From Siphonodentalium dalli (Eukaryota > Mollusca > Scaphopoda > Gadilida > Siphonodentaliidae), in NCBI GenBank assembly GCA_032622095.1, contig CP136061.1, positions 136,859,587 through 136,923,586 of the forward strand: a DNA stretch of 64,000 bases. The letters are read 5' to 3'. The translations under genes and the position numbers were made by a program. Under the pieces are notes generated by a model. The model made no database searches and had not been told where the DNA came from. It worked only from the letters and a program-made list of their open reading frames with translations. Of this stretch, positions 1 through 64,000 are shown piece after piece (the stretch's first letter is position 1; the number at the start of each line of letters is the position of its first letter).

Positions 1-320
1 TTAACCATGCACGAGCCTTTTGGCGAGTGGTTAAAACCACAAAATCACGAGTTGTTACATTTGGTGATGATTGGAACTTGCTGGGAAGAGATATACCATC
101 TTTAATACATTTATATGCATTCGGTACCGTCATTATAATGAAATTGAACTCCATATATAAGTATCTCGTTTATTTATTGGTATATTTTGAGTCTCGGAAC
201 GTGGTAACGACAAGAGATAATAAGATTAATTTGAGGCTTGAAGATTCTGAGTGTTTAAAAATATGTTCAAATGTTTATTAATTCTTTGATGACTTGGAGC
301 TTCCTGATTTTTTGCCAAAA
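1..320. other. No recognisable feature
   Basis: AT-rich sequence. An 84-codon reading frame at 27-281 (+) resembles no family I know and has no supporting context, so I treat it as chance. No inverted or tandem repeat was seen until position 321. Confidence 0.5.
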
Positions 321-410
321 CCCTGTGCCATATTGCAATACATTATATGTTACATATGCGAGACTCCCTATGGGAGACTCGCAAAAATAAGAGACTGCAC
401 TGGCACATGG
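321..410. repeat. 90-bp foldback, relative of the 33.8 kb hairpin family
   Basis: Outer arms ccctgtgcca (321-330) and tggcacatgg (401-410) pair at 9 of 10 positions. An inner stem (358-382) pairs gcgag-ctccc with gggag-ctcgc around a TAT loop. The order of motifs (ctgtgcca, atatgcgag, ctcgca, ataagaga, tgca, tggcaca) matches each half of the much better preserved element at 33843-34073. I read it as a decayed copy of the same non-autonomous element. The family assignment is inference from shared motifs. Confidence 0.6.
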
Positions 411-867
411 TCTTTAATGCTGCATCAGCACAGATCCCGTCATCAAGGGTTAAGATGAGGCTAGAATGCTTCATATACAGATATAGATAATGGCCACATT
501 TTGAATCGTTCGGAATTTACGAACATCGTGATAGGTTACGTTTTGTGAAAAATGTAGATATAAACTGAGGCATCATGGAACATCTATAATCTAAATCATC
601 AATTCAGACTCAGCAGCAAAGCAGTGTTATTACAGACCAGTTGACCGCGAGCTTGGCATATCACTTGACCGGGAACGGCTAATCTCGACAATCGTTTCTA
701 GCCGTATATATAGTATTGAATTCGTCAATCAATGACCAACGTGATGTATCGATCATAACGTGTTGCCAGCCAAATAAGACGAAATTACCTCAAAGAGGAA
801 TTCATTCTCCCTGCCCTCAGATATACAAACGTGCGTCACTTGTTCACACGCTAATCGCTTGTGTGGG
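411..867. other. No recognisable feature
   Basis: No repeat or coding signal recognised. It precedes a direct duplication whose second copy starts 820 bp downstream. Confidence 0.4.
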
Positions 868-1160
868 TCACAATTAAATTTAGAGGATATCTGGGAATGG
901 AGGAAATTGGTAGCCAACTAATTTAGACAACCATGATCTTAATTTGCTGTATATAGAAAAGTATATATCTTAGCGATTAATAGTGCCAGACAAGGGCTCC
1001 TCGTTTTGGATACGGCGCGTGAACTAATTTATTAATTGAAAGAGTAGTGTAGCTATAATTGCGCTGATTCTATTAGTGGGAAGTCAGTTTGGCGTCAATT
1101 TGAAGCCAAGACACGAGGAAGTGGATTCGAAGCCCGATGACATCGGTATTGTTAAAGTGA
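868..1160 (+). repeat. Direct duplication, copy 1
   Basis: Shares a collinear series of blocks with 1690-2000: tcacaatta, tggaggaaattgg, aactaatttagacaacc, gtgccagacaaggg, cgcgtgaactaatt, gattctattagtggga, cagtttggcgtcaattt and atcggtattgttaa. Copies differ by substitutions and small indels, so the duplication is not recent. No coding potential is evident. Confidence 0.75.
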
Positions 1161-1689
1161 TGTGAAACACTCCGGTAAGGTGATCAAATAGAAATGGGGA
1201 ATAATCTTGTTCAAATTAGTTATTTTTACAAATATTATATCTAAATTTACAACACACACCGTCATTCTTATATATTAATTAAATGCAGTGACTGCCGATG
1301 GCGAAATCGTGTTCGTTAGTTTATCAAGATAGAAGCGTCCCGATTCGAGTAGTAAATATTTACAATTTTTCATAGTCCAGACACTGTTTTCTATGGAGTG
1401 GTATGGTCGATTTGTTTGAGATTTTCGGTGGTGTTAGTATAATGCTACATTCCTCCAGTTGGCGTTGCTCCTGAATACTAACTTATCAGTATCACGCACA
1501 CGAACAAGTACATAATATGTCTTTAAATGAGATCGTTACTCGTGGTGAGATTGCACATGGTATTATGTGGAGCATATCGGCGGAGTATGCAGTTCAACCA
1601 CAATTTGATACGACACACACACACCCAAATGTAATATTATAGGCTGTTGGTGCTTGACGGCCAAAGCTATAGGTTTTGAAATTTTGGAG

Positions 1690-2000
1690 TCACAATTAAG
1701 ATATAACTCAAATGGAGGAAATTGGATATAGTTAACTAATTTAGACAACCATGATCTTTATTTGTTCTATATAGAAAATATCTATCTTAGCTATTAATAT
1801 TGCCAGACAAGGACTCCTTGTTGTGGACACGACGCGCGTGAACTAATTCGTAATTGATAGAGTATATAATAGATATAATTGCGTTGATTCTATTAGTGGG
1901 AATATACATGTAAGTCAGTTTGGCGTCAATTTTAAGCCAAGACACGAGACAGTGGAATTGGACGTGGGCCCCGATGCATGATATCGGTATTGTTAATGAG
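1690..2000 (+). repeat. Direct duplication, copy 2
   Basis: Second copy of the block at 868-1160, same orientation. A 133-codon reading frame on the minus strand (1787-2188) runs across it. It is not kept open in copy 1 and is probably chance. A short piece of the same neighbourhood (aaagtgacgtgaaacactccg) recurs near 5379 and, with changes, near 1154. Confidence 0.7.
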
Positions 2001-2204
2001 TTCCTCTTTCTTGGCCAGCAAGCCTTCGAATAATTGCGAGGTTTATATTTATAAGTTCCCAACATGCACCTACAAACTATAACACTATGTCCGTGACGGG
2101 ACAGTGTATTATCCAGTAAGACACACATGCTCTGATTCCAATTCAAGTTTATGCGCGCAACATTCCACAACGGTTGCTTTAATACCATATTATATTAATT
2201 ATTT

Positions 2205-2440
2205 ATAACTAGCTGATGTACCCGACTTCGTCCGGGCTATTTAGTGAGTTCTTTGTGATCGCCTCCGTCTGGGCAGAATATACAGCGTCTGGACTTGTTT
2301 TGAAGAACATTGAAAAGTATCGGACCATAAAAAACTATTGTTCGACCGGTCCAGAAACATGCCTCTATCAGCGTATATGAGCGAAGTCAAGGTCAAGTAC
2401 ACGGTCGCACGTGTAACTGGACCCGCCCATATTGTTCCCG
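2205..2440 (+). mobile_element. Repeat with ctagc...cccgacttcgtccggg core
   Basis: The stretch 2209-2237 reads ctagc, then cccgacttcg-tccggg, a small hairpin core also present at 18223-18252 and, in a variant on the minus strand, at 63888-63920. A further piece near 2388 (gaagtcaaggtcaagt) resembles the gaaggtcaaggtca blocks of the 18.2 kb copy. Cores of this kind sit at the end of GACA/TA-microsatellite elements in many invertebrates (mini-me, pearl and Helentron-like or Penelope-like groups). I cannot decide which from sequence alone. Confidence 0.5.
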
Positions 2441-2465
2441 GGATCAAAGTAGGCCAACTAAGGAA

Positions 2466-2568
2466 ATTAATCGATTCTGATAACTCAGTGAACCGGCATT
2501 TCAAAAAATGTTGTTGTTGTTGGAATCTGATTATATTGGGACCATCGAATCGGATTGAGTACCTTTAA
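2466..2568 (-). mobile_element. Family A (TTAA) MITE, terminal fragment
   Basis: Contains attaatcgattctgat, the run of tgttgttgttgttgg and the terminal block ccatcgaatcggattg followed by gagtacctttaa, all shared with the family-A copies at 24366-24806 and 30776-31000. It ends in TTAA (2565-2568). Only one end is present, so it is truncated. Confidence 0.75.
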
Positions 2569-3252
2569 ACGCGTCCAGCACACGTGCTTATATATGGGGT
2601 TATTCCAGAATAAAATGAGTCCAATATGAACCTTTGTGGATATTTAGGTCCTATATGGACTTATTTGCACGAATATATGTTGCCCCAGGACACGGGGCGA
2701 TTAAGGCTGTCAATAGTTTATTTCTCATAAATCACACATCGTATGATATAAAGAAAGTACCTATTTAGACAGACCGACCCCTGGTTCACACTTAGCTAAA
2801 CACTCATTTAATCATTACATCGAAATTTGAAGAATAATTATCACATGTACACTCACAGAACATACAAAAGGTGGGGGATGGTCCAAATATAAACAATTGC
2901 ATGCGTCGGTCCTTGTGGACAAAATATCTATCGACTTCGAGTATAAACAGTAAAATAGCTATAACTTAATAGTATATATTAAATAATATGGATTAATATA
3001 TATATATATGTATATAACGCTGATCATTAGCATTCCCCATAGACGTGCGAAACATGACGTCGGCGTCGGCCGATATCCCAGACAGACCGGTCCACACATC
3101 CATGAACGGAATGTAAATATTCGAGTTAAATAGCCTGTATAGTTAAAATGCATATCGATACTTTCGGACCAGGGATGTCGGGTATTCTGGGTTACACCCA
3201 GGTCAGTGTGATTGCGCTCCGTACATATACCTACTCCTCAATTATCAATTAT
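2569..3252. other. No recognisable feature
   Basis: AT-rich. Contains a short TA run near 2996-3012. A 64-codon minus-strand reading frame (2959-3153) has no recognisable family. Confidence 0.4.
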
Positions 3253-3385
3253 CGACCGTGATTATTCTAAACCCCCCAACCGTAATAGTAATTTCTAATT
3301 CCGAGGGAATTCGTATTCTGACCGCTGTTATTCTAAACCTACCAACCCTAATAGTCAATTCTCACTCCAAGGAATTCGTATTCCC
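3253..3385 (+). repeat. Two-copy tandem repeat, 67-bp unit
   Basis: Unit starts at 3253 (cgaccgtgattattctaaac) and again at 3320 (gaccgctgttattctaaac). Both units end in a ggaattcgtattc block. Divergent copies. Confidence 0.75.
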
Positions 3386-4540
3386 AAGGAAATCCTGACA
3401 ATACCCACCATTCTCAGGGAATTATGGTATACTACCATGACAATGCAGGGTGGCGGTCCCAAATCAATAGGTATAGGGGTAATAACTTTAATAATCATCG
3501 TTGGATGTGAAGACCGTCAAATCAACTGACCAATATCGAATTTAACCCTGTTGTGATCAAAATGTCATGTTTCGGTTATCATTATTAACCAGCCTGACAT
3601 AGAAATAGAAGAAAACTATAGTCAGAAATGGTAGCGCCCTCAAGATCTTATTATAGGCATATACAAAATATATTGTAGCTTTAATGTAGTGATGGTGAAA
3701 ATATGTATATAGGTAAAACACAATACGTCACGTATGATATGTGTTCACAAAGGGCATATACGTTCCAATTTGTTGAAAGGTTCATCGCCAAACATGCAAA
3801 GGCATTTCCATTGATACACCAATAACCTACCACACACTCATTGCCAAAAAGTGACGAACGCCTTGACGATTGACACGTAATTATGTTGACTCGCTGCCAG
3901 CTCGCGGCAAATACACTAAACTGTTAGTTTATCGGTTCTCGTATACGACATTTGAATTTTTTTCGGCTGGCATGTATCTTCTTTGTTATTTGTTCTAATT
4001 TCTATTTAGATAGAGGTATGAATATAGTGCATGAAATAGCATGCAGAATAATAATCTGGCTAAAATTTTCGATCTTTATTACATGGTTCTCAAGTGTGCA
4101 AATACCGAGCACGTTTCTACTCACAATTAGTCCACTCAAGTACGCAATTACCGAGTACGTTTTTAATCACATTTACTCCATCACCTCCTACGACAGGGCC
4201 AGGTATGCTTGCCAATATATACACACTAAGAGGGTGTATATAGTGATCTATTTCAAAATTCGTTGTCGTCTCAGGCCCGTTTTATACGTCGAGTCATACA
4301 CGGGTGGATCCGGCCTAATCAGTGTGAAAATGACAAGTCCAAGATAGCGGTACTCGAGCACGACCTATAAAACCAACTGGCTCGTCAGTATTTATCTGGC
4401 ACGACCGACGTGCTACACGTCGGGTGACGACGTGCTATATATATATATACATACCGTATGTGGCTCGACTATGGAATCCATATAAAACAGAGACGTGCTG
4501 ACTCTTGGCCGCAACGTTGTCAGTAAACAGTGAAGGCGAT
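3386..4540. other. No recognised feature; 131-codon reading frame inside
   Basis: Nothing repeated was recognised here. A plus-strand reading frame of 131 codons (3952-4347) has a hydrophobic start and a second hydrophobic stretch, but AT-rich DNA gives such strings by chance. I see no domain, no upstream promoter sign and no splice-supported extension. A TA microsatellite lies near 4435-4450. Confidence 0.4.
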
Positions 4541-4704
4541 GGCAAATAATTATCGATGGTGAAAAATAATATATTTTAAAAATCGGTATTTATTATTTAT
4601 CTGAGCTTTGGTAGGTGGGTTCCTCGACTCGAATGAATTATTTTTGACCCCCGAATCCAAATAAATAGTAATCGAGGGGCGCTTAATCGGATTATGCACC
4701 TTAA
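4541..4704 (+). mobile_element. Family A (TTAA) MITE, right-half fragment
   Basis: Carries attatcgatggt, gaaaaataata, ctgagctttgg, gggttcctcgactcga, gacccccgaa and aatagtaatcgagg, in the order found in the right half of the complete copy at 9808-10262. It ends ...cggattatgcaccTTAA at 4704. The left half is missing. Confidence 0.8.
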
Positions 4705-5261
4705 TATATATATATTTCGGTGGCATATATATGGAGTCCATATAAAAATAGTTCGCGTGTACGCCGATCTATTATTATCACCGGCACCGGACTGGAATGC
4801 GAAACAAGCGGATATAATTTGGAGGCTCGAAGCCGCCATGTAGCTTTAACAAGTTCTAACCACAACACGCCATTTACCTAGAACTAATTTGTTGGGGTGA
4901 TTTCTGCGATCGCACTCTTCGAACTTTTGATGGGATGAAATAAATCAATTCCACCTAGGTATTTCATTTCTATTTCATCATCCGCTTCTGATGTGAATGC
5001 GGAGATACAAAGGGATATGAATTGTTAATAATTTCAGTATGACGGATGGTCACCAGAGGGCTATAGCGGGGCCGAACGAAAAGTAATCGAGATAAAGGGA
5101 ATCGGCCTGGGAATTAACAAACGTGCATTATGTCCCCGAATGGTGGACTACGCAGCTTGAGTTGAATGAAATTTTCATGTGACACGAATTGTAATCGAAT
5201 GTTTCAGCAGCAGGGACAACAGGGATTAGTGACCCAAGCAAATTCTAATTAAAATTTCGAT

Positions 5262-5722
5262 GAATCAGAATTGAATGCCTATTGCCATGCTTCAATATCT
5301 CATTTTGAATGGGAGTATATACGGCAATCATAATTCATATATGATCTCAGAATAAACCTTTGTAATGAAGACAATTAAAGTGACGTGAAACACTCCGCTG
5401 GGGTTTGATCCGCGACCAAATCTAATATTTGTATACAAATGTAGTTATTTTCACATATAGTATATACACATTGGCAATATATATGCATCGTACCTATTAT
5501 ATAGAGATTATTTGTAAAGGGACTGGGGGCATTCGAAGTGAGTTCGTACAAAATAACACAAGTCTGTAAAACAACTATCATCAACAAGTACATGTAACAT
5601 ATATCGATGAATCAGAATGTATTGCCTAATGCCATGCGTCAATGCCTCCTTTTGAATGAGAGTATATGTGTCAATCATAATTCATATATATATATAGATA
5701 TAGATATATGATCTCAAAATAA
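5262..5722 (+). repeat. Pair of about 90-bp direct repeats
   Basis: Positions 5262-5352 and 5605-5722 share cgatgaatcagaat, gcctattgccatgc-like, ttttgaatg.gagtatat and caatcataattcatata. A TA/GATA microsatellite has expanded in the second copy. The stretch between them (5505-5590) is a separate dispersed repeat. Confidence 0.7.
5505..5595 (+). repeat. Dispersed repeat shared with 10258-10345
   Basis: The two places share taaagggact, ggggcattcgaagtg, aaataacaca, and tcatcaaca followed by atgta. The second copy lies directly against the right TTAA of a family-A MITE. It may therefore be a host sequence that moved with, or was targeted by, that element. Confidence 0.65.
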
Positions 5723-5774
5723 TCATATCTTATAAGATTTATGTTATTTATCGATTTCGTTCTTAATTTCATTA

Positions 5775-6127
5775 TTAAAGGTACGGATGGTCTTCGCATT
5801 GGGTATTGCTGCTAAAATATCCACTTCCCTTAAAACCGCCATAAGCAGAAAGAATATTAAAATATAGACATATTTTCTTCTTATACCAATCATTAATATC
5901 ACGTAAATAGTATGTTATTGTCAAGTTTATGTTTTCTTGTGTAAACAAAAGCCAAAAATGTTACAAAAGCGTATAAACTTGACAATAACATACTATTTAC
6001 ACAATATTTATGATTGTAATAAGAATAAAATATGTCTATATTTTAATATTCTTCCTGTTTATGGCAGTTTTAACTGGTGTGAATATTTTAACATCATACC
6101 CACTGCGAAGGCCATCCGTGCCTTTAA
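5775..6127. mobile_element. Family B (TTAA) foldback MITE, full-length hairpin
   Basis: TTAA at 5775-5778 and at 6124-6127 bound a 353-bp near-palindrome. Left end aggtacggatggtcttcg, right end gcgaaggccatccgtgcct. Inner blocks also pair: aatattaaaatatagac with gtctatattttaatatt, and aatagtatgttattgtc with gacaataacatactatt. The fold centre is near 5945. There is no coding capacity. TTAA flanks are the mark of piggyBac-type insertion, but the ends start AGG rather than CCC, so the superfamily is open. It shares its right TTAA with the next element. Confidence 0.85.
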
Positions 6128-6625
6128 AGGCACGTGAGGCCTTAGTTGTCGAAAATATTCATATTTGTTCCAATCACCGTAAACAGAAAAACATTAAAAC
6201 GCATACAGTTTCGTTCATATATACCATGACCATCTCGTAAACAGCATGTTATCATAAAGATTTACTATATTTTACCTAAGCAAGAGCCTGATTGTGTTAC
6301 AGAATACAACACAATGCTGCTGGCTAATCACACACAAATGGCATAAACGCTCTTTATTCGTTCCATATCAGGAATTCACCCACAAAGAACGCTCTTTATG
6401 TTTACCATCATAATATAAACAAACACCAGAAAAGTAACTTTTTATGCTTTTGTTTACATAACAATGGTCACAAATATGACAATAACATACTGTTTATGCG
6501 ATATTTCTTATTTGTATACGGACAAAGTCTGTCTACATTTTGATGTTCTTTCTGTTTGTGGCGGTTTTTGACGGGTGGAAATATTTTCACAGGATACCCA
6601 CCGCCAAGGCCAACCGTACCTTTAA
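6124..6625 (+). mobile_element. Family B (TTAA) element, 502 bp, copy 1
   Basis: Begins TTAAAGGCACGTGAGG and ends GGCCAACCGTACCTTTAA. The ends are diverged inverted repeats: each holds a tttctgttt..ggcgg-like and a gaaatattttc-like block in opposite orientation. A second copy of the same length lies at 39421-39922, with about ten substitutions between them by eye, so they are only modestly diverged. The central part carries the paired AACGCTCTTTATT motif. It has no reading frame of note and is non-autonomous. Confidence 0.9.
6346..6400 (+). other. Paired 13-bp motif, 42-bp spacing
   Basis: AACGCTCTTTATT at 6346-6358 and AACGCTCTTTATG at 6388-6400, same strand, starts 42 bp apart. The spacer holds catatcaggaattcac, also found between the pairs at 33231 and 39643. 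Function unknown. Confidence 0.85.
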
Positions 6626-7350
6626 TAACTAATGACGAGATTTTGGCTATTGAATGCTTTAGGGAATGTTTATTTGGGATTTTTTAGTATCGAATGAAGG
6701 ATTTAAATAATTGCATTTATGCCCAGTTCATATGTCATAGTTCAGGGCCTGTTTCATGAAGCAATGTCATAAGATTATCTTTCAAGAACGCGTTTCACAA
6801 AACATCATACCCACTGCGAAAAACAGTGGTAGTAATTTAAGTTCGCGCGCTTTTAGACTGGCTCTCGACAATTTATTACAGCTATGCACAGAAAATGTTG
6901 GTTCTGTGTGTGTTATATGCCTAGGTACAGTGTCTGGTGACAGATACTAGGGCGTGTCTAAGAATAATTATGATATTTTAATGCAAGGGCGATAATCAGT
7001 ATAATGACTGGTGCATACTTAACTGCACGATCGCGCTTTTTAACTGTGTTTTCGCGTCATACCCCATCCACACATAGCTGCATGCTTCCAATGCCTATTT
7101 ATACAAACGTATCGAGCTCAAATATATTATTTCAGTTATTAAAGGGACTTATACATCCTAACTCAGAATGTGAACCTTCACACATATAACATGCCATTAA
7201 GGCGACGCGAGACATATGTTCGCTCCTTTCAATGCTGATATTAGGTTATAATACATTATACGTCTTTGAAGCATCTATAATACCAGGAAACCGAATATGT
7301 CGCCACGACGGCATACACATACAATACACCACAATGGAAGCACTGAGATA

Positions 7351-7407
7351 AACGCTCTTTATTGATTGCCAACATTCATGGAATACTAACACAAAACGCT
7401 CTTTATT
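7351..7407 (+). other. Paired 13-bp motif, 44-bp spacing
   Basis: Two exact copies of AACGCTCTTTATT at 7351-7363 and 7395-7407. The spacer differs from the other pairs. This pair is not inside a recognisable family-B element. Confidence 0.85.
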
Positions 7408-7644
7408 TATATTGCTATAATGTGAATAGGACTTCATATCGTGCTCCAAATAGACTTATTTCCAATCTGAGACATACTTGTAGAAGCCATATATAAATGA
7501 TGTTAGTGCCATTTGCTCTGGTTCTGTTGACAAATGTGCTAAACGCCTGTTATAATTAGCAAACTGCGTATGAACTTCGAAAGTACGTTACGTTGAACGA
7601 CATTCTACATATATGTTTTAATAAAAACCAAATCAACGACTTCT

Positions 7645-7657
7645 AATAAAGAGCGTT
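7645..7657 (-). other. Single copy of the 13-bp motif
   Basis: Exact AATAAAGAGCGTT, the reverse complement of the motif. It is followed by aacaacacgtgaac. A similar taacacgtgaac lies inside the pair at 52830. Confidence 0.75.
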
Positions 7658-7683
7658 TATAATTAACAACACGTGAACAGACG

Positions 7684-7792
7684 GCCGGTTCACAGGCCCC
7701 TGGGGAAAATTACTAAATACCAATATAGACTATACCACTGGTATAGTCTATATTGGTATTTTAGTAATTCCCCCACGGGTCTGTGGGCCAGT
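7684..7792. repeat. About 109-bp palindrome
   Basis: Centre at about 7738. The inner arms taccaatatagactatac and gtatagtctatattggta are perfect. The outer arms (ggttcacaggcccctgggg against cccccacgggtctgtggg) pair less well. It lies just upstream of the LINE remnant and probably represents a separate foldback insertion. Confidence 0.85.
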
Positions 7793-7807
7793 TCGCAGTG
7801 ATATTAT

Positions 7808-8440
7808 ATGTTCTTTCGCGGATCCCGGTGTGCCCGCGCGGTCCGTATACTATATACATGCTATATATCTTTTTATTATGAAAACTACATCTCAGCCCAT
7901 TCAAATTGTACTTGTGGTAATTCATGTGAAGACGCAAACCATTTTTTCTTCAGTTGTCCTCTGTACGCAGTAGCGCGAAATCGGATGTGGGCTCGTATGG
8001 ATGAACTTAACGTGACTATTGTCTCCGAAAAAGATCTCCTGTTTGGTGTACAACACTACAACGGAAAGCTAAATGCGCGCCTGTTTGAGACAGTACAATC
8101 ATTTATCTCATCTACAGACCGTTTCTCTTAATCTCTTAATCTAATAATTATCAGAATTTTCTCGTTATAGTTTCCCTTACCCCAATTCTGCGAGACCACA
8201 GCCACTCCAACAGCCACACTTAAACATTAACTTCTACAATACACCTGAATTAAAACCATCTCCGATATTTGAATTTATTAGCAATTGAATGCCAGGGGAG
8301 AGGAGCTCCGATAAGTTCGGCAACTTGTGCTCCGATCCTCTGTGCCCACACTCATACCATTATTGTTATATTTAATCTGTGTAATATATATTGTATATAG
8401 TGGGTCACAATAAATATGTTCAAATCAAATCATCTTTTTA
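7808..8440 (+). pseudogene. 5'-truncated non-LTR retrotransposon (LINE) 3' end
   Basis: A 107-codon open frame (7808-8131) keeps the C-terminal zinc-knuckle-like motif found after the reverse transcriptase in many LINEs. The cysteines are at residues 34, 36 and 50 with histidine 45 (C-x-C, then H-x4-C), within the string HFFFSCPLY, followed by a basic helix. Downstream lies a plausible 3' UTR with an AATAAA at 8409-8414 and a short repeated tail (caaatcaaatc). Everything upstream (endonuclease and reverse transcriptase) is absent. This is the usual result of incomplete reverse transcription. The first 25 or so codons are probably not part of the element. The clade was not determined; I-, Jockey- or CR1-like are all possible. 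Confidence 0.7.
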
Positions 8441-9417
8441 TTTCATAGTTAATAGATTATGATAATATACATAATCATAATAAAATAACACATATTAGGT
8501 ATTATTATCTTGTTGATATATATACGGGGTACATATACAATACATTTTTACAATCAAATTATAACATAATAATATAGAAAGGCAAGTAAATAATAATAAT
8601 AATAATAGCTGACATAAGCATTTATAAAAAAAACTGAGTATAAATCATTCACTATTATCCTCGATGTGAAAATGTTCGGACTAATTGTCTCAACATGATT
8701 ATTGTCTACAGTGCGATTGGGTGATTTGAATCGCAAATGATGTTCAACTCTATGTAAATATATTCTTTTTGTTACAGCAATTAGAAATGTATATATAGTC
8801 CGGTCTTGGCGGTTTACAGTTAGTAGCGGACACCCCGCTAATCTTGCAACCACTGGCCACGTCACTGCTATAGCTTACCAGTTGGTTATTAATTACTACC
8901 ATTTCTGAAACACCCCTCAGAGCTAGCAAGGTGTTATTCAGTTAAATGTGTTTATAATAATATATACATGAACTAGATCCCATCCACATTTCGGACCAAC
9001 TGCGGATCACAACGTAGGTCTTAACTTTAAGATTATCTTATGACACCTCACACCAGTCTTAAAGTTAAGACCAAAGTTAAGACCATCTTAGGTTAAGACT
9101 TTGTTCGTGAAACGCACTTATGACTGAAGTTTGAACTTATGACATCTTAAGTCCCAACTATGTCATAAGTTGCCTTCATGAAACAGGGCCCTGATATGGT
9201 ACAACTTATTTGATCAGATCATTTAGCAGAATACATCGATAGAGTGTATGAGTTGTCGAGACAATGGTTGGTCACGTTTAATGCAACCGAAACCAAGTCG
9301 TTTGTTTTTCGGCTAACACCCAACAACAATAGCCTAGACTTGAAACTAGACGAATATCTCATATAACAAGTCACCATGTAGTCATAAACATATTTTGTGG
9401 TCTCATTCAATCGCTTA

Positions 9418-9807
9418 GGGTAAGCTCACACACTGGCAAGTTTGCACGGTATGTATTGCAGGCATTTCGTGCCAGATGGCACCAGAATATAAACGGCAAC
9501 ATGCATAATTATACAATACATCTTTAAATCAAAGCTAACGTCATGGGAAGTAACATTTATGTAGTTCCACATGTAAGGGTGCTATTGACAATTGCCTTCA
9601 AATAGCTGTCTGATTGGGTCTGGCATGCTATTTACAGACACATTTCGGTAGCAATGTTACAGGTGGAACTACAGATATAGTACTTCTCACGTAATTTAGC
9701 TGTGGTACAAATGTCGGTTTCGGTTTATATTCTGGCACCATATCGTTTTCTAAGACGAAATGCCTACAAAACATACCGTGCAAATTTGTGAGTGCATGAA
9801 CGTACAC
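9418..9807. mobile_element. PIF/Harbinger-type MITE with TTA duplication, copy 1
   Basis: 390-bp foldback flanked by TTA at 9415-9417 and 9808-9810. Left end GGGTAAGCTCACACACTGG, right end with gtgcatgaacgtacac. Inner arms pair throughout: caagtttgcacggtatg with cataccgtgcaaatttg, and ggcaccagaatataaac with gtttatattctggcacc. A 3-bp TWA target duplication with GGG ends is the PIF/Harbinger mark. A second member is at 15543-15957. It has no coding capacity. Confidence 0.85.
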
Positions 9808-10262
9808 TTAAAGGTACTCAATCCGATCAGACGGTCCCCATACCATCAAGATACAACAATAACAACATTTCTTCAAAATACGCTTTAGTTATCAGAATCG
9901 ATTTATTGCAACAAAATAATGCTAACCACTGCAACTATGGTATCAAATTTCCCAAAACGTGTTATTTATCAACATTTTGTTCAACAAAATATGGCCGTAA
10001 AGTATCACGAAATCTGACCGTATTACCACTTGATTTTAGTGTTATCCATCTTCATCCGCACTTTTGTCCGAGACCCTCCTTTTGACCACGTGTTATTGGG
10101 CCACATATTATTACACATCTCGAGAAATAACAAACTTCAAAAATCGACATCTAATCACTTTGATTTGATGGATGGGTTCCTCGACTCGAATCAAATATTG
10201 TTTACATCCGAAGCCAAAGAAATAGTAATTTAGGAGCGTCTGATCGGATTGAGTACATTTAA
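9808..10262 (+). mobile_element. Family A (TTAA) MITE, complete copy
   Basis: 455 bp from TTAA (9808-9811) to TTAA (10259-10262). Ends TTAAAGGTACTCAATCCGAT and ATCGGATTGAGTACATTTAA are inverted repeats that extend to about 30 bp (gatcagacggtcc against gagcgtctgatc). Best reference copy in the window. Others are at 24366-24806 (reverse) and 49673-50099. Fragments are at 2466, 4541 and 30776-31446. Reading frames of 60-120 codons inside it are not conserved between copies. Confidence 0.9.
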
Positions 10263-11754
10263 AGGGACTCGGGGCATTCGAAGTGGGTCCATGCGAAATA
10301 ACACAATAATATAAACAACAGTTACTGTCATCAACAAATATATGTATACGAAAATATAGATCGACTTTGTTCTTGCTTTCATAATTAATAGCTCTCCAAT
10401 AATAGGATTTCGTCTGTTTAAACCATTGTTGAGTAAACATTACTGTTATGTACAGTGGAATTCCCGATAATGTCAAATTAGTCCATAAGACACCAAAGTT
10501 TTATCAAAACCTGACTGTGAACATATTCTGAAAATCATATTCAGACTAAAATATTTCAACTGTACACGACAAGCGAATTTTGTATAGTTTATTTGCTATA
10601 TCATAATAAGTTAACACGAAGCAGGTAAAACAAAGAAGATAATTGTAGACATAATATACAGAAGGAATACATTTCCGATGCCTTCACGTGAATTATCACA
10701 ACAAAATCATTATATATAGACTAATGTATAAACAATTCGAATCCATGTTACATATAACATTCATAAATTCTAACACATCCCACTGATGTCAGCCCCTTAG
10801 TAAGTATATAGAGAGGATAATTTTAAAATGGCAAATCACTTTATAACAGTTTTGTTCACATAACAATGGTTTCAACGCGCGAAATTTCATTAATAGAGAA
10901 TTATCAGTAATGAATATAAGAATAAAGTTTAGTATATGCTTGGCTATAAAATAGTGGAAAATTACCGAAACGTAAATCGTCGTATATGTATCTCTTATAG
11001 AAGCTACAGTGAAAACGCGTTCTGTTATTTCATAGTAGCTTTTTGTTATTTTACTGAAGCTTGCCATCACTTGAAAGCGGGTTGCTGCCCATCAGCTGAT
11101 CTGTATAAGAAATTTGGGCCAACCAGGAGTTGCTTTCCGTGTATTGTTAATTGGTTGTTCTATTAAAATTGAATACTTTTAATAGTACAGCAATTTGAAC
11201 AATACTCCAGTAGAATACTTCCTATACTAATAAAAAGAGCACAATTATATATACCTAGATAAAGCAACAAGACTGGTGCAAAGAAATGAAACACGGAATT
11301 GAAACTAACAAGTGTCGCGTCACCACAGTGGAAATATATACACCCCACGTGCACGGGTAACAGCTACATGATGCGTGATAAGTTGCCGATAGCCAATTTC
11401 TGACGACACTTGATCGATAATTAGATGTCAAGGGTGTCTGTTTCAACTTTGCGCGTGTGATTTTCTTCGGAAAGTATTTCGCTTGTTTTACTTAATTCTC
11501 CCTTCTACTTCTGGTTCTCCTGTGAAATGACGGATTAAATTATAAGAAATTAAGTTTATGGATTATAACAGATAAGATTGCAGAAAATTTACTATAACAA
11601 GCGGTTATAGAATCTGTCTTCAAATTTTTCGCTCGCGTAAACCACCCGGTGAAATGTAACAAAATCTACAGTGAAATAACGACATACTTTCATGCATTAA
11701 ATTTGTGTGTTTTAATCATATCTGGCGAACCAAATTGATGCAGAAGTGTAATAA
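10263..11754. other. No recognised gene or repeat beyond a short dispersed block
   Basis: The first 80 bp repeat the block at 5505. The rest is AT-rich, with several reading frames of 60-120 codons on both strands that overlap each other and match nothing I know. Confidence 0.4.
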
Positions 11755-11920
11755 ATAGAGTAATCAATTAGTTCCGATAATTGCGTTAAATAATTCACTC
11801 GAGGTGAGAGACGTTTATGTAAGAAATTCGTCCGCTAACGCGAACTCGTTTCTTACCGACGTCTCTCGCCTCTCGTGAATTATTTAACGTAATTCTCGGA
11901 ACCAATTGATTACTCTCTAT
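11755..11920. repeat. 166-bp palindrome
   Basis: Arms of about 60-70 bp: agtaatcaatt, gttccgataatt, gcgttaaataattcac and gagagacgt on the left answer tctctcgcc, gtgaattatttaacg, aattctcggaac and aattgattact on the right. The loop lies around 11825-11850. It is foldback-element-like. No convincing target duplication was seen. Confidence 0.85.
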
Positions 11921-12052
11921 ATAATTCATCATTCACCATTTGGAACGTCTGTGTCTCAGAAGGTGTACATAGAGTAGTAGAAAATAGCTGAAATCATAAT
12001 AATACCCCCCCCCTTTGTGGCTCCCAGAATGCAACATAATTCAAACTATAGT

Positions 12053-12121
12053 TTATTTCCAATGGAAGGGGAATAACTGTATATCTAAATATATAGAGTT
12101 ATTCCCCTTCCATTGAAAATA
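12053..12121. repeat. Perfect 19-bp-arm hairpin
   Basis: caatggaaggggaataact (12060-12078) and its exact complement (12097-12115) surround an 18-bp AT-rich loop. Outer ttattt/aaataa bases extend the stem. The ggggaataact core also appears in the tandem array at 45.8-46.5 kb as ggagttattcccc. Confidence 0.85.
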
Positions 12122-12288
12122 ATTGACTTTGTGCAGAAACCAGAGCACAGTTTCTAAAAAAACAACAACAACATGTTCACAGTTTATTACTTCGAATAAG
12201 TTTTGGAGCTTCTTCTTTCAAGTGGTACATAATATGGCATATATTTTATATAATGTGATATGCGGGTTCGAAAATTAAGTGGGCCTTA

Positions 12289-12934
12289 GGTGACACTCCA
12301 CAGTTTCAACAGGTAGGGGCCCAGAAATAGGGGCCCATAGATTCATTGAAATTTATCTGGATTATGATCCCAAACCATATAGACAATATATATATGCCTG
12401 AAATTAGTACAGAGTAGGCATTCACAATGTTATACATAAATTCCATAATATATGGGTTATCAAGAGTTATGGCCCTTGATTTTTTGATCGAAAATGTGAT
12501 TTTTATTCAAAAAATGACCAAAATATTGCATTTTCATACCCAAGGGGCACGAATACCAGATTTTTTCAAGCATGGTCACCTATGTTGGTTCAAAGGCCTC
12601 TGGCTTCTAACATCAATGTGAAAAAATTACAAACTTTCGCCGTTTACAATTCCAGAAAATCAATTTTTAATGCAGATGACAAATTTGGGGTGCTAAAAAA
12701 TTGACCCAGTATCTAGAGCCACTGTTTCGCAGAAAACGTTACTGCTGTCTATGGGTGGGGTCAAGGTCACTTGCACTTAATGTTTTCATCAGTCTAGAAC
12801 ACCTTCTAAAATTACACAAACTCATATCCCACCTTGTCTCAATATACATACCACATGAATGGTGCCAGAAACCACTAGCACTTTATATCTATAAAATCAC
12901 CCCTACTGATCATTCGAAACTGTGGAGTGTCACC
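12289..12934. mobile_element. 646-bp TTA-flanked element with GGTGACACTCC ends
   Basis: TTA at 12286-12288 and 12935-12937. Left end GGTGACACTCCACAGTTTC, right end GAAACTGTGGAGTGTCACC, a perfect 19-bp inverted repeat. A 3-bp TTA duplication with GG ends fits PIF/Harbinger-type insertion. The interior is non-coding: frames of 64 and 92 codons look like chance. Confidence 0.85.
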
Positions 12935-12937
12935 TTA

Positions 12938-15539
12938 AGAGATATGCAATATCATTTTCCGGTCATCGGGACTACATAACGATATTTCTGGAGTCATTCC
13001 GATTAAAATGATATACGACACCCCATGTATTACTTCAAATATTAGAAATGATAACAATTGGGGTTTTATGGTCACCCCCAGGCTTTTGCCCCATTTTGTT
13101 AAATTTCAAAGCCAATGACGTCATGTTTAACGTACTGGCTAAATAGGAACATTCCACCACTAATTGATGGTTGATAATGTTATAAAATGTTAAAATGCAG
13201 ATGATAAATTACTTCAGAATGCTTTTTTTTCTTCAATAATCATGTTACATCATAATAATTCATGTCACTATTATGTTAATACATATATTCCCAAAAACAC
13301 TGATTGGGTTCAGGCCTGATTGAATATAAAGAGAAAACCATTTAAAGTCTCTAAGACTGTGACATCACATAAACAATATGTTGTCACGTGAAACACAGCT
13401 TGGACAACATAAGTTGATCAATCGCAGTCATTGATATGCTTTAACTTTAATATTCTGATAATTTCATTGTGTTGCGCCTTGTTAATTTTAGTTTTTTTCA
13501 GCTATAAAACATGATGCAATGAAGACACACATGTAAATGATGTAGCATATGCTGTATCAGCTAACTGCATTGTCAGTTAGATGTCAACACACATGATTGA
13601 GAGAGAAATGAAGGAACTTCTGGAATTAGTTGAAGTATTTGGGTGTCTCCTCAGTCTGCCTGATGCTGCCTCTGATATAAATAGCTGTTATGATTATTAA
13701 AAACTGGCAGATGTATTGTGATTACCTAGGGGTAACAGCATATACTGACAATGACCCCCCCCCCATTTCCCCAATATTCTTGACATGGTCTTGGTTAATG
13801 CAATGTCCACCGCTCTAACAACACCCCACCCCACTGACAATGGGCACAAAATTTTATGTGTGGATGAAAACTCAACCAAATTTGACTCTTATATAGATCT
13901 TTTTCATAAATACTAAAGTAGATTCACACAGAAACTTGCACCAGAATGTTGAACTTGATTTGTATAATTTTATATGGATTGTCACTAAACACAGACCAAA
14001 TCTTGGCGAGTAATATTTGTCACCCCCCCCCCCCCCCCCCCATCCAATAGCCAGTCTACACTACTTTAGTAAAGTTTGCAACTAATATGGGCTATATGGC
14101 AAAAGGATACACATATTATACACTTTTCCACTTGGATGGGATATTTTACACAAAAGAGCTTTATTTAGTGAATTAAAGTAAAGTAAATGACAACAATTGT
14201 GATATTTTAGGCTGATCTTTAAATCACTGTACATTTCAAGATGGCGTATCTCTTCCCTGAAAATTCAGTATAGATTCAGTGGTTCAAAGTAATAAACACA
14301 TTTTCTCACTTGGAAATGATTTTGTTCTCCAATTTTTTTCTATGAACCGGGACAGAAAACGTGGCTATTAAAAAAAAATAGGACACTTTTTGTTTGTAAT
14401 CCATCTTTTTAAAACACTTTTAAGTGAAATACATGTATGGGCAACACCAGATGTTTATCGTATGATATTTTGGTAAAAATAATCGAAATGTGGCTTAAAA
14501 AAATGTATTTCATAGAAATTTGTTTGTTGTTGTAAGTGTTGACGGGAATAAATAGAGCATATTATTCACGTATAGAACCACACTTCGTAATTTTTCACAA
14601 CAAGAACAGGATTCTTGATCTTCCATGAAGATCTCCGATTGATATTTTACAATTTGCCTATATCTGGAAGATCGGCCATCTTGTATGACCATCTACCAAT
14701 AGCCGGTTACTAGGTTCCGCTGGCCCAGCTTATATTAAACGAGGTTATGAGCATCCAATATATCATCGAATGACTGCCCCATTTTTGTTAACAAAATATG
14801 AAATCTCTGTTTCGTATATAGATCGGCAGCTGAGAGATCGATTTAAACCATTCTGTCTGACTGCTACGACCTTTTGTGATGTTACGAGATGGAGTATACC
14901 AGATATCGGAATCAAACAGTCGTAATTTTGTGATTTAATAGACAGCTTCAGTTACACGTATACGTGGTATATATTTATTTATTACACACATACTGCCATC
15001 ATAAACATGTATTCAATGGATACAAGCCATTGAATACATATTATTGTACATATATGACAAGAGGATAAACATCGGAACTGCTTTGACTTGACGTTGTCTC
15101 CAAAGAGCGATGACTACCACACCGTACACAATGTCAACGATCCGTTTGGCAAGCTCCATGCAGAGTTCAGTCCCCTGCTACGCAGGACTTACCCATACCG
15201 GCACCTACGGCAATGAGAGAAAATCACTCATTGTTTTATTGGAGACTTTTGCAGGTTAAAATTCATTCTGTATTATTCTGAGAAACTGAACTGTCCATAT
15301 TTATTTAAAAATTGCCTAATTGACAAAACACTTCAATAACAAATCTCAGATTTAATTAAGAAAATACACTAGCGTAGCGAGGGTGTCAGAGTTAATAAAT
15401 CCCCCCTTGCCCAAACTTATTACATGATTCCATAACTGAGTATTTCTCGTAGGTAAATTTCACACGGCATGTTACAATGCATTTATTATTGCGTGCCATG
15501 AAAAATAACACAATACCGTGACTTTGACATAATCAGCGC
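12938..15539. other. No recognised gene; poly-C tracts
   Basis: Contains C runs near 13757 and at 14023-14041 (about 19 C). A block at about 14640-14700 is worded like the 'aagatggc' repeats seen at 34-39 kb (minus-strand gtcatacaagatggcc). Minus-strand frames of 60 codons (13697-13879, 14510-14692) are unsupported. No exon-like signals were recognised. Confidence 0.4.
15007..15039. repeat. Short perfect hairpin, 13-bp arms
   Basis: atgtattcaatgg (15007-15019) and ccattgaatacat (15027-15039) with a 7-base loop. Too short to class. Confidence 0.8.
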
Positions 15540-15542
15540 TAA

Positions 15543-15957
15543 GGGTACGTTCATATGCTGGCAAGTTTGTACGGTATGTTTTTGCGGGCATTTGGTCATA
15601 GAAAACAACATGGTGCCAGAATAAAAACGGAAACGTGCACATAACATGCATCTGTACTAAAGCGAAACGACATGAGAAGTAACATTTATCTTGTTCCACT
15701 TGTAACAGTGCTACTGGAATTTGCCTTCAAATACCTGCATGATTAATTTTTGCAAGATAATTGCATGAGTTTTACAGGCAAATTCCAGTAGCATCGGTAC
15801 TAGTGGATCTTCAGAGATTTTACTTCGCATGTAGTTAACTATGGCACAGATGCACTTTATGTGATTTCCCCCATTCATATTATAGCACAATATCGTTTTC
15901 TATGACAAAATGCCTGTAAACCATACCGTGCAAACTTGCCAGTGTATGAACGTACCC
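15543..15957. mobile_element. PIF/Harbinger-type MITE with TAA duplication, copy 2
   Basis: 415 bp flanked by TAA at 15540-15542 and 15958-15960. Ends GGGTACGTTCATATGCTGG and CCAGTGTATGAACGTACCC. Same family as 9418-9807: caagtttg.acggtatg, catttggtcatagaaaac and ggtgccagaataaaaacgg blocks, all with inverted partners. The centre holds its own stem, gctactggaatttgcc against ggcaaattccagtagc. A full-length single-strand fold is expected. Confidence 0.9.
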
Positions 15958-15960
15958 TAA

Positions 15961-18221
15961 GCATGCACAAGACATGTGGTCAATTACTAGCCTTCGGCAA
16001 ATTGCTAAAAACTGTTAAAACATTCATACGCTTGCGTCATATTATTACCCTTTTTAGGAATAGTGGCTCGAATTAAGAGTTTATTGTGTAAAAAGATCCA
16101 GATTGTATCGAGACAAATAATTCATGGTAATGGATTGTTAGCGCGCCACGGCTGTCTGCATATAGCTGTAATTACGCAATCATGCCTCTAGCATTCTTTG
16201 TTACTTGGAAACTTTCACAAACACATATGGATAAAAAAGCTACGGTAATTTTCGATAGAGGGAGGAATTCGAATTTGGAAGTTGTTGCTGTCGGACACGT
16301 TTACCCGTCGGGCTGCATGCTATATATATATTGTTGCTGTTGTTACATCTGTTGATCCATGTACAAATTAAAATGACTAATTCCCCGACTCTGATCTGTC
16401 TTCTTGAAAATCTACAACCCTAAAATCATCTCTACTACACGTATACAGATCCCGAAAACCAGAGCTTATTCCCCTTCTAAAGACGCTCTACTAAAAGGGG
16501 ACTGAACTGTTTTGCAGCTTGTCCGTTTTGTCGGTGGGCCAAAACAAAAAGGATAACTTTTGCTCCACTTTGACCGAACAAAGCTTTCTATATATCAAAT
16601 TGAAGGTTATTATCTCCCGCATCAGACAATACAGGTTGCCAGGCTGGCAAAATGTCCCAATATGGCGAAAATTACGGGAGAATACTCCTGCCCTATTAAA
16701 ATATAGTATTTTATCCAAGTATGATCTACCACCCACGGTGGCCGTCAATGAAGGGCAACTGGTCTAAAATTGATATATGACGTTCAAAATATGATAATCT
16801 ACGAAACGATATATAACTTCCTGGCATATGGCAAAACTTTTCGGAAAAATCTCATTAAAATTGTAGAATTAGTGCAAAAAAACAGCTAAATTTATTTTGT
16901 TTATGAAATTTGACACCACGCTTAAAGAAAGCTATCCAGATTATATGAGGTTGCAATTATGCTGAAAACATCACAATTGACTACACGTTACGATATTATA
17001 AGAGTCCAGAATCTAAATCTGTGATTTTTTAAAGGATTCTATGCTATTGTCTAACCAACACAACTATGATATCAAATCGAGTCTGAATCGATTTTATGTC
17101 ATCAAATTCAGTCAGAATATAATTGTGTACACTGAAGAAAATATTGTGTATTGTTTTTGCATTTCTTTTTGAAAATTGGCCTTGAAATTGAAAAAAAATC
17201 GTTATAAAATGATGGAATTTCAATTCCTCCATAGTCGAAACTGAATGCAAAGTGATAAATACTCCGAGTATATCAGCCATGCATGTATGCGGAATATTAA
17301 ACAAAAAAAACAAAACACAAAAACACACACACACACACAGGGGGGGGGGGGGGGGGATATATATAGCATATATAGGACAAAAACTAACTCCACCCCATAA
17401 ATTATATTCAACCCACATGCCACACTGGAATCACAATATGGCACCATGCAAACTTAACTAAATAGTAAATGATTAGTCGAGTTTTACTTTGCCCATACAT
17501 ACATACTTAGTCACTTGCCGTATTTGTCAATGAATCCTTTTAAAATCAATTTTAACCCTATATCCATCCACAAGTCGTGGAAACATCATTACATTAATAC
17601 AAAACAAAACGTGCCTCTAACATGCATATAGGCCAATTTAGGGCACACACTGTCTCGCCATATATATACCAAATGAGACTGATCGAGTACACAGTTCAAT
17701 GTTTCACATGGGAGATAACTTCCTCACCATCTAATTTCATTTATCATACAAGTGTATTGTTTATACGAAACGATATGTCCACGAACGAGTCTGCACGACT
17801 TACACAATCACCTATTTAATGCGAAGGCGAAAAACCATGAAAATTCGAAATTTTAACTGAAAATAAAAGAAAAAATGGATTCTTTTCAATTCTGATCGTA
17901 TTTTTATTAAATACAAACATATGTCCTCTGCCAAATTGTTCTTATGCGATCAGTTACATTATAGCGAGCATCTCGATCAAGTAAATGGTTGGTTTCAGCA
18001 AAACCATGGTTTAAACATCGTTTACTACTAATTCAGTATGTCCTTGTTGACGTACTTGATACGACAAACTTGTCGTACGTACTTGGTACGATACAATCCT
18101 TGTAAATCATGATCTGTTGGGAAAGTTTTCCAATATATTTTGTCGATAAAGTATAGTAATAAGAATAACTTAGTCTTGAGTTGAAAACAATTCTTCTATA
18201 CTCAACAATGATTATATATAT
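15961..18221. other. No recognised gene; CA, poly-G and short repeats
   Basis: Contains a CA run into a 17-base G run (about 17319-17356). A small nested repeat at about 18051-18095 has cgtacttgatacga and cgtacttggtacga around a tacgacaa/ttgtcgta stem. Opposed 75-125-codon frames at 16491-16767 and 17044-17447 overlap each other or the simple repeats and are not credible genes. Confidence 0.4.
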
Positions 18222-18790
18222 AACTAGCAGGTGGACCCGACTTCGTCCGGGCTGTTTCCCCTCTGCTTTTCGGCGAATTGTCCATTTTGAAGGTCAAGGT
18301 CAGGTGGGGTCACGATTTGACCCGTCCAAAACACTGCCCGGACAAAAGTACCCGACAAAAGTACCCGTCGAAATCCATCCGGTTTTACCCGATTGACATC
18401 GAATTGATCATTTTGAAGGTCAAGGTCGGGTCGGGGTCACGATTGGACCCGTCCAAAACACTCAGTGGACAAAAGTAACCCTACGTATCAAATTTCGTCG
18501 AAATGCCATCAAAATTCGCGATTTGACCTTGAAATGACCCGATTTCAAGGTCAATGTCACGTCGCACGGGAAACGAATAGGCTTACGACACTCCCCGTAC
18601 GAAAGTATCCCCAGACACTAATTTTCATCGAAATCCCGTGATACTCGGGCGTTCGACCAGTCCACGGCCGAAGGCACCCCCACTTACCAAGTTTAATCGA
18701 AATCGGCTCGGCCGTTTTCGAGTCCATCGCGAACAGACAGACAGACAGACACACAGACAGACAGATTTCCCAAAATATATAATAGATATA
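18222..18790 (+). mobile_element. GACA-tailed repeat with cccgacttcgtccggg core
   Basis: Starts taactagcag, cccgacttcgtccggg (hairpin), runs through two or more gaaggtcaaggtc blocks and acaaaagtacccg blocks, then tttaatcgaaatcggctcg, tcgcgaacagacagacag and an AT-rich end (atataatagatata). The order core, repeated middle, GACA microsatellite, AT tail is typical of widespread invertebrate non-autonomous elements (mini-me/pearl/Helentron-like, or Penelope-like ends). No protein was seen. Directly after it, 18791-18880 repeats gtgctgaagggtacacagg twice, resembling the ends of the 38786 element. Confidence 0.65.
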
Positions 18791-18879
18791 GTATAGCTGA
18801 AGGGGTCACTCTCACCAAAAAAAGTGCTGAAGGGTACACAGGATTTTCAAAATGTGCTGAAGGGTACACAGGGTTTGAA

Positions 18880-20348
18880 ATGTCGTTCTAAAGGCATTCA
18901 GTTTTCGTATCTGCCATGATTTCTGTTAGAGAATAATTGTTTACGTTCCAATGAATATTAAAATGTACTGAAAATATCTGAACATTTAAATGCAATAAAT
19001 GGGACCTCTTCAGCACCTGTATTATACATGTATATCGCTGGCTTGCTGTTCCTGGACACCCCTCCAGATGTGCAGTATACTATTCCAATGTATACTTCCA
19101 TAAACTGAGTGGGAGCATCCGTTTAGTATATAAAGTTTGAAAAGCATTGGTCGCTTTAAGATATCGGATTATCCAGAACGTTGATCAACATGCATACTGT
19201 CGCTGCCTATAGCACCAAACACGCAGTCGGACAAGTAAATAAATTATTCAGCCAGCACATCAGGTGAATCTTGTGTGTCACTCCCCCAGTGGACATCTTC
19301 CGGTCCTTCTCATTTCATTGTTTCCGTCAACGTATGAATATTGATGAGCTAAATTATACTTATTTTAAATATTCATGGTGATATCCCCGAGGCAGCATGA
19401 AGTACGAAGTGGGAAGTGAAAGCGACAGGAAACCTTCGCTTGTTCTATGGATAATTGAATACCGAACTTAACCATCTCTGACAACCACCAGCCCTCCTTC
19501 CTCCCGGGAGTCTGAATTTACGAATTGTATCTTGAATGGACTATTTTTGTCGACTAGTTATCACTATATTCTTCGTAGATCTGTAATTACATTTGCGCCG
19601 GCACTTTGGAACTCAAGGTCGCGCCCTTCACCTTTAAATGGGATTTTGTCTCCGATATATACTCAGTATAAACGAGGAGTCAACGCTCGAATAAGACACA
19701 CTTCATCATCGACTAAAGGGACATTGGTTTGGTGCTCGGTAAATTTTAGATTTTGGGTTGAAGAAACTCAAATGATCATACTTGTGACACATACTATTTA
19801 CACAAATTAATCATTATCGATCCATTTATATAGCGAATTGCACGGTAAATATTTTTCAATGCGCGTTACATATCGATTATATACACCCCGGGCGTAGGGG
19901 ATGGTGTCGTAATCTCCATCATCCAAAGAGAAAGCATCTCCGCGGTGCAACGAATTTCGTGTGCATATCAGAATTATCATACTGACATATCCATCATCGC
20001 AAGCCATGTACTTGTTTTTACGCATGAGTGGTGCGAGTTATGCATTTAATTTCGCACATTGCAAGTCATCGAAAGAAATATAAATAGCCACGCGCGAGTG
20101 TGTTAAAAAAGAAACATTATCTCTAGCTTTAATGTCTAAGACACCCAGATCCTATCTCCATCAGTGGAGTGATATTTCAGAATGTTGTGTCAATTTAAGA
20201 ACAAATGCGTTTTTAACTATTCAGAAATTGGTTATACTAACACAACATTGATTGTGTATCGCCAGATCACAAGTGCTTTGCAAAAAGGATTATCTATGGG
20301 CAGCCATTCGGTCGGAAATTACACGAAATAAAAGTTAATGGTGGTTTG
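18880..20348. other. No recognised feature
   Basis: Comparatively unique sequence by eye. Frames of 72-92 codons (19532-19810 plus, 19807-20025 minus) have no recognisable domains. Confidence 0.35.
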
Positions 20349-20960
20349 TAAAAACAACTACAATCTATTTCAAAACAATAGTCTCCATTTTCAAACCAAT
20401 GGTCGTTCTTTGATTCAATAAGAGACAATTACGTGTTAACAGATATAGATTCACAATCAACGTTGACCGATGCAAAATTAATGTTCTATTTTAATTTAAT
20501 AGTATTCATTGTTCAACTAATATCTAATAACAAACAATTAATACAGCTTTGCTCATATTCAGTAAACGTACATTCCGTTTCAATAGCCATATTTCAAACC
20601 AATAGACGATTTCTCACGATCAGTGATTATCGTTATCAAACTAATAGACCTTATTGTAAAACTAATAACTCATTGTAAAACTAATAAATAAAACCGTAAT
20701 TAACTTATTGTAAAACTAATAACCTATTGTAAAATTAATAGACCTTATTGTAAAACTAATAACTTATTGTAAAACCTATATCTAAAACCGTCATTAACTT
20801 ATTGTAAAACTAATAACTTATTGTAAAATTAATAGACCTTATTGTAAAACTAATAATCAATAGACATATTTTAAACCAATATACTATTTCCCACGATCAA
20901 TGATTATCGTTATCAAACTAATATCTAATAGCGGAATCAACTATTTCAGGTCAAACCAAT
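20349..20960 (+). repeat. AT-rich tandem array with CCAAT-like units and higher-order repeat
   Basis: Short units of about 18-28 bp built on ttattgtaaaactaata and ttcaaaccaatag. A longer unit recurs at about 20583-20650 and 20866-20930: caatagac/catat, aaccaatag, then tttc.cacgatca, gattatcgttatcaaac. Another higher-order step is aaaaccgt.attaacttattg at 20689 and 20785. It looks like a satellite in decay. The aaaccaat units resemble CCAAT boxes, but no function is claimed. Confidence 0.8.
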
Positions 20961-21844
20961 GAGCTCATTTGAAATTAATGATTAAAACACAAACCTATAA
21001 GCAATTCGTAAATTAACGCTAGGGGCGCTGGCCACCAATTTTGTTCGCAAAATCCGTGACGTCAGAAATATAGAAATAAACATGGGAGTTCCCAATGTCA
21101 TGTCGATGTGACGATTTGGAATATGAGTTCACTCGGTGCAAATCAAACGACGATAAATATTCACTATAATATATAGGACATATAGTGGAGTAGATTAAGT
21201 CAAATTTCCAAGGCAGTTGTTCAAATTGTTACTAAAGCATGAAACTTTGCACATATGTACATCTTCTTTAATATTAAATATGGAGCCACGCTGAAATTTC
21301 ACTTTAACCCCTCTTTTTAAGGGGTTTTCCAAATTTATAGAGCGTTTCGTGATTATATTATTTAATAAATGTCGCAATTAATCTCGCCATGAAATATACG
21401 ATTTAAAATTAGGCATATTCAGTTCGTATGACTCTGAGAGATATAATGCCACATTTTAAGGGTAAAATTGGAACTCCCCGCCCAAGATGGTTGTTAAAAT
21501 GACAGCTGAAAGAGGGAATTTGACGTTTTTTCGCTAATATCTTCTAGATCAGGTTCTGCTGTATGGAGCTGGTTCGGAAATGTGACTTCATTTTGTATTG
21601 CTCATGTTAAGAGATAATTGGAGCAATGAATATATGTCATTCGTATGATCCAAGTCCCTCCCGCGATCCCTCAATAATTCGATTATACATAACTCGGTAT
21701 GAAATTTAACCAAATATCACCGTTATGAATCTAGTCATATTTTAACAAGAATTGGACTGAACTTTGCAAATTATGACATACAATTACTTATGAATTTTTG
21801 CGCTTAAGTGCAAATATTTTACGTTTAATCACTAATCATTTGCG
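20961..21844. repeat. Member of the 'aagatggc' dispersed repeat family (about 21470-21790)
   Basis: 21470-21790 matches 37930-38250 block by block: ccaagatgg, atatcttctagatcag, ggttc.gaa or tgagtaatatgac, ttttgtatt, atccctcaa.aattcgatt and tctagtcatattt.aacaag. Both are the same orientation. The first 500 bp of this interval shows nothing recognisable. Confidence 0.7.
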
Positions 21845-22695
21845 CTTAGGGTGGATACACACATGCATGTAATCTCTGTAATTATCGTGTATTTGGCGTT
21901 TTACATGGATCATACAGACCATGTAATATGTGTCCGTTGACAACCCAATCATTGCGGCAATGTTTGACCACAGTGAGTCAAGCTCTGATCGTGCAGATAG
22001 CCGTTGACTGAACAAAGTCGTTAGGCTGCTTAAAATAATTGTTCGCGCGATAATCCAAATGTTGGACTTTCTGTTTAAATCATTGTCAGCCTTCTCTTGA
22101 TTTTTATACTGGTGATGACCCCAGGATTTCCCCAACGCAGGGGCTATTGTCACAACATGGGGGCGATATTATCAGGATTTCCTTACGCATGCAGGGGCTA
22201 TATGATCACCGACTTGGGGCTATACATGATCCCGAAAGCTACCAGGCGGGGTGGCTAACTCTGAGCTATTTAAGTAAAACATATTATATTGTACCTTCTT
22301 GCCAAGATTATTCCGACTGATACATTCAACTAAGTCCCTTGGCGATTTGAAGCTTTCGAGACCCCACGCCAAGCAAGCTTCATTGTCGAACATGTTCTAT
22401 ATCAAGCCTGTATACACCAGATGTGTCGCTTCTGGTGTTCGTGCATTAAGAAAATGCCAGATATCCCACAGACTTAACTAATTTCCACATCCGTAAAACA
22501 AGACATGTTTTGGACTGGCCTTAAATGGCCTGATAGTAGAGAGTTTGACTTCGGTTATGACTACTCACTTGTCTGGCCTGTTAACAATGAACCGCTCGCG
22601 CTCAGGTGATTAAAGTTGTCAATTATTGGTGTGGCCATGTAAAATACATGTATTTTACATACAGAGATTACATGCATGTGTGTATCCACCCTAAG
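21845..22695. mobile_element. 851-bp element with perfect 36-bp terminal inverted repeats
   Basis: Left 21845-21880 (starts cttagggtggatacac, ends taatctctgta) and right 22660-22695 are exact reverse complements. Just inside the right end, aaaatacatgtatttt forms another small palindrome. A 105-codon minus-strand frame (21836-22153) and a 60-codon plus frame (22299-22481) lie inside; I cannot assign either. The target duplication is unclear because the ends sit in a palindromic gcttaggg/ccctaagc context. Confidence 0.85.
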
Positions 22696-23135
22696 CCTGC
22701 AAATAGCGTGTCTGTCATTTGCAGAATGAGGTCCACAGAGGGTGAATTTAGTGATGCTACCCTGCATAGCGGGCTAGCATAACTAAATTCACCCTCTGGG
22801 GACCTCATTGTGCTTAGGCCTCATTTTCTGGGAAGTAACTATGGTATCAAATTAACATTGTTTTTAGTTACGTTTTCCCATCTGGGAAGTTTCTATATCC
22901 CCTAATTTGCAGAAGATAAAATCCATAATCGAGGCTCCAAATGGGTGAACATCACCAACTTCAACTGGGGAACTTCAATCTTATCCTAGGACTGCCATAG
23001 CAGTTGAGGGCCCTAAGCAGAATGAGGCCCCCAGAGGGTAAATTTAGTGATGCTAGCCCACTATGCGGTGTAGCGTCACTAAATTCACCCTCTGGGGACC
23101 TCATTCTACAAATGACAGACACGCTATTTGCAGGC
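22695..23135. mobile_element. 441-bp element with a hairpin at each end
   Basis: Terminal inverted repeats gcctgcaaatagcgtgtc / gacacgctatttgcaggc, extending through tgtcatttg.agaatgagg. Directly inside each end is an 80-bp stem-loop, at 22727-22806 and 23024-23103, built from ccagagggtgaatttagtga and its complement. The two hairpins are themselves related, so the element is a palindrome made of palindromes. It abuts the previous element directly. Confidence 0.85.
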
Positions 23136-23170
23136 TTGCACTCAAGTCTATATACCTGTAGGCCCACCAT

Positions 23171-23515
23171 ACAAGGGAAGCAATCCCCAGTGATCCCTAG
23201 ATACCAGTACCTTTTATGACCATGGAAATGGTATATATCTGTACAGGATATGTCTCTTTTATAAAATGTAATAGATCTCTGGGATGGAGTCACAAATTCT
23301 TAGGGACAGGGATGCTGATAATATTAAAATATGTTTTTCCCCTATTTCTATTCAATAAGTACATGTACACCACGAGGGAAGCAAGCCACCAGTAACCCCT
23401 AATTCCCCTTCTATGACCATGGAAATGGTATATATTTGTGCAGGAGATGTCCCTTTAATAAAATATACTAGAGCTTTGGGAATGAGGCACCAATTTTTGG
23501 GACACCAGAGATGCT
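23171..23515 (+). repeat. Two-copy tandem repeat, about 201-bp period
   Basis: 23171 and 23372 start matching blocks: gagggaagcaa, agt.a.cccctaa-like, tatgaccatggaaatggtat, atatgtcc/tctt and aaaat.ta.tagagct. Divergence is moderate. Confidence 0.75.
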
Positions 23516-23628
23516 TTTGACTTTTCAACTTTCGAGTCTGTATGGGGTACTACTATGGGCCCATAATAATATACTATGAGATGGACTCCATCATTCACAA
23601 TCAGAGGGAAGTAAAGGAGTGTTAGGTA

Positions 23629-23790
23629 TTTGCGCTTAAGCGCAAAGCATTTACACTTAAGCGCAAATGATTTTCACTTAAGCGCAAACAAATTGATAGA
23701 CACATATTTGTGCTCAAGCGCAAATGACATTCGCTTAAGCCCAAATGATTTATGTTTAAGCTTAATATTTGTGATTGAGCGCAAATAAAT
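23629..23790. repeat. Array of palindromic TTTGCGCTTAAGCGCAAA-type units
   Basis: About eight variants of the 18-bp palindrome or its half (cttaagcgcaaatga) spaced 20-30 bp. The same words flank the left end of the 21845 element (21793-21850) and, degenerated, appear near 35690 and 59835-59905. Array followed by tgtgaaaagggcctc, also found near 59907, which links the arrays. Confidence 0.8.
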
Positions 23791-24365
23791 AATAAATGTG
23801 AAAAGGGCCTCCCATAAGTAAGAGGGGACTCTAAATTTCTTGAACATTGAAATTCCCTTTGTTTGAGAATTTGTATATGTTTATATTGAATATTCTCAGT
23901 AAATAACTATTCTGTGTGTTTCAAAAGAAATCAGAATAAATTGTTATTGTTTTTAAGTATTGGTTATAGATAACAGTTAATTAGATTGACTCCCCTCTTC
24001 CAAGATGCATCCTTACTGTTGAAAACCGATCGCCCAAGCGATTCACCCAGGTCTGTTGGATGGCTCAAACGACTTTTCCTACTATGGCCAGTTTGTATCC
24101 TTGATTTGAATGACACATTTAATTGTTTCGTACCATGTTTTTGGTCATTTCACACCATATATTGGTATGTTTCATTGATTCCCAAAAATGATGAATGGTC
24201 ATTCGTACATGTGAAAAATTATATTAATCGTGTTAACTTAATGAGAGTGAACATGATCATGATTTAACGTTCGTGACGATGACAACCCAACATTTACATG
24301 TTAACATATTTCTTTCTTTTTTTTTCTCGAAACAAAATGAACCTATCGAAATTGTTGCGACAAAG
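23791..24365. other. No recognised gene
   Basis: Includes a 93-codon plus frame (23986-24267) without a recognisable domain, and words of the tttcgtaccat repeat at 24125-24175. Confidence 0.35.
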
Positions 24366-24806
24366 TTAAAGATGCATAATCCGAATTAACGCTTGAATAT
24401 TACTATTTCCTTGGCTTCGGGTAAAACATATGTGATTTGAGTTGAGGAACCCACCCATCAAAGCTGAGAATGATCAGATATTGATTTTTGAAATCTATTA
24501 TTTTTTACCATCGATAATTTTTAGTGGCCCAATAAAAAGTCGAAAGAGGACGGATGAAGATGGATAACTCAAAAAGCAAGTGGCTTTTGTTGTGTCAGAT
24601 ATTTGACAAACCCGCAAAATTTCATTGAACAAAATATTGATAAATAACAGGTTTTGGGCAATTGTATACTATATTTGACTGGTTAGCATTATTTTTGGGG
24701 CATTAATCGATTCTGGTAAACGAAGTGGCATTTAAAAAAATGGTGTTGTTGTTGTTGTTGAAATATGATGATATGGGAACCATCGAATCGGACTGAGTAC
24801 CTTTAA
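24366..24806 (-). mobile_element. Family A (TTAA) MITE, complete copy in reverse
   Basis: TTAA at 24366-24369 and 24803-24806. Reverse complement collinear with 9808-10262: ttggcttcggg, gaggaacccaccc, atattgatttttgaaat, cagatatttgacaaacc, tgataaataacaggttttg, and the final gaatcggactgagtacc. A gtt/ttg trinucleotide run near 24745-24760 has expanded relative to other copies. Confidence 0.9.
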
Positions 24807-24839
24807 TGTCATTTAAAAAAAAATAATACCGGTATACTC

Positions 24840-24945
24840 AAAGGTACGAATTGTCGAAATGATACAGGAACTGGTATGAAATGTCCAGAACCCTGGTGCG
24901 AAACATCTCCATGTCAAACTTCCATGGTATGAAATGCCAGCAACC
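24840..24945 (-). repeat. Degenerate ggtatgaaatg repeats
   Basis: Three or four spaced copies of ggta.gaaatg / ggtgcgaaacat, the reverse complement of the units at 25662-25780. Confidence 0.65.
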
Positions 24946-25661
24946 TATTCATCCATTGCACATGACCATTTATTTCCAATGGGCATGGATACGAGTCTCC
25001 CATTGGGGAGGGGGTCCACCTTGATACATGTATGTTCCGACAGCACCCCCTTGGAAGGAAGTTTCCTACAGATGGCTACAGTATAATGTATATCGGTCCA
25101 AAATTTGTTCGAAAATTATTAATTAGATATGACATTTTTGCACGATATGGCTTGTTATCAAACTCCATTTGTACTTAGCTGAATATCACTTCAATTTGCC
25201 GTAAATCGAGTAATATCATTTTACGACATCACTAATTAAGAGTAATACATGTATGATTTTATGACATCACGATCTGAGTAATACACGGTATGGCTTTGAC
25301 ATGGTGTAATTCTATTTCACTATTAGAATACATGTAGGCATAGATACCAATTTTTTGTGATGTCACTCATTAGAAAAAGTTGTCAATATTACACTGTTAC
25401 TAAGAGGCGAACTACCGTAATTAATAGATACATGTAGGGTATTACTTGGTTGGTTTGATATTATAGGCCTGATTTCAGTCCTCAGTAGCCTCATATCAGC
25501 CTTCGTCGTCATGCTGATTGTGATATGAGGATACCTCAGGGTGATATAGGGTCTAATATCAAACAAACGATGTTGGCGCTGCTAGTCTACAGGGTCACTG
25601 TCTCGTTGTTCCCCTTGCCGAGGAGATATAAATGGGTACAGGACGTTTTGTATCATCTTAA

Positions 25662-25780
25662 GTCATTTCGTACCATATTTTTGGTAGTATCGTACCATAT
25701 TTTTGGTAGTTTCATACCTTATTGTTTGGTCGTTTCGTACCATGTAGGAAATCAATTGGTCATTTCGTACCATGTTACTA
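25662..25780 (+). repeat. Tandem array of about 26-bp units
   Basis: Around five units of the form catttcgtaccatatttttggtag, most regular at 25664-25740. No gene is recognised in the surrounding 24946-26489. Confidence 0.85.
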
Positions 25781-26491
25781 CATGTATGTCACACCATATG
25801 GAAACAAATAAATGATTTTCTACAAAGTACGAAATAAAAAAAAGTAACCAAACAATCCGGTACCCTACCGTTATGTAAAACCAAAAATTATGGTATGGAT
25901 TACTATGGAACGACCATGGTTATGGTATCAAATACTGAAATAATGAAGAAGTCACTGCAGTTGTATATATCATTTATGTGGTCACAATATATGCATGTAT
26001 AATGCAACCTGTAAGTTGACATGACCTCTGTTCTAGTTGGCTTATGATTGAGTTCTGAAGTGCTCTTCGCACTGTCAGGTTTACTTGATCAATACTCCAG
26101 CAATGTTCAGAATCCGATTCCACGACGCTCGTATGAAACGTCTAGAAAATAGAATCCATATTTAATAAATCCTTCAGACATTCAATATTACCGATCGCCT
26201 GAATCAACATCTGACTGTTTGAAGCGGTTCCACTCAATGGTTGTTTTCAGAAGAAGTCGTCGCAATGTACAGTGCTAGTACGCACTACACAGTAGATCGA
26301 ACGATTATCTTACGGTGTTAGAGATGTTGTTGTTGTTATTGTTGACATAATCATATTCATACTGCTGTTGTTAGTACTTGTCGAACACATCCTAAGTTCT
26401 CCACCGGATTTTGACAGACAATCCCTGGATCTGGATGGTGTACGGCGTATGATCCTCGCGGATGTGTAGAACGCCGGGAGAGAGAGAATTA

Positions 26492-26761
26492 CAGTAATGC
26501 CCTAATTAATCGACTCCTTTAACCACAGCAGAATTATGGGTAACTTTTCAGGATTTAGTCGGAAATATGGCTTGTTGCCATTCATCGGAAAGCTCTCGGG
26601 GAGAGCTTTCCGATGAATGGCAACAAGCCATATTTCCGACTAAATCCTGAAAAGTTACCCATAATTCTGCTGTGGTTAAAAGCCATATTTCCGACTAAAT
26701 CCTGAAAAGTTACCCATAATTCTGCTGTGGTTAAAGGAGTCGATTAATTAGGGCATTACTG
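26492..26761. mobile_element. Tc1/mariner-type foldback MITE, copy 1 (arm duplicated)
   Basis: TA at 26490-26491 and 26762-26763, ends CAGTAATGCCC...GGGCATTACTG. The left arm of 106 bp (26492-26597) is followed by gggg and an almost perfect complement. The right arm carries an extra 55-bp direct duplication (agccatatttccg...ctgtggttaaa repeated), which accounts for the 55-bp length difference from copy 2 at 42554-42768. TA duplications and CAGT ends point to Tc1/mariner. It has no coding capacity. Transcription through it would give a long double-stranded RNA. Confidence 0.92.
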
Positions 26762-26763
26762 TA

Positions 26764-27590
26764 TGTTCTTTGCGGGAATGTTGAGTTGTCCGCTGCTGTT
26801 CTATTTTGAATTTCGCATGCGTCCATCTCGTTGGGAGTGTTCCACTGAATAATTGTCCGTGGGAAGAATGAATTTGAGTATTCAGCAGAGTTTGTCACCA
26901 GTGGCTCTTACCGGTAGGACAGTGAATTATTACATTCCTGTTTTGAGACTATATTTGTGGCACTGAAATCTGCAAATTTCTTGGCTCGGATTTTGCTGCC
27001 CACCTTTTTTGGTTTAAAGGATTGCTATCCTGATGAAACAACAAAACACTATCGGAAAGCCACCCCTATTGTGATCACAATGATCCAAGTCCCATAACAA
27101 TCGCGTAATAAATAAGCCTCTAAAAATAAATAATACCCCCACCGGTTGTCGGCTATCTCCGTCGCAAATCCTCATATGACGTCAAATGAGTAAACTAATT
27201 AAAACACGGAATCGGAGTCGGAGTTAATTGTGTCTACCTATATGACGTCATATGAGTGGCGATGGAAAATGCGGAATCGAGCGCGTGAGTGTAATGGAAT
27301 TACTGCGGGGCATGGCATGTCAATAACATTGTGTACACGTGGTGAATTTTCAACGCCCGTTGAGTTATCTTCACTTGTGATTTGTCATAAGTGCTGCTTG
27401 GAAAGTTATTGTTTTGACAAGAAATATAGAAGGCCGATCGAGCGGCGTAGATAACACTTTCGTGTCAAAAATACAGCTTATAAAAACACGAGCCGACATG
27501 TGAACTCTATTCGGGTGCGTGTTCACGATGTTGTTTTAATTTTCCATATATATGCCCCGATTGTCCCGTATTTACAATTCATTCGTGACA
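26764..27590. other. No recognised feature; region upstream of the THAP remnant
   Basis: No repeats recognised. Two tatgacgtca..tgag blocks about 65 bp apart (near 27175 and 27240) resemble CRE-like tgacgtca words and are worth noting only as a possible old promoter. A 74-codon frame at 27230-27454 is unassigned. Confidence 0.35.
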
Positions 27591-27989
27591 ATGCCAAATA
27601 AAAGCAGTGTTTTCGGCTGTGGCCGGTATAGTGACTCTCAATTAGGTATAATTCTGCATTCATTTCCAAACGACGTTCGTTTACGTGACATTTGGTGGGA
27701 TTTCTGTGGGAAACCCGTTACTCAAAATCAGAAACTATTGAAGTAGTTGCCAACGAAATAGTCCTGAATTTGTTCCGTCCACTTCGAAAAAATGTGTTTT
27801 GAGCACAACGCGAATACACTTGGCCCGAACAGTGGCTACCGACGACAACTCAGAGGAAATGCAACCCCCACGTTAAACAAATGGACCACCGACGAGAATG
27901 CCATCCCAAGAAAAACGTCAACTCCCGTAAAGAATATAAATTTGCCGGAGCTTCCAGTCGTGAGTATATCCAATCGAACCTATCGCTAA
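27591..27989 (+). pseudogene. THAP zinc-finger domain pseudogene
   Basis: One frame holds the pieces of a THAP domain, the DNA-binding zinc finger of THAP proteins and of P-element transposases. From the ATG at 27591: MPNKSSVFGCGR (first zinc cysteine replaced by serine, second present), then HSFPNDVRLRDIWWDFCGK (the family's F-P and tryptophan positions), then ICSVHF (27768-27785, the Cys and His ligands), then YRRQLRGNATPTLN, matching the AVPT-like end. Three in-frame stops (27744, 27759, 27765) lie between the two halves, so it cannot make the domain. The frame reopens to a stop at 27987. About 45 codons of low-complexity tail follow the domain. An AATAAA lies 20 bp after the final stop. 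It could derive from a host THAP gene or a P-like transposon; no transposase catalytic part is visible. Confidence 0.8.
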
Positions 27990-28008
27990 AAAGCCAATAC
28001 ATATACCA

Positions 28009-28372
28009 AATAAAGAGCGTTTCATTTGACGAGTCAGTCATGGTTACGAATACATATCATTGCAGTTAAATTGGGGAGTATATTGATGAATAATTTAGTA
28101 AAGTATTCACGATGACAACTCGAGTCCCACATTTTCCTTCACTATGACTCAATAAAGAGCGTTCCATGTTAAGAGTATTCCTTATATGGTGCGAATAAAA
28201 AGAGTTTAATAAACCGGAAATTGCTACGACTTTGACGGATATATAAAGCATGTATATCGCAAGTTCGTGTGCATGTATTTACGTGTATTTGTGTAAACAG
28301 TAAATAATCACGATGACAACTGTTCTAAGTCGAGTCCCAATTTTCCTTTACCATGACTAAATAAAGAGCGTT
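28009..28372 (-). other. Cluster of three 13-bp motifs (AATAAAGAGCGTT)
   Basis: Exact copies at 28009-28021, 28151-28163 and 28360-28372, all in the orientation that puts AATAAA first. The last two sit in a diverged direct repeat (cacgatgacaact...cgagtccca...ttttcctt...ccatgact). They follow the THAP remnant, so at least the first could have served as its poly(A) signal. That is inference. Confidence 0.8.
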
Positions 28373-29093
28373 CACTGTAAAATAAATCACAGATGAAGAC
28401 TTTGATATATTAATAAGTATATTCTAACACGATGTATACATAAATTATCGTATATTATTTCGGTTTTACGGTCAGTTATCTATATAAACATGTGCTCGTG
28501 TTTCTCTTTTTTTCGTTACCGGAACAGTCAAATTATATTATATATTCATATAAAGATTGCATATATGCGAAGACTTGCACAGTTAATACTAATAGACAAT
28601 TATCATATCGTAAACATTCCAGTGTCCAGATCCTACGTAAAAAGCGGCATGGCTTTATAATAACAACACATCGCGATACATATAATAATAACACGCTAAA
28701 GACGTTTAATTGTGAGAACACGATGTATTTGCATTCGCAGTGTTCTCCCATTATGCGACAAACGTCAAAAGCCGCGATGGAATTCATGATCGCTTTGCGC
28801 GTGCAAACTTATGGTATCGTTGAATATCTATGCGTTGTCAATGGGTTACCACGTGGTCGATCATGTGACTATGCTTCTGTTTACACGTGACAATCATGTG
28901 ATGTGGCCGATGATCACGTGACTCGTCTACAACACAAAATCTTCGGCTAACTTCGGAATTTTTTTTAATCGTTATAAAAATAACGATTAGCGGCCGAATA
29001 TTAGATTACATGCGCATAATGGACATTTTATGTATATATTATCGGTATATTGAAAGGAAATACTAAAAAAAATTCAGGATCATATTCCTTTAA
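28373..29093. other. No recognised gene; 132-codon frame
   Basis: A plus-strand frame at 28492-28890 (132 codons) overlaps an 84-codon minus frame and matches no family. A small palindrome aatcgttat-aaaa-ataacgatt lies at about 28968-28988. Three catgtgac/tcacgtga-like words occur between 28860 and 28925. Confidence 0.35.
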
Positions 29094-29100
29094 TAACCCT

Positions 29101-29462
29101 TGGAACAAACGTCGCACTACTGACGACTCGAATTCAATTATTTGAATTCTAGTCGACAAAAGTGCGACGTTTGTTTCAAATAAATGCGAGTAGACGCACT
29201 ACCGACGAAGAATGCGTGTGGTCAACACGAATTTAATTGCTGATGCGTCTGAGATCCGTGTTTGAAACAAACGTCGCATCACCGTCGACTCGAATTTATA
29301 TCGGAGAAATGCAAACGAGCTGCATAATGATATGCTAATGAGGGAATTCCAATTGAAACTGGAAAACACCAACGAGCATGACGTAATTTGGTGGTATTTG
29401 AATTCGAGACGACGAAAGTGCGACGTTTGTTTCAAATTAAATGCGAGTAGACGCACTAAATA
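29101..29462. repeat. Subterminal AAACGTCGCAC array
   Basis: AAACGTCGCA words at about 29107 and 29269 (plus) and the reverse gtgcgacgttt at about 29162 and 29419, with partners at 32749 and 32822 near the other end. The block aaatgcgagtagacgcacta occurs at about 29181 and 29440. 29101-29178 folds into a hairpin. Clusters of this kind are what a transposase would bind. The binding role is inferred. Confidence 0.75.
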
Positions 29463-30531
29463 AATATTTATTCCGTTTGGATATACCCGCTACTATGCTT
29501 GGACGTGTGCAAACTTCACATCGACGATGGGTTGAAATTGTTCTTATAATTGTTTTTACAACAATGAATTATTGGGGAATTTGTTGTTTTTAGACCAACA
29601 TTTGCATATTTTCCTACTTTTGGTCCAACATTTTGACTGAAATGGCCATCAGTCGGGAAGCCTGTGTCCTGGTCCCTCGTGACCCCCGTGGCCAGCCAAA
29701 AAAACTGCTAATTATTTTCCTATGCTTTTGTTCAAAATTATAAACTTAAATGGTCAGGTTTGGAAATTTCCAACACTTGGAAAGCTTGAGGCCAGTCTAG
29801 ATGCTATAGGTTTTTGCGGTTTTCATGTTCAGACTTTTTTCCCACCGTGCCCAACTATGATTGGATTTTCAGGTTCAGATCTCTAATTTTTCTTCTACTG
29901 GCAGAACCATGGTCCGTCCAGTGCATCACAGTGATCACAAGTCTACTGATCCATTCAGAATAGGCTATCATCCAGGCATGTGAAGGAACAGCCCAGCGGG
30001 GGTGCAAATTGAATTACGCAAATTTATTAGCTCCCCCCAACGGAGACCCTCTAGCTATACGTCCCTGCCCGCCATGTTTATTTTACCACGTGGTTTTAGA
30101 TAGGCCTACTGACGCAATATAGTGTTATACCGCGTTGACCTCAACTTGATATTAAATTAGAGACCTTTCGCATCCTCACGTTTACGATTACGAATACCGA
30201 TAGCTATTCGTAGTCCGATAGCTATTCGTAGTCGTAAGTCTATCCGTATGGCCAAAAAGTCCTTTCGCAAAACGATTACGCGTAAGAGTTTTGACGAACA
30301 CGTACGATCATTATTTCGTACCACTTTTACAACTCAAAGCGTGTGTTTGGTATACAGTCCCTTAATACTTCACTTATCGTCTCATTTGCAACAATGCGAT
30401 AATCATGACCAGTTAATATTGTCAATAATTCGACCAGTCACAACGTACAACCCGGGATTCTCGTGATATATTGTGGCAATACAGGTATAAATGCCAGGTC
30501 ATATGTGGTGGAAATTCAGTTCGTTGTTAGC

Positions 30532-30775
30532 ATGGATGACCAGATAGACGTTATGCTGATGGGGAAGAGGTGTTCCTGAATGTGGACCTCACATCAACCA
30601 CGACGCCATCGTTCAAGCCCCTTCAAGTCCGCGAGTTGATTTCAATGCGATTTCGGCTTCACCTCTTTGGGTTTAGGAAATCCGACATAAGGTTGGTGAG
30701 CTCGCTGATGTGCATCACTTCTGATTTGTTACTACCAAATCGAAACAAAGTCGACACGGTAGAAGCGATGTGCAT
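30532..30775 (+). pseudogene. PIF/Harbinger transposase N-terminal fragment
   Basis: An ATG at 30532 opens MDDQIDVMLMG, then a frameshift near 30555-30563 moves the protein into the frame that continues EEVFLNVDL. The second part contains RFRLHLFGFRKSDIRLV, then a DLLLPNRNKVDTVEAMCI string. This matches the segment before the DDE nuclease in HARBI1/ALP1-like transposases (an RF.FRK.DI...L pattern followed by nR..vd.vEALCILL). Coding homology stops at about 30775 where family-A sequence begins. No DDE residues survive. Recognition is from memory of the family pattern, so moderate certainty. Confidence 0.65.
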
Positions 30776-31446
30776 CAAGTTGCTTTTTTGTCAGATATTT
30801 GACAAACCGGCAAAATTTCGTTGAACAAAATGTTGATAAATAACAGGTTTTGGGAAATTTTATAATATAGTTGACTGTGGTTAGCATTAATTTTGAGCAA
30901 TTGATCGATTCTGATATCAGAAGCGGCATTTAAAAAAAAAAAGTTGTTGGAATCTGATGATATGGGGACATCTAATCGGATTGAGGGTCCCCATCTCAAC
31001 AGATTCCAACAACAAAAATCCGATCAGAGGGTCCTATATTACTATTTCTTTGGCTTTGGGGGTAAAAAATATTTGATTCGAGTCGAGGAACCCATCAAAC
31101 AAAGCTCAGAGTTATTAGATATTGATTTTTGAAATTTGTTATTTTCTCGAGATGAGTACTAAATAATTGCATTCAATTTCGTAATCTGCTCGAGATGTGT
31201 ACACCAAAACACTATTCAAACAGACAAGGATGGATAACTCTAAAATCAAGTGGTAATAATAACGCAATTTTGACTGTGTTCTGGGCCAGAAAGTATTCCC
31301 GATAATGAAAAATAATAGATTTCTAAAATCGATATCTAACGAATCTGAGCTTTGATGGGTGACTTCCTCGACTCGAATCAAATATATTTGACCCCCGAAG
31401 CCATTGAAATAGTAATTGAGAGGAGTTTTTTCGGATTGAGTACCTT
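30776..31446. mobile_element. Rearranged family A (TTAA) MITE pieces
   Basis: 30776-31000 is the reverse-orientation portion (cagatatttgacaaacc, tgataaataacaggttttg, catctaatcggattgag). 31000-31135 is the right end in reverse and 31330-31446 the right end forward, ending gagtacctTTAA. So at least two copies are joined head to head. The gtaccttt-aaatacctttaaa end is duplicated. The first junction is not at a TTAA, which implies truncation or deletion. Confidence 0.75.
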
Positions 31447-33071
31447 TAAATACCTTTAAATGTGCGTGTTTTTTAAATTAAAAATAAATGCAAAGAACAA
31501 ACCTGACAGAGACTGCTGAGCTCTGGTTATGTCGGTGGGTGTGCCAAATATTATTTTAGTTACGGTTCAGGAGCAGAAATCACTACTTACAAGTTGAATC
31601 GGGATCCAGGGTAGGTTCAGATTACTCAGCCAGAGTACTTTATGTAACTTAGAACTCGGTTATGAATTCCATGTAATTTTAAAATCGGTTATGAATTCCA
31701 TGTAATTTTAAAATGCCCTGCGTTACAGACTCTACGAGAGATATATATAAAACCCAACTTCTACCGAAAACCGAATATTATTAAATTGAATGAACTATTC
31801 AATTCGGGAAAGTGGAAGAGAACACAAAATCTTTCACTATTCATTAATAGGGTTATGCCATTATTTAGGCTCTCCTGAGGCATTCTATAACTGCACACGT
31901 TAGGACACCACCATGGGTTATTGAATTAAATAATTGTTGAATTTCACTATATATTGTGTATTATCTTGCACATAATAATCACTCAAAACTCCTCATGCAT
32001 CGCACACTATATATATACTGTATTTTTGGCGACTGGTTTCATAGTGCACTCCTCTTACTGTAAAGTTTTCTGTCGCAGCCAGCGATGGCTATCCGTTGTG
32101 AATAGCGATCTTATTTCGCGGGAAGCTCGTGATTCACGACGACGAGTACAGTGATTGACAATCTAAACAGCATATCGAGGTCGTAGCTCAATGCAACTGG
32201 ATGGTTTACATGATATACATATACAGTCTCGAGCGGAGTAAAGTGATATATTGCAGAAAATAAATTTCAGGTGTTATTTGAGCTTATTAGAAACCATGAA
32301 ATCGTAACCGTCATTACGGATAGTAAAATACGAGAACGATTAGAAAGTATACAAAGGTTGGTGACGTAGTACCCTATCCGTATCCGTAATCGTAAACGTG
32401 AGTTTTGCGAAAGGTCTCTATTGTTAAAAAGGTACAACGTTTCGTATAAAAAGTAAACTGGACCTGATTTCTTTCAGACAAGTTCAGAGCAAAATACCAC
32501 CTAAAGAATCATGTCCGACCTAAAATATGTGTAAAATACCTAATAAATAGCGATATAAAACCAATAATTTCCACTCCTCAGAATATTAACATTAATTTCG
32601 TCGCTTGGAAGTCAAAAGACACATTTTCTCACTAAATTTTACGTTTTAGAATTGATATATAACTTCATATTTTAGCCGTTTTGACCAAAACCCTCATGAA
32701 CGCTTTATGCCATTTTAAGAAATCATTTAGATTCGTCTTGAATTAAATGCGACGTTTGTTTCAACATACGAATTATGAATTAAACTCGAGTATAATTCGA
32801 ATTTAATTCGAGTCGTCGGTAGTGCGACGTTTGTTCCAAGGGTTAGCCGTTAATATCATTTTTCGACAACCTTAATCTATCGTGACGTCAGTCGTGCGCT
32901 GACAGCAGCCCACGTTTATTTGGCAAGGTGCCATACTTGTTAATTTCAGTTCATAAGACAAAATTGTTGATAAATAAATAAACAAATAAATTTACTAATA
33001 TTATGGAATTATATTGGGGGAAAACAAGAAGTTTGATCAATATTGGGATTAAGCGGACATGGCTCATTCGA

Positions 33072-33103
33072 CCTTCCAAATTATGTCTACGTAATTTGGA
33101 AGG
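33072..33103. repeat. Perfect 12-bp-arm hairpin
   Basis: ccttccaaatta and taatttggaagg with an 8-base loop. It is read by overlapping frames on both strands (32951-33242) that are unlikely to be genes. Confidence 0.8.
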
Positions 33104-33230
33104 TGGTTTTGTCAGATATAGGTTGACAAAAACACTAAATATTGACATACCGGCTTCATATGCTTCAAAATACTTTCCTTGGTCACAGCTATTTTCCGAG
33201 ATGTTTAAATTTTGGCACATAAGTGAAACA

Positions 33231-33285
33231 AACGCTCTTTAATTTTATCATATCAGGAATTGACTAGCACGGAACGCTCTTTTCT
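33231..33285 (+). other. Paired 13-bp motif, 42-bp spacing (variant)
   Basis: AACGCTCTTTAAT at 33231 and AACGCTCTTTTCT at 33273. The spacer keeps catatcaggaatt exactly as in the family-B pairs, while the flanks are unrelated. It is the strongest hint that the pair plus spacer is itself a unit. Confidence 0.8.
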
Positions 33286-33696
33286 GTTGCATGCATGCCG
33301 TGCAAATGGCTGTTTTTTTGTTTGGGACACAGCCGTCGTGTTCAATGTTGTATGACTTCACTGTGTCTTTCTAGGACATAGTAGAAAGTAGAAAGGTATA
33401 GTATTTATCGACCTACTTCGCTACCGGGAAAAATTTCAAAAGCGAATATTATTAGGTGTAGTTTGGAGCGCATTCCGCCATGTGGCTTTAAATTATAAGC
33501 ATTAACTCTTTTTTAGGTTAAGATTATGAGTTCTCCACTTAATTTCGCGTGTTGAAACCATTGTTATGTAAATAAAACTGTAACAGTGACCGATCAACAA
33601 ACAGCGCTAGCTCTGTAGTAATTTCAAACAGTTTAGTCTGAATATACATGTTGTTCAATGCTTTGACCTTTTCCACTTCTTGTCGTTAAGTTTTGA

Positions 33697-34096
33697 TTAA
33701 CCCGTTACCCAACAAACCGGCCAAAACCGGCCAAATAAAGCTTCAACAGCCTAAAATATCTTCGGTCTGTCTCAATAGAACCATACAAATATGGATATCA
33801 TTGGAACCGGCTCATTGACCACATTGTCATAGTTACAGTTATGCCCTGTGCCAATGCATTCTCTTATATATGCGAGTCGACCATAGGTCGCCTCGCATAT
33901 ATAAGAGAATGCATTGGCCTAAAAAAAATCTTTTTTTAACACTTTTTACCATTTTTTCTTACATTCTTTAACAATTTTATAATTTTTAATGTTTTAAGCC
34001 AATGCATTCTCTTATATATGCGAGGCGACCTATGGTCGACTCGCATATATAAGAGAATGCATTGGCACAGGGCCCTTCTGTTGGGTAAAGGGTTAA
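33697..34096. mobile_element. piggyBac-type MITE made of nested hairpins
   Basis: TTAACCCGTTACCCAACA at 33697-33714 answers TGTTGGGTAAAGGGTTAA at 34079-34096. TTAA flanks with CCC ends are the piggyBac signature. Within it, gccctgtgcc...ggcacagggc spans 33843-34073. At each end of that lies a 69-bp near-perfect stem-loop (33850-33918 and 33998-34066) made of ccaatgcattctcttata and complement. The two stem-loops are reverse complements of each other. So the sequence can fold as two separate hairpins or one long one. No coding capacity. Confidence 0.88.
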
Positions 34097-34885
34097 ATGT
34101 TGCTGACTAGTTGGACTTGTATCGGTAATTCCACCGCAATAGTAATGTTTACATGTATAACACAGGTTATATCATACGAACCACGAGGATTTGAACAATA
34201 GTTGTCGACAAACACTGGACTCATGTATGTTGAACTATCTAGGAAGATAGATAAGATAAGATGGGACAAGATAAATTGTATATCAAAGTGGGAGGTAAAA
34301 TATATTGTACAAACATAAGCTCCGAAGAGCCATTGACCGACCAGCAAAGGAAAACAAATTGTGGAGATTGCCGCGAGTAGGACAAATCCAGTTCTTTGGG
34401 ATGCCTACTAATCTGCTATACATGTATAGAAATCATTAGCATAGCACCAGCTTTGACTCATTAGCACATAATTTCTTTTTGAATAGTCAGTTGTTTTCAT
34501 CCATACGGTACAGCCCATTTAGTTAATGCCCCTCTTCTGTCTTGTACTATAGTTAGGAATTATAACTCTATTATAGATCCATTATTACGGTGAGACACTT
34601 GGATTTTTTTGTGAATAAAAGCATGCCCTAATCGTTGATAGACGATAGAGAGACTTGGCTCGAATTTCCTTATTTTTTCTGGTTTTCCATCTTCTTCGTT
34701 TGCTACTCGAGATCACTTATCTTCGCCATTCAAAATGTCGTTTCGTTTTTTTATAACTCGGCGTATACGAATAAACGTCTGCAATATATAGGATAATATT
34801 ATCACATAAGTTTTGATTAAGACTACATAATATGTCTCACAACAAGAAGTCCAGAAGCAAAGGGCCAATTTTAGCGGTAGGTAAA
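34097..34885. other. No recognised feature
   Basis: An 84-codon minus-strand frame (34093-34347) starts inside the MITE end and is unassigned. Nothing else seen. Confidence 0.35.
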
Positions 34886-37195
34886 AATATCTGTTAAAGT
34901 TTTTTTCTCAGCGGATTGTGATTCTGGATGTTATGTGCTTAAATGTATGGGTGGGGGAGTTCACACCCTTGAGCATTTCCTAGAATACAAGATGGCGTCC
35001 AACTTGGCCGACGTGTTACAAAATAAGAATTATGTCAGTTTAATCCGTTTTGTTGGAGACAATATCTTATAAAATGTATACAAATGTATACATTATTGGG
35101 ATGCTATTACTACATTTTACAGGAAAAATTGGTACTCCAATAGCATAATGGCTATCAAAATGGTGACCGGAATTGGAAAAATAGATACATTTTCATTCAT
35201 ATCTTCTATAGCAGTCTCTACTGTTTGGAACTAGTGGTACGTTGTGGTTTATTTTCCTATTATTCATGTCCTATGATTATTTAGGCAGTGAAATTTGTTG
35301 TACATTGTTTTCAGCTACTTCCAATCCCTAAACAAAATTAATTTAAAGAACGTAGTAGAATATTTCACCTAAAACTCACTTTAAGTTTCTTGCCATATTT
35401 TAATGTAAAATGAACATATATGAAGGTTTTAAGCCAGTGGAAGTTTTAACGAATAATATGCAATCTCATTAACGCCTGCTGTGGTTACTATGCTTAATGA
35501 TGGCAGTCAAAATGGTGGCAAATTTATAGAAAATTCTATATTTCGTCCTTATTCGTTTAGATATTGTGGTTGAAGCATGGAGTTTAATCTGCATTAGAGA
35601 CATTACTCATATATTGCACAAAGATCATGGACAGATGTCTAGATATGAAAAGAACAAAATCTGTTATAGGCATCTGCACTTAAAATAAAAATATAAGTCA
35701 TAGAAGTACATTCGCTCTTAAACCCAAATACTCATACCGGTAATATTTTCCATCACCACTTTTCGTTGTGTATTGCAATATACTACCACAGTGGAGCTAG
35801 TCATTTGGTGCGAACGTCATAATTATTATGCCATGTGTTGTAACCACAATTTATTTATTTGGGATGTGCCATGGGCGAACAACTCATTTAGAGAAACCAA
35901 TATCCTGGCCTATTATTAGTTATCTTCGGCAACATCGGGGGTACATGGAGATTTAATACCTGGATGTCGATTTTGAACCCCTCGGCTCCGCCTCGGGGTT
36001 CAAAAAGAGACATCCAGGTATTAAATCTCCATGTACCCCATGATGCTGCCGGAGATAACGATTTTGTCCCCACAACAATAACCATGTCGCCTTAATTTAA
36101 GTGTGTTTTTCATAGGTTATCCGATTAATTCAAACCAATAAGAATAATTCAGTAGCTGACATAAGGACCCGGCGTCAGGTGACGTCAAATTCGGCGTGCG
36201 AGAGCAACGTCACGATTGGTGGAAACTGCCAGTTCAAGGGTCATTCATATACCCCCGATGTTTCACGTGCTCATATACCCCCGATGTTTGGCGCACGTTC
36301 TCTTATACCCTGCTGTCAAGGGTGACGGGTGACATGGTGATTTAAACGTGGCTTTGTAGCCAATCAGATTGCTAGTTACAACCGGACGTGGGGACAATCA
36401 TGTATATCTTCAAGTGTATTTCACCGTGATCCGATTTTCTACGCAAATATTGCTTACAAACAACAATTGTCTCGGTCATACTTTATAAAATCTCTTACCC
36501 GCTAGCGATCGGGAGGAATCGAAAGTTTGATTTCTATTTCATTGAATAGTCCAGATTTGCGCACATCCGTGGCTAGCCTATATTCAACCAACCGTGTGCT
36601 ACGTTTCATCCAGCAGGTTGAGAATTAACCAGTTGCCAACATTGTGACAATATTCACTTTGGGATCCGATCAATATATGTGGCATTTTCATTGGGAAATT
36701 AACGTCTTCCAACTGTCGCTGAAATTGAGTTTTCAGGGAAATTAGGGATTGGAAGTAGCTGAGACCAAAGAAACAACACGTAGTACTGAGCAAATTATCT
36801 TACGATATGAATAATAAGAAAACAAGGCATAATTTGCAACAAGTTCAAAACAATATGAACATATATGGGAGATATGGATGAAAAGATCCTATTCTTCACA
36901 TTTCGGTCGCCATTTTGGCAGCCATCTCTCTAATGGAGTGCCAGTTTTTCATACAAACAGTAGTATAATGCAATATCATCCAAATAATATATCAATTTGT
37001 GTACATTTGATGAAATATGTTTTCCAACAAAACATTAAACTGACTTAGTTCATATTATATAATACAGCGTCCATGTTGGACGCCATATTGGATTATAGGA
37101 AATTCTCAAGGGTGTGATCTCCACGCCCACCTAGAAATTGATGCACATGCAATCTAGAATAACAATCTGCTGAGAAATAAAACTTTAACAGAGAT
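34886..37195. repeat. 2.3-kb inverted repeat of the 'aagatggc' family
   Basis: The left arm (34886-35345) and right arm (36730-37195) are diverged reverse complements: ctgttaaagttt...ctcagcgga, acacccttgag.atttcc, aagatggcgtccaa, taaactgac-type and gctacttccaatccctaa blocks all have mirrored partners. The interior repeats the unit 'atggc..tcaaaatggtg.c' at about 35145 and 35500. Related unpaired copies lie at 21470-21790 and 37690-38730. I cannot tell a transposon with long ends from two oppositely inserted copies. Confidence 0.7.
35919..36059. repeat. 141-bp hairpin with 63-bp arms
   Basis: gttatcttcggcaacatc...gggtacatggagatttaa...tttgaacccc pairs with ggggttcaaaa...ttaaatctccatgtaccc...gccggagataac. 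The loop is tcggctccgcctcg. It lies in the centre of the large inverted repeat and is better conserved than its surroundings. 36240-36310 then carries the direct repeat tcatatacccccgatgttt twice. Confidence 0.85.
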
Positions 37196-37211
37196 TTGTT
37201 ACTTCATCCCT

Positions 37212-37450
37212 ATTTCTCCCGGACTTATATGATGATGATGATGATTGTTTATTTGTATAATATATACAAGCGCATGGCAATGGTGGTAATAAACAAACAA
37301 AACTGATATTATACAGGAGCGACATGGCCCAGATATGCCGTCTTCCTATCGCCCCTACGTATACAAATATGAAGTGGCAACTAACGAAGTGAAATGATAA
37401 TGGAAATGATAGAATGCAGTTCATAATAGATAAATAAAGTATCCAAACCA
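37212..37450 (-). mobile_element. Possible LINE 3' end, minus strand
   Basis: Reverse complement ends ...tacaaataaacaatc followed by (atc)n, the shape of a non-LTR 3' UTR with a simple-repeat tail. It is preceded by ctgtataatatcag. There is no conserved coding part. The assignment rests only on tail shape. Confidence 0.4.
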
Positions 37451-37689
37451 CTTATGGGATGTACCTATATGTGTTAATACATATGTATTGGTTGTATTCA
37501 TGGGCTTATAATAAATCTGTCACTAATGATGGGGGTATGGTCGGGGCTGTTTCGATTGTTTACTGGTTACGAAAATAATGGCTTCCGATTATGAAATTCA
37601 TTGAAAGATCGTTGTTGCTGAAGCAGGTATTTGTTTCAGATCGAGGAATTCATATACTAGTCCGGCCGCCAGGTCACGGATGCGTGTTT

Positions 37690-38785
37690 TGGCGTATAAA
37701 GTTTTTTTCTCTGCGGATTTTGTAAATTCAGGTATCCGACATCAAGATTTTATCGGCTGGCCATCTGTCAGCCTTGAGCAATTTTTTTTATAGCGCCCTA
37801 AAAAGTATACCCCCCCCCAATTTTTTTCACAGACGTAAAACCAGTTACTTGGGATTTATTCCAAACTCACATGACTAATCTAGTAAAATATATATGTTTT
37901 CATGAAGCTAAGGTATAATGACACTATTTTGGCCCAAAATTGAAACTCACCATCCAAGATGGCCACAAAAATGGCCGCCGGAAGTTGAAAATATGACATT
38001 TTTTCACAAATATCTTCTAGATCAGTTCATGATGTTTGGAACTGGTTGAGTAATATGACGTTATTTTGTATTTTTTATATTAACTGATCATTGTAGCAAT
38101 TATATATGCCATTATTGGGTTCCTATCCGCTTGTAATCCCTCAAAAATTCGATTTTACAGAAAGCGGTATAAAATTTCACAAAAAAAATCACAACTGGGA
38201 TTCTAGTCATATTTCAACAAGACATGAACAGAAGGTTGCAATTATGTGAGGCATACCATTACCTATGAATATTCCAACTCACTGGAACCAAAATTCTTAC
38301 TTTGGCTCAAAATGGCTGCCAAAATGGCCGCCAAAATATGGAAAATGGTAAATATTGCCCTAGGGTGTCCTGCAATCGCTGTGGTTGATGTACAAAATTA
38401 GCTATTATGCCTTGAATACATTGAATACTAACATATCTGCTGCACCATGGTTAATTGTTACTGTTGCCACCACTGACATCACCAAAAATATTGGACTTTT
38501 CTCTCAAAAACTTGACATAAATATCGGCAAAAATTAACTTTTCAGGTTTGGACCATTTTGTCTTGTAATTTGTAACTATCTTTGGATTGAAAGGTGTTTA
38601 TTGTATTGGTTTATCTTAAATGTGTCACACTATGGTGTTTATAGACCAAATTGCTCAAGATGGCTTCCAAAATGGCAACCAAATTGGTAAAAGTTATTAT
38701 TTTACATATATCATTATAACATTATATATAATTCTGTGTCATTAGCGTTTAAAATGATACACTGATTAGATTGGAATGACTATTA
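37690..38785 (+). repeat. 'aagatggc' family, tandem copies
   Basis: Starts aaagtttttttctctgcgga like the arm at 34895. Units at about 37950 (ccaagatggccacaaaaatgg), 38305 (aaaatggctgccaaaatgg) and 38655 (caagatggcttccaaaatgg) recur every 350 bp with matching atatcttctagatcag-type text. CCCC and T runs near 37800. No reading frame is preserved. Confidence 0.7.
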
Positions 38786-39099
38786 GCGCTGAAGGGGTCA
38801 TTGTCGCCACATTTCGGTGTGCTGGGTACCCAGGTTTGGATAATTGTGTTTTCGGTACATAGCTTGACCGTGTGGGTGGATCTATGTTATAGTAATTATC
38901 ACCTTTCTTGACGTTTTATCGCCGATAAAAAGTATACTTGGTGCAGGAATAACAGTTCTGAAGATGACTACCCATGCGCCATGTGATCCGATGCAAGATT
39001 TAGATATCAAAATGTGTTCTGAAAACACACCAAAAACATCTTTTCGCAAAGCTGGGTACCCAACACACCAAAATGTGGCGACAATGACCCTTTCAGCAC
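38786..39099. mobile_element. 314-bp TA-flanked element with about 45-bp inverted ends
   Basis: TA at 38784-38785 and 39100-39101. Ends GCGCTGAAGGGGTCATTG and CAATGACCCTTTCAGCAC continue inward (tcgccacattt.ggtgtg, gctgggtaccc) to give a 45-bp inverted repeat. Opposed frames of 80 and 68 codons are a consequence of the symmetry. The gctgaaggggtca end also occurs at 18797. Confidence 0.85.
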
Positions 39100-39420
39100 T
39101 ACCAGCCTCCTTCGGCATCAGCACATTACCATGCGGACATAATCACATAACACGATCTATCTTCAGATGACGGCCGAGGTCCGTTAATTATCTCAGCAAC
39201 TGATTCATAGTCCCAAGACCATAAACCGACCCAATGCTGAGTTTCTACCTGTAGCAGAAAACCTTACACATATTTTCTTTGCTCTTGTAATCATTTTGGA
39301 AATGGGCATACTTTTGGCACTTAAAACACCTTAAAGGGGGTGGTACAACTAGTAAGTGGCCAATTTCCACGTATCAAACATGGGTGTTGAGACCGATTGA
39401 ATATCAGAACATATAGGTGT

Positions 39421-39922
39421 TTAAAGGCACGTGAGGCCTTAGTTGTCGAAAATATTCATATTTGTTCCAATCACCGTAAACAGAAAAACATTAAAACGCA
39501 TACAGTTTCGTTCATATATACCATGACCATCGCGTAAACAGCATGTTATCATAAAGATTTACTATATTTTACCTAAGCAAGAGCCTGATTGTGTTACAGA
39601 AGACAGCACAATGCTACTGGCTAATCACACACAAATGGCATAAACGCTCTTTATTCGTTCCATATCAGGAATTCACCAACAAAGAACGCTCTTTATGTTT
39701 ACCATCATAATATAAACAAACACCAGAAAAGTTACTTTTTATGCTTTTGTTTACATAACATTGGTCAAAGATATGACAATAACATACTGTTTATGCGATA
39801 TTTCTTATTTGTATACGGACAAAGTCTGTCTACATTTTGTTGTTCTTTCTGTTTGTGGCGGTTTTTGACGGGTGGAAATATTTTCACAGGATACCCACCG
39901 CCAAGGCCAACCGTACCTTTAA
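39421..39922 (+). mobile_element. Family B (TTAA) element, 502 bp, copy 2
   Basis: TTAA at 39421-39424 and 39919-39922. Same length and order as 6124-6625 with roughly ten substitutions by eye, against much greater divergence among other repeats here. Likely among the youngest insertions in the window. Carries the motif pair at 39643-39697. Confidence 0.9.
39643..39697 (+). other. Paired 13-bp motif, 42-bp spacing
   Basis: AACGCTCTTTATT at 39643 and AACGCTCTTTATG at 39685, within family-B copy 2. Homologous to the pair at 6346, so not independent of it. Confidence 0.85.
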
Positions 39923-40304
39923 ACACACTTTTACCATCAAATTGCGTTCGACATTATGTGCACATTTGCGAGCCTGCTCAGGCAATATCTCAAACTCATA
40001 CGACGAATCAGCTACATCGTGGGTTCTCAAAACAGTCATGCTGTTATTCAAGGTCTTGTGGTGCAAGAAACAAATAAAAAATAAAGAGGTTTATTTACAC
40101 TGGGATCTAAGCTAAGAACCAAGTACTGAGGATATACCTTAGCATCTTTGGGATTTAGCGAATCATCCATCCTAAGTTCCATACGTTTTTTTTATATTGT
40201 ATTTGCCATATGAAAAGCACATATTCGACAACAAGTTCGGCAGCCGTCTCGAACTACTCTTTGAACTATGGTCGGACAAAATACTGGTCAAACGCTTACC
40301 TTTT

Positions 40305-40550
40305 CAATGTGGTGCCACCCCATGGCCGTCCATAGATGAGGAACCCAGCCCAATATCCTCATTTCATTTATCAAATATTGGGCTGAAGTCGTGTATGATG
40401 GAGGAGGGTCAGAATCATTGCATGTTCATGTGGTGCCACTCCATTACCATAAATAAAGCAGGAACGCGGCCCAAGAGTCTTGAATATTAAATTTGTCGAA
40501 AATTGGGCTGAAGGGATCGCGCATGATGTGCGGGGAGGGGGTCATAATAA
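40305..40550 (+). repeat. Two-copy tandem repeat, about 121-bp period
   Basis: tgtggtgccac.cca at 40309 and 40430; attgggctgaag, c.catgatg and gaggggtc-like blocks follow at the same offsets. Diverged. Confidence 0.7.
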
Positions 40551-41189
40551 CACTTTTCGTCGGTAAATGCTAAATTGTCTCTGTGGCCATCCGGACACCC
40601 GGAAATCGTAGCATATTCGTGCGGTGGCCGCCCAAAAGTGAGAAAGCATCCATTTTTTCTCTCGAAACTATATATATATATGTGTGTGTATATGCCCTAT
40701 TAGCTCACAGACTATCACTATTAGCGTGCAAGGTTCTATTTTCACGAAATGCGTGGTATTTGATACTGATGATTTTTTTTCGAAATCGACGTACACATAA
40801 ATCTCAATTTGTCAGATGTGCAATATATAGGGTGTATCATCATCTATGTTAAACCAGCAACACAACATATATTGCAATGCAGCCATGGAATATGGCAGAA
40901 AGAGTGGGCGTAAGTTTCGCTACCTGTGTCAGGATTGCATCTGAGGGGATACTGAGGGTTCCTATGGATGGCATTCAAAACCAATATCCTGTCATATCTA
41001 CGCTATCATCTCCGACAATAACTGTCACAACAAGCTCCGAATTATAGGACCGTGTTCGGAATCCATTGCCGGCTGTAAGACTGACTTCCAATGTCTCGCG
41101 ATGTCGCTGGCCGATAAGAGACTTGGATCGATTTCTATTGTAGCCTTCCGTCCTTCAATTAAGTGATTTATAGAGTCACATTATTCGAG

Positions 41190-41305
41190 GTCCCAGTCAC
41201 CAGTACGCCATTGCCGCTTCATTTGGCTTCGAATTGTAGGAATCTCAGATTCAATTACACTGATTACGTATATTTTTCAACGATGGTGATCCTCGTTGGA
41301 TAAGC
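41190..41305 (+). repeat. Three-copy dispersed repeat, copy 1
   Basis: gtcaccagtacgccattg, cgcttcatttggcttcga, atctcagattcaattaca and gatggtgatcctcgttgg recur at 42090-42200 and 43985-44105 in the same orientation. The three are spaced about 0.9 and 1.9 kb apart, which suggests old segmental duplication of this part of the window. Confidence 0.7.
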
Positions 41306-42089
41306 CATATACACGCCGAATAGACCATATAAAAACCTCACTTGCAGGAAATAGAAATAACGGGATAAGGAGGACGAAGGAGATGATATGTTAACCTATG
41401 CCTATATACATATATTCAGAAGAGCGCAGAGCAGGGATGGGGTAATTGTAAATTTGGAGTTTTGTAATTGACTGCAATTGATTGTATTTTCTCAAGTGAT
41501 GAAGAGTAATTTGTAATTGGACCATTTACCGCCGAGTAGTTCCAAACACTACTCCACTTGTTTGACCTAAACTGTGGAAAAATATGTCCATACATATGTT
41601 TTGACAAACTGTTTTCCTGTCACCTACCGCCATCACATCCGATATACATTAAATGATATTGTAATACCTTGCCTCGCCCTGATTGTGTCGTTTTGTGGTA
41701 CAATTCTAGATATTCTTAAGTGTACCACAAAAAATTCTGCCAACGCCTCAAACTTTCGGAATTCAAACCACACGGTCATTGGTTAATGTCATGCTATAGA
41801 CTGAAGAAAGAGACAAATAATGACTACCTACTGTACTATTTTGAATTATATTTAAGATAGAACAAAAATTAGTCTTAACTGAAATTTATTTGCCAAAAAG
41901 GCAAAGAAAATGGGTCGCCGTTCAATAGTGACGTCATGTTTGACGTTACACGCAGTTAACTAAGAGAATAACTGTTTGGTGGAAACTCATACCATAGCTA
42001 GAAACTGGGCTATTATATAGCAGGTTGAACGTATACATGTCACTACAGTTTCGACAAAACATACAGTCGAATTACAAAATAATACTAGA

Positions 42090-42200
42090 GGATCAATAAC
42101 CAGTCCGCCATTGCTGCTTCATTTCGCTTCGAATTATAGGAAACTCATATTCAACTACACTGATTTCGTGTATTTATCAAAGATGGTAAATTGTGGTGAT
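42090..42200 (+). repeat. Three-copy dispersed repeat, copy 2
   Basis: aaccagtccgccattgctg, cttcgaattataggaaactc and caactacactgatttcgtg. See copy 1 at 41190. Confidence 0.7.
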
Positions 42201-42553
42201 ACGCGCATTATCTGCTATATATAGAGAGGATGTATTAACATATGGAAGCGAACTGAAGAGGAAGAATGAGCGCCAGAATCATCCAAGTGCCAATGGGGTG
42301 AAACATCCAGAAACAAGGGTTGTGCCACTCAAACATCTAGTTAAATGACAACTCCATCACAACGAATATCGTTCCACTGGAATTGAACTGGCCCCATCTA
42401 TAATTCTTTCTTTATAATTAGAATATATACCAAATACTCAAATTTATTATATGATTCCCACTTGACGTCGGGACAATCCGTTAAAAATATATAAAGGTTT
42501 TTGTATGTCCTAAAACTGTCAGTCTACGGTGTTCAGAACAATACATATATATA

Positions 42554-42768
42554 CAATAATTCCCTAATTAATCGACTGTTTAACCACAGCAGAATTATGG
42601 GTAACTGTTCAGGATTTAGTCGGAAATATGGCTTGTTGCCATTCATCGGAAAGCTCTCGGGGAGAGCTTTCTCCGATGAATGGCAACAAGCCATATTTCC
42701 GACTACATCCTGAAAAGTTACCCATAATTCTGCTGTGGTTAAGCAGTCGATTAATTAGGGCATTACTG
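42554..42768. mobile_element. Tc1/mariner-type foldback MITE, copy 2
   Basis: 215 bp, TA at 42552-42553 and 42769-42770. Single-arm version of the hairpin at 26492-26761, with a few substitutions (caataattccc at the left end, gaccgttt-type changes in the arm) and two extra bases near the loop. It lacks the 55-bp arm duplication and so is probably closer to the family's normal form. Confidence 0.92.
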
Positions 42769-42780
42769 TAGCATATTTCA

Positions 42781-43033
42781 TATGTTTATAAATAAGCTAC
42801 AATATTTACGGAAGTAAATGTGGTTCATGGCTTCATGCGTTCAACGTGCGTCACGTGGTGCCAGGCCAATAAGCTTATCACAATTTACACATGTGTACTC
42901 TCGGTTTATGTTTATAAATAAGCTACAATATTTACGGAAGTAAATGTGGTTCATGGCTGCATGCGTTCCACATGCGTCACGTGGTGCCAGGCCAATAAGC
43001 TGATCACAATTTACACATGTGTACTCTCGGTTT
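42781..43033 (+). repeat. Two-copy tandem duplication, 126-bp unit
   Basis: Units begin at 42781 and 42907 (tatgtttataaataagctac) and end with gtgtactctcggttt. Only a handful of differences, so a recent duplication. It starts just to the right of the foldback MITE. Confidence 0.92.
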
Positions 43034-43084
43034 GCTTAAGTCATGCTTCACTTTACGATTTTCTTGTTTGGTAATCGAGTCATA

Positions 43085-43492
43085 AGGTGCCATTACACGA
43101 TTAAGCATGCTTAATTCAGAAAGCTCAAGAGGCGAGCTGCATCGTGTAATACCATGCCATTTCATACAGCTCAGCAGTTTTGATACCAATAGAGCGAGCT
43201 GTAGGGAAAGGGACTGGGTCGTTTTTGCATACAGCACGGATCCCCCATTAATGTCAAATAGCAGTTAAATAACATATCTGATAAAAACACATGTGTAGTT
43301 CGCAATACTGGAGTCGAGTTAGTAAATATAATGGAATTTATTTAATTATAATTTTAACATTTTGTGAAAGATTTCATGATAAAACAGTGCTTTTAAAAGT
43401 TTGCTGGGTGGTGTAATGTGAACATCCAGCATCACCCCCTGTGGTTACCATTTGGAGCTTAATACAGCAAGCTTAATCTTGTAATGACACCT
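43085..43492. mobile_element. About 407-bp element with AGGTGCCATTACA ends
   Basis: Left AGGTGCCATTACACGATTAA and right TTAATCTTGTAATGACACCT form a 20-plus-bp inverted repeat, continuing gcatgctta / gcaagctt. Flanking ATA (or TA) on both sides may be the target duplication. Non-coding. A 77-codon minus frame at 43004-43237 is unassigned. Confidence 0.75.
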
Positions 43493-43984
43493 ATACACAT
43501 GTGCAATTGTGTGTTTTCGGGCTTAAAATGGGTTTTCGGTATTTACTATAAACAAGTGCATTGATGGGATTATAAATGCAGTTTTTGTGGAAATAAGTAG
43601 CTCTACGCACGAAACGAGTTCTAAATGACATTCTTCAATTGAATATATATTTTGTTCACGCAAATAACCCTCCGTTGATTATTAAAGGAATTACTACATT
43701 AGGGTGATGCCACCTTCGCCGGAAACAAACAATATAGAAGCTGGCAATGTCACTACTGCTATGCTATGTATTAATCTCTTAAGACGTGAGTCGCATGTTA
43801 CTGTTAATCAAGCCCACATTACCCAGCTATGTTTTTTTTTTCGCTCTGGGGACAATGTGTCTGTTGATAATTCAGTTGTCTTGCCATCGTACATGTATGA
43901 GCCAACAAATTTCACTGTACGCCGGTTGTGGTCCACTTATATATAATTCAATATAAAATATGTGATTTATAGTCATAGCAATCG

Positions 43985-44105
43985 ATGTCCACGTCACCAG
44001 TCCGTCATTGTCGCTTCATTTGGCTAAGGACTGTAGAAATCTCAGATTAAATTACAATAATTTCGTGTGTATTTTATAACGATTGTATATTTGGTGGTCC
44101 TCGTT
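43985..44105 (+). repeat. Three-copy dispersed repeat, copy 3
   Basis: gtcaccagtccgtcattgtc, gcttcatttggct, aatctcagattaaattaca and tttcgtgtgtatttt. The most diverged of the three. Confidence 0.65.
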
Positions 44106-45796
44106 TGTATGAATAGCATTTGAAAATAGGAAACGAAGTGAATAGGACAAATGAGAAGGTCTTGACATATAGCGCTATGCACGTATGCAGGGACATTGGT
44201 AGCAACAAAGGGCAACTCTGCAGGAATGTCACGAAATTCCAGAGCAGGATTTTCAATAAAAACCAGCGCATAACTGCCGAAATTACAAGGTTCTGCCTCA
44301 AACATGTTTGAAGCAAAATCGAGAATCATGCTCATACTGCGCTATCATATATAATATATTTTGCTCAGGACAATAAGAGTTTATTATCCTGTTGATATTT
44401 AAGGGTTTCTTGGCATTTAAGAAGGATAAATGGCACCTCTGACCCTTTCCTTTATCATCATTGGTGAGGGTACTTGTGCCTGCATGAGGCTGAATGTTGT
44501 AGTCTTCAACACATTTGCATATCAGACAAGATCTATTTAGAAATTAACTGATATTGAATCAGCAAACAGATGATTCGAGCATGAGGTTCTGCCATGTCAT
44601 GTCATATCTCTACGGCGACAAATTGCTCACATCAGACCACATTGTTGCTAACAATCGATTCTCTAGTCTAATTTCATGAAAGTATTGCGATCATTAGACT
44701 GTATTTGTGCGATGAGTTCCGAGATGTGTATGTATTTTAAAAGAGGTAGTGATATGTATATGATATTTATATGTACGGCTTAGATTCACGGCATCAACTT
44801 CATCATCTCACATGTATTGTGCACATACATTTAGCAATTGGTACCACATTTTGGCCATTCCTCGTCCAATAGATACAATTTATAAATTAGTGGATACGGA
44901 AATATTTGCGGCTTACAACCGCTAGCACTCCGTGGTCAGCTATGGTTCACAAAACCTGAAAAAACGTATTTTCAAGTTACAGAAAAGACGTTCGCACACA
45001 TATGTTCCAGATGAAGTTGAATTTTCCACGAATCTACAACTACCGAGTGTGAATATTGAGAATTCCCGACTGAAAATCACCAAACGGATACCAGAAACCA
45101 ACAAAAGAAAATAGAGTAGGAACACAGAAAGTATGCTAACCTGCTGTCAAATATTGTTCTACCACGAATGCACGGACAACGGGGCCTCAACCAAAATATT
45201 TATAACATTTGTCTTTGTGTAGTTGAGTTCACGAAGTATATAGTCCGCATCAGTTCCTTGCGTCATTTCGTTATTGTTCGTGCGATGTTGTAGTAAGCTT
45301 TTGCATGGGAACTCAGAAAATTGGCAGGAATGCGATAAAATCATGATGCCACCACCGTGTGCCAACGAGATCAGGAAATGGCCATAAAGCGTGTCGTAAA
45401 TGTGGTAAGAAGCGATAAGCGCAATTAATATAACTTGACAATACTCTCTATATGATATCTAGGATTATGGGTTTGGGGAATGGCTGTAAAAAGTGGACGA
45501 TCTACCGAGGGAACAGCGAAATCAATGGGAAGGCAGACAGTTTATGTGGCAAACATCCGAATTGTCCGCCAAAGCAATCGATAACGTGGACTATATGCAA
45601 TACGGCTATTGCGACTGAAGGCATTCCCATATAGGTTGCTTGCTATCCAATAAATTTAGCGAGCGATAGCTAAAGGACCCGAATTAGAACAATATCCACT
45701 TATTATTATCTCTTTCAACTCCCAGATGTTGCGTGCGTCACTGGGCATGGCTAAGTTTAACCTAAATAAAAGGCCACTGGGCCACACGTCGCCCTT
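44106..45796. other. No recognised gene or repeat
   Basis: Overlapping frames on both strands at 44042-44335 and 44932-45125 and single frames of 60-75 codons elsewhere. None carries a family signature I know. This is one of the less repetitive stretches. Confidence 0.35.
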
Positions 45797-46570
45797 ATTA
45801 TACCCCCACAACGAAGTTAGGGGGGGGGGGTATACTGGAGTCAGCTTGTCCGTCCGCCGTCCGTCGTCCGTCCGTGGACACAAATTTTCCGGAGTTTTTC
45901 TCAGCTGTTTTTTTTATCAATTTCCGTGAAACTTGGCACAGGCATCAACCACCATGTGAACCTGTGCACCTGCGATTATGACGTCTGTCGGCCTTTTTTT
46001 GTTGGAGTTATTCCCCCTTTTTCGACTTAGAATTTTTTTGCAACATGTATAATTTTGTCCGAGCTTTTATTCCTACATTTCTTGGTCAATTTTTTTTAAC
46101 TTGGCACAGACATTTAGTACCATGGGAACCTGTGCACCTGCGATTATGACGTCTGTCCGGCATTGTTTGGTGGAGTTATTCCCCTTTTTTGACTTAGACA
46201 TTTTTTGGCAACATGCCTAATTTTGTCCGAGCTTTTATTTCTACATTTTTAGGTCAATGTTTTTTAATCTTGGCACTGATATTTAGTACCATGAGAACCT
46301 GTGCACCTGCGATTATGATGTCTGTCCGACTTTTTTGTGGAGTTATTCCCCTTTTTCGATTTAGAACATTTCTGCAAAATGTATAATTTTGTCCCGAGCT
46401 TTTATTCCCACATTTTTCGGTCAATAGGTTTAAGATTACGGTTAGGTTTGTGCACCTGCAATGGGAACTGTTATTTTATTATTTTAACTAAATGTTTCCT
46501 GACATATGAAACATCTTAGTATTTTAAAAACACGGGGGGGGGGGGGGTATCCTTAGTCCCATTGGGACAG
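45797..46570 (+). repeat. 169-bp tandem array between poly-G tracts
   Basis: Starts tatacccccac, a G run and tatactggagtc, then a cgtccgtccg microsatellite. Three and a half units follow with landmarks cctgtgcacctgcgattatg at 45961, 46129 and 46298 (a weaker one at 46447), ggagttattcccc and cgagcttttattcc. It ends in a second G run and tatccttagtccc. Same general plan as pearl-type elements (short tandem core plus microsatellite), seen often in bivalves; class not proven. The gacggacgg / ataactcc words near 46735 suggest a reversed fragment. Confidence 0.8.
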
Positions 46571-46863
46571 TCACATCTCTAGTTATATAAGGTGGCTTTA
46601 TTTGACAGGTGGCTTTTTTTTTATAAATGAAACAATTGATTCTGGGAACAATCATATCAAGCTTCGCTTCCAACTAGTTATAATGTTAACATATTTGATT
46701 AGATACCAGAACAACAATTGGCAAATTATAAGTCGAAAAGGGGCATAACTCCATCAGAAATGGTCGGACGGACGGACACAGTTCATTTCTATAGTCTCCG
46801 GAAAAAAAATTCGGGTGACAAAAATATGTATATGTGGTTGCCAGTATATAGAGATTATCACTA

Positions 46864-47006
46864 CAGTGAAGTGATCTGAGTCTCCATATCACGCCGAGTT
46901 GAGAAGGTGAGATCCCAGATCAGACGAGCTGCCGCAGGCTGCGAGTCTGATCTGGGATCTCACCTTCTCAACGAGACGTGATGTGGAGACTCAGATAACT
47001 TCACTG
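46864..47006. mobile_element. Tc1/mariner-type foldback MITE, second family
   Basis: 143-bp hairpin flanked by TA (46862-46863, 47007-47008), ends CAGTGAAGT and ACTTCACTG. Arms pair over about 70 bases (ctgagtctcca, gttgagaaggtgagatcc, cagatcagac and partners) with a loop gagctgccgcaggctgcga. CAGT ends with TA duplication fit Tc1/mariner. Confidence 0.88.
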
Positions 47007-47316
47007 TAGTAATAATATGTTTATTATATGACCAATTGAACTTAATTCTTACAAACAACTTATGAAATTATTATTTTTTAAAAGGGGATCAGTTGAGTTC
47101 AAATTTAATTAACAAATCGCAACAATTTAATCAACAACAATTTAAGATTAAATTTCTCAATTGAAAATAGTCCAGGAGCCTCGTTCTGATTCAGACACGC
47201 ATGCTCTGGAATCGGATCACGATACTATCATGATCCGATTTATCGGAAAACCATCACCAAACGATAGTGGTATTTAGTGACAATAATGACAGTCATATAA
47301 TAAAAGTATATATTAT

Positions 47317-48450
47317 GACCGGATTCGTCATCTCCAGTTTAAATCGGGTTTACGGAAGCGTCTAGGTTTAAAACACCACGTGGGAGCTAAATCTCTGGTT
47401 TATACCCGATACCCCATATCTATAAACAACACATTCGCCATCTCTACAATAGCTAATTACGTCAACGAGCATAACAATTTATTTTAATTGGAAGTTTATG
47501 TCTGTACTTCCTCATTGGTTGTGATAAGGAAATCAATATTAATTTGTTTTAACCATAGCCGTTTCGAGATCTTTTTTTCTTGCTAAAATATGTGATAAAA
47601 TGGATCTCAATTCGTCGCAATTCTATACGAAATTTATAATTCGTTTCGAGCCTCGCTAAAGCACGACTCGGATCTAATTTAGTGCACATAGTTAATAGAT
47701 TTCTTATTGAATTGCGACACATTAGAGATAATCTATATATCACATGAAACCCCTATTATTTCATTAAAAAAGCCATTACATATTTTCTTATATCTCACTA
47801 GTGATGAATAGGCGCGTGCTTCCTGAGATACTTGGCATTGCGCCAACAAAATTACCACGCGGATTAATTATATTTCGAAAAGCCGCTCGTGATACCAACA
47901 CCAGATATTTCAAAATGATTGCTTTGTTCATTAAAGTTAAATTATTGTCCAACTTCGTTGCACTAACGAAAATAGGCATAAAACAGAGGCAAATTGGGGA
48001 ACTATATTTTTCTTCGGAAGCCAGAGCGCGCAATACTGTCGTATACGGTTGTGAATCGTCTCAGCCAACGCCGTGCATGTATACATTTTTCAGCTTCTTT
48101 TATAGATTTTGATTTGTTGGGATATAAGATTTTAATGAAACTTGTTTCATAAATAAGATTCACAATTAAATTGATCAAACTCGTATAATAAAATATTATA
48201 TCCCAACATAACGAGTTGGAGTCAGTAATGCATGTATGTAGAGATTGTGCACAGCATGAAGTGTTACAATCTCCTCTATTGAGAAGTTTATTGGTGAAAT
48301 TGTTGACAGTTCTTCATTTTGGCTTGTGGCAGTCACAAATATTGGTGCATTCTATGGCTCGATTTTGAAGGATCCAATATTTGGTTTTGAAGCGGAACAA
48401 AGTTACTACATTATATATATAAAGCTAAAGTTGATAACTTATTTTGATGC
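47317..48450 (+). mobile_element. GGATTCGTCATCTC element, partial copy
   Basis: Left end gaccggattcgtcatctcc, then repeated gtttaaa words, tacgtcaacgagcat, ggcttgtggcagtcac and gataacttattttgatg, collinear with 57905-58700 of the fuller copy. The right inverted end was not found. Frames at 47549-47743 (minus) and 47801-48112 (plus, 103 codons) are absent from the other copy and unassigned. Confidence 0.7.
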
Positions 48451-49429
48451 AGGTTAAAATGCTTGAGTATTTTTCTAGCTGAGTAAAAAACTTGTTTCAC
48501 TGCTTATGGTCCGTCCACCACCCGGCCTACGTGTCTGTATCGCGTTTACGCCCTCCTCACTGAATAGTGCTTACATCTTATTATAAACTCATCCTTGTTC
48601 AAACGCTCTGGGGATGTTTCCTGCGTGTATTTTCTAAATTACAATATCAGATCAGTTCCGTCTTGTCAGAATAATGGTGTCTCTATCTGTTCGTGTTGAA
48701 CAAAATTATCGGTCGCAAATATTATATTATTTAAAATTCACAAAGCCCAATTTTCCGCTTGCCATACAGGCGAATGAAATATTTGAAATCTAATTAAATA
48801 ACACGTGCACATGCACCACGAAAACTCGCCGCAAGAACACCCAACATGAGGGTATGCATAAAGACGCATTTTAGGAACGGGTTGTATTGTACAATGTAAA
48901 TGAGGACCAGGACATACGTCACTAATGTAATCTATAAACCATCTGCTATCCGGAACTCACGCAGTTGATGATCTGGGCATTTGTTGCAGGAGTTATTGTA
49001 CGTACGAGTACTAGTAATACATGTACATACAACAACTGTCCTGATTGCAACCATGTGTATTACGTGCATATAATCTCCCCATCTCAGGACATCATAGGAG
49101 TGCCTTATTCGAATGTCTTATTCGATTGCCTTATATATTCGAATGCCTTATTCGCTGCCTTATTCGACCCATTGGATAAACAATTGCCTTGGTTCTCCGC
49201 TGGCCTCATCCACATATTCACATTCCACATGTTTGTACACTATATATCACATCACCAACTGAGCGGCGAAAGGTGAAAGAGGAACGATTTCTACTATTAT
49301 CAAGAGAAACAAACGTTTTATACCATTTTTTTTAGTTAAAGGAATTAGTCTGTCAAAAAAATATTTTTTTTATCGTCATAATATATATGTCTAAGAAAAC
49401 ACAACCTAGATAAAATCAAATTATTAGTA
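48451..49429. other. No recognised gene; short tandem at 49101-49165
   Basis: Five imperfect copies of a 12-18-bp unit (tgccttattcga) at 49101-49165 sit inside a 103-codon frame (48965-49276), which is therefore suspect. Nothing else recognised. Confidence 0.45.
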
Positions 49430-49560
49430 CAACGGGGCGGCAGGTAGACACCCCTCTTGGTTATGCTGTCTGATAGCTATTTTGTACTATTACATTGTAT
49501 AGATAATTGTATATACTATATGAATGAGTTATGAATAAATAATCATAGTCATAGTCATAC
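49430..49560 (+). mobile_element. Possible LINE 3' end with (atagtc)n tail
   Basis: gcggcaggtagacacccctc...gagttatgaataaataatc followed by three catagt units. Shape of a non-LTR 3' UTR and tail. No coding part. Confidence 0.4.
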
Positions 49561-49672
49561 CAGTGAAAGCGAGTACGTGTAATTTACGAACATCTATTAA
49601 ATGGTTTAGGTGTGTTTGATGTTCAAAATCGTGCCTATTTTCCTTGTATATTTTAGTTATACATATGAATTT

Positions 49673-50099
49673 TTAATGGTAATCAGATCAGACGGTCCCC
49701 ATACCATCATGATACAACAACAACATTTCTTCAAAATACGCTTTAGTTATCAGATTCGATTTATTGCAACAAAATAATGCTAACCACAGTCAACTATCGT
49801 ATAAAATTTCCTAAAACTTGTTATTTATCAACATTTTGTAAACAAAATATGGCCGTATTATTACTAAAGTATCACGAAATTTGACCGTATTACCACTTTA
49901 TTTTAGAGTTATCCATCATCATCCGCAATTTTGTCCGAGACCCTCCGTTTGACCATGTTTCTGGACCACATATTATTACATATCTCTAGAAATAACTAAC
50001 TTCAAAAATCGATATCTGATAACTCTTAGCTTTTATATTTACCCCCGAAGCCAAAGAAATAGTAATTTAGGAGCGTCTGATCGGATTGAGTACCTTTAA
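49673..50099 (+). mobile_element. Family A (TTAA) MITE, near-complete copy
   Basis: TTAA at 49673-49676 and 50096-50099. Collinear with 9808-10262 (gatcagacggtccccatac, acgctttagttatcag, ttatcaacattttg, ctcctaatt-type end) with a deletion of the tcctcgactcgaatc block near 50020. Confidence 0.88.
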
Positions 50100-51003
50100 C
50101 GATTAATGATTGTTGAATGTGTGCATTGTGAATTTCCACGGCTCATGTACTAGTTTATAACACAGACAACCGTTTGTATATATTTTAAACAAATTAAAAA
50201 TAAACACACCTTTAGGTTAGAGCTTCAGTGTTGACGTAGTTTGTGGGCCTGCATGCTATTGTCTTTTACAAAACGGAAGATCTGGGCTTCGAAAACTGGG
50301 TTTAGAGGTGCCGTATCGATCAGATTTTAAACAATCCTATCGAACCTTTGAGTCCATTCATTTGAGGTTTTGCTGGTCAAATGTCGACACAGAAGATGGT
50401 CGGGCACCCAAAAATTCAAGAGGTCATGCTGCTATGACAAAGAGCGATTACATTTCCTTATATACCCATGAACTGCGAGATGTCCAACTATGGACACATT
50501 TGACCAAAGATGGAGGGGCGAGTAACCTCCAACTCCTCATGCCGACTCGACTCTATACTGATGCATACACATTGCGATTATCAGTCAGTTAATCCGCACG
50601 AGGTTCACACGGGCCATATTCGAGAACCTATTTCAACATTAGTTTTTTTTATATTTTCCAAGGAGGTCAGCAAGCTACGAGATTTTGACGGTCAAATTTC
50701 ACAGTCTCGAACATTAGTGACTAAAGTCACTTGCACACAGATCATCTCAATGGTCATACCTATACCGGTATTTACAGGCTATGGGGGACGCGATTCATAG
50801 TGAGCTAGTAAAGATTAATATGTAACTCTCATCCGCTATCTTTTCTGGTTGAGTTATTTATATGTGTGGAAAAAACGATGAATTTTACTAAATTCGATGT
50901 CAGACATATTGCCACAATTTGCGAGCAAATTTTGCCCGATCCTCTCTTGAACATTTATATTATATTTCATGTCTACGTATTGTACTTTTGTTCTGGCAAC
51001 ATA
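50100..51003. other. No recognised gene
   Basis: Two overlapping plus-strand frames (50308-50592, 94 codons; 50510-50800, 96 codons) in a somewhat less AT-rich stretch. No domain recognised. I would not call them genes without transcript data. Confidence 0.35.
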
Positions 51004-51351
51004 TTCTCGCACAAATACGCACATATTCGACCGATGAAGTGAAATAGGAACAATGAGAATATTTGATTCCGAAATAAGCAGATAATGGAGTCATATCCGT
51101 TATTTCGTTTCATGGCGCGGGCCACAGTCAAAACACATGTTAAGGAGTGTACACCTGAAACGACATGAGTTGGCTTATTTGTGACATTGTCCGCACATAT
51201 TTGCTTAGAATCTCCTCATTATGAGTCGACAATGTGACTAAAACGCTCTCATTTCAGCACATTATCGACTCAAAATTAGGCGACTGTAAGCAGATTATCT
51301 ACCTACAGTAAGTTCTATTATAAGCAGATAATGTTCGGATTTTTGTGAGAG
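51004..51351. repeat. About 348-bp interspersed repeat, copy 1
   Basis: Ends ttctcgcacaaatacgcac and ttttgtgagag are weak inverted repeats. Internal aagcagataatg/cattatctgctta-like and gagtcgac/gtcgactc-like words alternate on both strands. A second copy at 60859-61188 shares gaaataggaaca, cgttatttcgtttcatggc, cctcattatgag and cagcacattatcgactc. MITE-like, class unknown. Confidence 0.75.
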
Positions 51352-52829
51352 CACGCTGGTTCTGTTTAGTTCCAATAACATATTAATTAAACCAAATTAT
51401 GACGTAGGTTCCCGGCCTACGTGGTTAACCATTTCTTTTCTTAATACCCATTGACGTAGTTATCACATGAAACGTTCAGAATATATATATATGACCCCTT
51501 CTGCACTTTTATTATCTGTCATTCTGCTTATTTTCCCTGAAACCCCTCCAGATGGATAGTAGACCATTTCAAAGGGTTAAGAATTGCTGACGTTGCGCCA
51601 TTCATCATTGTAGCACGCTTGTCTAGTGACTAGTCGTGGATTGATAGGTGTTTCGTTCCATTTCCGATACAAGAATTGATTTTAAATCCAACACATATCA
51701 CCCTGTACACCAGAGAGATATAAATCGCGGAGACTGGAATCCGACTATCAGAGCTCCGTCTGTAATTTAGGTACACCATTCTGTATGAATTTACATCAAG
51801 GCAGTATGGGGAAGACATCGAGTTAGGCTATCAGCCAGCATCCTCAGAAATGGCTGTATCGCTGCTTGTGTCTGTTACTTTGTATACCATCATGGCATAG
51901 CCGTATCCGGACCAGGGGGCTGGGGTGTAGCAAACAATTTTCGGTCAAATTCGGGCAATTTGAATGGTATTTCAGGGGAAATTGTGGCATATTACAGTAT
52001 TTTTCACATTTCGACCCGAATTATTCATATTAAAGATTAATTTGAATCAATTTTGTTATATAAAAGTAAAACAATTCTGGCAAACAGTCTCAGCCCCCTA
52101 AACATTTGGGCGCCCGTACGGCTATGATCATGGTACACATAGTTATAGACACAGGCAGGGATACAGCCAATGGAACATGAAAGGGGAGTAGTGTGTGGGT
52201 AATCATTTGTATTAGTCGAATGTACATGCATAGAATACAAATTGAGTAAGCGTTTCGTGGTTTGATGGGCGTTTGAATACCGATATATGAAAAAATCAAT
52301 ATTTAACCTGTGTAAAATGGCATAAAAAAGAGTTCGATGAAGATGAACCAACATTTTTGAATTATGTATTAGGCACCAAAATCAAGGGAAATTGTTAACT
52401 TGTGTTACCTAATAGCAGTACTTCAGATTTCAAAATTAGTATATAGGAGTCTCCTATATACTACGTTTAGAAGATAAACATTTATTTTGGGTTATATTCA
52501 ATTGGGGTAAAATACTAACAAATAATAAAATGGATTGTTAGGTGTTAACAAACGTGGGCGCTGAAATTAATTTTGGCCTTACAGAAAATAATTTTCAAGG
52601 TATAAAATTTTCTATCACGGAATGCTGATATTTAAAGATATGAACATATGAAATAGCCTAAAATCTAAGTCAAACAAATTGTTCTCTAAAAACCGGTGAT
52701 TATGCTAATTATGCTACGTGCACACACTGGAAAATTTGTCTAACAATGTTTTCATCTAACAAAAAAAATCCCCGAAGTCATGGAGAATTATCAACTGTAT
52801 TCAACCCCCACCTATGCATTTGTGAGATG
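51352..52829. other. No recognised gene; 25-bp perfect palindrome at 52438-52462
   Basis: agtatataggag-t-ctcctatatact is a perfect 12-bp-arm hairpin. Overlapping minus frames (52037-52354, 105 codons; 52090-52299) are unassigned. Confidence 0.45.
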
Positions 52830-52884
52830 TACGCTCTTTATTGTTATCATATAAGTAACACGTGAACAATGTGCGCTCTTTAAG
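52830..52884 (+). other. Paired 13-bp motif, 42-bp spacing (variant)
   Basis: TACGCTCTTTATT at 52830 and TGCGCTCTTTAAG at 52872. The spacer shares ttatcatat with the 33231 pair. Lies 70 bp before, not within, a family-B end. Confidence 0.8.
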
Positions 52885-52954
52885 CGTTCATCGCTGAAGA
52901 TAAAAGAGCCGGGGCGACGGATTCTGTGACTTGACTATATCTTCCCGTTACATA

Positions 52955-53005
52955 TTAAAGACACGGTTGGCCTTGGCGGCGGGTATCCTGTGAAAATATA
53001 TAGAG
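52955..53005 (-). mobile_element. Family B (TTAA) terminal fragment
   Basis: TTAAAGACACGGTTGGCC then ttggcggcgggtatcctgtg and aaaata: the reverse complement of the right end of the 502-bp elements. Homology stops after about 45 bp. Confidence 0.8.
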
Positions 53006-53403
53006 CAATGGTACCGGTTCTATTTGGTTTGAACGACCAACTACGTGCTTCGCAAAATTATACAGTATGATGCTCGCCCACATACAATCTTATACGGCCA
53101 TAAATGCAACAAAGAGAAGTTGATTGCGCATATAAGTGTACAACTGGTATGTTCCCAAAATTTGTCTATTGGTATCTGCCAAGAATCAATCGTGTAATCA
53201 TTAGTGGAATATCATGAACATCGCAAATACAGCAATCGAAGACATGTCCTCCCATGATTCTGAAGTTTATATGTCAAAAAGTTGGAATACATGCCCCTCA
53301 AAAACATGAACAGTACAAAAAACAGATAACGGCAACATACCGCAGTACACTGCACAGCACACGTATAAACTTGTGGTTGCTTGTGGACTAAACAATGGGA
53401 CTA

Positions 53404-53718
53404 ACTTAAATCCGGATTCCGGATCCGGCCGAAAAAGTGCTTTTTCCGGATCTGGATCCGACCCACCTTTTAAAAATTGCTTTAAATCACTATTATGTGA
53501 CATTTTCGCATTATATCACCGTTGAATGTGCTATTATCAGCTTGATATATGTCCTAGCCACGAATCCGTGCCGAAAAAGTGCTTTTTCACGGATTCCGGA
53601 TCCGACCCACTTTTTAAAATTTCTTTAATTCACTATTTAGTTAATTTATTTCGAATGACCAGGGGCTAACGAATAAGCAAGAGAGATAGAGATAGAGATA
53701 GGGAGAGAGAGAGAGAGC

Positions 53719-53753
<35 letters not shown>

Positions 53754-54176
53754 TAACGATACAAGTGACCCAGTCCGTAATTAACAAGGGAGAACAATCC
53801 GGATTCACTTGTATGAGCCAGTCGTCTGTTTGCAACCACGGGAAACCCGGATTCGTGGCTAAGACATCTATCTAGCTGATGATAGCATATACAACGGTGA
53901 TATAATGCGAAAATGTCACATAATAGTGATTTAAAGCAATTTAAAAAAGTGGGTCGGATCCGGAATCCGTGAAAAAGCACTTTTTCGGCCCGGCTTTGTG
54001 GCTAGGACATATATCCAGCTGATAATAGCACATATAACGGTAATATAATGCGAAAATGTCACATAATAGTGATTTAAAGCAATTTTTTTAAAGAGGGTCG
54101 GATCCGGATTCGGATCCGGAAATAAACACTTTTTAGGCCAAATCCGGATCCGCATCCGGAATCCGGATTAAAGTTA
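53404..54176. mobile_element. About 770-bp inverted repeat rich in ggatccgg
   Basis: Outer ends aacttaaatccggattccgg and ccggaatccggattaaagtt. Each arm is built of a roughly 120-bp unit: ggatccgacccactttt, gctttaaatcactattatg, acattttcgcattatat, atatgtcctagccacgaatc. Two units run forward (53440-53640) and two in reverse (53860-54110). A GA microsatellite lies in the centre. Frames seen on both strands are by-products of the symmetry. Confidence 0.82.
53684..53753. repeat. GA microsatellite
   Basis: Imperfect (GA)n with GATA interruptions, in the loop of the inverted repeat at 53404-54176. Confidence 0.95.
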
Positions 54177-54783
54177 CTCCCCTAAACAATTCATCATTGA
54201 GAACAAAGTAAATTGTAGGAGATGGCCACTAATATATGCCTTTGAATTACTACCAGATCCCATTCTCTTTTGATTACTATATTGTGTAATTGCGAATATA
54301 TTATTGTTTACACTAAGGCAGTGAACGATGAAAACTTTTCTGATACCAAGCTAAACTGCGTCCACATACTTAATACAAATAAAACACAGTTGAAATTTTC
54401 CTCACAAACTTTCTGGAAATTCGTCACAGAAGGCTATGGTGTGCCATAACACGAATAATTATACACTGTAATATGTGTATAATAATCATCATTCTGTTTG
54501 AATTTGCCTTGCAACTATGCAAGTTTGCATTTCATGCTATACCATGAATGATAAACATGGCCACGATTGCGGGATTTCTTTTGCTCATTCATATTTTTTT
54601 TGCTATTTTTCAGAAACTTTTGCAAAATTGAAAAACGGAAATACCGGATCATCGCGAAACCCGAAAATAATAAAAAAAAACAAAAAACAAACAAAGAGAC
54701 ACACACAAAAATAACTAATTAATTTCAAGTTTGACAAAGTAATGAGGGAAATTTGCACAGATGGGAGCCGTAAACACTGAGCT

Positions 54784-55191
54784 ATGAAGCACATTTACCG
54801 GTACACAAACGATGGTGACAGGAAGGCAATTGTCGTGAGTTACGTGTACCGGCATAAACATTTGATATTCACTTCCGTTGGCTACCAACGAACTCATTCA
54901 GAATTATCCTTTGATCTCTGGGTCGTGTTTTTGATTTTTGTTTTGTTTATCAGTTATGTCCTCGGCATTATTGAGAGGCGAGGACCCAGGGGAGACAGCG
55001 CCTGTATCGGCAATATTAGTAACTCATTAATACGTCGTTTTACATATATGGCGTATGGCAGCGTTGCTTTGTGTATGTGTATTGATCAGAAGACTAGAAT
55101 CAATTCTCGGAACGATAAAAATCTGAAACGCGCTCCCAGAGGACAGACCTCTGTGCCAGATAAGCGAGAGCAGAATAAGCTTAATATATAA
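54784..55191 (+). other. Longest open frame in the window (135 codons), unassigned
   Basis: ATG at 54784 to a stop at 55189-55191. Residues about 45-63 (LWVVFLIFVLFISYVLGII) would make one membrane segment, followed by a basic, serine-rich tail. I recognise no family. It lies in non-repetitive DNA, which is slightly in its favour, but one frame of this length is expected in 64 kb of random-like sequence. An 80-codon frame overlaps it on the other strand (55027-55269). Could be an exon, a decayed gene or chance. Confidence 0.25.
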
Positions 55192-55329
55192 TGTGTTTGC
55201 TAAACATTTCTGAAGCACAGCTGCAGTTGTCGGTCTTGATAAATGAGTTTCTAAAGCAGAGCATTCCATATATGGCCAGCAAACACTGACAGAGTTCCAC
55301 AGAAATGATTAGTTTTTACGCTCATAGGT

Positions 55330-56230
55330 TTTGGATAGCAAGCCTAGCGACGTCAATAAACATTCCCTTCCCGCTGGTGTTTGCGCTTCTGTTGTGGTGT
55401 CTGGTGGTTCTGTCTCAATCCCTAGAACAGTACCAAACATCATGCAGAGGATATTGATAATTTGATACAGAGATGTATGTGTTATAGGCTGTTGGTTATA
55501 TAACTAATTCTACAGCCAGGTCACGCCTAAACGAATCGTGTAGGAGTTATTTGTTATTACATAAAACCTATAGGATTCCACGAAATGGCTCAAAATTGCT
55601 CGCGGGTGTCTGTCTTCACAACACAAACCCACAAGGTAAAAGGGTTTTTGCCACACAGTTCTCTCGTGTAACCGAAGACATAGAAACTTGACTTCCAGAG
55701 ATATATGCTGATGTACGTCTCATGTATTCTCTTTTCAGTTGACAATAGCACCTTGGAAATTATAGCCCACGTAATCCAGCGAAAACTGATGCACTCAGTT
55801 AAGCTGATGCAATGCTGTTTTTTTTTGCGCTTCTGTCTCAACCCACCAACAGTAGCTAGCATTCAGATTTACCATGATAAATACATGATTCTGTCTCAGT
55901 CCAAAGAACAGAAACTATAACGTGCAGATCTCTTTGATAAACGGATGCATTATACACATGGTTATAAGCAATCAGACAGCCAGATCACTAGACTGAGAAG
56001 AACGTTGGATAAGTTATCTGTTATTAGACCAAAAAATAGGGGTGCATGTACCAACGTACAGATATTGAAAAAAACCATTAGACAAACAGATTCAATGGAC
56101 ATTCCTTCTCGCTGTTGTTTGCGTATCTGTTGTTGTTTCTGGTGCTTCTGTCTCATATCCAACATGCATGGCCCATTGGCGAATTGATGGAGAGATGTAT
56201 GCATCACTATATTCTTGTATCTTTGCTGTA
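55330..56230 (+). repeat. Diverged tandem duplication, about 0.4-0.7-kb unit
   Basis: The text 'cattcccttcccgctg..gtttgcgcttctgttgt..tgtctggtg.ttctgtctca' near 55363 recurs near 56100. A shorter version (tttttgcgcttctgtctcaac) is near 55822. The block ggttata.aa..acagccag.tcac and gagttatttgttatt near 55493 recurs near 55960. Frames of 71-91 codons overlap on opposite strands and are not kept between copies. Confidence 0.65.
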
Positions 56231-57385
56231 ATTGCATCGGTTATAACGTTTGCCCCAATCCATTTCTAAATAAATGATAAAATAAGATATGTTTAAAATA
56301 TTGGTTGGGTTTTCTTCTATTGCACGAACATCCAATATAAAAATAGCTATTTACCTATATGTGTGATATCCAAACCGAGGAATTTTTACCCGGTATATCC
56401 CAAACGTGTACCAACTAACTCAAGAAACTTTTCTTCAGATGTATAATGTGTCATTTTACAACTACAACAAAGTTTACACAACAACATGGCGTCTTAAACT
56501 TTGGTCTTTATTTCCCAATATAACATAATTAAACACTTTGCTTGAGTAAGGAGAAAGAACGTGTATTACAGAAATTTTTGTTTTTGTTGGGCATTCGATA
56601 ACAGGCTTCAAGTTTATTTTAAGTCTTATGTAAGCCGTTATAAGAGGTTTAGGCATATTGATCATGATATAGAAGTCAGTTGTGGCGGAGAAGTTTAACT
56701 TTCTATCTCTCAGAAAGTGTTAAACATCGAAAATTAAGATTGGCACACTGAAGCATCGTCTCAATTATTAAGTTTCGTTTTTGGGATCACCTCTATAGAT
56801 GGGAGCTATCGAATCTGAAAGATTTTCGATAAAAAAAAACATGGCCGCCGGCAGTCACCTTGTTTTTTATCCACTGCCCATCCATATATACGAGCGCAGT
56901 TCGCAACCAGCGACATAGTGTTTACTTGACATACCAAGTGTCATGAACAGATGTTGATGGGATAATTATTTCGATCTCTGGAGGATGATTAACTATATTG
57001 GAAGTCAAAACTAATCATGACCTTTAGAGAAATATCTCTGTGGTAATCAGAATACTGCAGTATGGCCCCCTAAATAATCCTGTACAAGTAATTATATATG
57101 TTCTGTCCTGATTTTCCAACCATTGTTGTTTTAGACAAAAAGTCGTATATTTTTCTACAGACTGAAATGGCCATCACTCTGAAACTACCCAACCATTGGG
57201 TGGTGTCAAGTTGGACATTTCTAACAGTTGAAATAAAAAGGTACTGGTTGGAAAATCGATTCAGCAAATGGGACTGTGGAACTTCCTGAATTTGGGTTCA
57301 GTTGGAGACCCTCTAGCACGTCTATGATTAAATGTGCAGTGGTGTAATGCCATGTGGATCCTTTGTACTCATATCATATGACATT
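56231..57385. other. No recognised gene; old repeat fragment at 56700-56870
   Basis: ggatcacctctatag..gggagctatcgaat.tgaa and aaaacatggccgccgg resemble 60630-60690 in the tandem repeat downstream. The rest is unassigned. Confidence 0.45.
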
Positions 57386-57738
57386 AGAGACCTTTCGCAA
57401 AATCACGAATACGATTACGGATATGGATAATATCCTGCCAGTATATATACGGCCAAACTTCGATATTTAAGCACGGGGGTTCCTATGTGACACGAAATAT
57501 ACCCCCACTAGGTTTAATTATGTGCAGATGTGCAAACAGTGTGGTGTATAACACGCGGATAAGAACATTGGATCTGAAAGAGACACACATTACTTTTTCC
57601 ATCAACTATGTAACTGAATAGAGTGAGGCATATGCCGTCTCACCAATTAACAATCTAAGGTAAAGTATGATGGTGTCCACATTACTAGGACAATATATCC
57701 TACCCGTAATCGTAATAGTGATTTTGCGAAAGGTCTCT
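57386..57738. mobile_element. 353-bp MITE with AGAGACCTTTCGCAAAAT ends
   Basis: Left AGAGACCTTTCGCAAAAT then cacgaatacgattacgg; right cccgtaatcgtaat then ATTTTGCGAAAGGTCTCT. The ends match the 2.26-kb nested element at 30159-32419, so this looks like an internal-deletion derivative of that PIF/Harbinger-like family. Flanks give no clear target duplication. Confidence 0.85.
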
Positions 57739-57904
57739 GCTATTATTATTCAATATCGCGATTAAAGCCGCTCTATCTCTTGCTGGCAACACTTCCAACT
57801 AAACTGGCAGAGTTTCCATCATGTTTAGGCACGTTTGCAATACCGGAAAAGTTTATATTGAAAACCGCCGAAAAGCCCCATGAGAACATAAGCTATAACA
57901 CTAT

Positions 57905-59794
57905 GGCCGGATTCGTCATCTCAGGTTTAAACCTGGTCTACGTAAACCTCTAGGTTTAAACCGCCGTGAGTCAACAAAATCCGAGGTTTAAACCTGAGAC
58001 CGCAGGTCTAAGTGACGCATTCGTCATCTCTGGTTTAAACCTGGTCCAGCCAGACCAGTGGTTTAGCAGTAGTGTCTCTGTATCGTCGAGATAAATAATC
58101 CCACGTTCCCAATGCGAACCGCCTCGTTTTATTGATTGCGAAAATCAATAATTACGTCAGCGAGCATATATTGATTGGAAATGTATAAGCGAGAAGCATT
58201 CACACCTATACAGCGTGTGGGGATAAGTTTTTGTCAATTTCGTTAATTGTTTTGCGTTTTATAAGCTTAAACCGGCAACTAAACCATCTAATTCGATGGT
58301 CCAGCTAAACCAGCTTTACCGAGGCTAAACTTGAGATGACGAATCCGTCTTTTCTTCGTCGCGGTTTAGAATTGTCAAACAATCAGTCAAAGGGTGGAGC
58401 TGTAAATAATCTCGAGTGAGGGCGTGTCTAAGTGACGACTGCTGACTGGACCAGGTGTTATCATGTCACAGTTGATTCATTCGCACGCGAGCTTTGCTCA
58501 GATATGGACATCTTCCTTCAATATGATTTTTCCAACTATCTTTTGTTTGTATTGGCTTGTGGCAATCACAATCTACGAATTCATTTGAAGGGTTCAACGT
58601 TTTAATTTTGACACCGAGACGATGCTACTGCATGACCAGATATGCTATACACATATTTTGCCATCCTAAACTTATATTGCTATATGTGTCAAATTTGATA
58701 ACTTATTTTGATGTAGATCATGCCACAAAGCTCTACTCTGGCTACGCCCATAACTGTCCATAATATTCCACAGTTCAAAATCTGGGAACTTTTTGATTTT
58801 CTGCATGACGGGAAATTTATGACATTGAAAAAAAAGCAACGCATGTAATATATTTCTTTATTAAAAGCTGTCCTTCTTCGTGCTTGCCAACTTCCAACAG
58901 TTCAGATGCCGCTTCTGGTGTGCAATCATAAGCAAATTGCCTTTACTTAACTGACTTTTGGTCCAGGGTTGATTCGATTTTGGAGCCTTTATTCTGCGTC
59001 AGAGGGCAGGCCCATTTGTGCGACAGGGGCCTGCGACACCTTTGGGCACATTATGATCATTTGAACATTTTAATTTAAAACAAAAATTTATTTATATTTA
59101 AAACAAACAAATATTAATTTAAATTCAAAATTGTATTTCTTGTTATATTCAACTCCTTACTCAATTTAACAACACAATTTGTTCATTTTTTAAAATAAAA
59201 TTTTTCTTATTTTTAAATCAAATTTTGTTAAACCTAACGCCGTTATACCATCCGAGTCACAACACCTAATTTGGTTGAAATCGGTCCAGGGTTATGGGAG
59301 AACAGTTGCGAACAGACAAACGGACATAGAGATAGACAGGTGCTATACCCTTTAATATATATACATATATACATGTAAATACACCAAATTTTTTTTTGCG
59401 GGTAAAGCATCTTGCAAAAAAATCAATCACAAACAAAGTGATGAACAGCGCGTGAAACTCGTGTTGAGAGATATGGCCTTTGTCAGATTGATTTAAACCC
59501 AGAATATGATCAGATCAATGGCCCATGAGCGATACTTGGATGAATAAATCCATTGAGCGTGCACGCGTTCGTGATAATTTATGACGTGTCAATAACTATT
59601 GTATCGGCCTGTCTTTTGGTCCGATTAGTAAGAGTGTAGTTTGACTGCATGCTCATATCACCGAATCGAGTTGTCAGTTAGCTGGCAACTGAACGTCAAA
59701 AACGCCTACTTAGACCAGGTTTGGCTGGACCGCCAATATAGGTTTAAACCAGGTTTAAACTCGGAGGTTTAAACCGGAGATGACGAATCCGGCC
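57905..59794. mobile_element. 1.9-kb element with GGCCGGATTCGTCATCTC ends
   Basis: Left GGCCGGATTCGTCATCTC and right GAGATGACGAATCCGGCC are exact complements. ggtttaaacc words pair further in. A nested pair of the same ends lies at 58014-58350 (cattcgtcatctctgg against gagatgacgaatccgtc), so either one copy inserted into another or the ends were duplicated. A partial relative is at 47317. No transposase seen. GG-rich ends resemble PIF/Harbinger, but no 3-bp duplication is visible. A unit at 59240-59385 is a separate insertion. Confidence 0.8.
59240..59385 (+). mobile_element. GACA/TA-tailed repeat end
   Basis: ttggttgaaatcggtccagg, gaacagttgcgaacagaca, aacggacatagagatagac, ttaatatatatacatatata. 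Same plan as the tail of the 18222-18790 element (tcgaaatcggctc, gcgaacagacag, AT end). Truncated at its start. Confidence 0.65.
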
Positions 59795-60164
59795 TCTAGG
59801 TCTTCCAATTCTAAACGCTATTGTGCAGTTGATTGTGCTTTAGTATAAATTATATTATTGGTGCTTCAGTGCAAATAATTCATGTTTAAGTTAAGATTAT
59901 AATAAATGTGAAAGAAGCCTCATAAAATGTTTGCAAATTGGAATCGTTCAGCAGCCTATGAATTTGTTTGATAGGGGGTTCATGTATATATGCCATTAAG
60001 CCTCTTGCATGCACCCATGGTGTGATGGGGTAGTCACTGCTCATTCATTCACGTCAAGCGAAAAAGACCGTTTGTTGAAAATAGTATCAATATGGTATTT
60101 CGCCGATTGTCATATTATATTATCACAGCGTCTAAAAAAATAAACAGTAGACAATTCCATTGTG
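59795..60164. other. Decayed relative of the cttaagcgcaaa array, otherwise blank
   Basis: 59825-59930 has gtgctt.agt..aaat words and ends tgtgaaagaagcctc, matching the end of the 23.6-kb array. The remainder has no recognised feature. Confidence 0.5.
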
Positions 60165-60858
60165 AGAGATTAATCGTTCTCAATTTTTATTGAAAAAAAT
60201 TTGGACTATGTTTGTTCTCAATTAATTGAAATACTTGTTTAAAATTTGCATGACTAACTCTTTCGGCACGCTATATAACCAACATATTCCATTCGATTGA
60301 TCCAAAACTTCATACGGATGGGTGACCATCAGATGAAAGATATCGAATTTAAACGATTATAGAAAAAGGGCTGTCGACAGCTTCTGTGATTTTACTCTTT
60401 GCATGACTAAATCCGTTGCATCACCATATACAATCAACATTTTTCATACGATTGATCCCTAACTTCATATGAATCTTCAGGGTGACATCTAGAACGTAGC
60501 TGTCAAAATGTTCCGAATTTCGTCAAAAACTTTGTCAACGGCCATCTTTGATTTCACATTTATATCCATCAGCACCTCATGCCGATCACATTTATTTGAG
60601 ATTTTTTTAATTGACCTACATGTTTATGATCACTTCTAGGTGAGAGCTATCGAATTTGAACCATTTTCAATCAAAACATGGCCACCAATAGGAGTATATC
60701 TGAGAGTATAATCATTCTCAATCTTATTGCATTCAATTTTCTACAGTGTATATATTTTTCCTCAATTAATCAGAATTAATTGAATATTTGTTTAAAACAT
60801 TGCACGACTAAATCAGTCGGCATGCCATACAACCAACATTTTTGATTCCAACATCTCC
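60165..60858 (+). repeat. Diverged tandem repeat, three units
   Basis: catgactaa.tc.gt..gca, ccatata.aaccaacatttt, and cgattgatcc recur near 60248, 60401 and 60800. gtgagagctatcgaattt and tcaatt..attga words fill between. Confidence 0.7.
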
Positions 60859-61188
60859 TCTCGTAAATACGCACATAATCGACATATAATGTGAAATAGG
60901 TACATAATGTGATTATTTTATTCTGAAAAAAGCAAATAATGGATGCATACCCGTTATTTCGTTTTATGGCGGTGTTAAGAGTGATATACCTGAATAGTCG
61001 TGTGATGGCTACTTTGTCTCATTGTCAGCGCATAATCTGCTTAGAAGCGCCTCATTATGAGTTGTTAATGTGACTAAAGAGCTCTGATTTTCAGCACATT
61101 ATCGACTCAAAATTAGCGATTCTAAGCACAATATCTACCTAAAATAAGTTATATTATAAGCAGATACTGTGTGGGTTTCGGGATAACA
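60859..61188. repeat. About 330-bp interspersed repeat, copy 2
   Basis: Second copy of the repeat at 51004-51351, same orientation. Conserved cgttatttcgttt.atggc, cctcattatgag and cacattatcgactcaaaatt. Confidence 0.75.
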
Positions 61189-61252
61189 GGCTCTTCATCC
61201 GAGTAATCCCAAGGTTAATTTCAACTTTCCACATTCCTTGTCACTCCTTTTA

Positions 61253-61255
<3 letters not shown>

Positions 61256-61295
<40 letters not shown>
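61256..61295. repeat. TA microsatellite
   Basis: Uninterrupted (AT)n of about 40 bases, followed by tctata units and a tctg microsatellite (61315-61333). Marks the left boundary of the 140-bp tandem array. Confidence 0.95.
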
Positions 61296-61297
<2 letters not shown>

Positions 61298-61314
61298 ATA
61301 TCTATATTTGCGAA

Positions 61315-62940
61315 TGTCTGTCTGTCTGTCTGTGTTCTATAGAAATTCACAGGGGACCATCTAGATGATGCCAAAGGGGTCTACTAGGAGTAACTTTTCA
61401 CGAGAAAGATAATGGTCGGGGTTAAAATTTTCTAAAGTGACGCCGTTGTTGTCAGGGGCAGAAAAGGGGGAGGGGCAGAACAAAAATTGTCGGCGATTGC
61501 CACGAAACTTATATATAACCATCCCCATAATATGAGTAATCTAATTGTGTGTTTTAAATATGGCAAAAGTCGCGCCGTTCGCGTCAGGGGTGCCCGGAAG
61601 GGGGGGGGGGGCAGAATTTTTTTCTGTCGCCGATTGCCACGAACCTTACATATAATCATTCCCATGATATGAAGAATCCAACGGTGTGGTTTAAATATGT
61701 CAAAAGTGGCGTCGTTCGAGTCAGATTTGCACGAAAGGGGAGAGGGGCACCAAAATTGATAAAACTAATTTTAGCGCCGATTTCCACCAAATTGATATAT
61801 ATTCTTCTTCATGATACAAGGAATCTAATTGTGCGATTTAACAACACCAAATTGTTGTCGTTTGGATGAGAGATTGGGAGGGGGTGGGCACTAAATTTGA
61901 TAATAATTGGTTTAGTCGCCGATTGCCACCACACTTATACAAAAGCATCCCCATGGTATGAGGAGTCTAATGGTGTGGCTTATATCTGTCAAGTGTGGCC
62001 TCATTCGAGTCAGGGATGTATTGAAAGGGACAGGGGCACCAATTTTTTGGCGCCAATTTCCACCAAATTGATACACGTTCTTATCCATGATACGAGGAAT
62101 CTGATTGTGTGATTTAAAGACGCCATCGTGGTGCTGTTTAGGTGAGAGATGGGGAGAGAGGGATTGACACAATATTTGATTAAAAAAACATTGTTTAGTC
62201 GCCGATTATCACCAAACTTATAAACAATCATCAACATGATATCAGGAGTGTAATTGTGTGGATTAAGGATGTCACAAGTGGGGCCATTCGAGTCAGTGGT
62301 GTATAGAGATGAGAGGGACATTATATTTATATGTTTATGGCCGATTTCCACCAGATTGATACATATTCTTCTCCGCGATACGAGGAATCTTATCGTGTGG
62401 TTTAGACACAACAAATTGGTGCCCTATGGGTGAGAGATATGGGGAACTTCAATTTGATACGAATTTGTATACTCGCCAATTTTCACCAATTTCATATATA
62501 TGCATCTCTAATCTCTAATGAGTCTTAGTGTGCAGCTTGAGTCCGAAATAGGGACGGGAGGGTCACCAAACACTGATAAAAAATAGTTTTAGTACCAATT
62601 ACCATCAAATTCAGACACGTTCTTCTTAAATGATACAATAAATCAAAATGTGCTGTCTGTCTGTCTTTCTGTCTGTCTGTGTGTTATATATATAACTTCA
62701 CGCGGTACAATCGAAGAGGCAAAAGCTGATACAAATATATTTGGCACTAATTTCCAACAAATTCATACATGTTTTTATCTAATGATATACCATGAATTAA
62801 ATCACATTTGGTGTCGTTTGCGTCACGGATGGCGAGCGGATATGCACTATCATAGATAAGATTGCTATTCGCCGATATCCACATATAAGTTATATATAGT
62901 CACCCAGGCCATCTCCATATCATTTTAAGGAGATTTGGGC
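61315..62940 (+). repeat. Tandem array of about 140-bp units (about 11 copies)
   Basis: Landmark cgccgattgccaccaa recurs near 61491, 61628, 61775, 61917, 62051, 62200, 62339, 62474, 62593, 62743 and 62880, spacings 119-150 and mostly 134-149. Each unit also has catgata.gaggaatct-like, attgtgtg.ttta and a G/A-rich gagaggggcacc block. A tctg microsatellite starts the array (61315) and a second tgtctg run lies at 62653-62681. The order TA, TCTG, tandem core matches mini-me/pearl-type elements. Frames through the array on both strands are artefacts of the repeats. Confidence 0.88.
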
Positions 62941-63887
62941 GTTCACATTTCACAATCCCGACAAATGGTAACCCACTTATAAGTCACTTGAACAATTATA
63001 TCTTCTTAATTGTCATATTTATATGGGGATGGCAATCAGTACATTCACACAATGAGCTAGCAAAAAGAGATACATAGAAGAAGCATTAAACATATAAACT
63101 GAGAGACCTCGAACCGTCAGAGGATTGCATATATATTATAACAAAATTGAGTCTGTTCCATTCAATACAGTTTCCACAAAAAAAGTTACAATTTGTCGGG
63201 ATATATGGATGGCCTGTTCAAAAATAGTGGTCACAGTGTGCAGTCATATATAGTTTCTTCTGATATACAATAAAATGCAGTTAGTAGCACATGACTTTTC
63301 AGGATCCTCCCAATATTGACATCTGACAAGGGGTTTAGAACAGACTCATCGACTGACATAAACAACTCAAAATCTCGCTCTGTGTCTGGCAAATGTAGCT
63401 GATATGCCCGCGCAGAAACATTTCGTTGAAACTGAGAATATTTAGCCAATATATAGCACCATGAACAGAGGAGCACCTGGAAATTTCTTTAAAACATTTG
63501 TATCTTCATGGAGATATGATAGCCATGTATCCTCGAGATCTTAGTCCAACCCACTAGATTGATTGATACATCTCAATATGTAAAACACAATTGTCATCTT
63601 TTATTTATGCGAACTAATGTCTTTATGATGTCCATGTATCATATTATAACGTCTGACGTATACGCAGTTGTAAATAAATAAATACTTCATTATTGGTGGA
63701 ACGGATTAATCGCGATAAACAGAATGACAATTGACAAGGTGGGCCACTACTTATATTCCATGACTGTAATAATCATGTTTTGTGATGCTATTTGAATATA
63801 CAATTTATGAGAAAACGTATAACACTTTGAACAAGAGTGTTCTCTATTCCCAACAAATATCCACAGCATACAGATGGTTTCACATCG
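62941..63887. other. No recognised gene; possible LINE tail at 63630-63692
   Basis: 63640-63692 (acgtctgacgtatacgcag, taaataaataaatac) has the look of a non-LTR 3' end, by shape only. An 81-codon minus frame (63231-63476) is unassigned. Confidence 0.4.
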
Positions 63888-63948
63888 CATTAACCTGGGC
63901 AACGCCGGGTAACCCTGCTAGTATATATATATATATATATATATATAT
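63888..63948 (-). mobile_element. (TA)n plus ctagcagggttacccggcg core
   Basis: Read on the minus strand: (TA)n of about 28 bases, actagcagggttacc, then cggcgttgccc, a variant of the hairpin core at 2209 and 18223. Marks the end of another GACA/TA-type element that continues to the left or is truncated. Confidence 0.7.
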
Positions 63949-64000
63949 GACAGTGTCCCCTCTCCAAGTTGAGCTTCAGTGTCATTGACACTTTCTATAT

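What the first reader, a model, noticed from the sequence alone, without database searches (positions are those of the whole stretch)
6346..52884. A 13-bp motif in same-strand pairs at a fixed 42-bp spacing
AACGCTCTTTATT or a close variant occurs 14 times; CGCTCTTT is invariant and 8 copies are exact. Pairs start at 6346/6388, 7351/7395, 33231/33273, 39643/39685 and 52830/52872, so the spacing is 42, 44, 42, 42 and 42. Singles in reverse lie at 7645, 28009, 28151 and 28360. A given 13-mer is expected well under once in 64 kb. Two pairs sit in copies of one MITE, which leaves four independent contexts. The spacing equals four turns of B-DNA, so two proteins would sit on one face. The spacer word catatcaggaatt is kept in three pairs. 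I know of no named element with this plan. It may be a regulatory module, a transposase-binding pair, or a tiny mobile unit.
Basis: seen in the sequence. Interest (0 to 1): 0.78.

Follow-up and report, generated by a model that had tools for sequence, protein, structure and literature searches.

The report
Shared DNA box in many repeats
A short DNA word, often in same-strand pairs, recurs in many otherwise unlike non-coding repeats of one genome, most likely because a protein that the repeats depended on binds it; the 42-base spacing is mainly a habit of one large repeat group and not a general rule.

Summary
In detail: the 14 sites, 8 exact copies and five spacings are correct, and CGCTCTTT occurs 16 times against 0.93 expected. 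A sixth, decayed pair lies at 28151/28194. In the whole 2.23-Gb genome AACGCTCTTTAT occurs 124,758 times against 467 for its reversed control. Same-strand pairs 27-57 bp apart number 50,926 against 686; convergent pairs 732; divergent pairs were not counted.

The fixed 42 bp is not general. Of the first 100 listed pairs 39 are at 42, by my reading 35 of them from one TTAA-type MITE group; 15 other spacings occur. The copies do not collapse to one repeat: 65 fetched sites form 26 flank clusters. The box has sharp borders, no consensus RNA fold, and recurs in minisatellites. In two families tested it decays at the local rate after insertion, with a weak hint of CpG retention. Five histone and eight piggyBac loci lack it.

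Best reading: a DNA-binding-protein site kept by selection on mobile repeats and spread partly by cassette exchange. The protein is inferred. Nearest known: Meloidogyne satellite boxes and C. elegans m1m2/HIM-17.

The parts
6346..6400 (+). pair 1, spacing 42, spacer with CCATATCAGGAATT, inside MITE copy about 6121-6626 (TTAA-type ends)
   Evidence: MITE extent by BLAST
39643..39697 (+). pair 4, spacing 42, inside the second copy of the same MITE, about 39420-39922
7351..7407 (+). pair 2, spacing 44, in repeat family 'L' (matches 6831-7585 and 7610-7684); other copies at C1:10.50, 10.51 and 10.70 Mb
7645..7657 (-). single box in reverse in family L; also present in the copies L026, L102 and L025/L101
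28009..28021 (-). single box in the repeat stretch that also holds 28151 and 28360 (relatives L030, L039)
28360..28372 (-). single box; its surroundings resemble those of 28151
33231..33285 (+). pair 3, spacing 42, in repeat family '33' (about 33048-33492); 40 matches reported including this one, the search's scoring cap, the others 78-81% identical
52830..52884 (+). pair 5, spacing 42, degenerate second box, spacer CATATAAGTAA; no wider relative among L001-L040
15102..15109 (-). bare CGCTCTTT without the rest of the word
50439..50446 (-). bare CGCTCTTT without the rest of the word

Best explanation
AACGCTCTTTAT(T) is a binding site, at the DNA level, for one sequence-specific DNA-binding protein of this organism (a host factor or a transposase-derived protein). 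Many non-coding repeat families carry it, often as two or more same-strand copies around a family-specific spacer, that is a cassette of about 60 bp. Shown: the abundance, the many unlike contexts, sharp borders, direct over convergent orientation, variable spacing, tandem arrays of box-plus-spacer units, sharing of the cassette between repeats whose flanks do not match, and decay at the local rate after insertion in two families. Inferred: that a protein binds it, that binding was needed by the repeats while they were mobile (open chromatin or transposition), and that recombination between direct boxes makes arrays and swaps cassettes.
For: Exact 12-mer 124,758 copies against 467 control. Same-strand pairs 50,926 against 686 control; convergent pairs 732 against 20, those listed mostly from one palindromic repeat. 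26 flank clusters in 65 sites with the box masked, Chao1 41; 68 non-redundant contexts among 255 sites in L001-L097 and the window. Outside -3 to +10 no position exceeds 0.28 bits. Between MITE copy A and the consensus of subfamily I both 13-bp boxes are identical while the whole is 75% (49 of 522 windows do as well, and the whole cassette at 87% is matched by 67 of 480 windows, so weak alone). Cassettes of 58-69 bp match at 76-82% between places whose flanks do not match. Arrays of 30-44 bp units holding the box in 14 of the 20 array loci fetched. CpG lost: box 8/55 against 88/349 in MITE I (p 0.09), 3/28 against 31/96 in family 33 (p 0.03).
Against: No binding, chromatin or expression data. 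Outside CpG the box mutates like its surroundings after insertion (MITE I 3.2% against 3.0%; family 33 8.6% against 9.8%). Eight piggyBac loci and five histone loci have no box, so it is not needed by every mobile element or promoter. The one long coding element found right beside a pair was a nested insertion. Some families are related through the spacer, so independent gains are fewer than clusters.
Confidence: 0.5

Rival explanations
1. Recombination cassette without a dedicated function: one ancestral minisatellite or repeat unit was captured by many repeats, and box-bounded segments are exchanged and amplified by recombination at the short direct repeats.
For: Cassettes bounded by the boxes are shared by unlike repeats (54 of 540 inner homology ends have a box within 12 bp in both partners; 5.3% of positions lie that close to a box). 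Families C and J share the right flank but not the adjoining left one, breaking at the first box. Some arrays use the spacer and period of a known pair, for example L068 and L070 and family 33.
Against: Neutral spread alone does not explain why 12 bp stay exact while spacers and flanks become unrecognisable. The 540 ends are not independent, 12 of the 54 come from one palindromic family, and BLAST tends to stop at a conserved anchor.
Confidence: 0.22
2. Transposase-binding pair of one large group of non-autonomous TTAA-type elements; other occurrences are debris of that group.
For: By eye, MITE A/I and family 33 have TTAA-like ends and family E a TTAA-like left end.
Against: Eight piggyBac loci with long open frames (of 128 matches reported; several of the eight nearly identical) have no CGCTCTTT on either strand in about 4 kb each. 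Families F, 89 and 52 show no TTAA at the borders that BLAST gives. In MITE A/I and family 33 the boxes are central, not terminal.
Confidence: 0.14
3. Ordinary inheritance: a few high-copy repeats, with 42 bp simply the distance in their consensus.
For: By my reading of the spacers, 35 of the 39 pairs at 42 bp in the listing belong to one MITE group.
Against: The same 12-mer lies in 26 flank clusters in 65 sites and in arrays and palindromes with other spacers.
Confidence: 0.08
4. Host promoter or enhancer module functional in most copies.
For: Weak CpG retention in the box; precedent of m1m2 pairs in C. elegans MITEs (PMC9757741).
Against: Decay of the box at the local rate in 28 and 14 retained copies of two families; none in five histone loci of one array. 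A co-opted minority is not excluded; proximity to genes was not tested.
Confidence: 0.04
5. RNA element such as a ribozyme, poly(A) or processing signal.
For: The reverse strand reads AATAAAGAGCG; some spacers can form short hairpins (by eye).
Against: No Rfam match at the gathering score in the window or in 20 loci; consensus fold of 16 cassettes has 0 pairs; the T that completes AATAAA on the other strand is only partly kept (26 of 40).
Confidence: 0.02

Closest known systems
Box 1 (CENP-B-box-like, 17 bp) and the 19-bp centromeric box of Meloidogyne satellites (PMC3694981, PMC9673304; passages seen)
   Same: A short box kept in otherwise divergent tandem repeats; monomer junctions at the box; proposed protein-binding and rearrangement site
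   Different: There 11 divergent satellites; here MITE-like elements, singles and minisatellites, 124,758 exact 12-mers, a different word, often in direct pairs
m1m2 motif pairs in the MITEs CERP2 and CELE2, bound by HIM-17 (PMC9757741; abstract and part 1 of Results read)
   Same: Motif pairs with preferred orientation embedded in MITEs; many copies outside accessible chromatin
   Different: m1 and m2 are two motifs in two related MITEs with tested promoter activity; here one motif repeated head to tail in many repeat families, activity untested
Cg_HINE non-autonomous Helentrons with satellite-like central repeats in oyster (PMC7492417; abstract and section list seen)
   Same: Repeats built as modules: varying flanks combined with tandem units
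   Different: The abstract mentions no short word common to all its clusters; Helentron ends were not tested here
Traffic jam in Drosophila ovary (PMC7618790; search listing only)
   Same: Recalled, not read here: a host transcription factor exploited by several transposon families
   Different: Recalled: retroviral elements there; non-coding repeats here
Minisatellite core sequences; subterminal binding motifs of En/Spm transposons (recalled, no call)
   Same: A short core shared by many tandem arrays, or repeated factor-binding words in an element
   Different: This box is shared across many repeat families

Membership tests
Meloidogyne-type satellite box | short motif conserved among tandem repeats with little other similarity | tested here: met
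   in 14 of 20 array loci fetched the unit (30-44 bp) holds the box; the spacers fall into several groups, some alike within a group
Meloidogyne-type satellite box | similarity to the CENP-B box | tested here: not met
   best ungapped match of the 13-mer to YTTCGTTGGAARCGGGA (quoted) is 5 letters, fewer than the shuffle mean of 6.2
Meloidogyne-type satellite box | monomer or segment junctions located at the box | tested here: inconclusive
   54 of 540 homology ends; dependent data and anchor bias
HIM-17/m1m2-type system | motif pairs inside MITEs | tested here: met
HIM-17/m1m2-type system | two different motifs forming the pair | tested here: not met
   the pair is one motif repeated; a CCN6GG-like second box is only weakly enriched (17 of 68 against a control mean of 7.8, largest control 16)
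HIM-17/m1m2-type system | germline promoter activity and binding by a THAP-domain protein | not testable with these tools
   no expression or binding data
piggyBac-mobilised MITE | TTAA target and matching ends | tested here: inconclusive
   TTAA-like ends of MITE A/I and family 33, left end of family E (by eye); no significant match of MITE A or I to 8 piggyBac loci (best E 0.17)
Rfam RNA element | match at the gathering score | tested here: not met
   0 matches in the window and 20 loci

The most novel reading that the evidence does not exclude
One protein of this species reads a genome-wide network of more than 100,000 dispersed boxes: a CENP-B-like or HIM-17-like factor whose site many mobile repeats have acquired or exchanged, possibly marking chromatin along whole chromosomes as is proposed for the 19-bp box of Meloidogyne. 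The box would then be an address tag that repeats need in order to be accessible in the germline.
Probability: 0.17. Interest if true: 0.85.

Novelty: new variant of a known kind. Interest (0 to 1): 0.6.

Why it matters
Short protein-binding boxes shared by divergent repeats are known from some satellites and from two worm MITEs. A single 12-bp box kept in dozens of repeat contexts, at over 100,000 exact copies, would point to selection acting on mobile DNA through one host or transposon-derived factor, and it gives a defined bait with which to find that factor.

Tried and rejected
Promoter of a LINE: the pair in L025 lies about 100 bp before the start of an endonuclease-RT reading frame, but the LINE is a clean insertion into the repeat (the box-less-insert copies run on from 604 to match X at 582 and again from 4304), so this was dropped.

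U7/histone processing idea (AAAGAGC on the reverse strand, recalled): five histone loci of one array, of 150 matches reported, hold no box on either strand. General element of all transposons: eight piggyBac loci of 128 matches hold none. RNA structure: no Rfam match, no consensus pairs.

Selection on copies: (whole element as control) showed no constraint in 34 copies of MITE I; one search gave 11.0% against 14.6% in 20 copies of family 33; (unselected half only) suggested about half the rate in the box (p 3e-4 and 2e-5), but rearranged copies and a gradient along the element produced this: with 28 of 34 and 14 of 20 copies kept and local controls the difference vanishes. CpG retention remains as a weak hint (p 0.09 and 0.03). 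The 40 MITE A copies are 99-100% identical and were not used for this test.

Second box CCN6GG / CArG-like: clear in some groups, weak overall (17 of 68). Literature for the word itself: 72 papers hold at least one of six forms; the 30 listed look unrelated to repeats by title and start of abstract; none was opened. on motifs shared by transposon families: 18 papers, nothing relevant in the 10 listed. led to the oyster paper, to the nematode papers.

Not done: divergent pairs (AAAGAGCG...CGCTCTTT), distance to genes, distribution along chromosomes.
Full report
Observation. The stated sites, exact copies and spacings are correct. CGCTCTTT occurs 16 times in the window against 0.93 expected, with no shuffle of 100 above 4. 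As a control for a word chosen by eye, ranked over-represented 9-mers of the window by distinct contexts: the others near the top contain or overlap a palindrome, and CGCTCTTTA (13 copies in 9 contexts, 0.26 expected) is the strongest that does not.

Whole genome. AACGCTCTTTAT occurs 62,322 + 62,436 times against 245 + 222 for the word read backwards. CGCTCTTT pairs on one strand with spacing 27-57 occur 25,730 + 25,196 times against 342 + 344, with spacing 58-88 9,422 + 8,575 times against 868 + 1,140 (many of those listed are two units of an array). Convergent inverted pairs with gap 19-49 occur 732 times against 20; of the places listed most come from one palindromic repeat. Divergent pairs were not counted.

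Spacing. The first 100 listed pairs, all in the first 11.7 Mb of contig 1, have spacings 28 (2), 31 (12), 32, 33, 35 (5), 36 (3), 37 (15), 39 (2), 41 (7), 42 (39), 43 (2), 44 (3), 46 (5), 49, 55, 56. By my reading of the spacers 35 of the 39 at 42 belong to one MITE group; the 15 at 37 are one locally duplicated family. Over 40 spacer families in the loci then fetched and the window 10 are at 42; phasing with the helix is weak (p 0.08, 0.017 and 0.005 at 10, 10.5 and 11 bp, uncorrected and against a rough null). So 42 bp is mostly inherited within one group, but the pair is not confined to that group.

Contexts. Of 100 consecutive AACGCTCTTTAT sites at the start of contig 1 (C1:42,659 to 3,120,597) 65 were fetched with enough flank; with the box masked they form 26 clusters, the largest of 18. 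Of the 35 left out, 21 are by position tandem copies of three repeats already sampled and most others have MITE spacers, so the cluster count is not a random-sample estimate. In L001-L097 and the window 255 sites reduce to 68 non-redundant contexts. A position table of 40 hand-picked representatives, some distantly related to each other, gives A-A-CGCTCTTT-A-T with no position above 0.28 bits outside -3 to +10; CGCTCTTT is fixed there by the choice of sites and the flanking letters partly so.

Carriers. The box is found in (a) TTAA-type MITEs A/I/A2, about 500-530 bp, pair near the centre; (b) family 33, about 445 bp, with TTAA-like ends in some copies; (c) family L with a pair and a reverse single; (d) groups C/J/K/M, F and H with longer tandem repeats nearby, and group E; (e) a palindromic repeat; (f) minisatellites: in 14 of 20 array loci the unit of 30-44 bp holds the box, the spacers falling into several groups; (g) many singles, among them a repeat of about 1.57 kb in tandem. 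Cassettes of 58-69 bp, from just before the first box to just after the second, match at 76-82% between places whose flanks do not match, for example MITE A and family 33; some of these matches are between two cassettes of one family. Families C and J share the right flank but not the adjoining left one, with the break at the first box. Of 540 inner homology ends (matches of 60 bp or more, ends at least 40 bp inside both pieces, small loci contained in larger ones dropped) 54 have a box within 12 bp in both partners, while 5.3% of positions lie that close; the ends are not independent and 12 of the 54 come from the palindromic family.

Fate after insertion. Copies were chosen by sequence outside the pair. 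MITE I: 34 copies, 28 kept after dropping rearranged ones; non-CpG positions of the box 18/558 (3.2%), local control 74/2452 (3.0%). Family 33: 20 of the 40 reported copies fetched, 14 kept; 24/280 (8.6%) against 116/1190 (9.8%). CpG lost in the box 8/55 and 3/28, in other CpG up to the pair 88/349 and 31/96 (p 0.09 and 0.03). An earlier version without local control gave apparent constraint and is withdrawn. So in these families most copies are not under host selection; the box, if selected, is selected while elements move. Better CpG retention would fit protein cover or low methylation in the germline but is weak evidence.

Negative controls. Five histone loci (one array, of 150 matches reported) and eight piggyBac loci (of 128 matches reported; several nearly identical) hold no CGCTCTTT on either strand. 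The one long reading frame found just downstream of a pair, a LINE, is a nested insertion. No Rfam family matches and 16 cassettes show no consensus fold. The word does not resemble the CENP-B box (5 of 13 letters at best, below the shuffle mean of 6.2).

Reading. The simplest account of a sharply bordered word kept in unlike repeats, without RNA structure and decaying after insertion, is a DNA-binding site that mattered to the repeats when mobile. The direct arrangement can arise by tandem duplication, which also explains arrays with the period of a pair. Whether the protein is a host factor or transposase-derived is open. A purely recombinational cassette is the main rival.

Comparison. The nearest published cases are the boxes of Meloidogyne satellites (a 17-bp box in 11 divergent satellites, junctions at the box, a 19-bp box associated with CenH3; PMC3694981 and PMC9673304, passages seen) and the m1m2 pairs of C. 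elegans CERP2/CELE2 bound by HIM-17 (PMC9757741, abstract and part 1 of Results). Oyster Cg_HINE elements show modular flanks and central repeats (PMC7492417, abstract). In the one full-text search for the word the 30 of 72 papers listed look unrelated by title and start of abstract. I class it as a new variant of a known kind: same principle, different word, direct pairs, and a larger and more varied set of carriers.

Noticed in passing
window, several places: Palindromic words are over-represented in many contexts: TACATGTAT (20 copies), GTTTAAACC (15 copies, 12 contexts), AATCCGGAT (8), CCGGATCCG (7 against 0.13 expected), TGACGTCAT (6).
   Followed up: no
window 7691-7785: Imperfect palindrome (97-bp inverted self-match at 88.7%) directly after repeat family L.
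   Followed up: no
L025/L101 (about G000 C1:10,504,582-10,508,304): A LINE with endonuclease and reverse transcriptase frames, broken into several frames, inserted about 30 bp after a box pair.
   Followed up: partly
G000 C1:2.24-5.04 Mb: Spacer family B (37 bp) recurs 15 times in the listing; three copies compared are about 95% identical over 1 kb, and one lies about 1.1 kb from an SRCR-domain frame in L099, as in a local gene-cluster duplication.
   Followed up: partly
L013, L014, L080: Repeats built of palindromes of the type CGCTCTTTAG...CTAAAGAGCGGTATAC, where the box is inverted as well as direct.
   Followed up: no
window as a whole, and MITE I copies: CpG observed/expected is 0.97 in the window, yet CpG positions in MITE I copies changed about twice as often as the rest (15.6% against 6.8%).
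   Followed up: no
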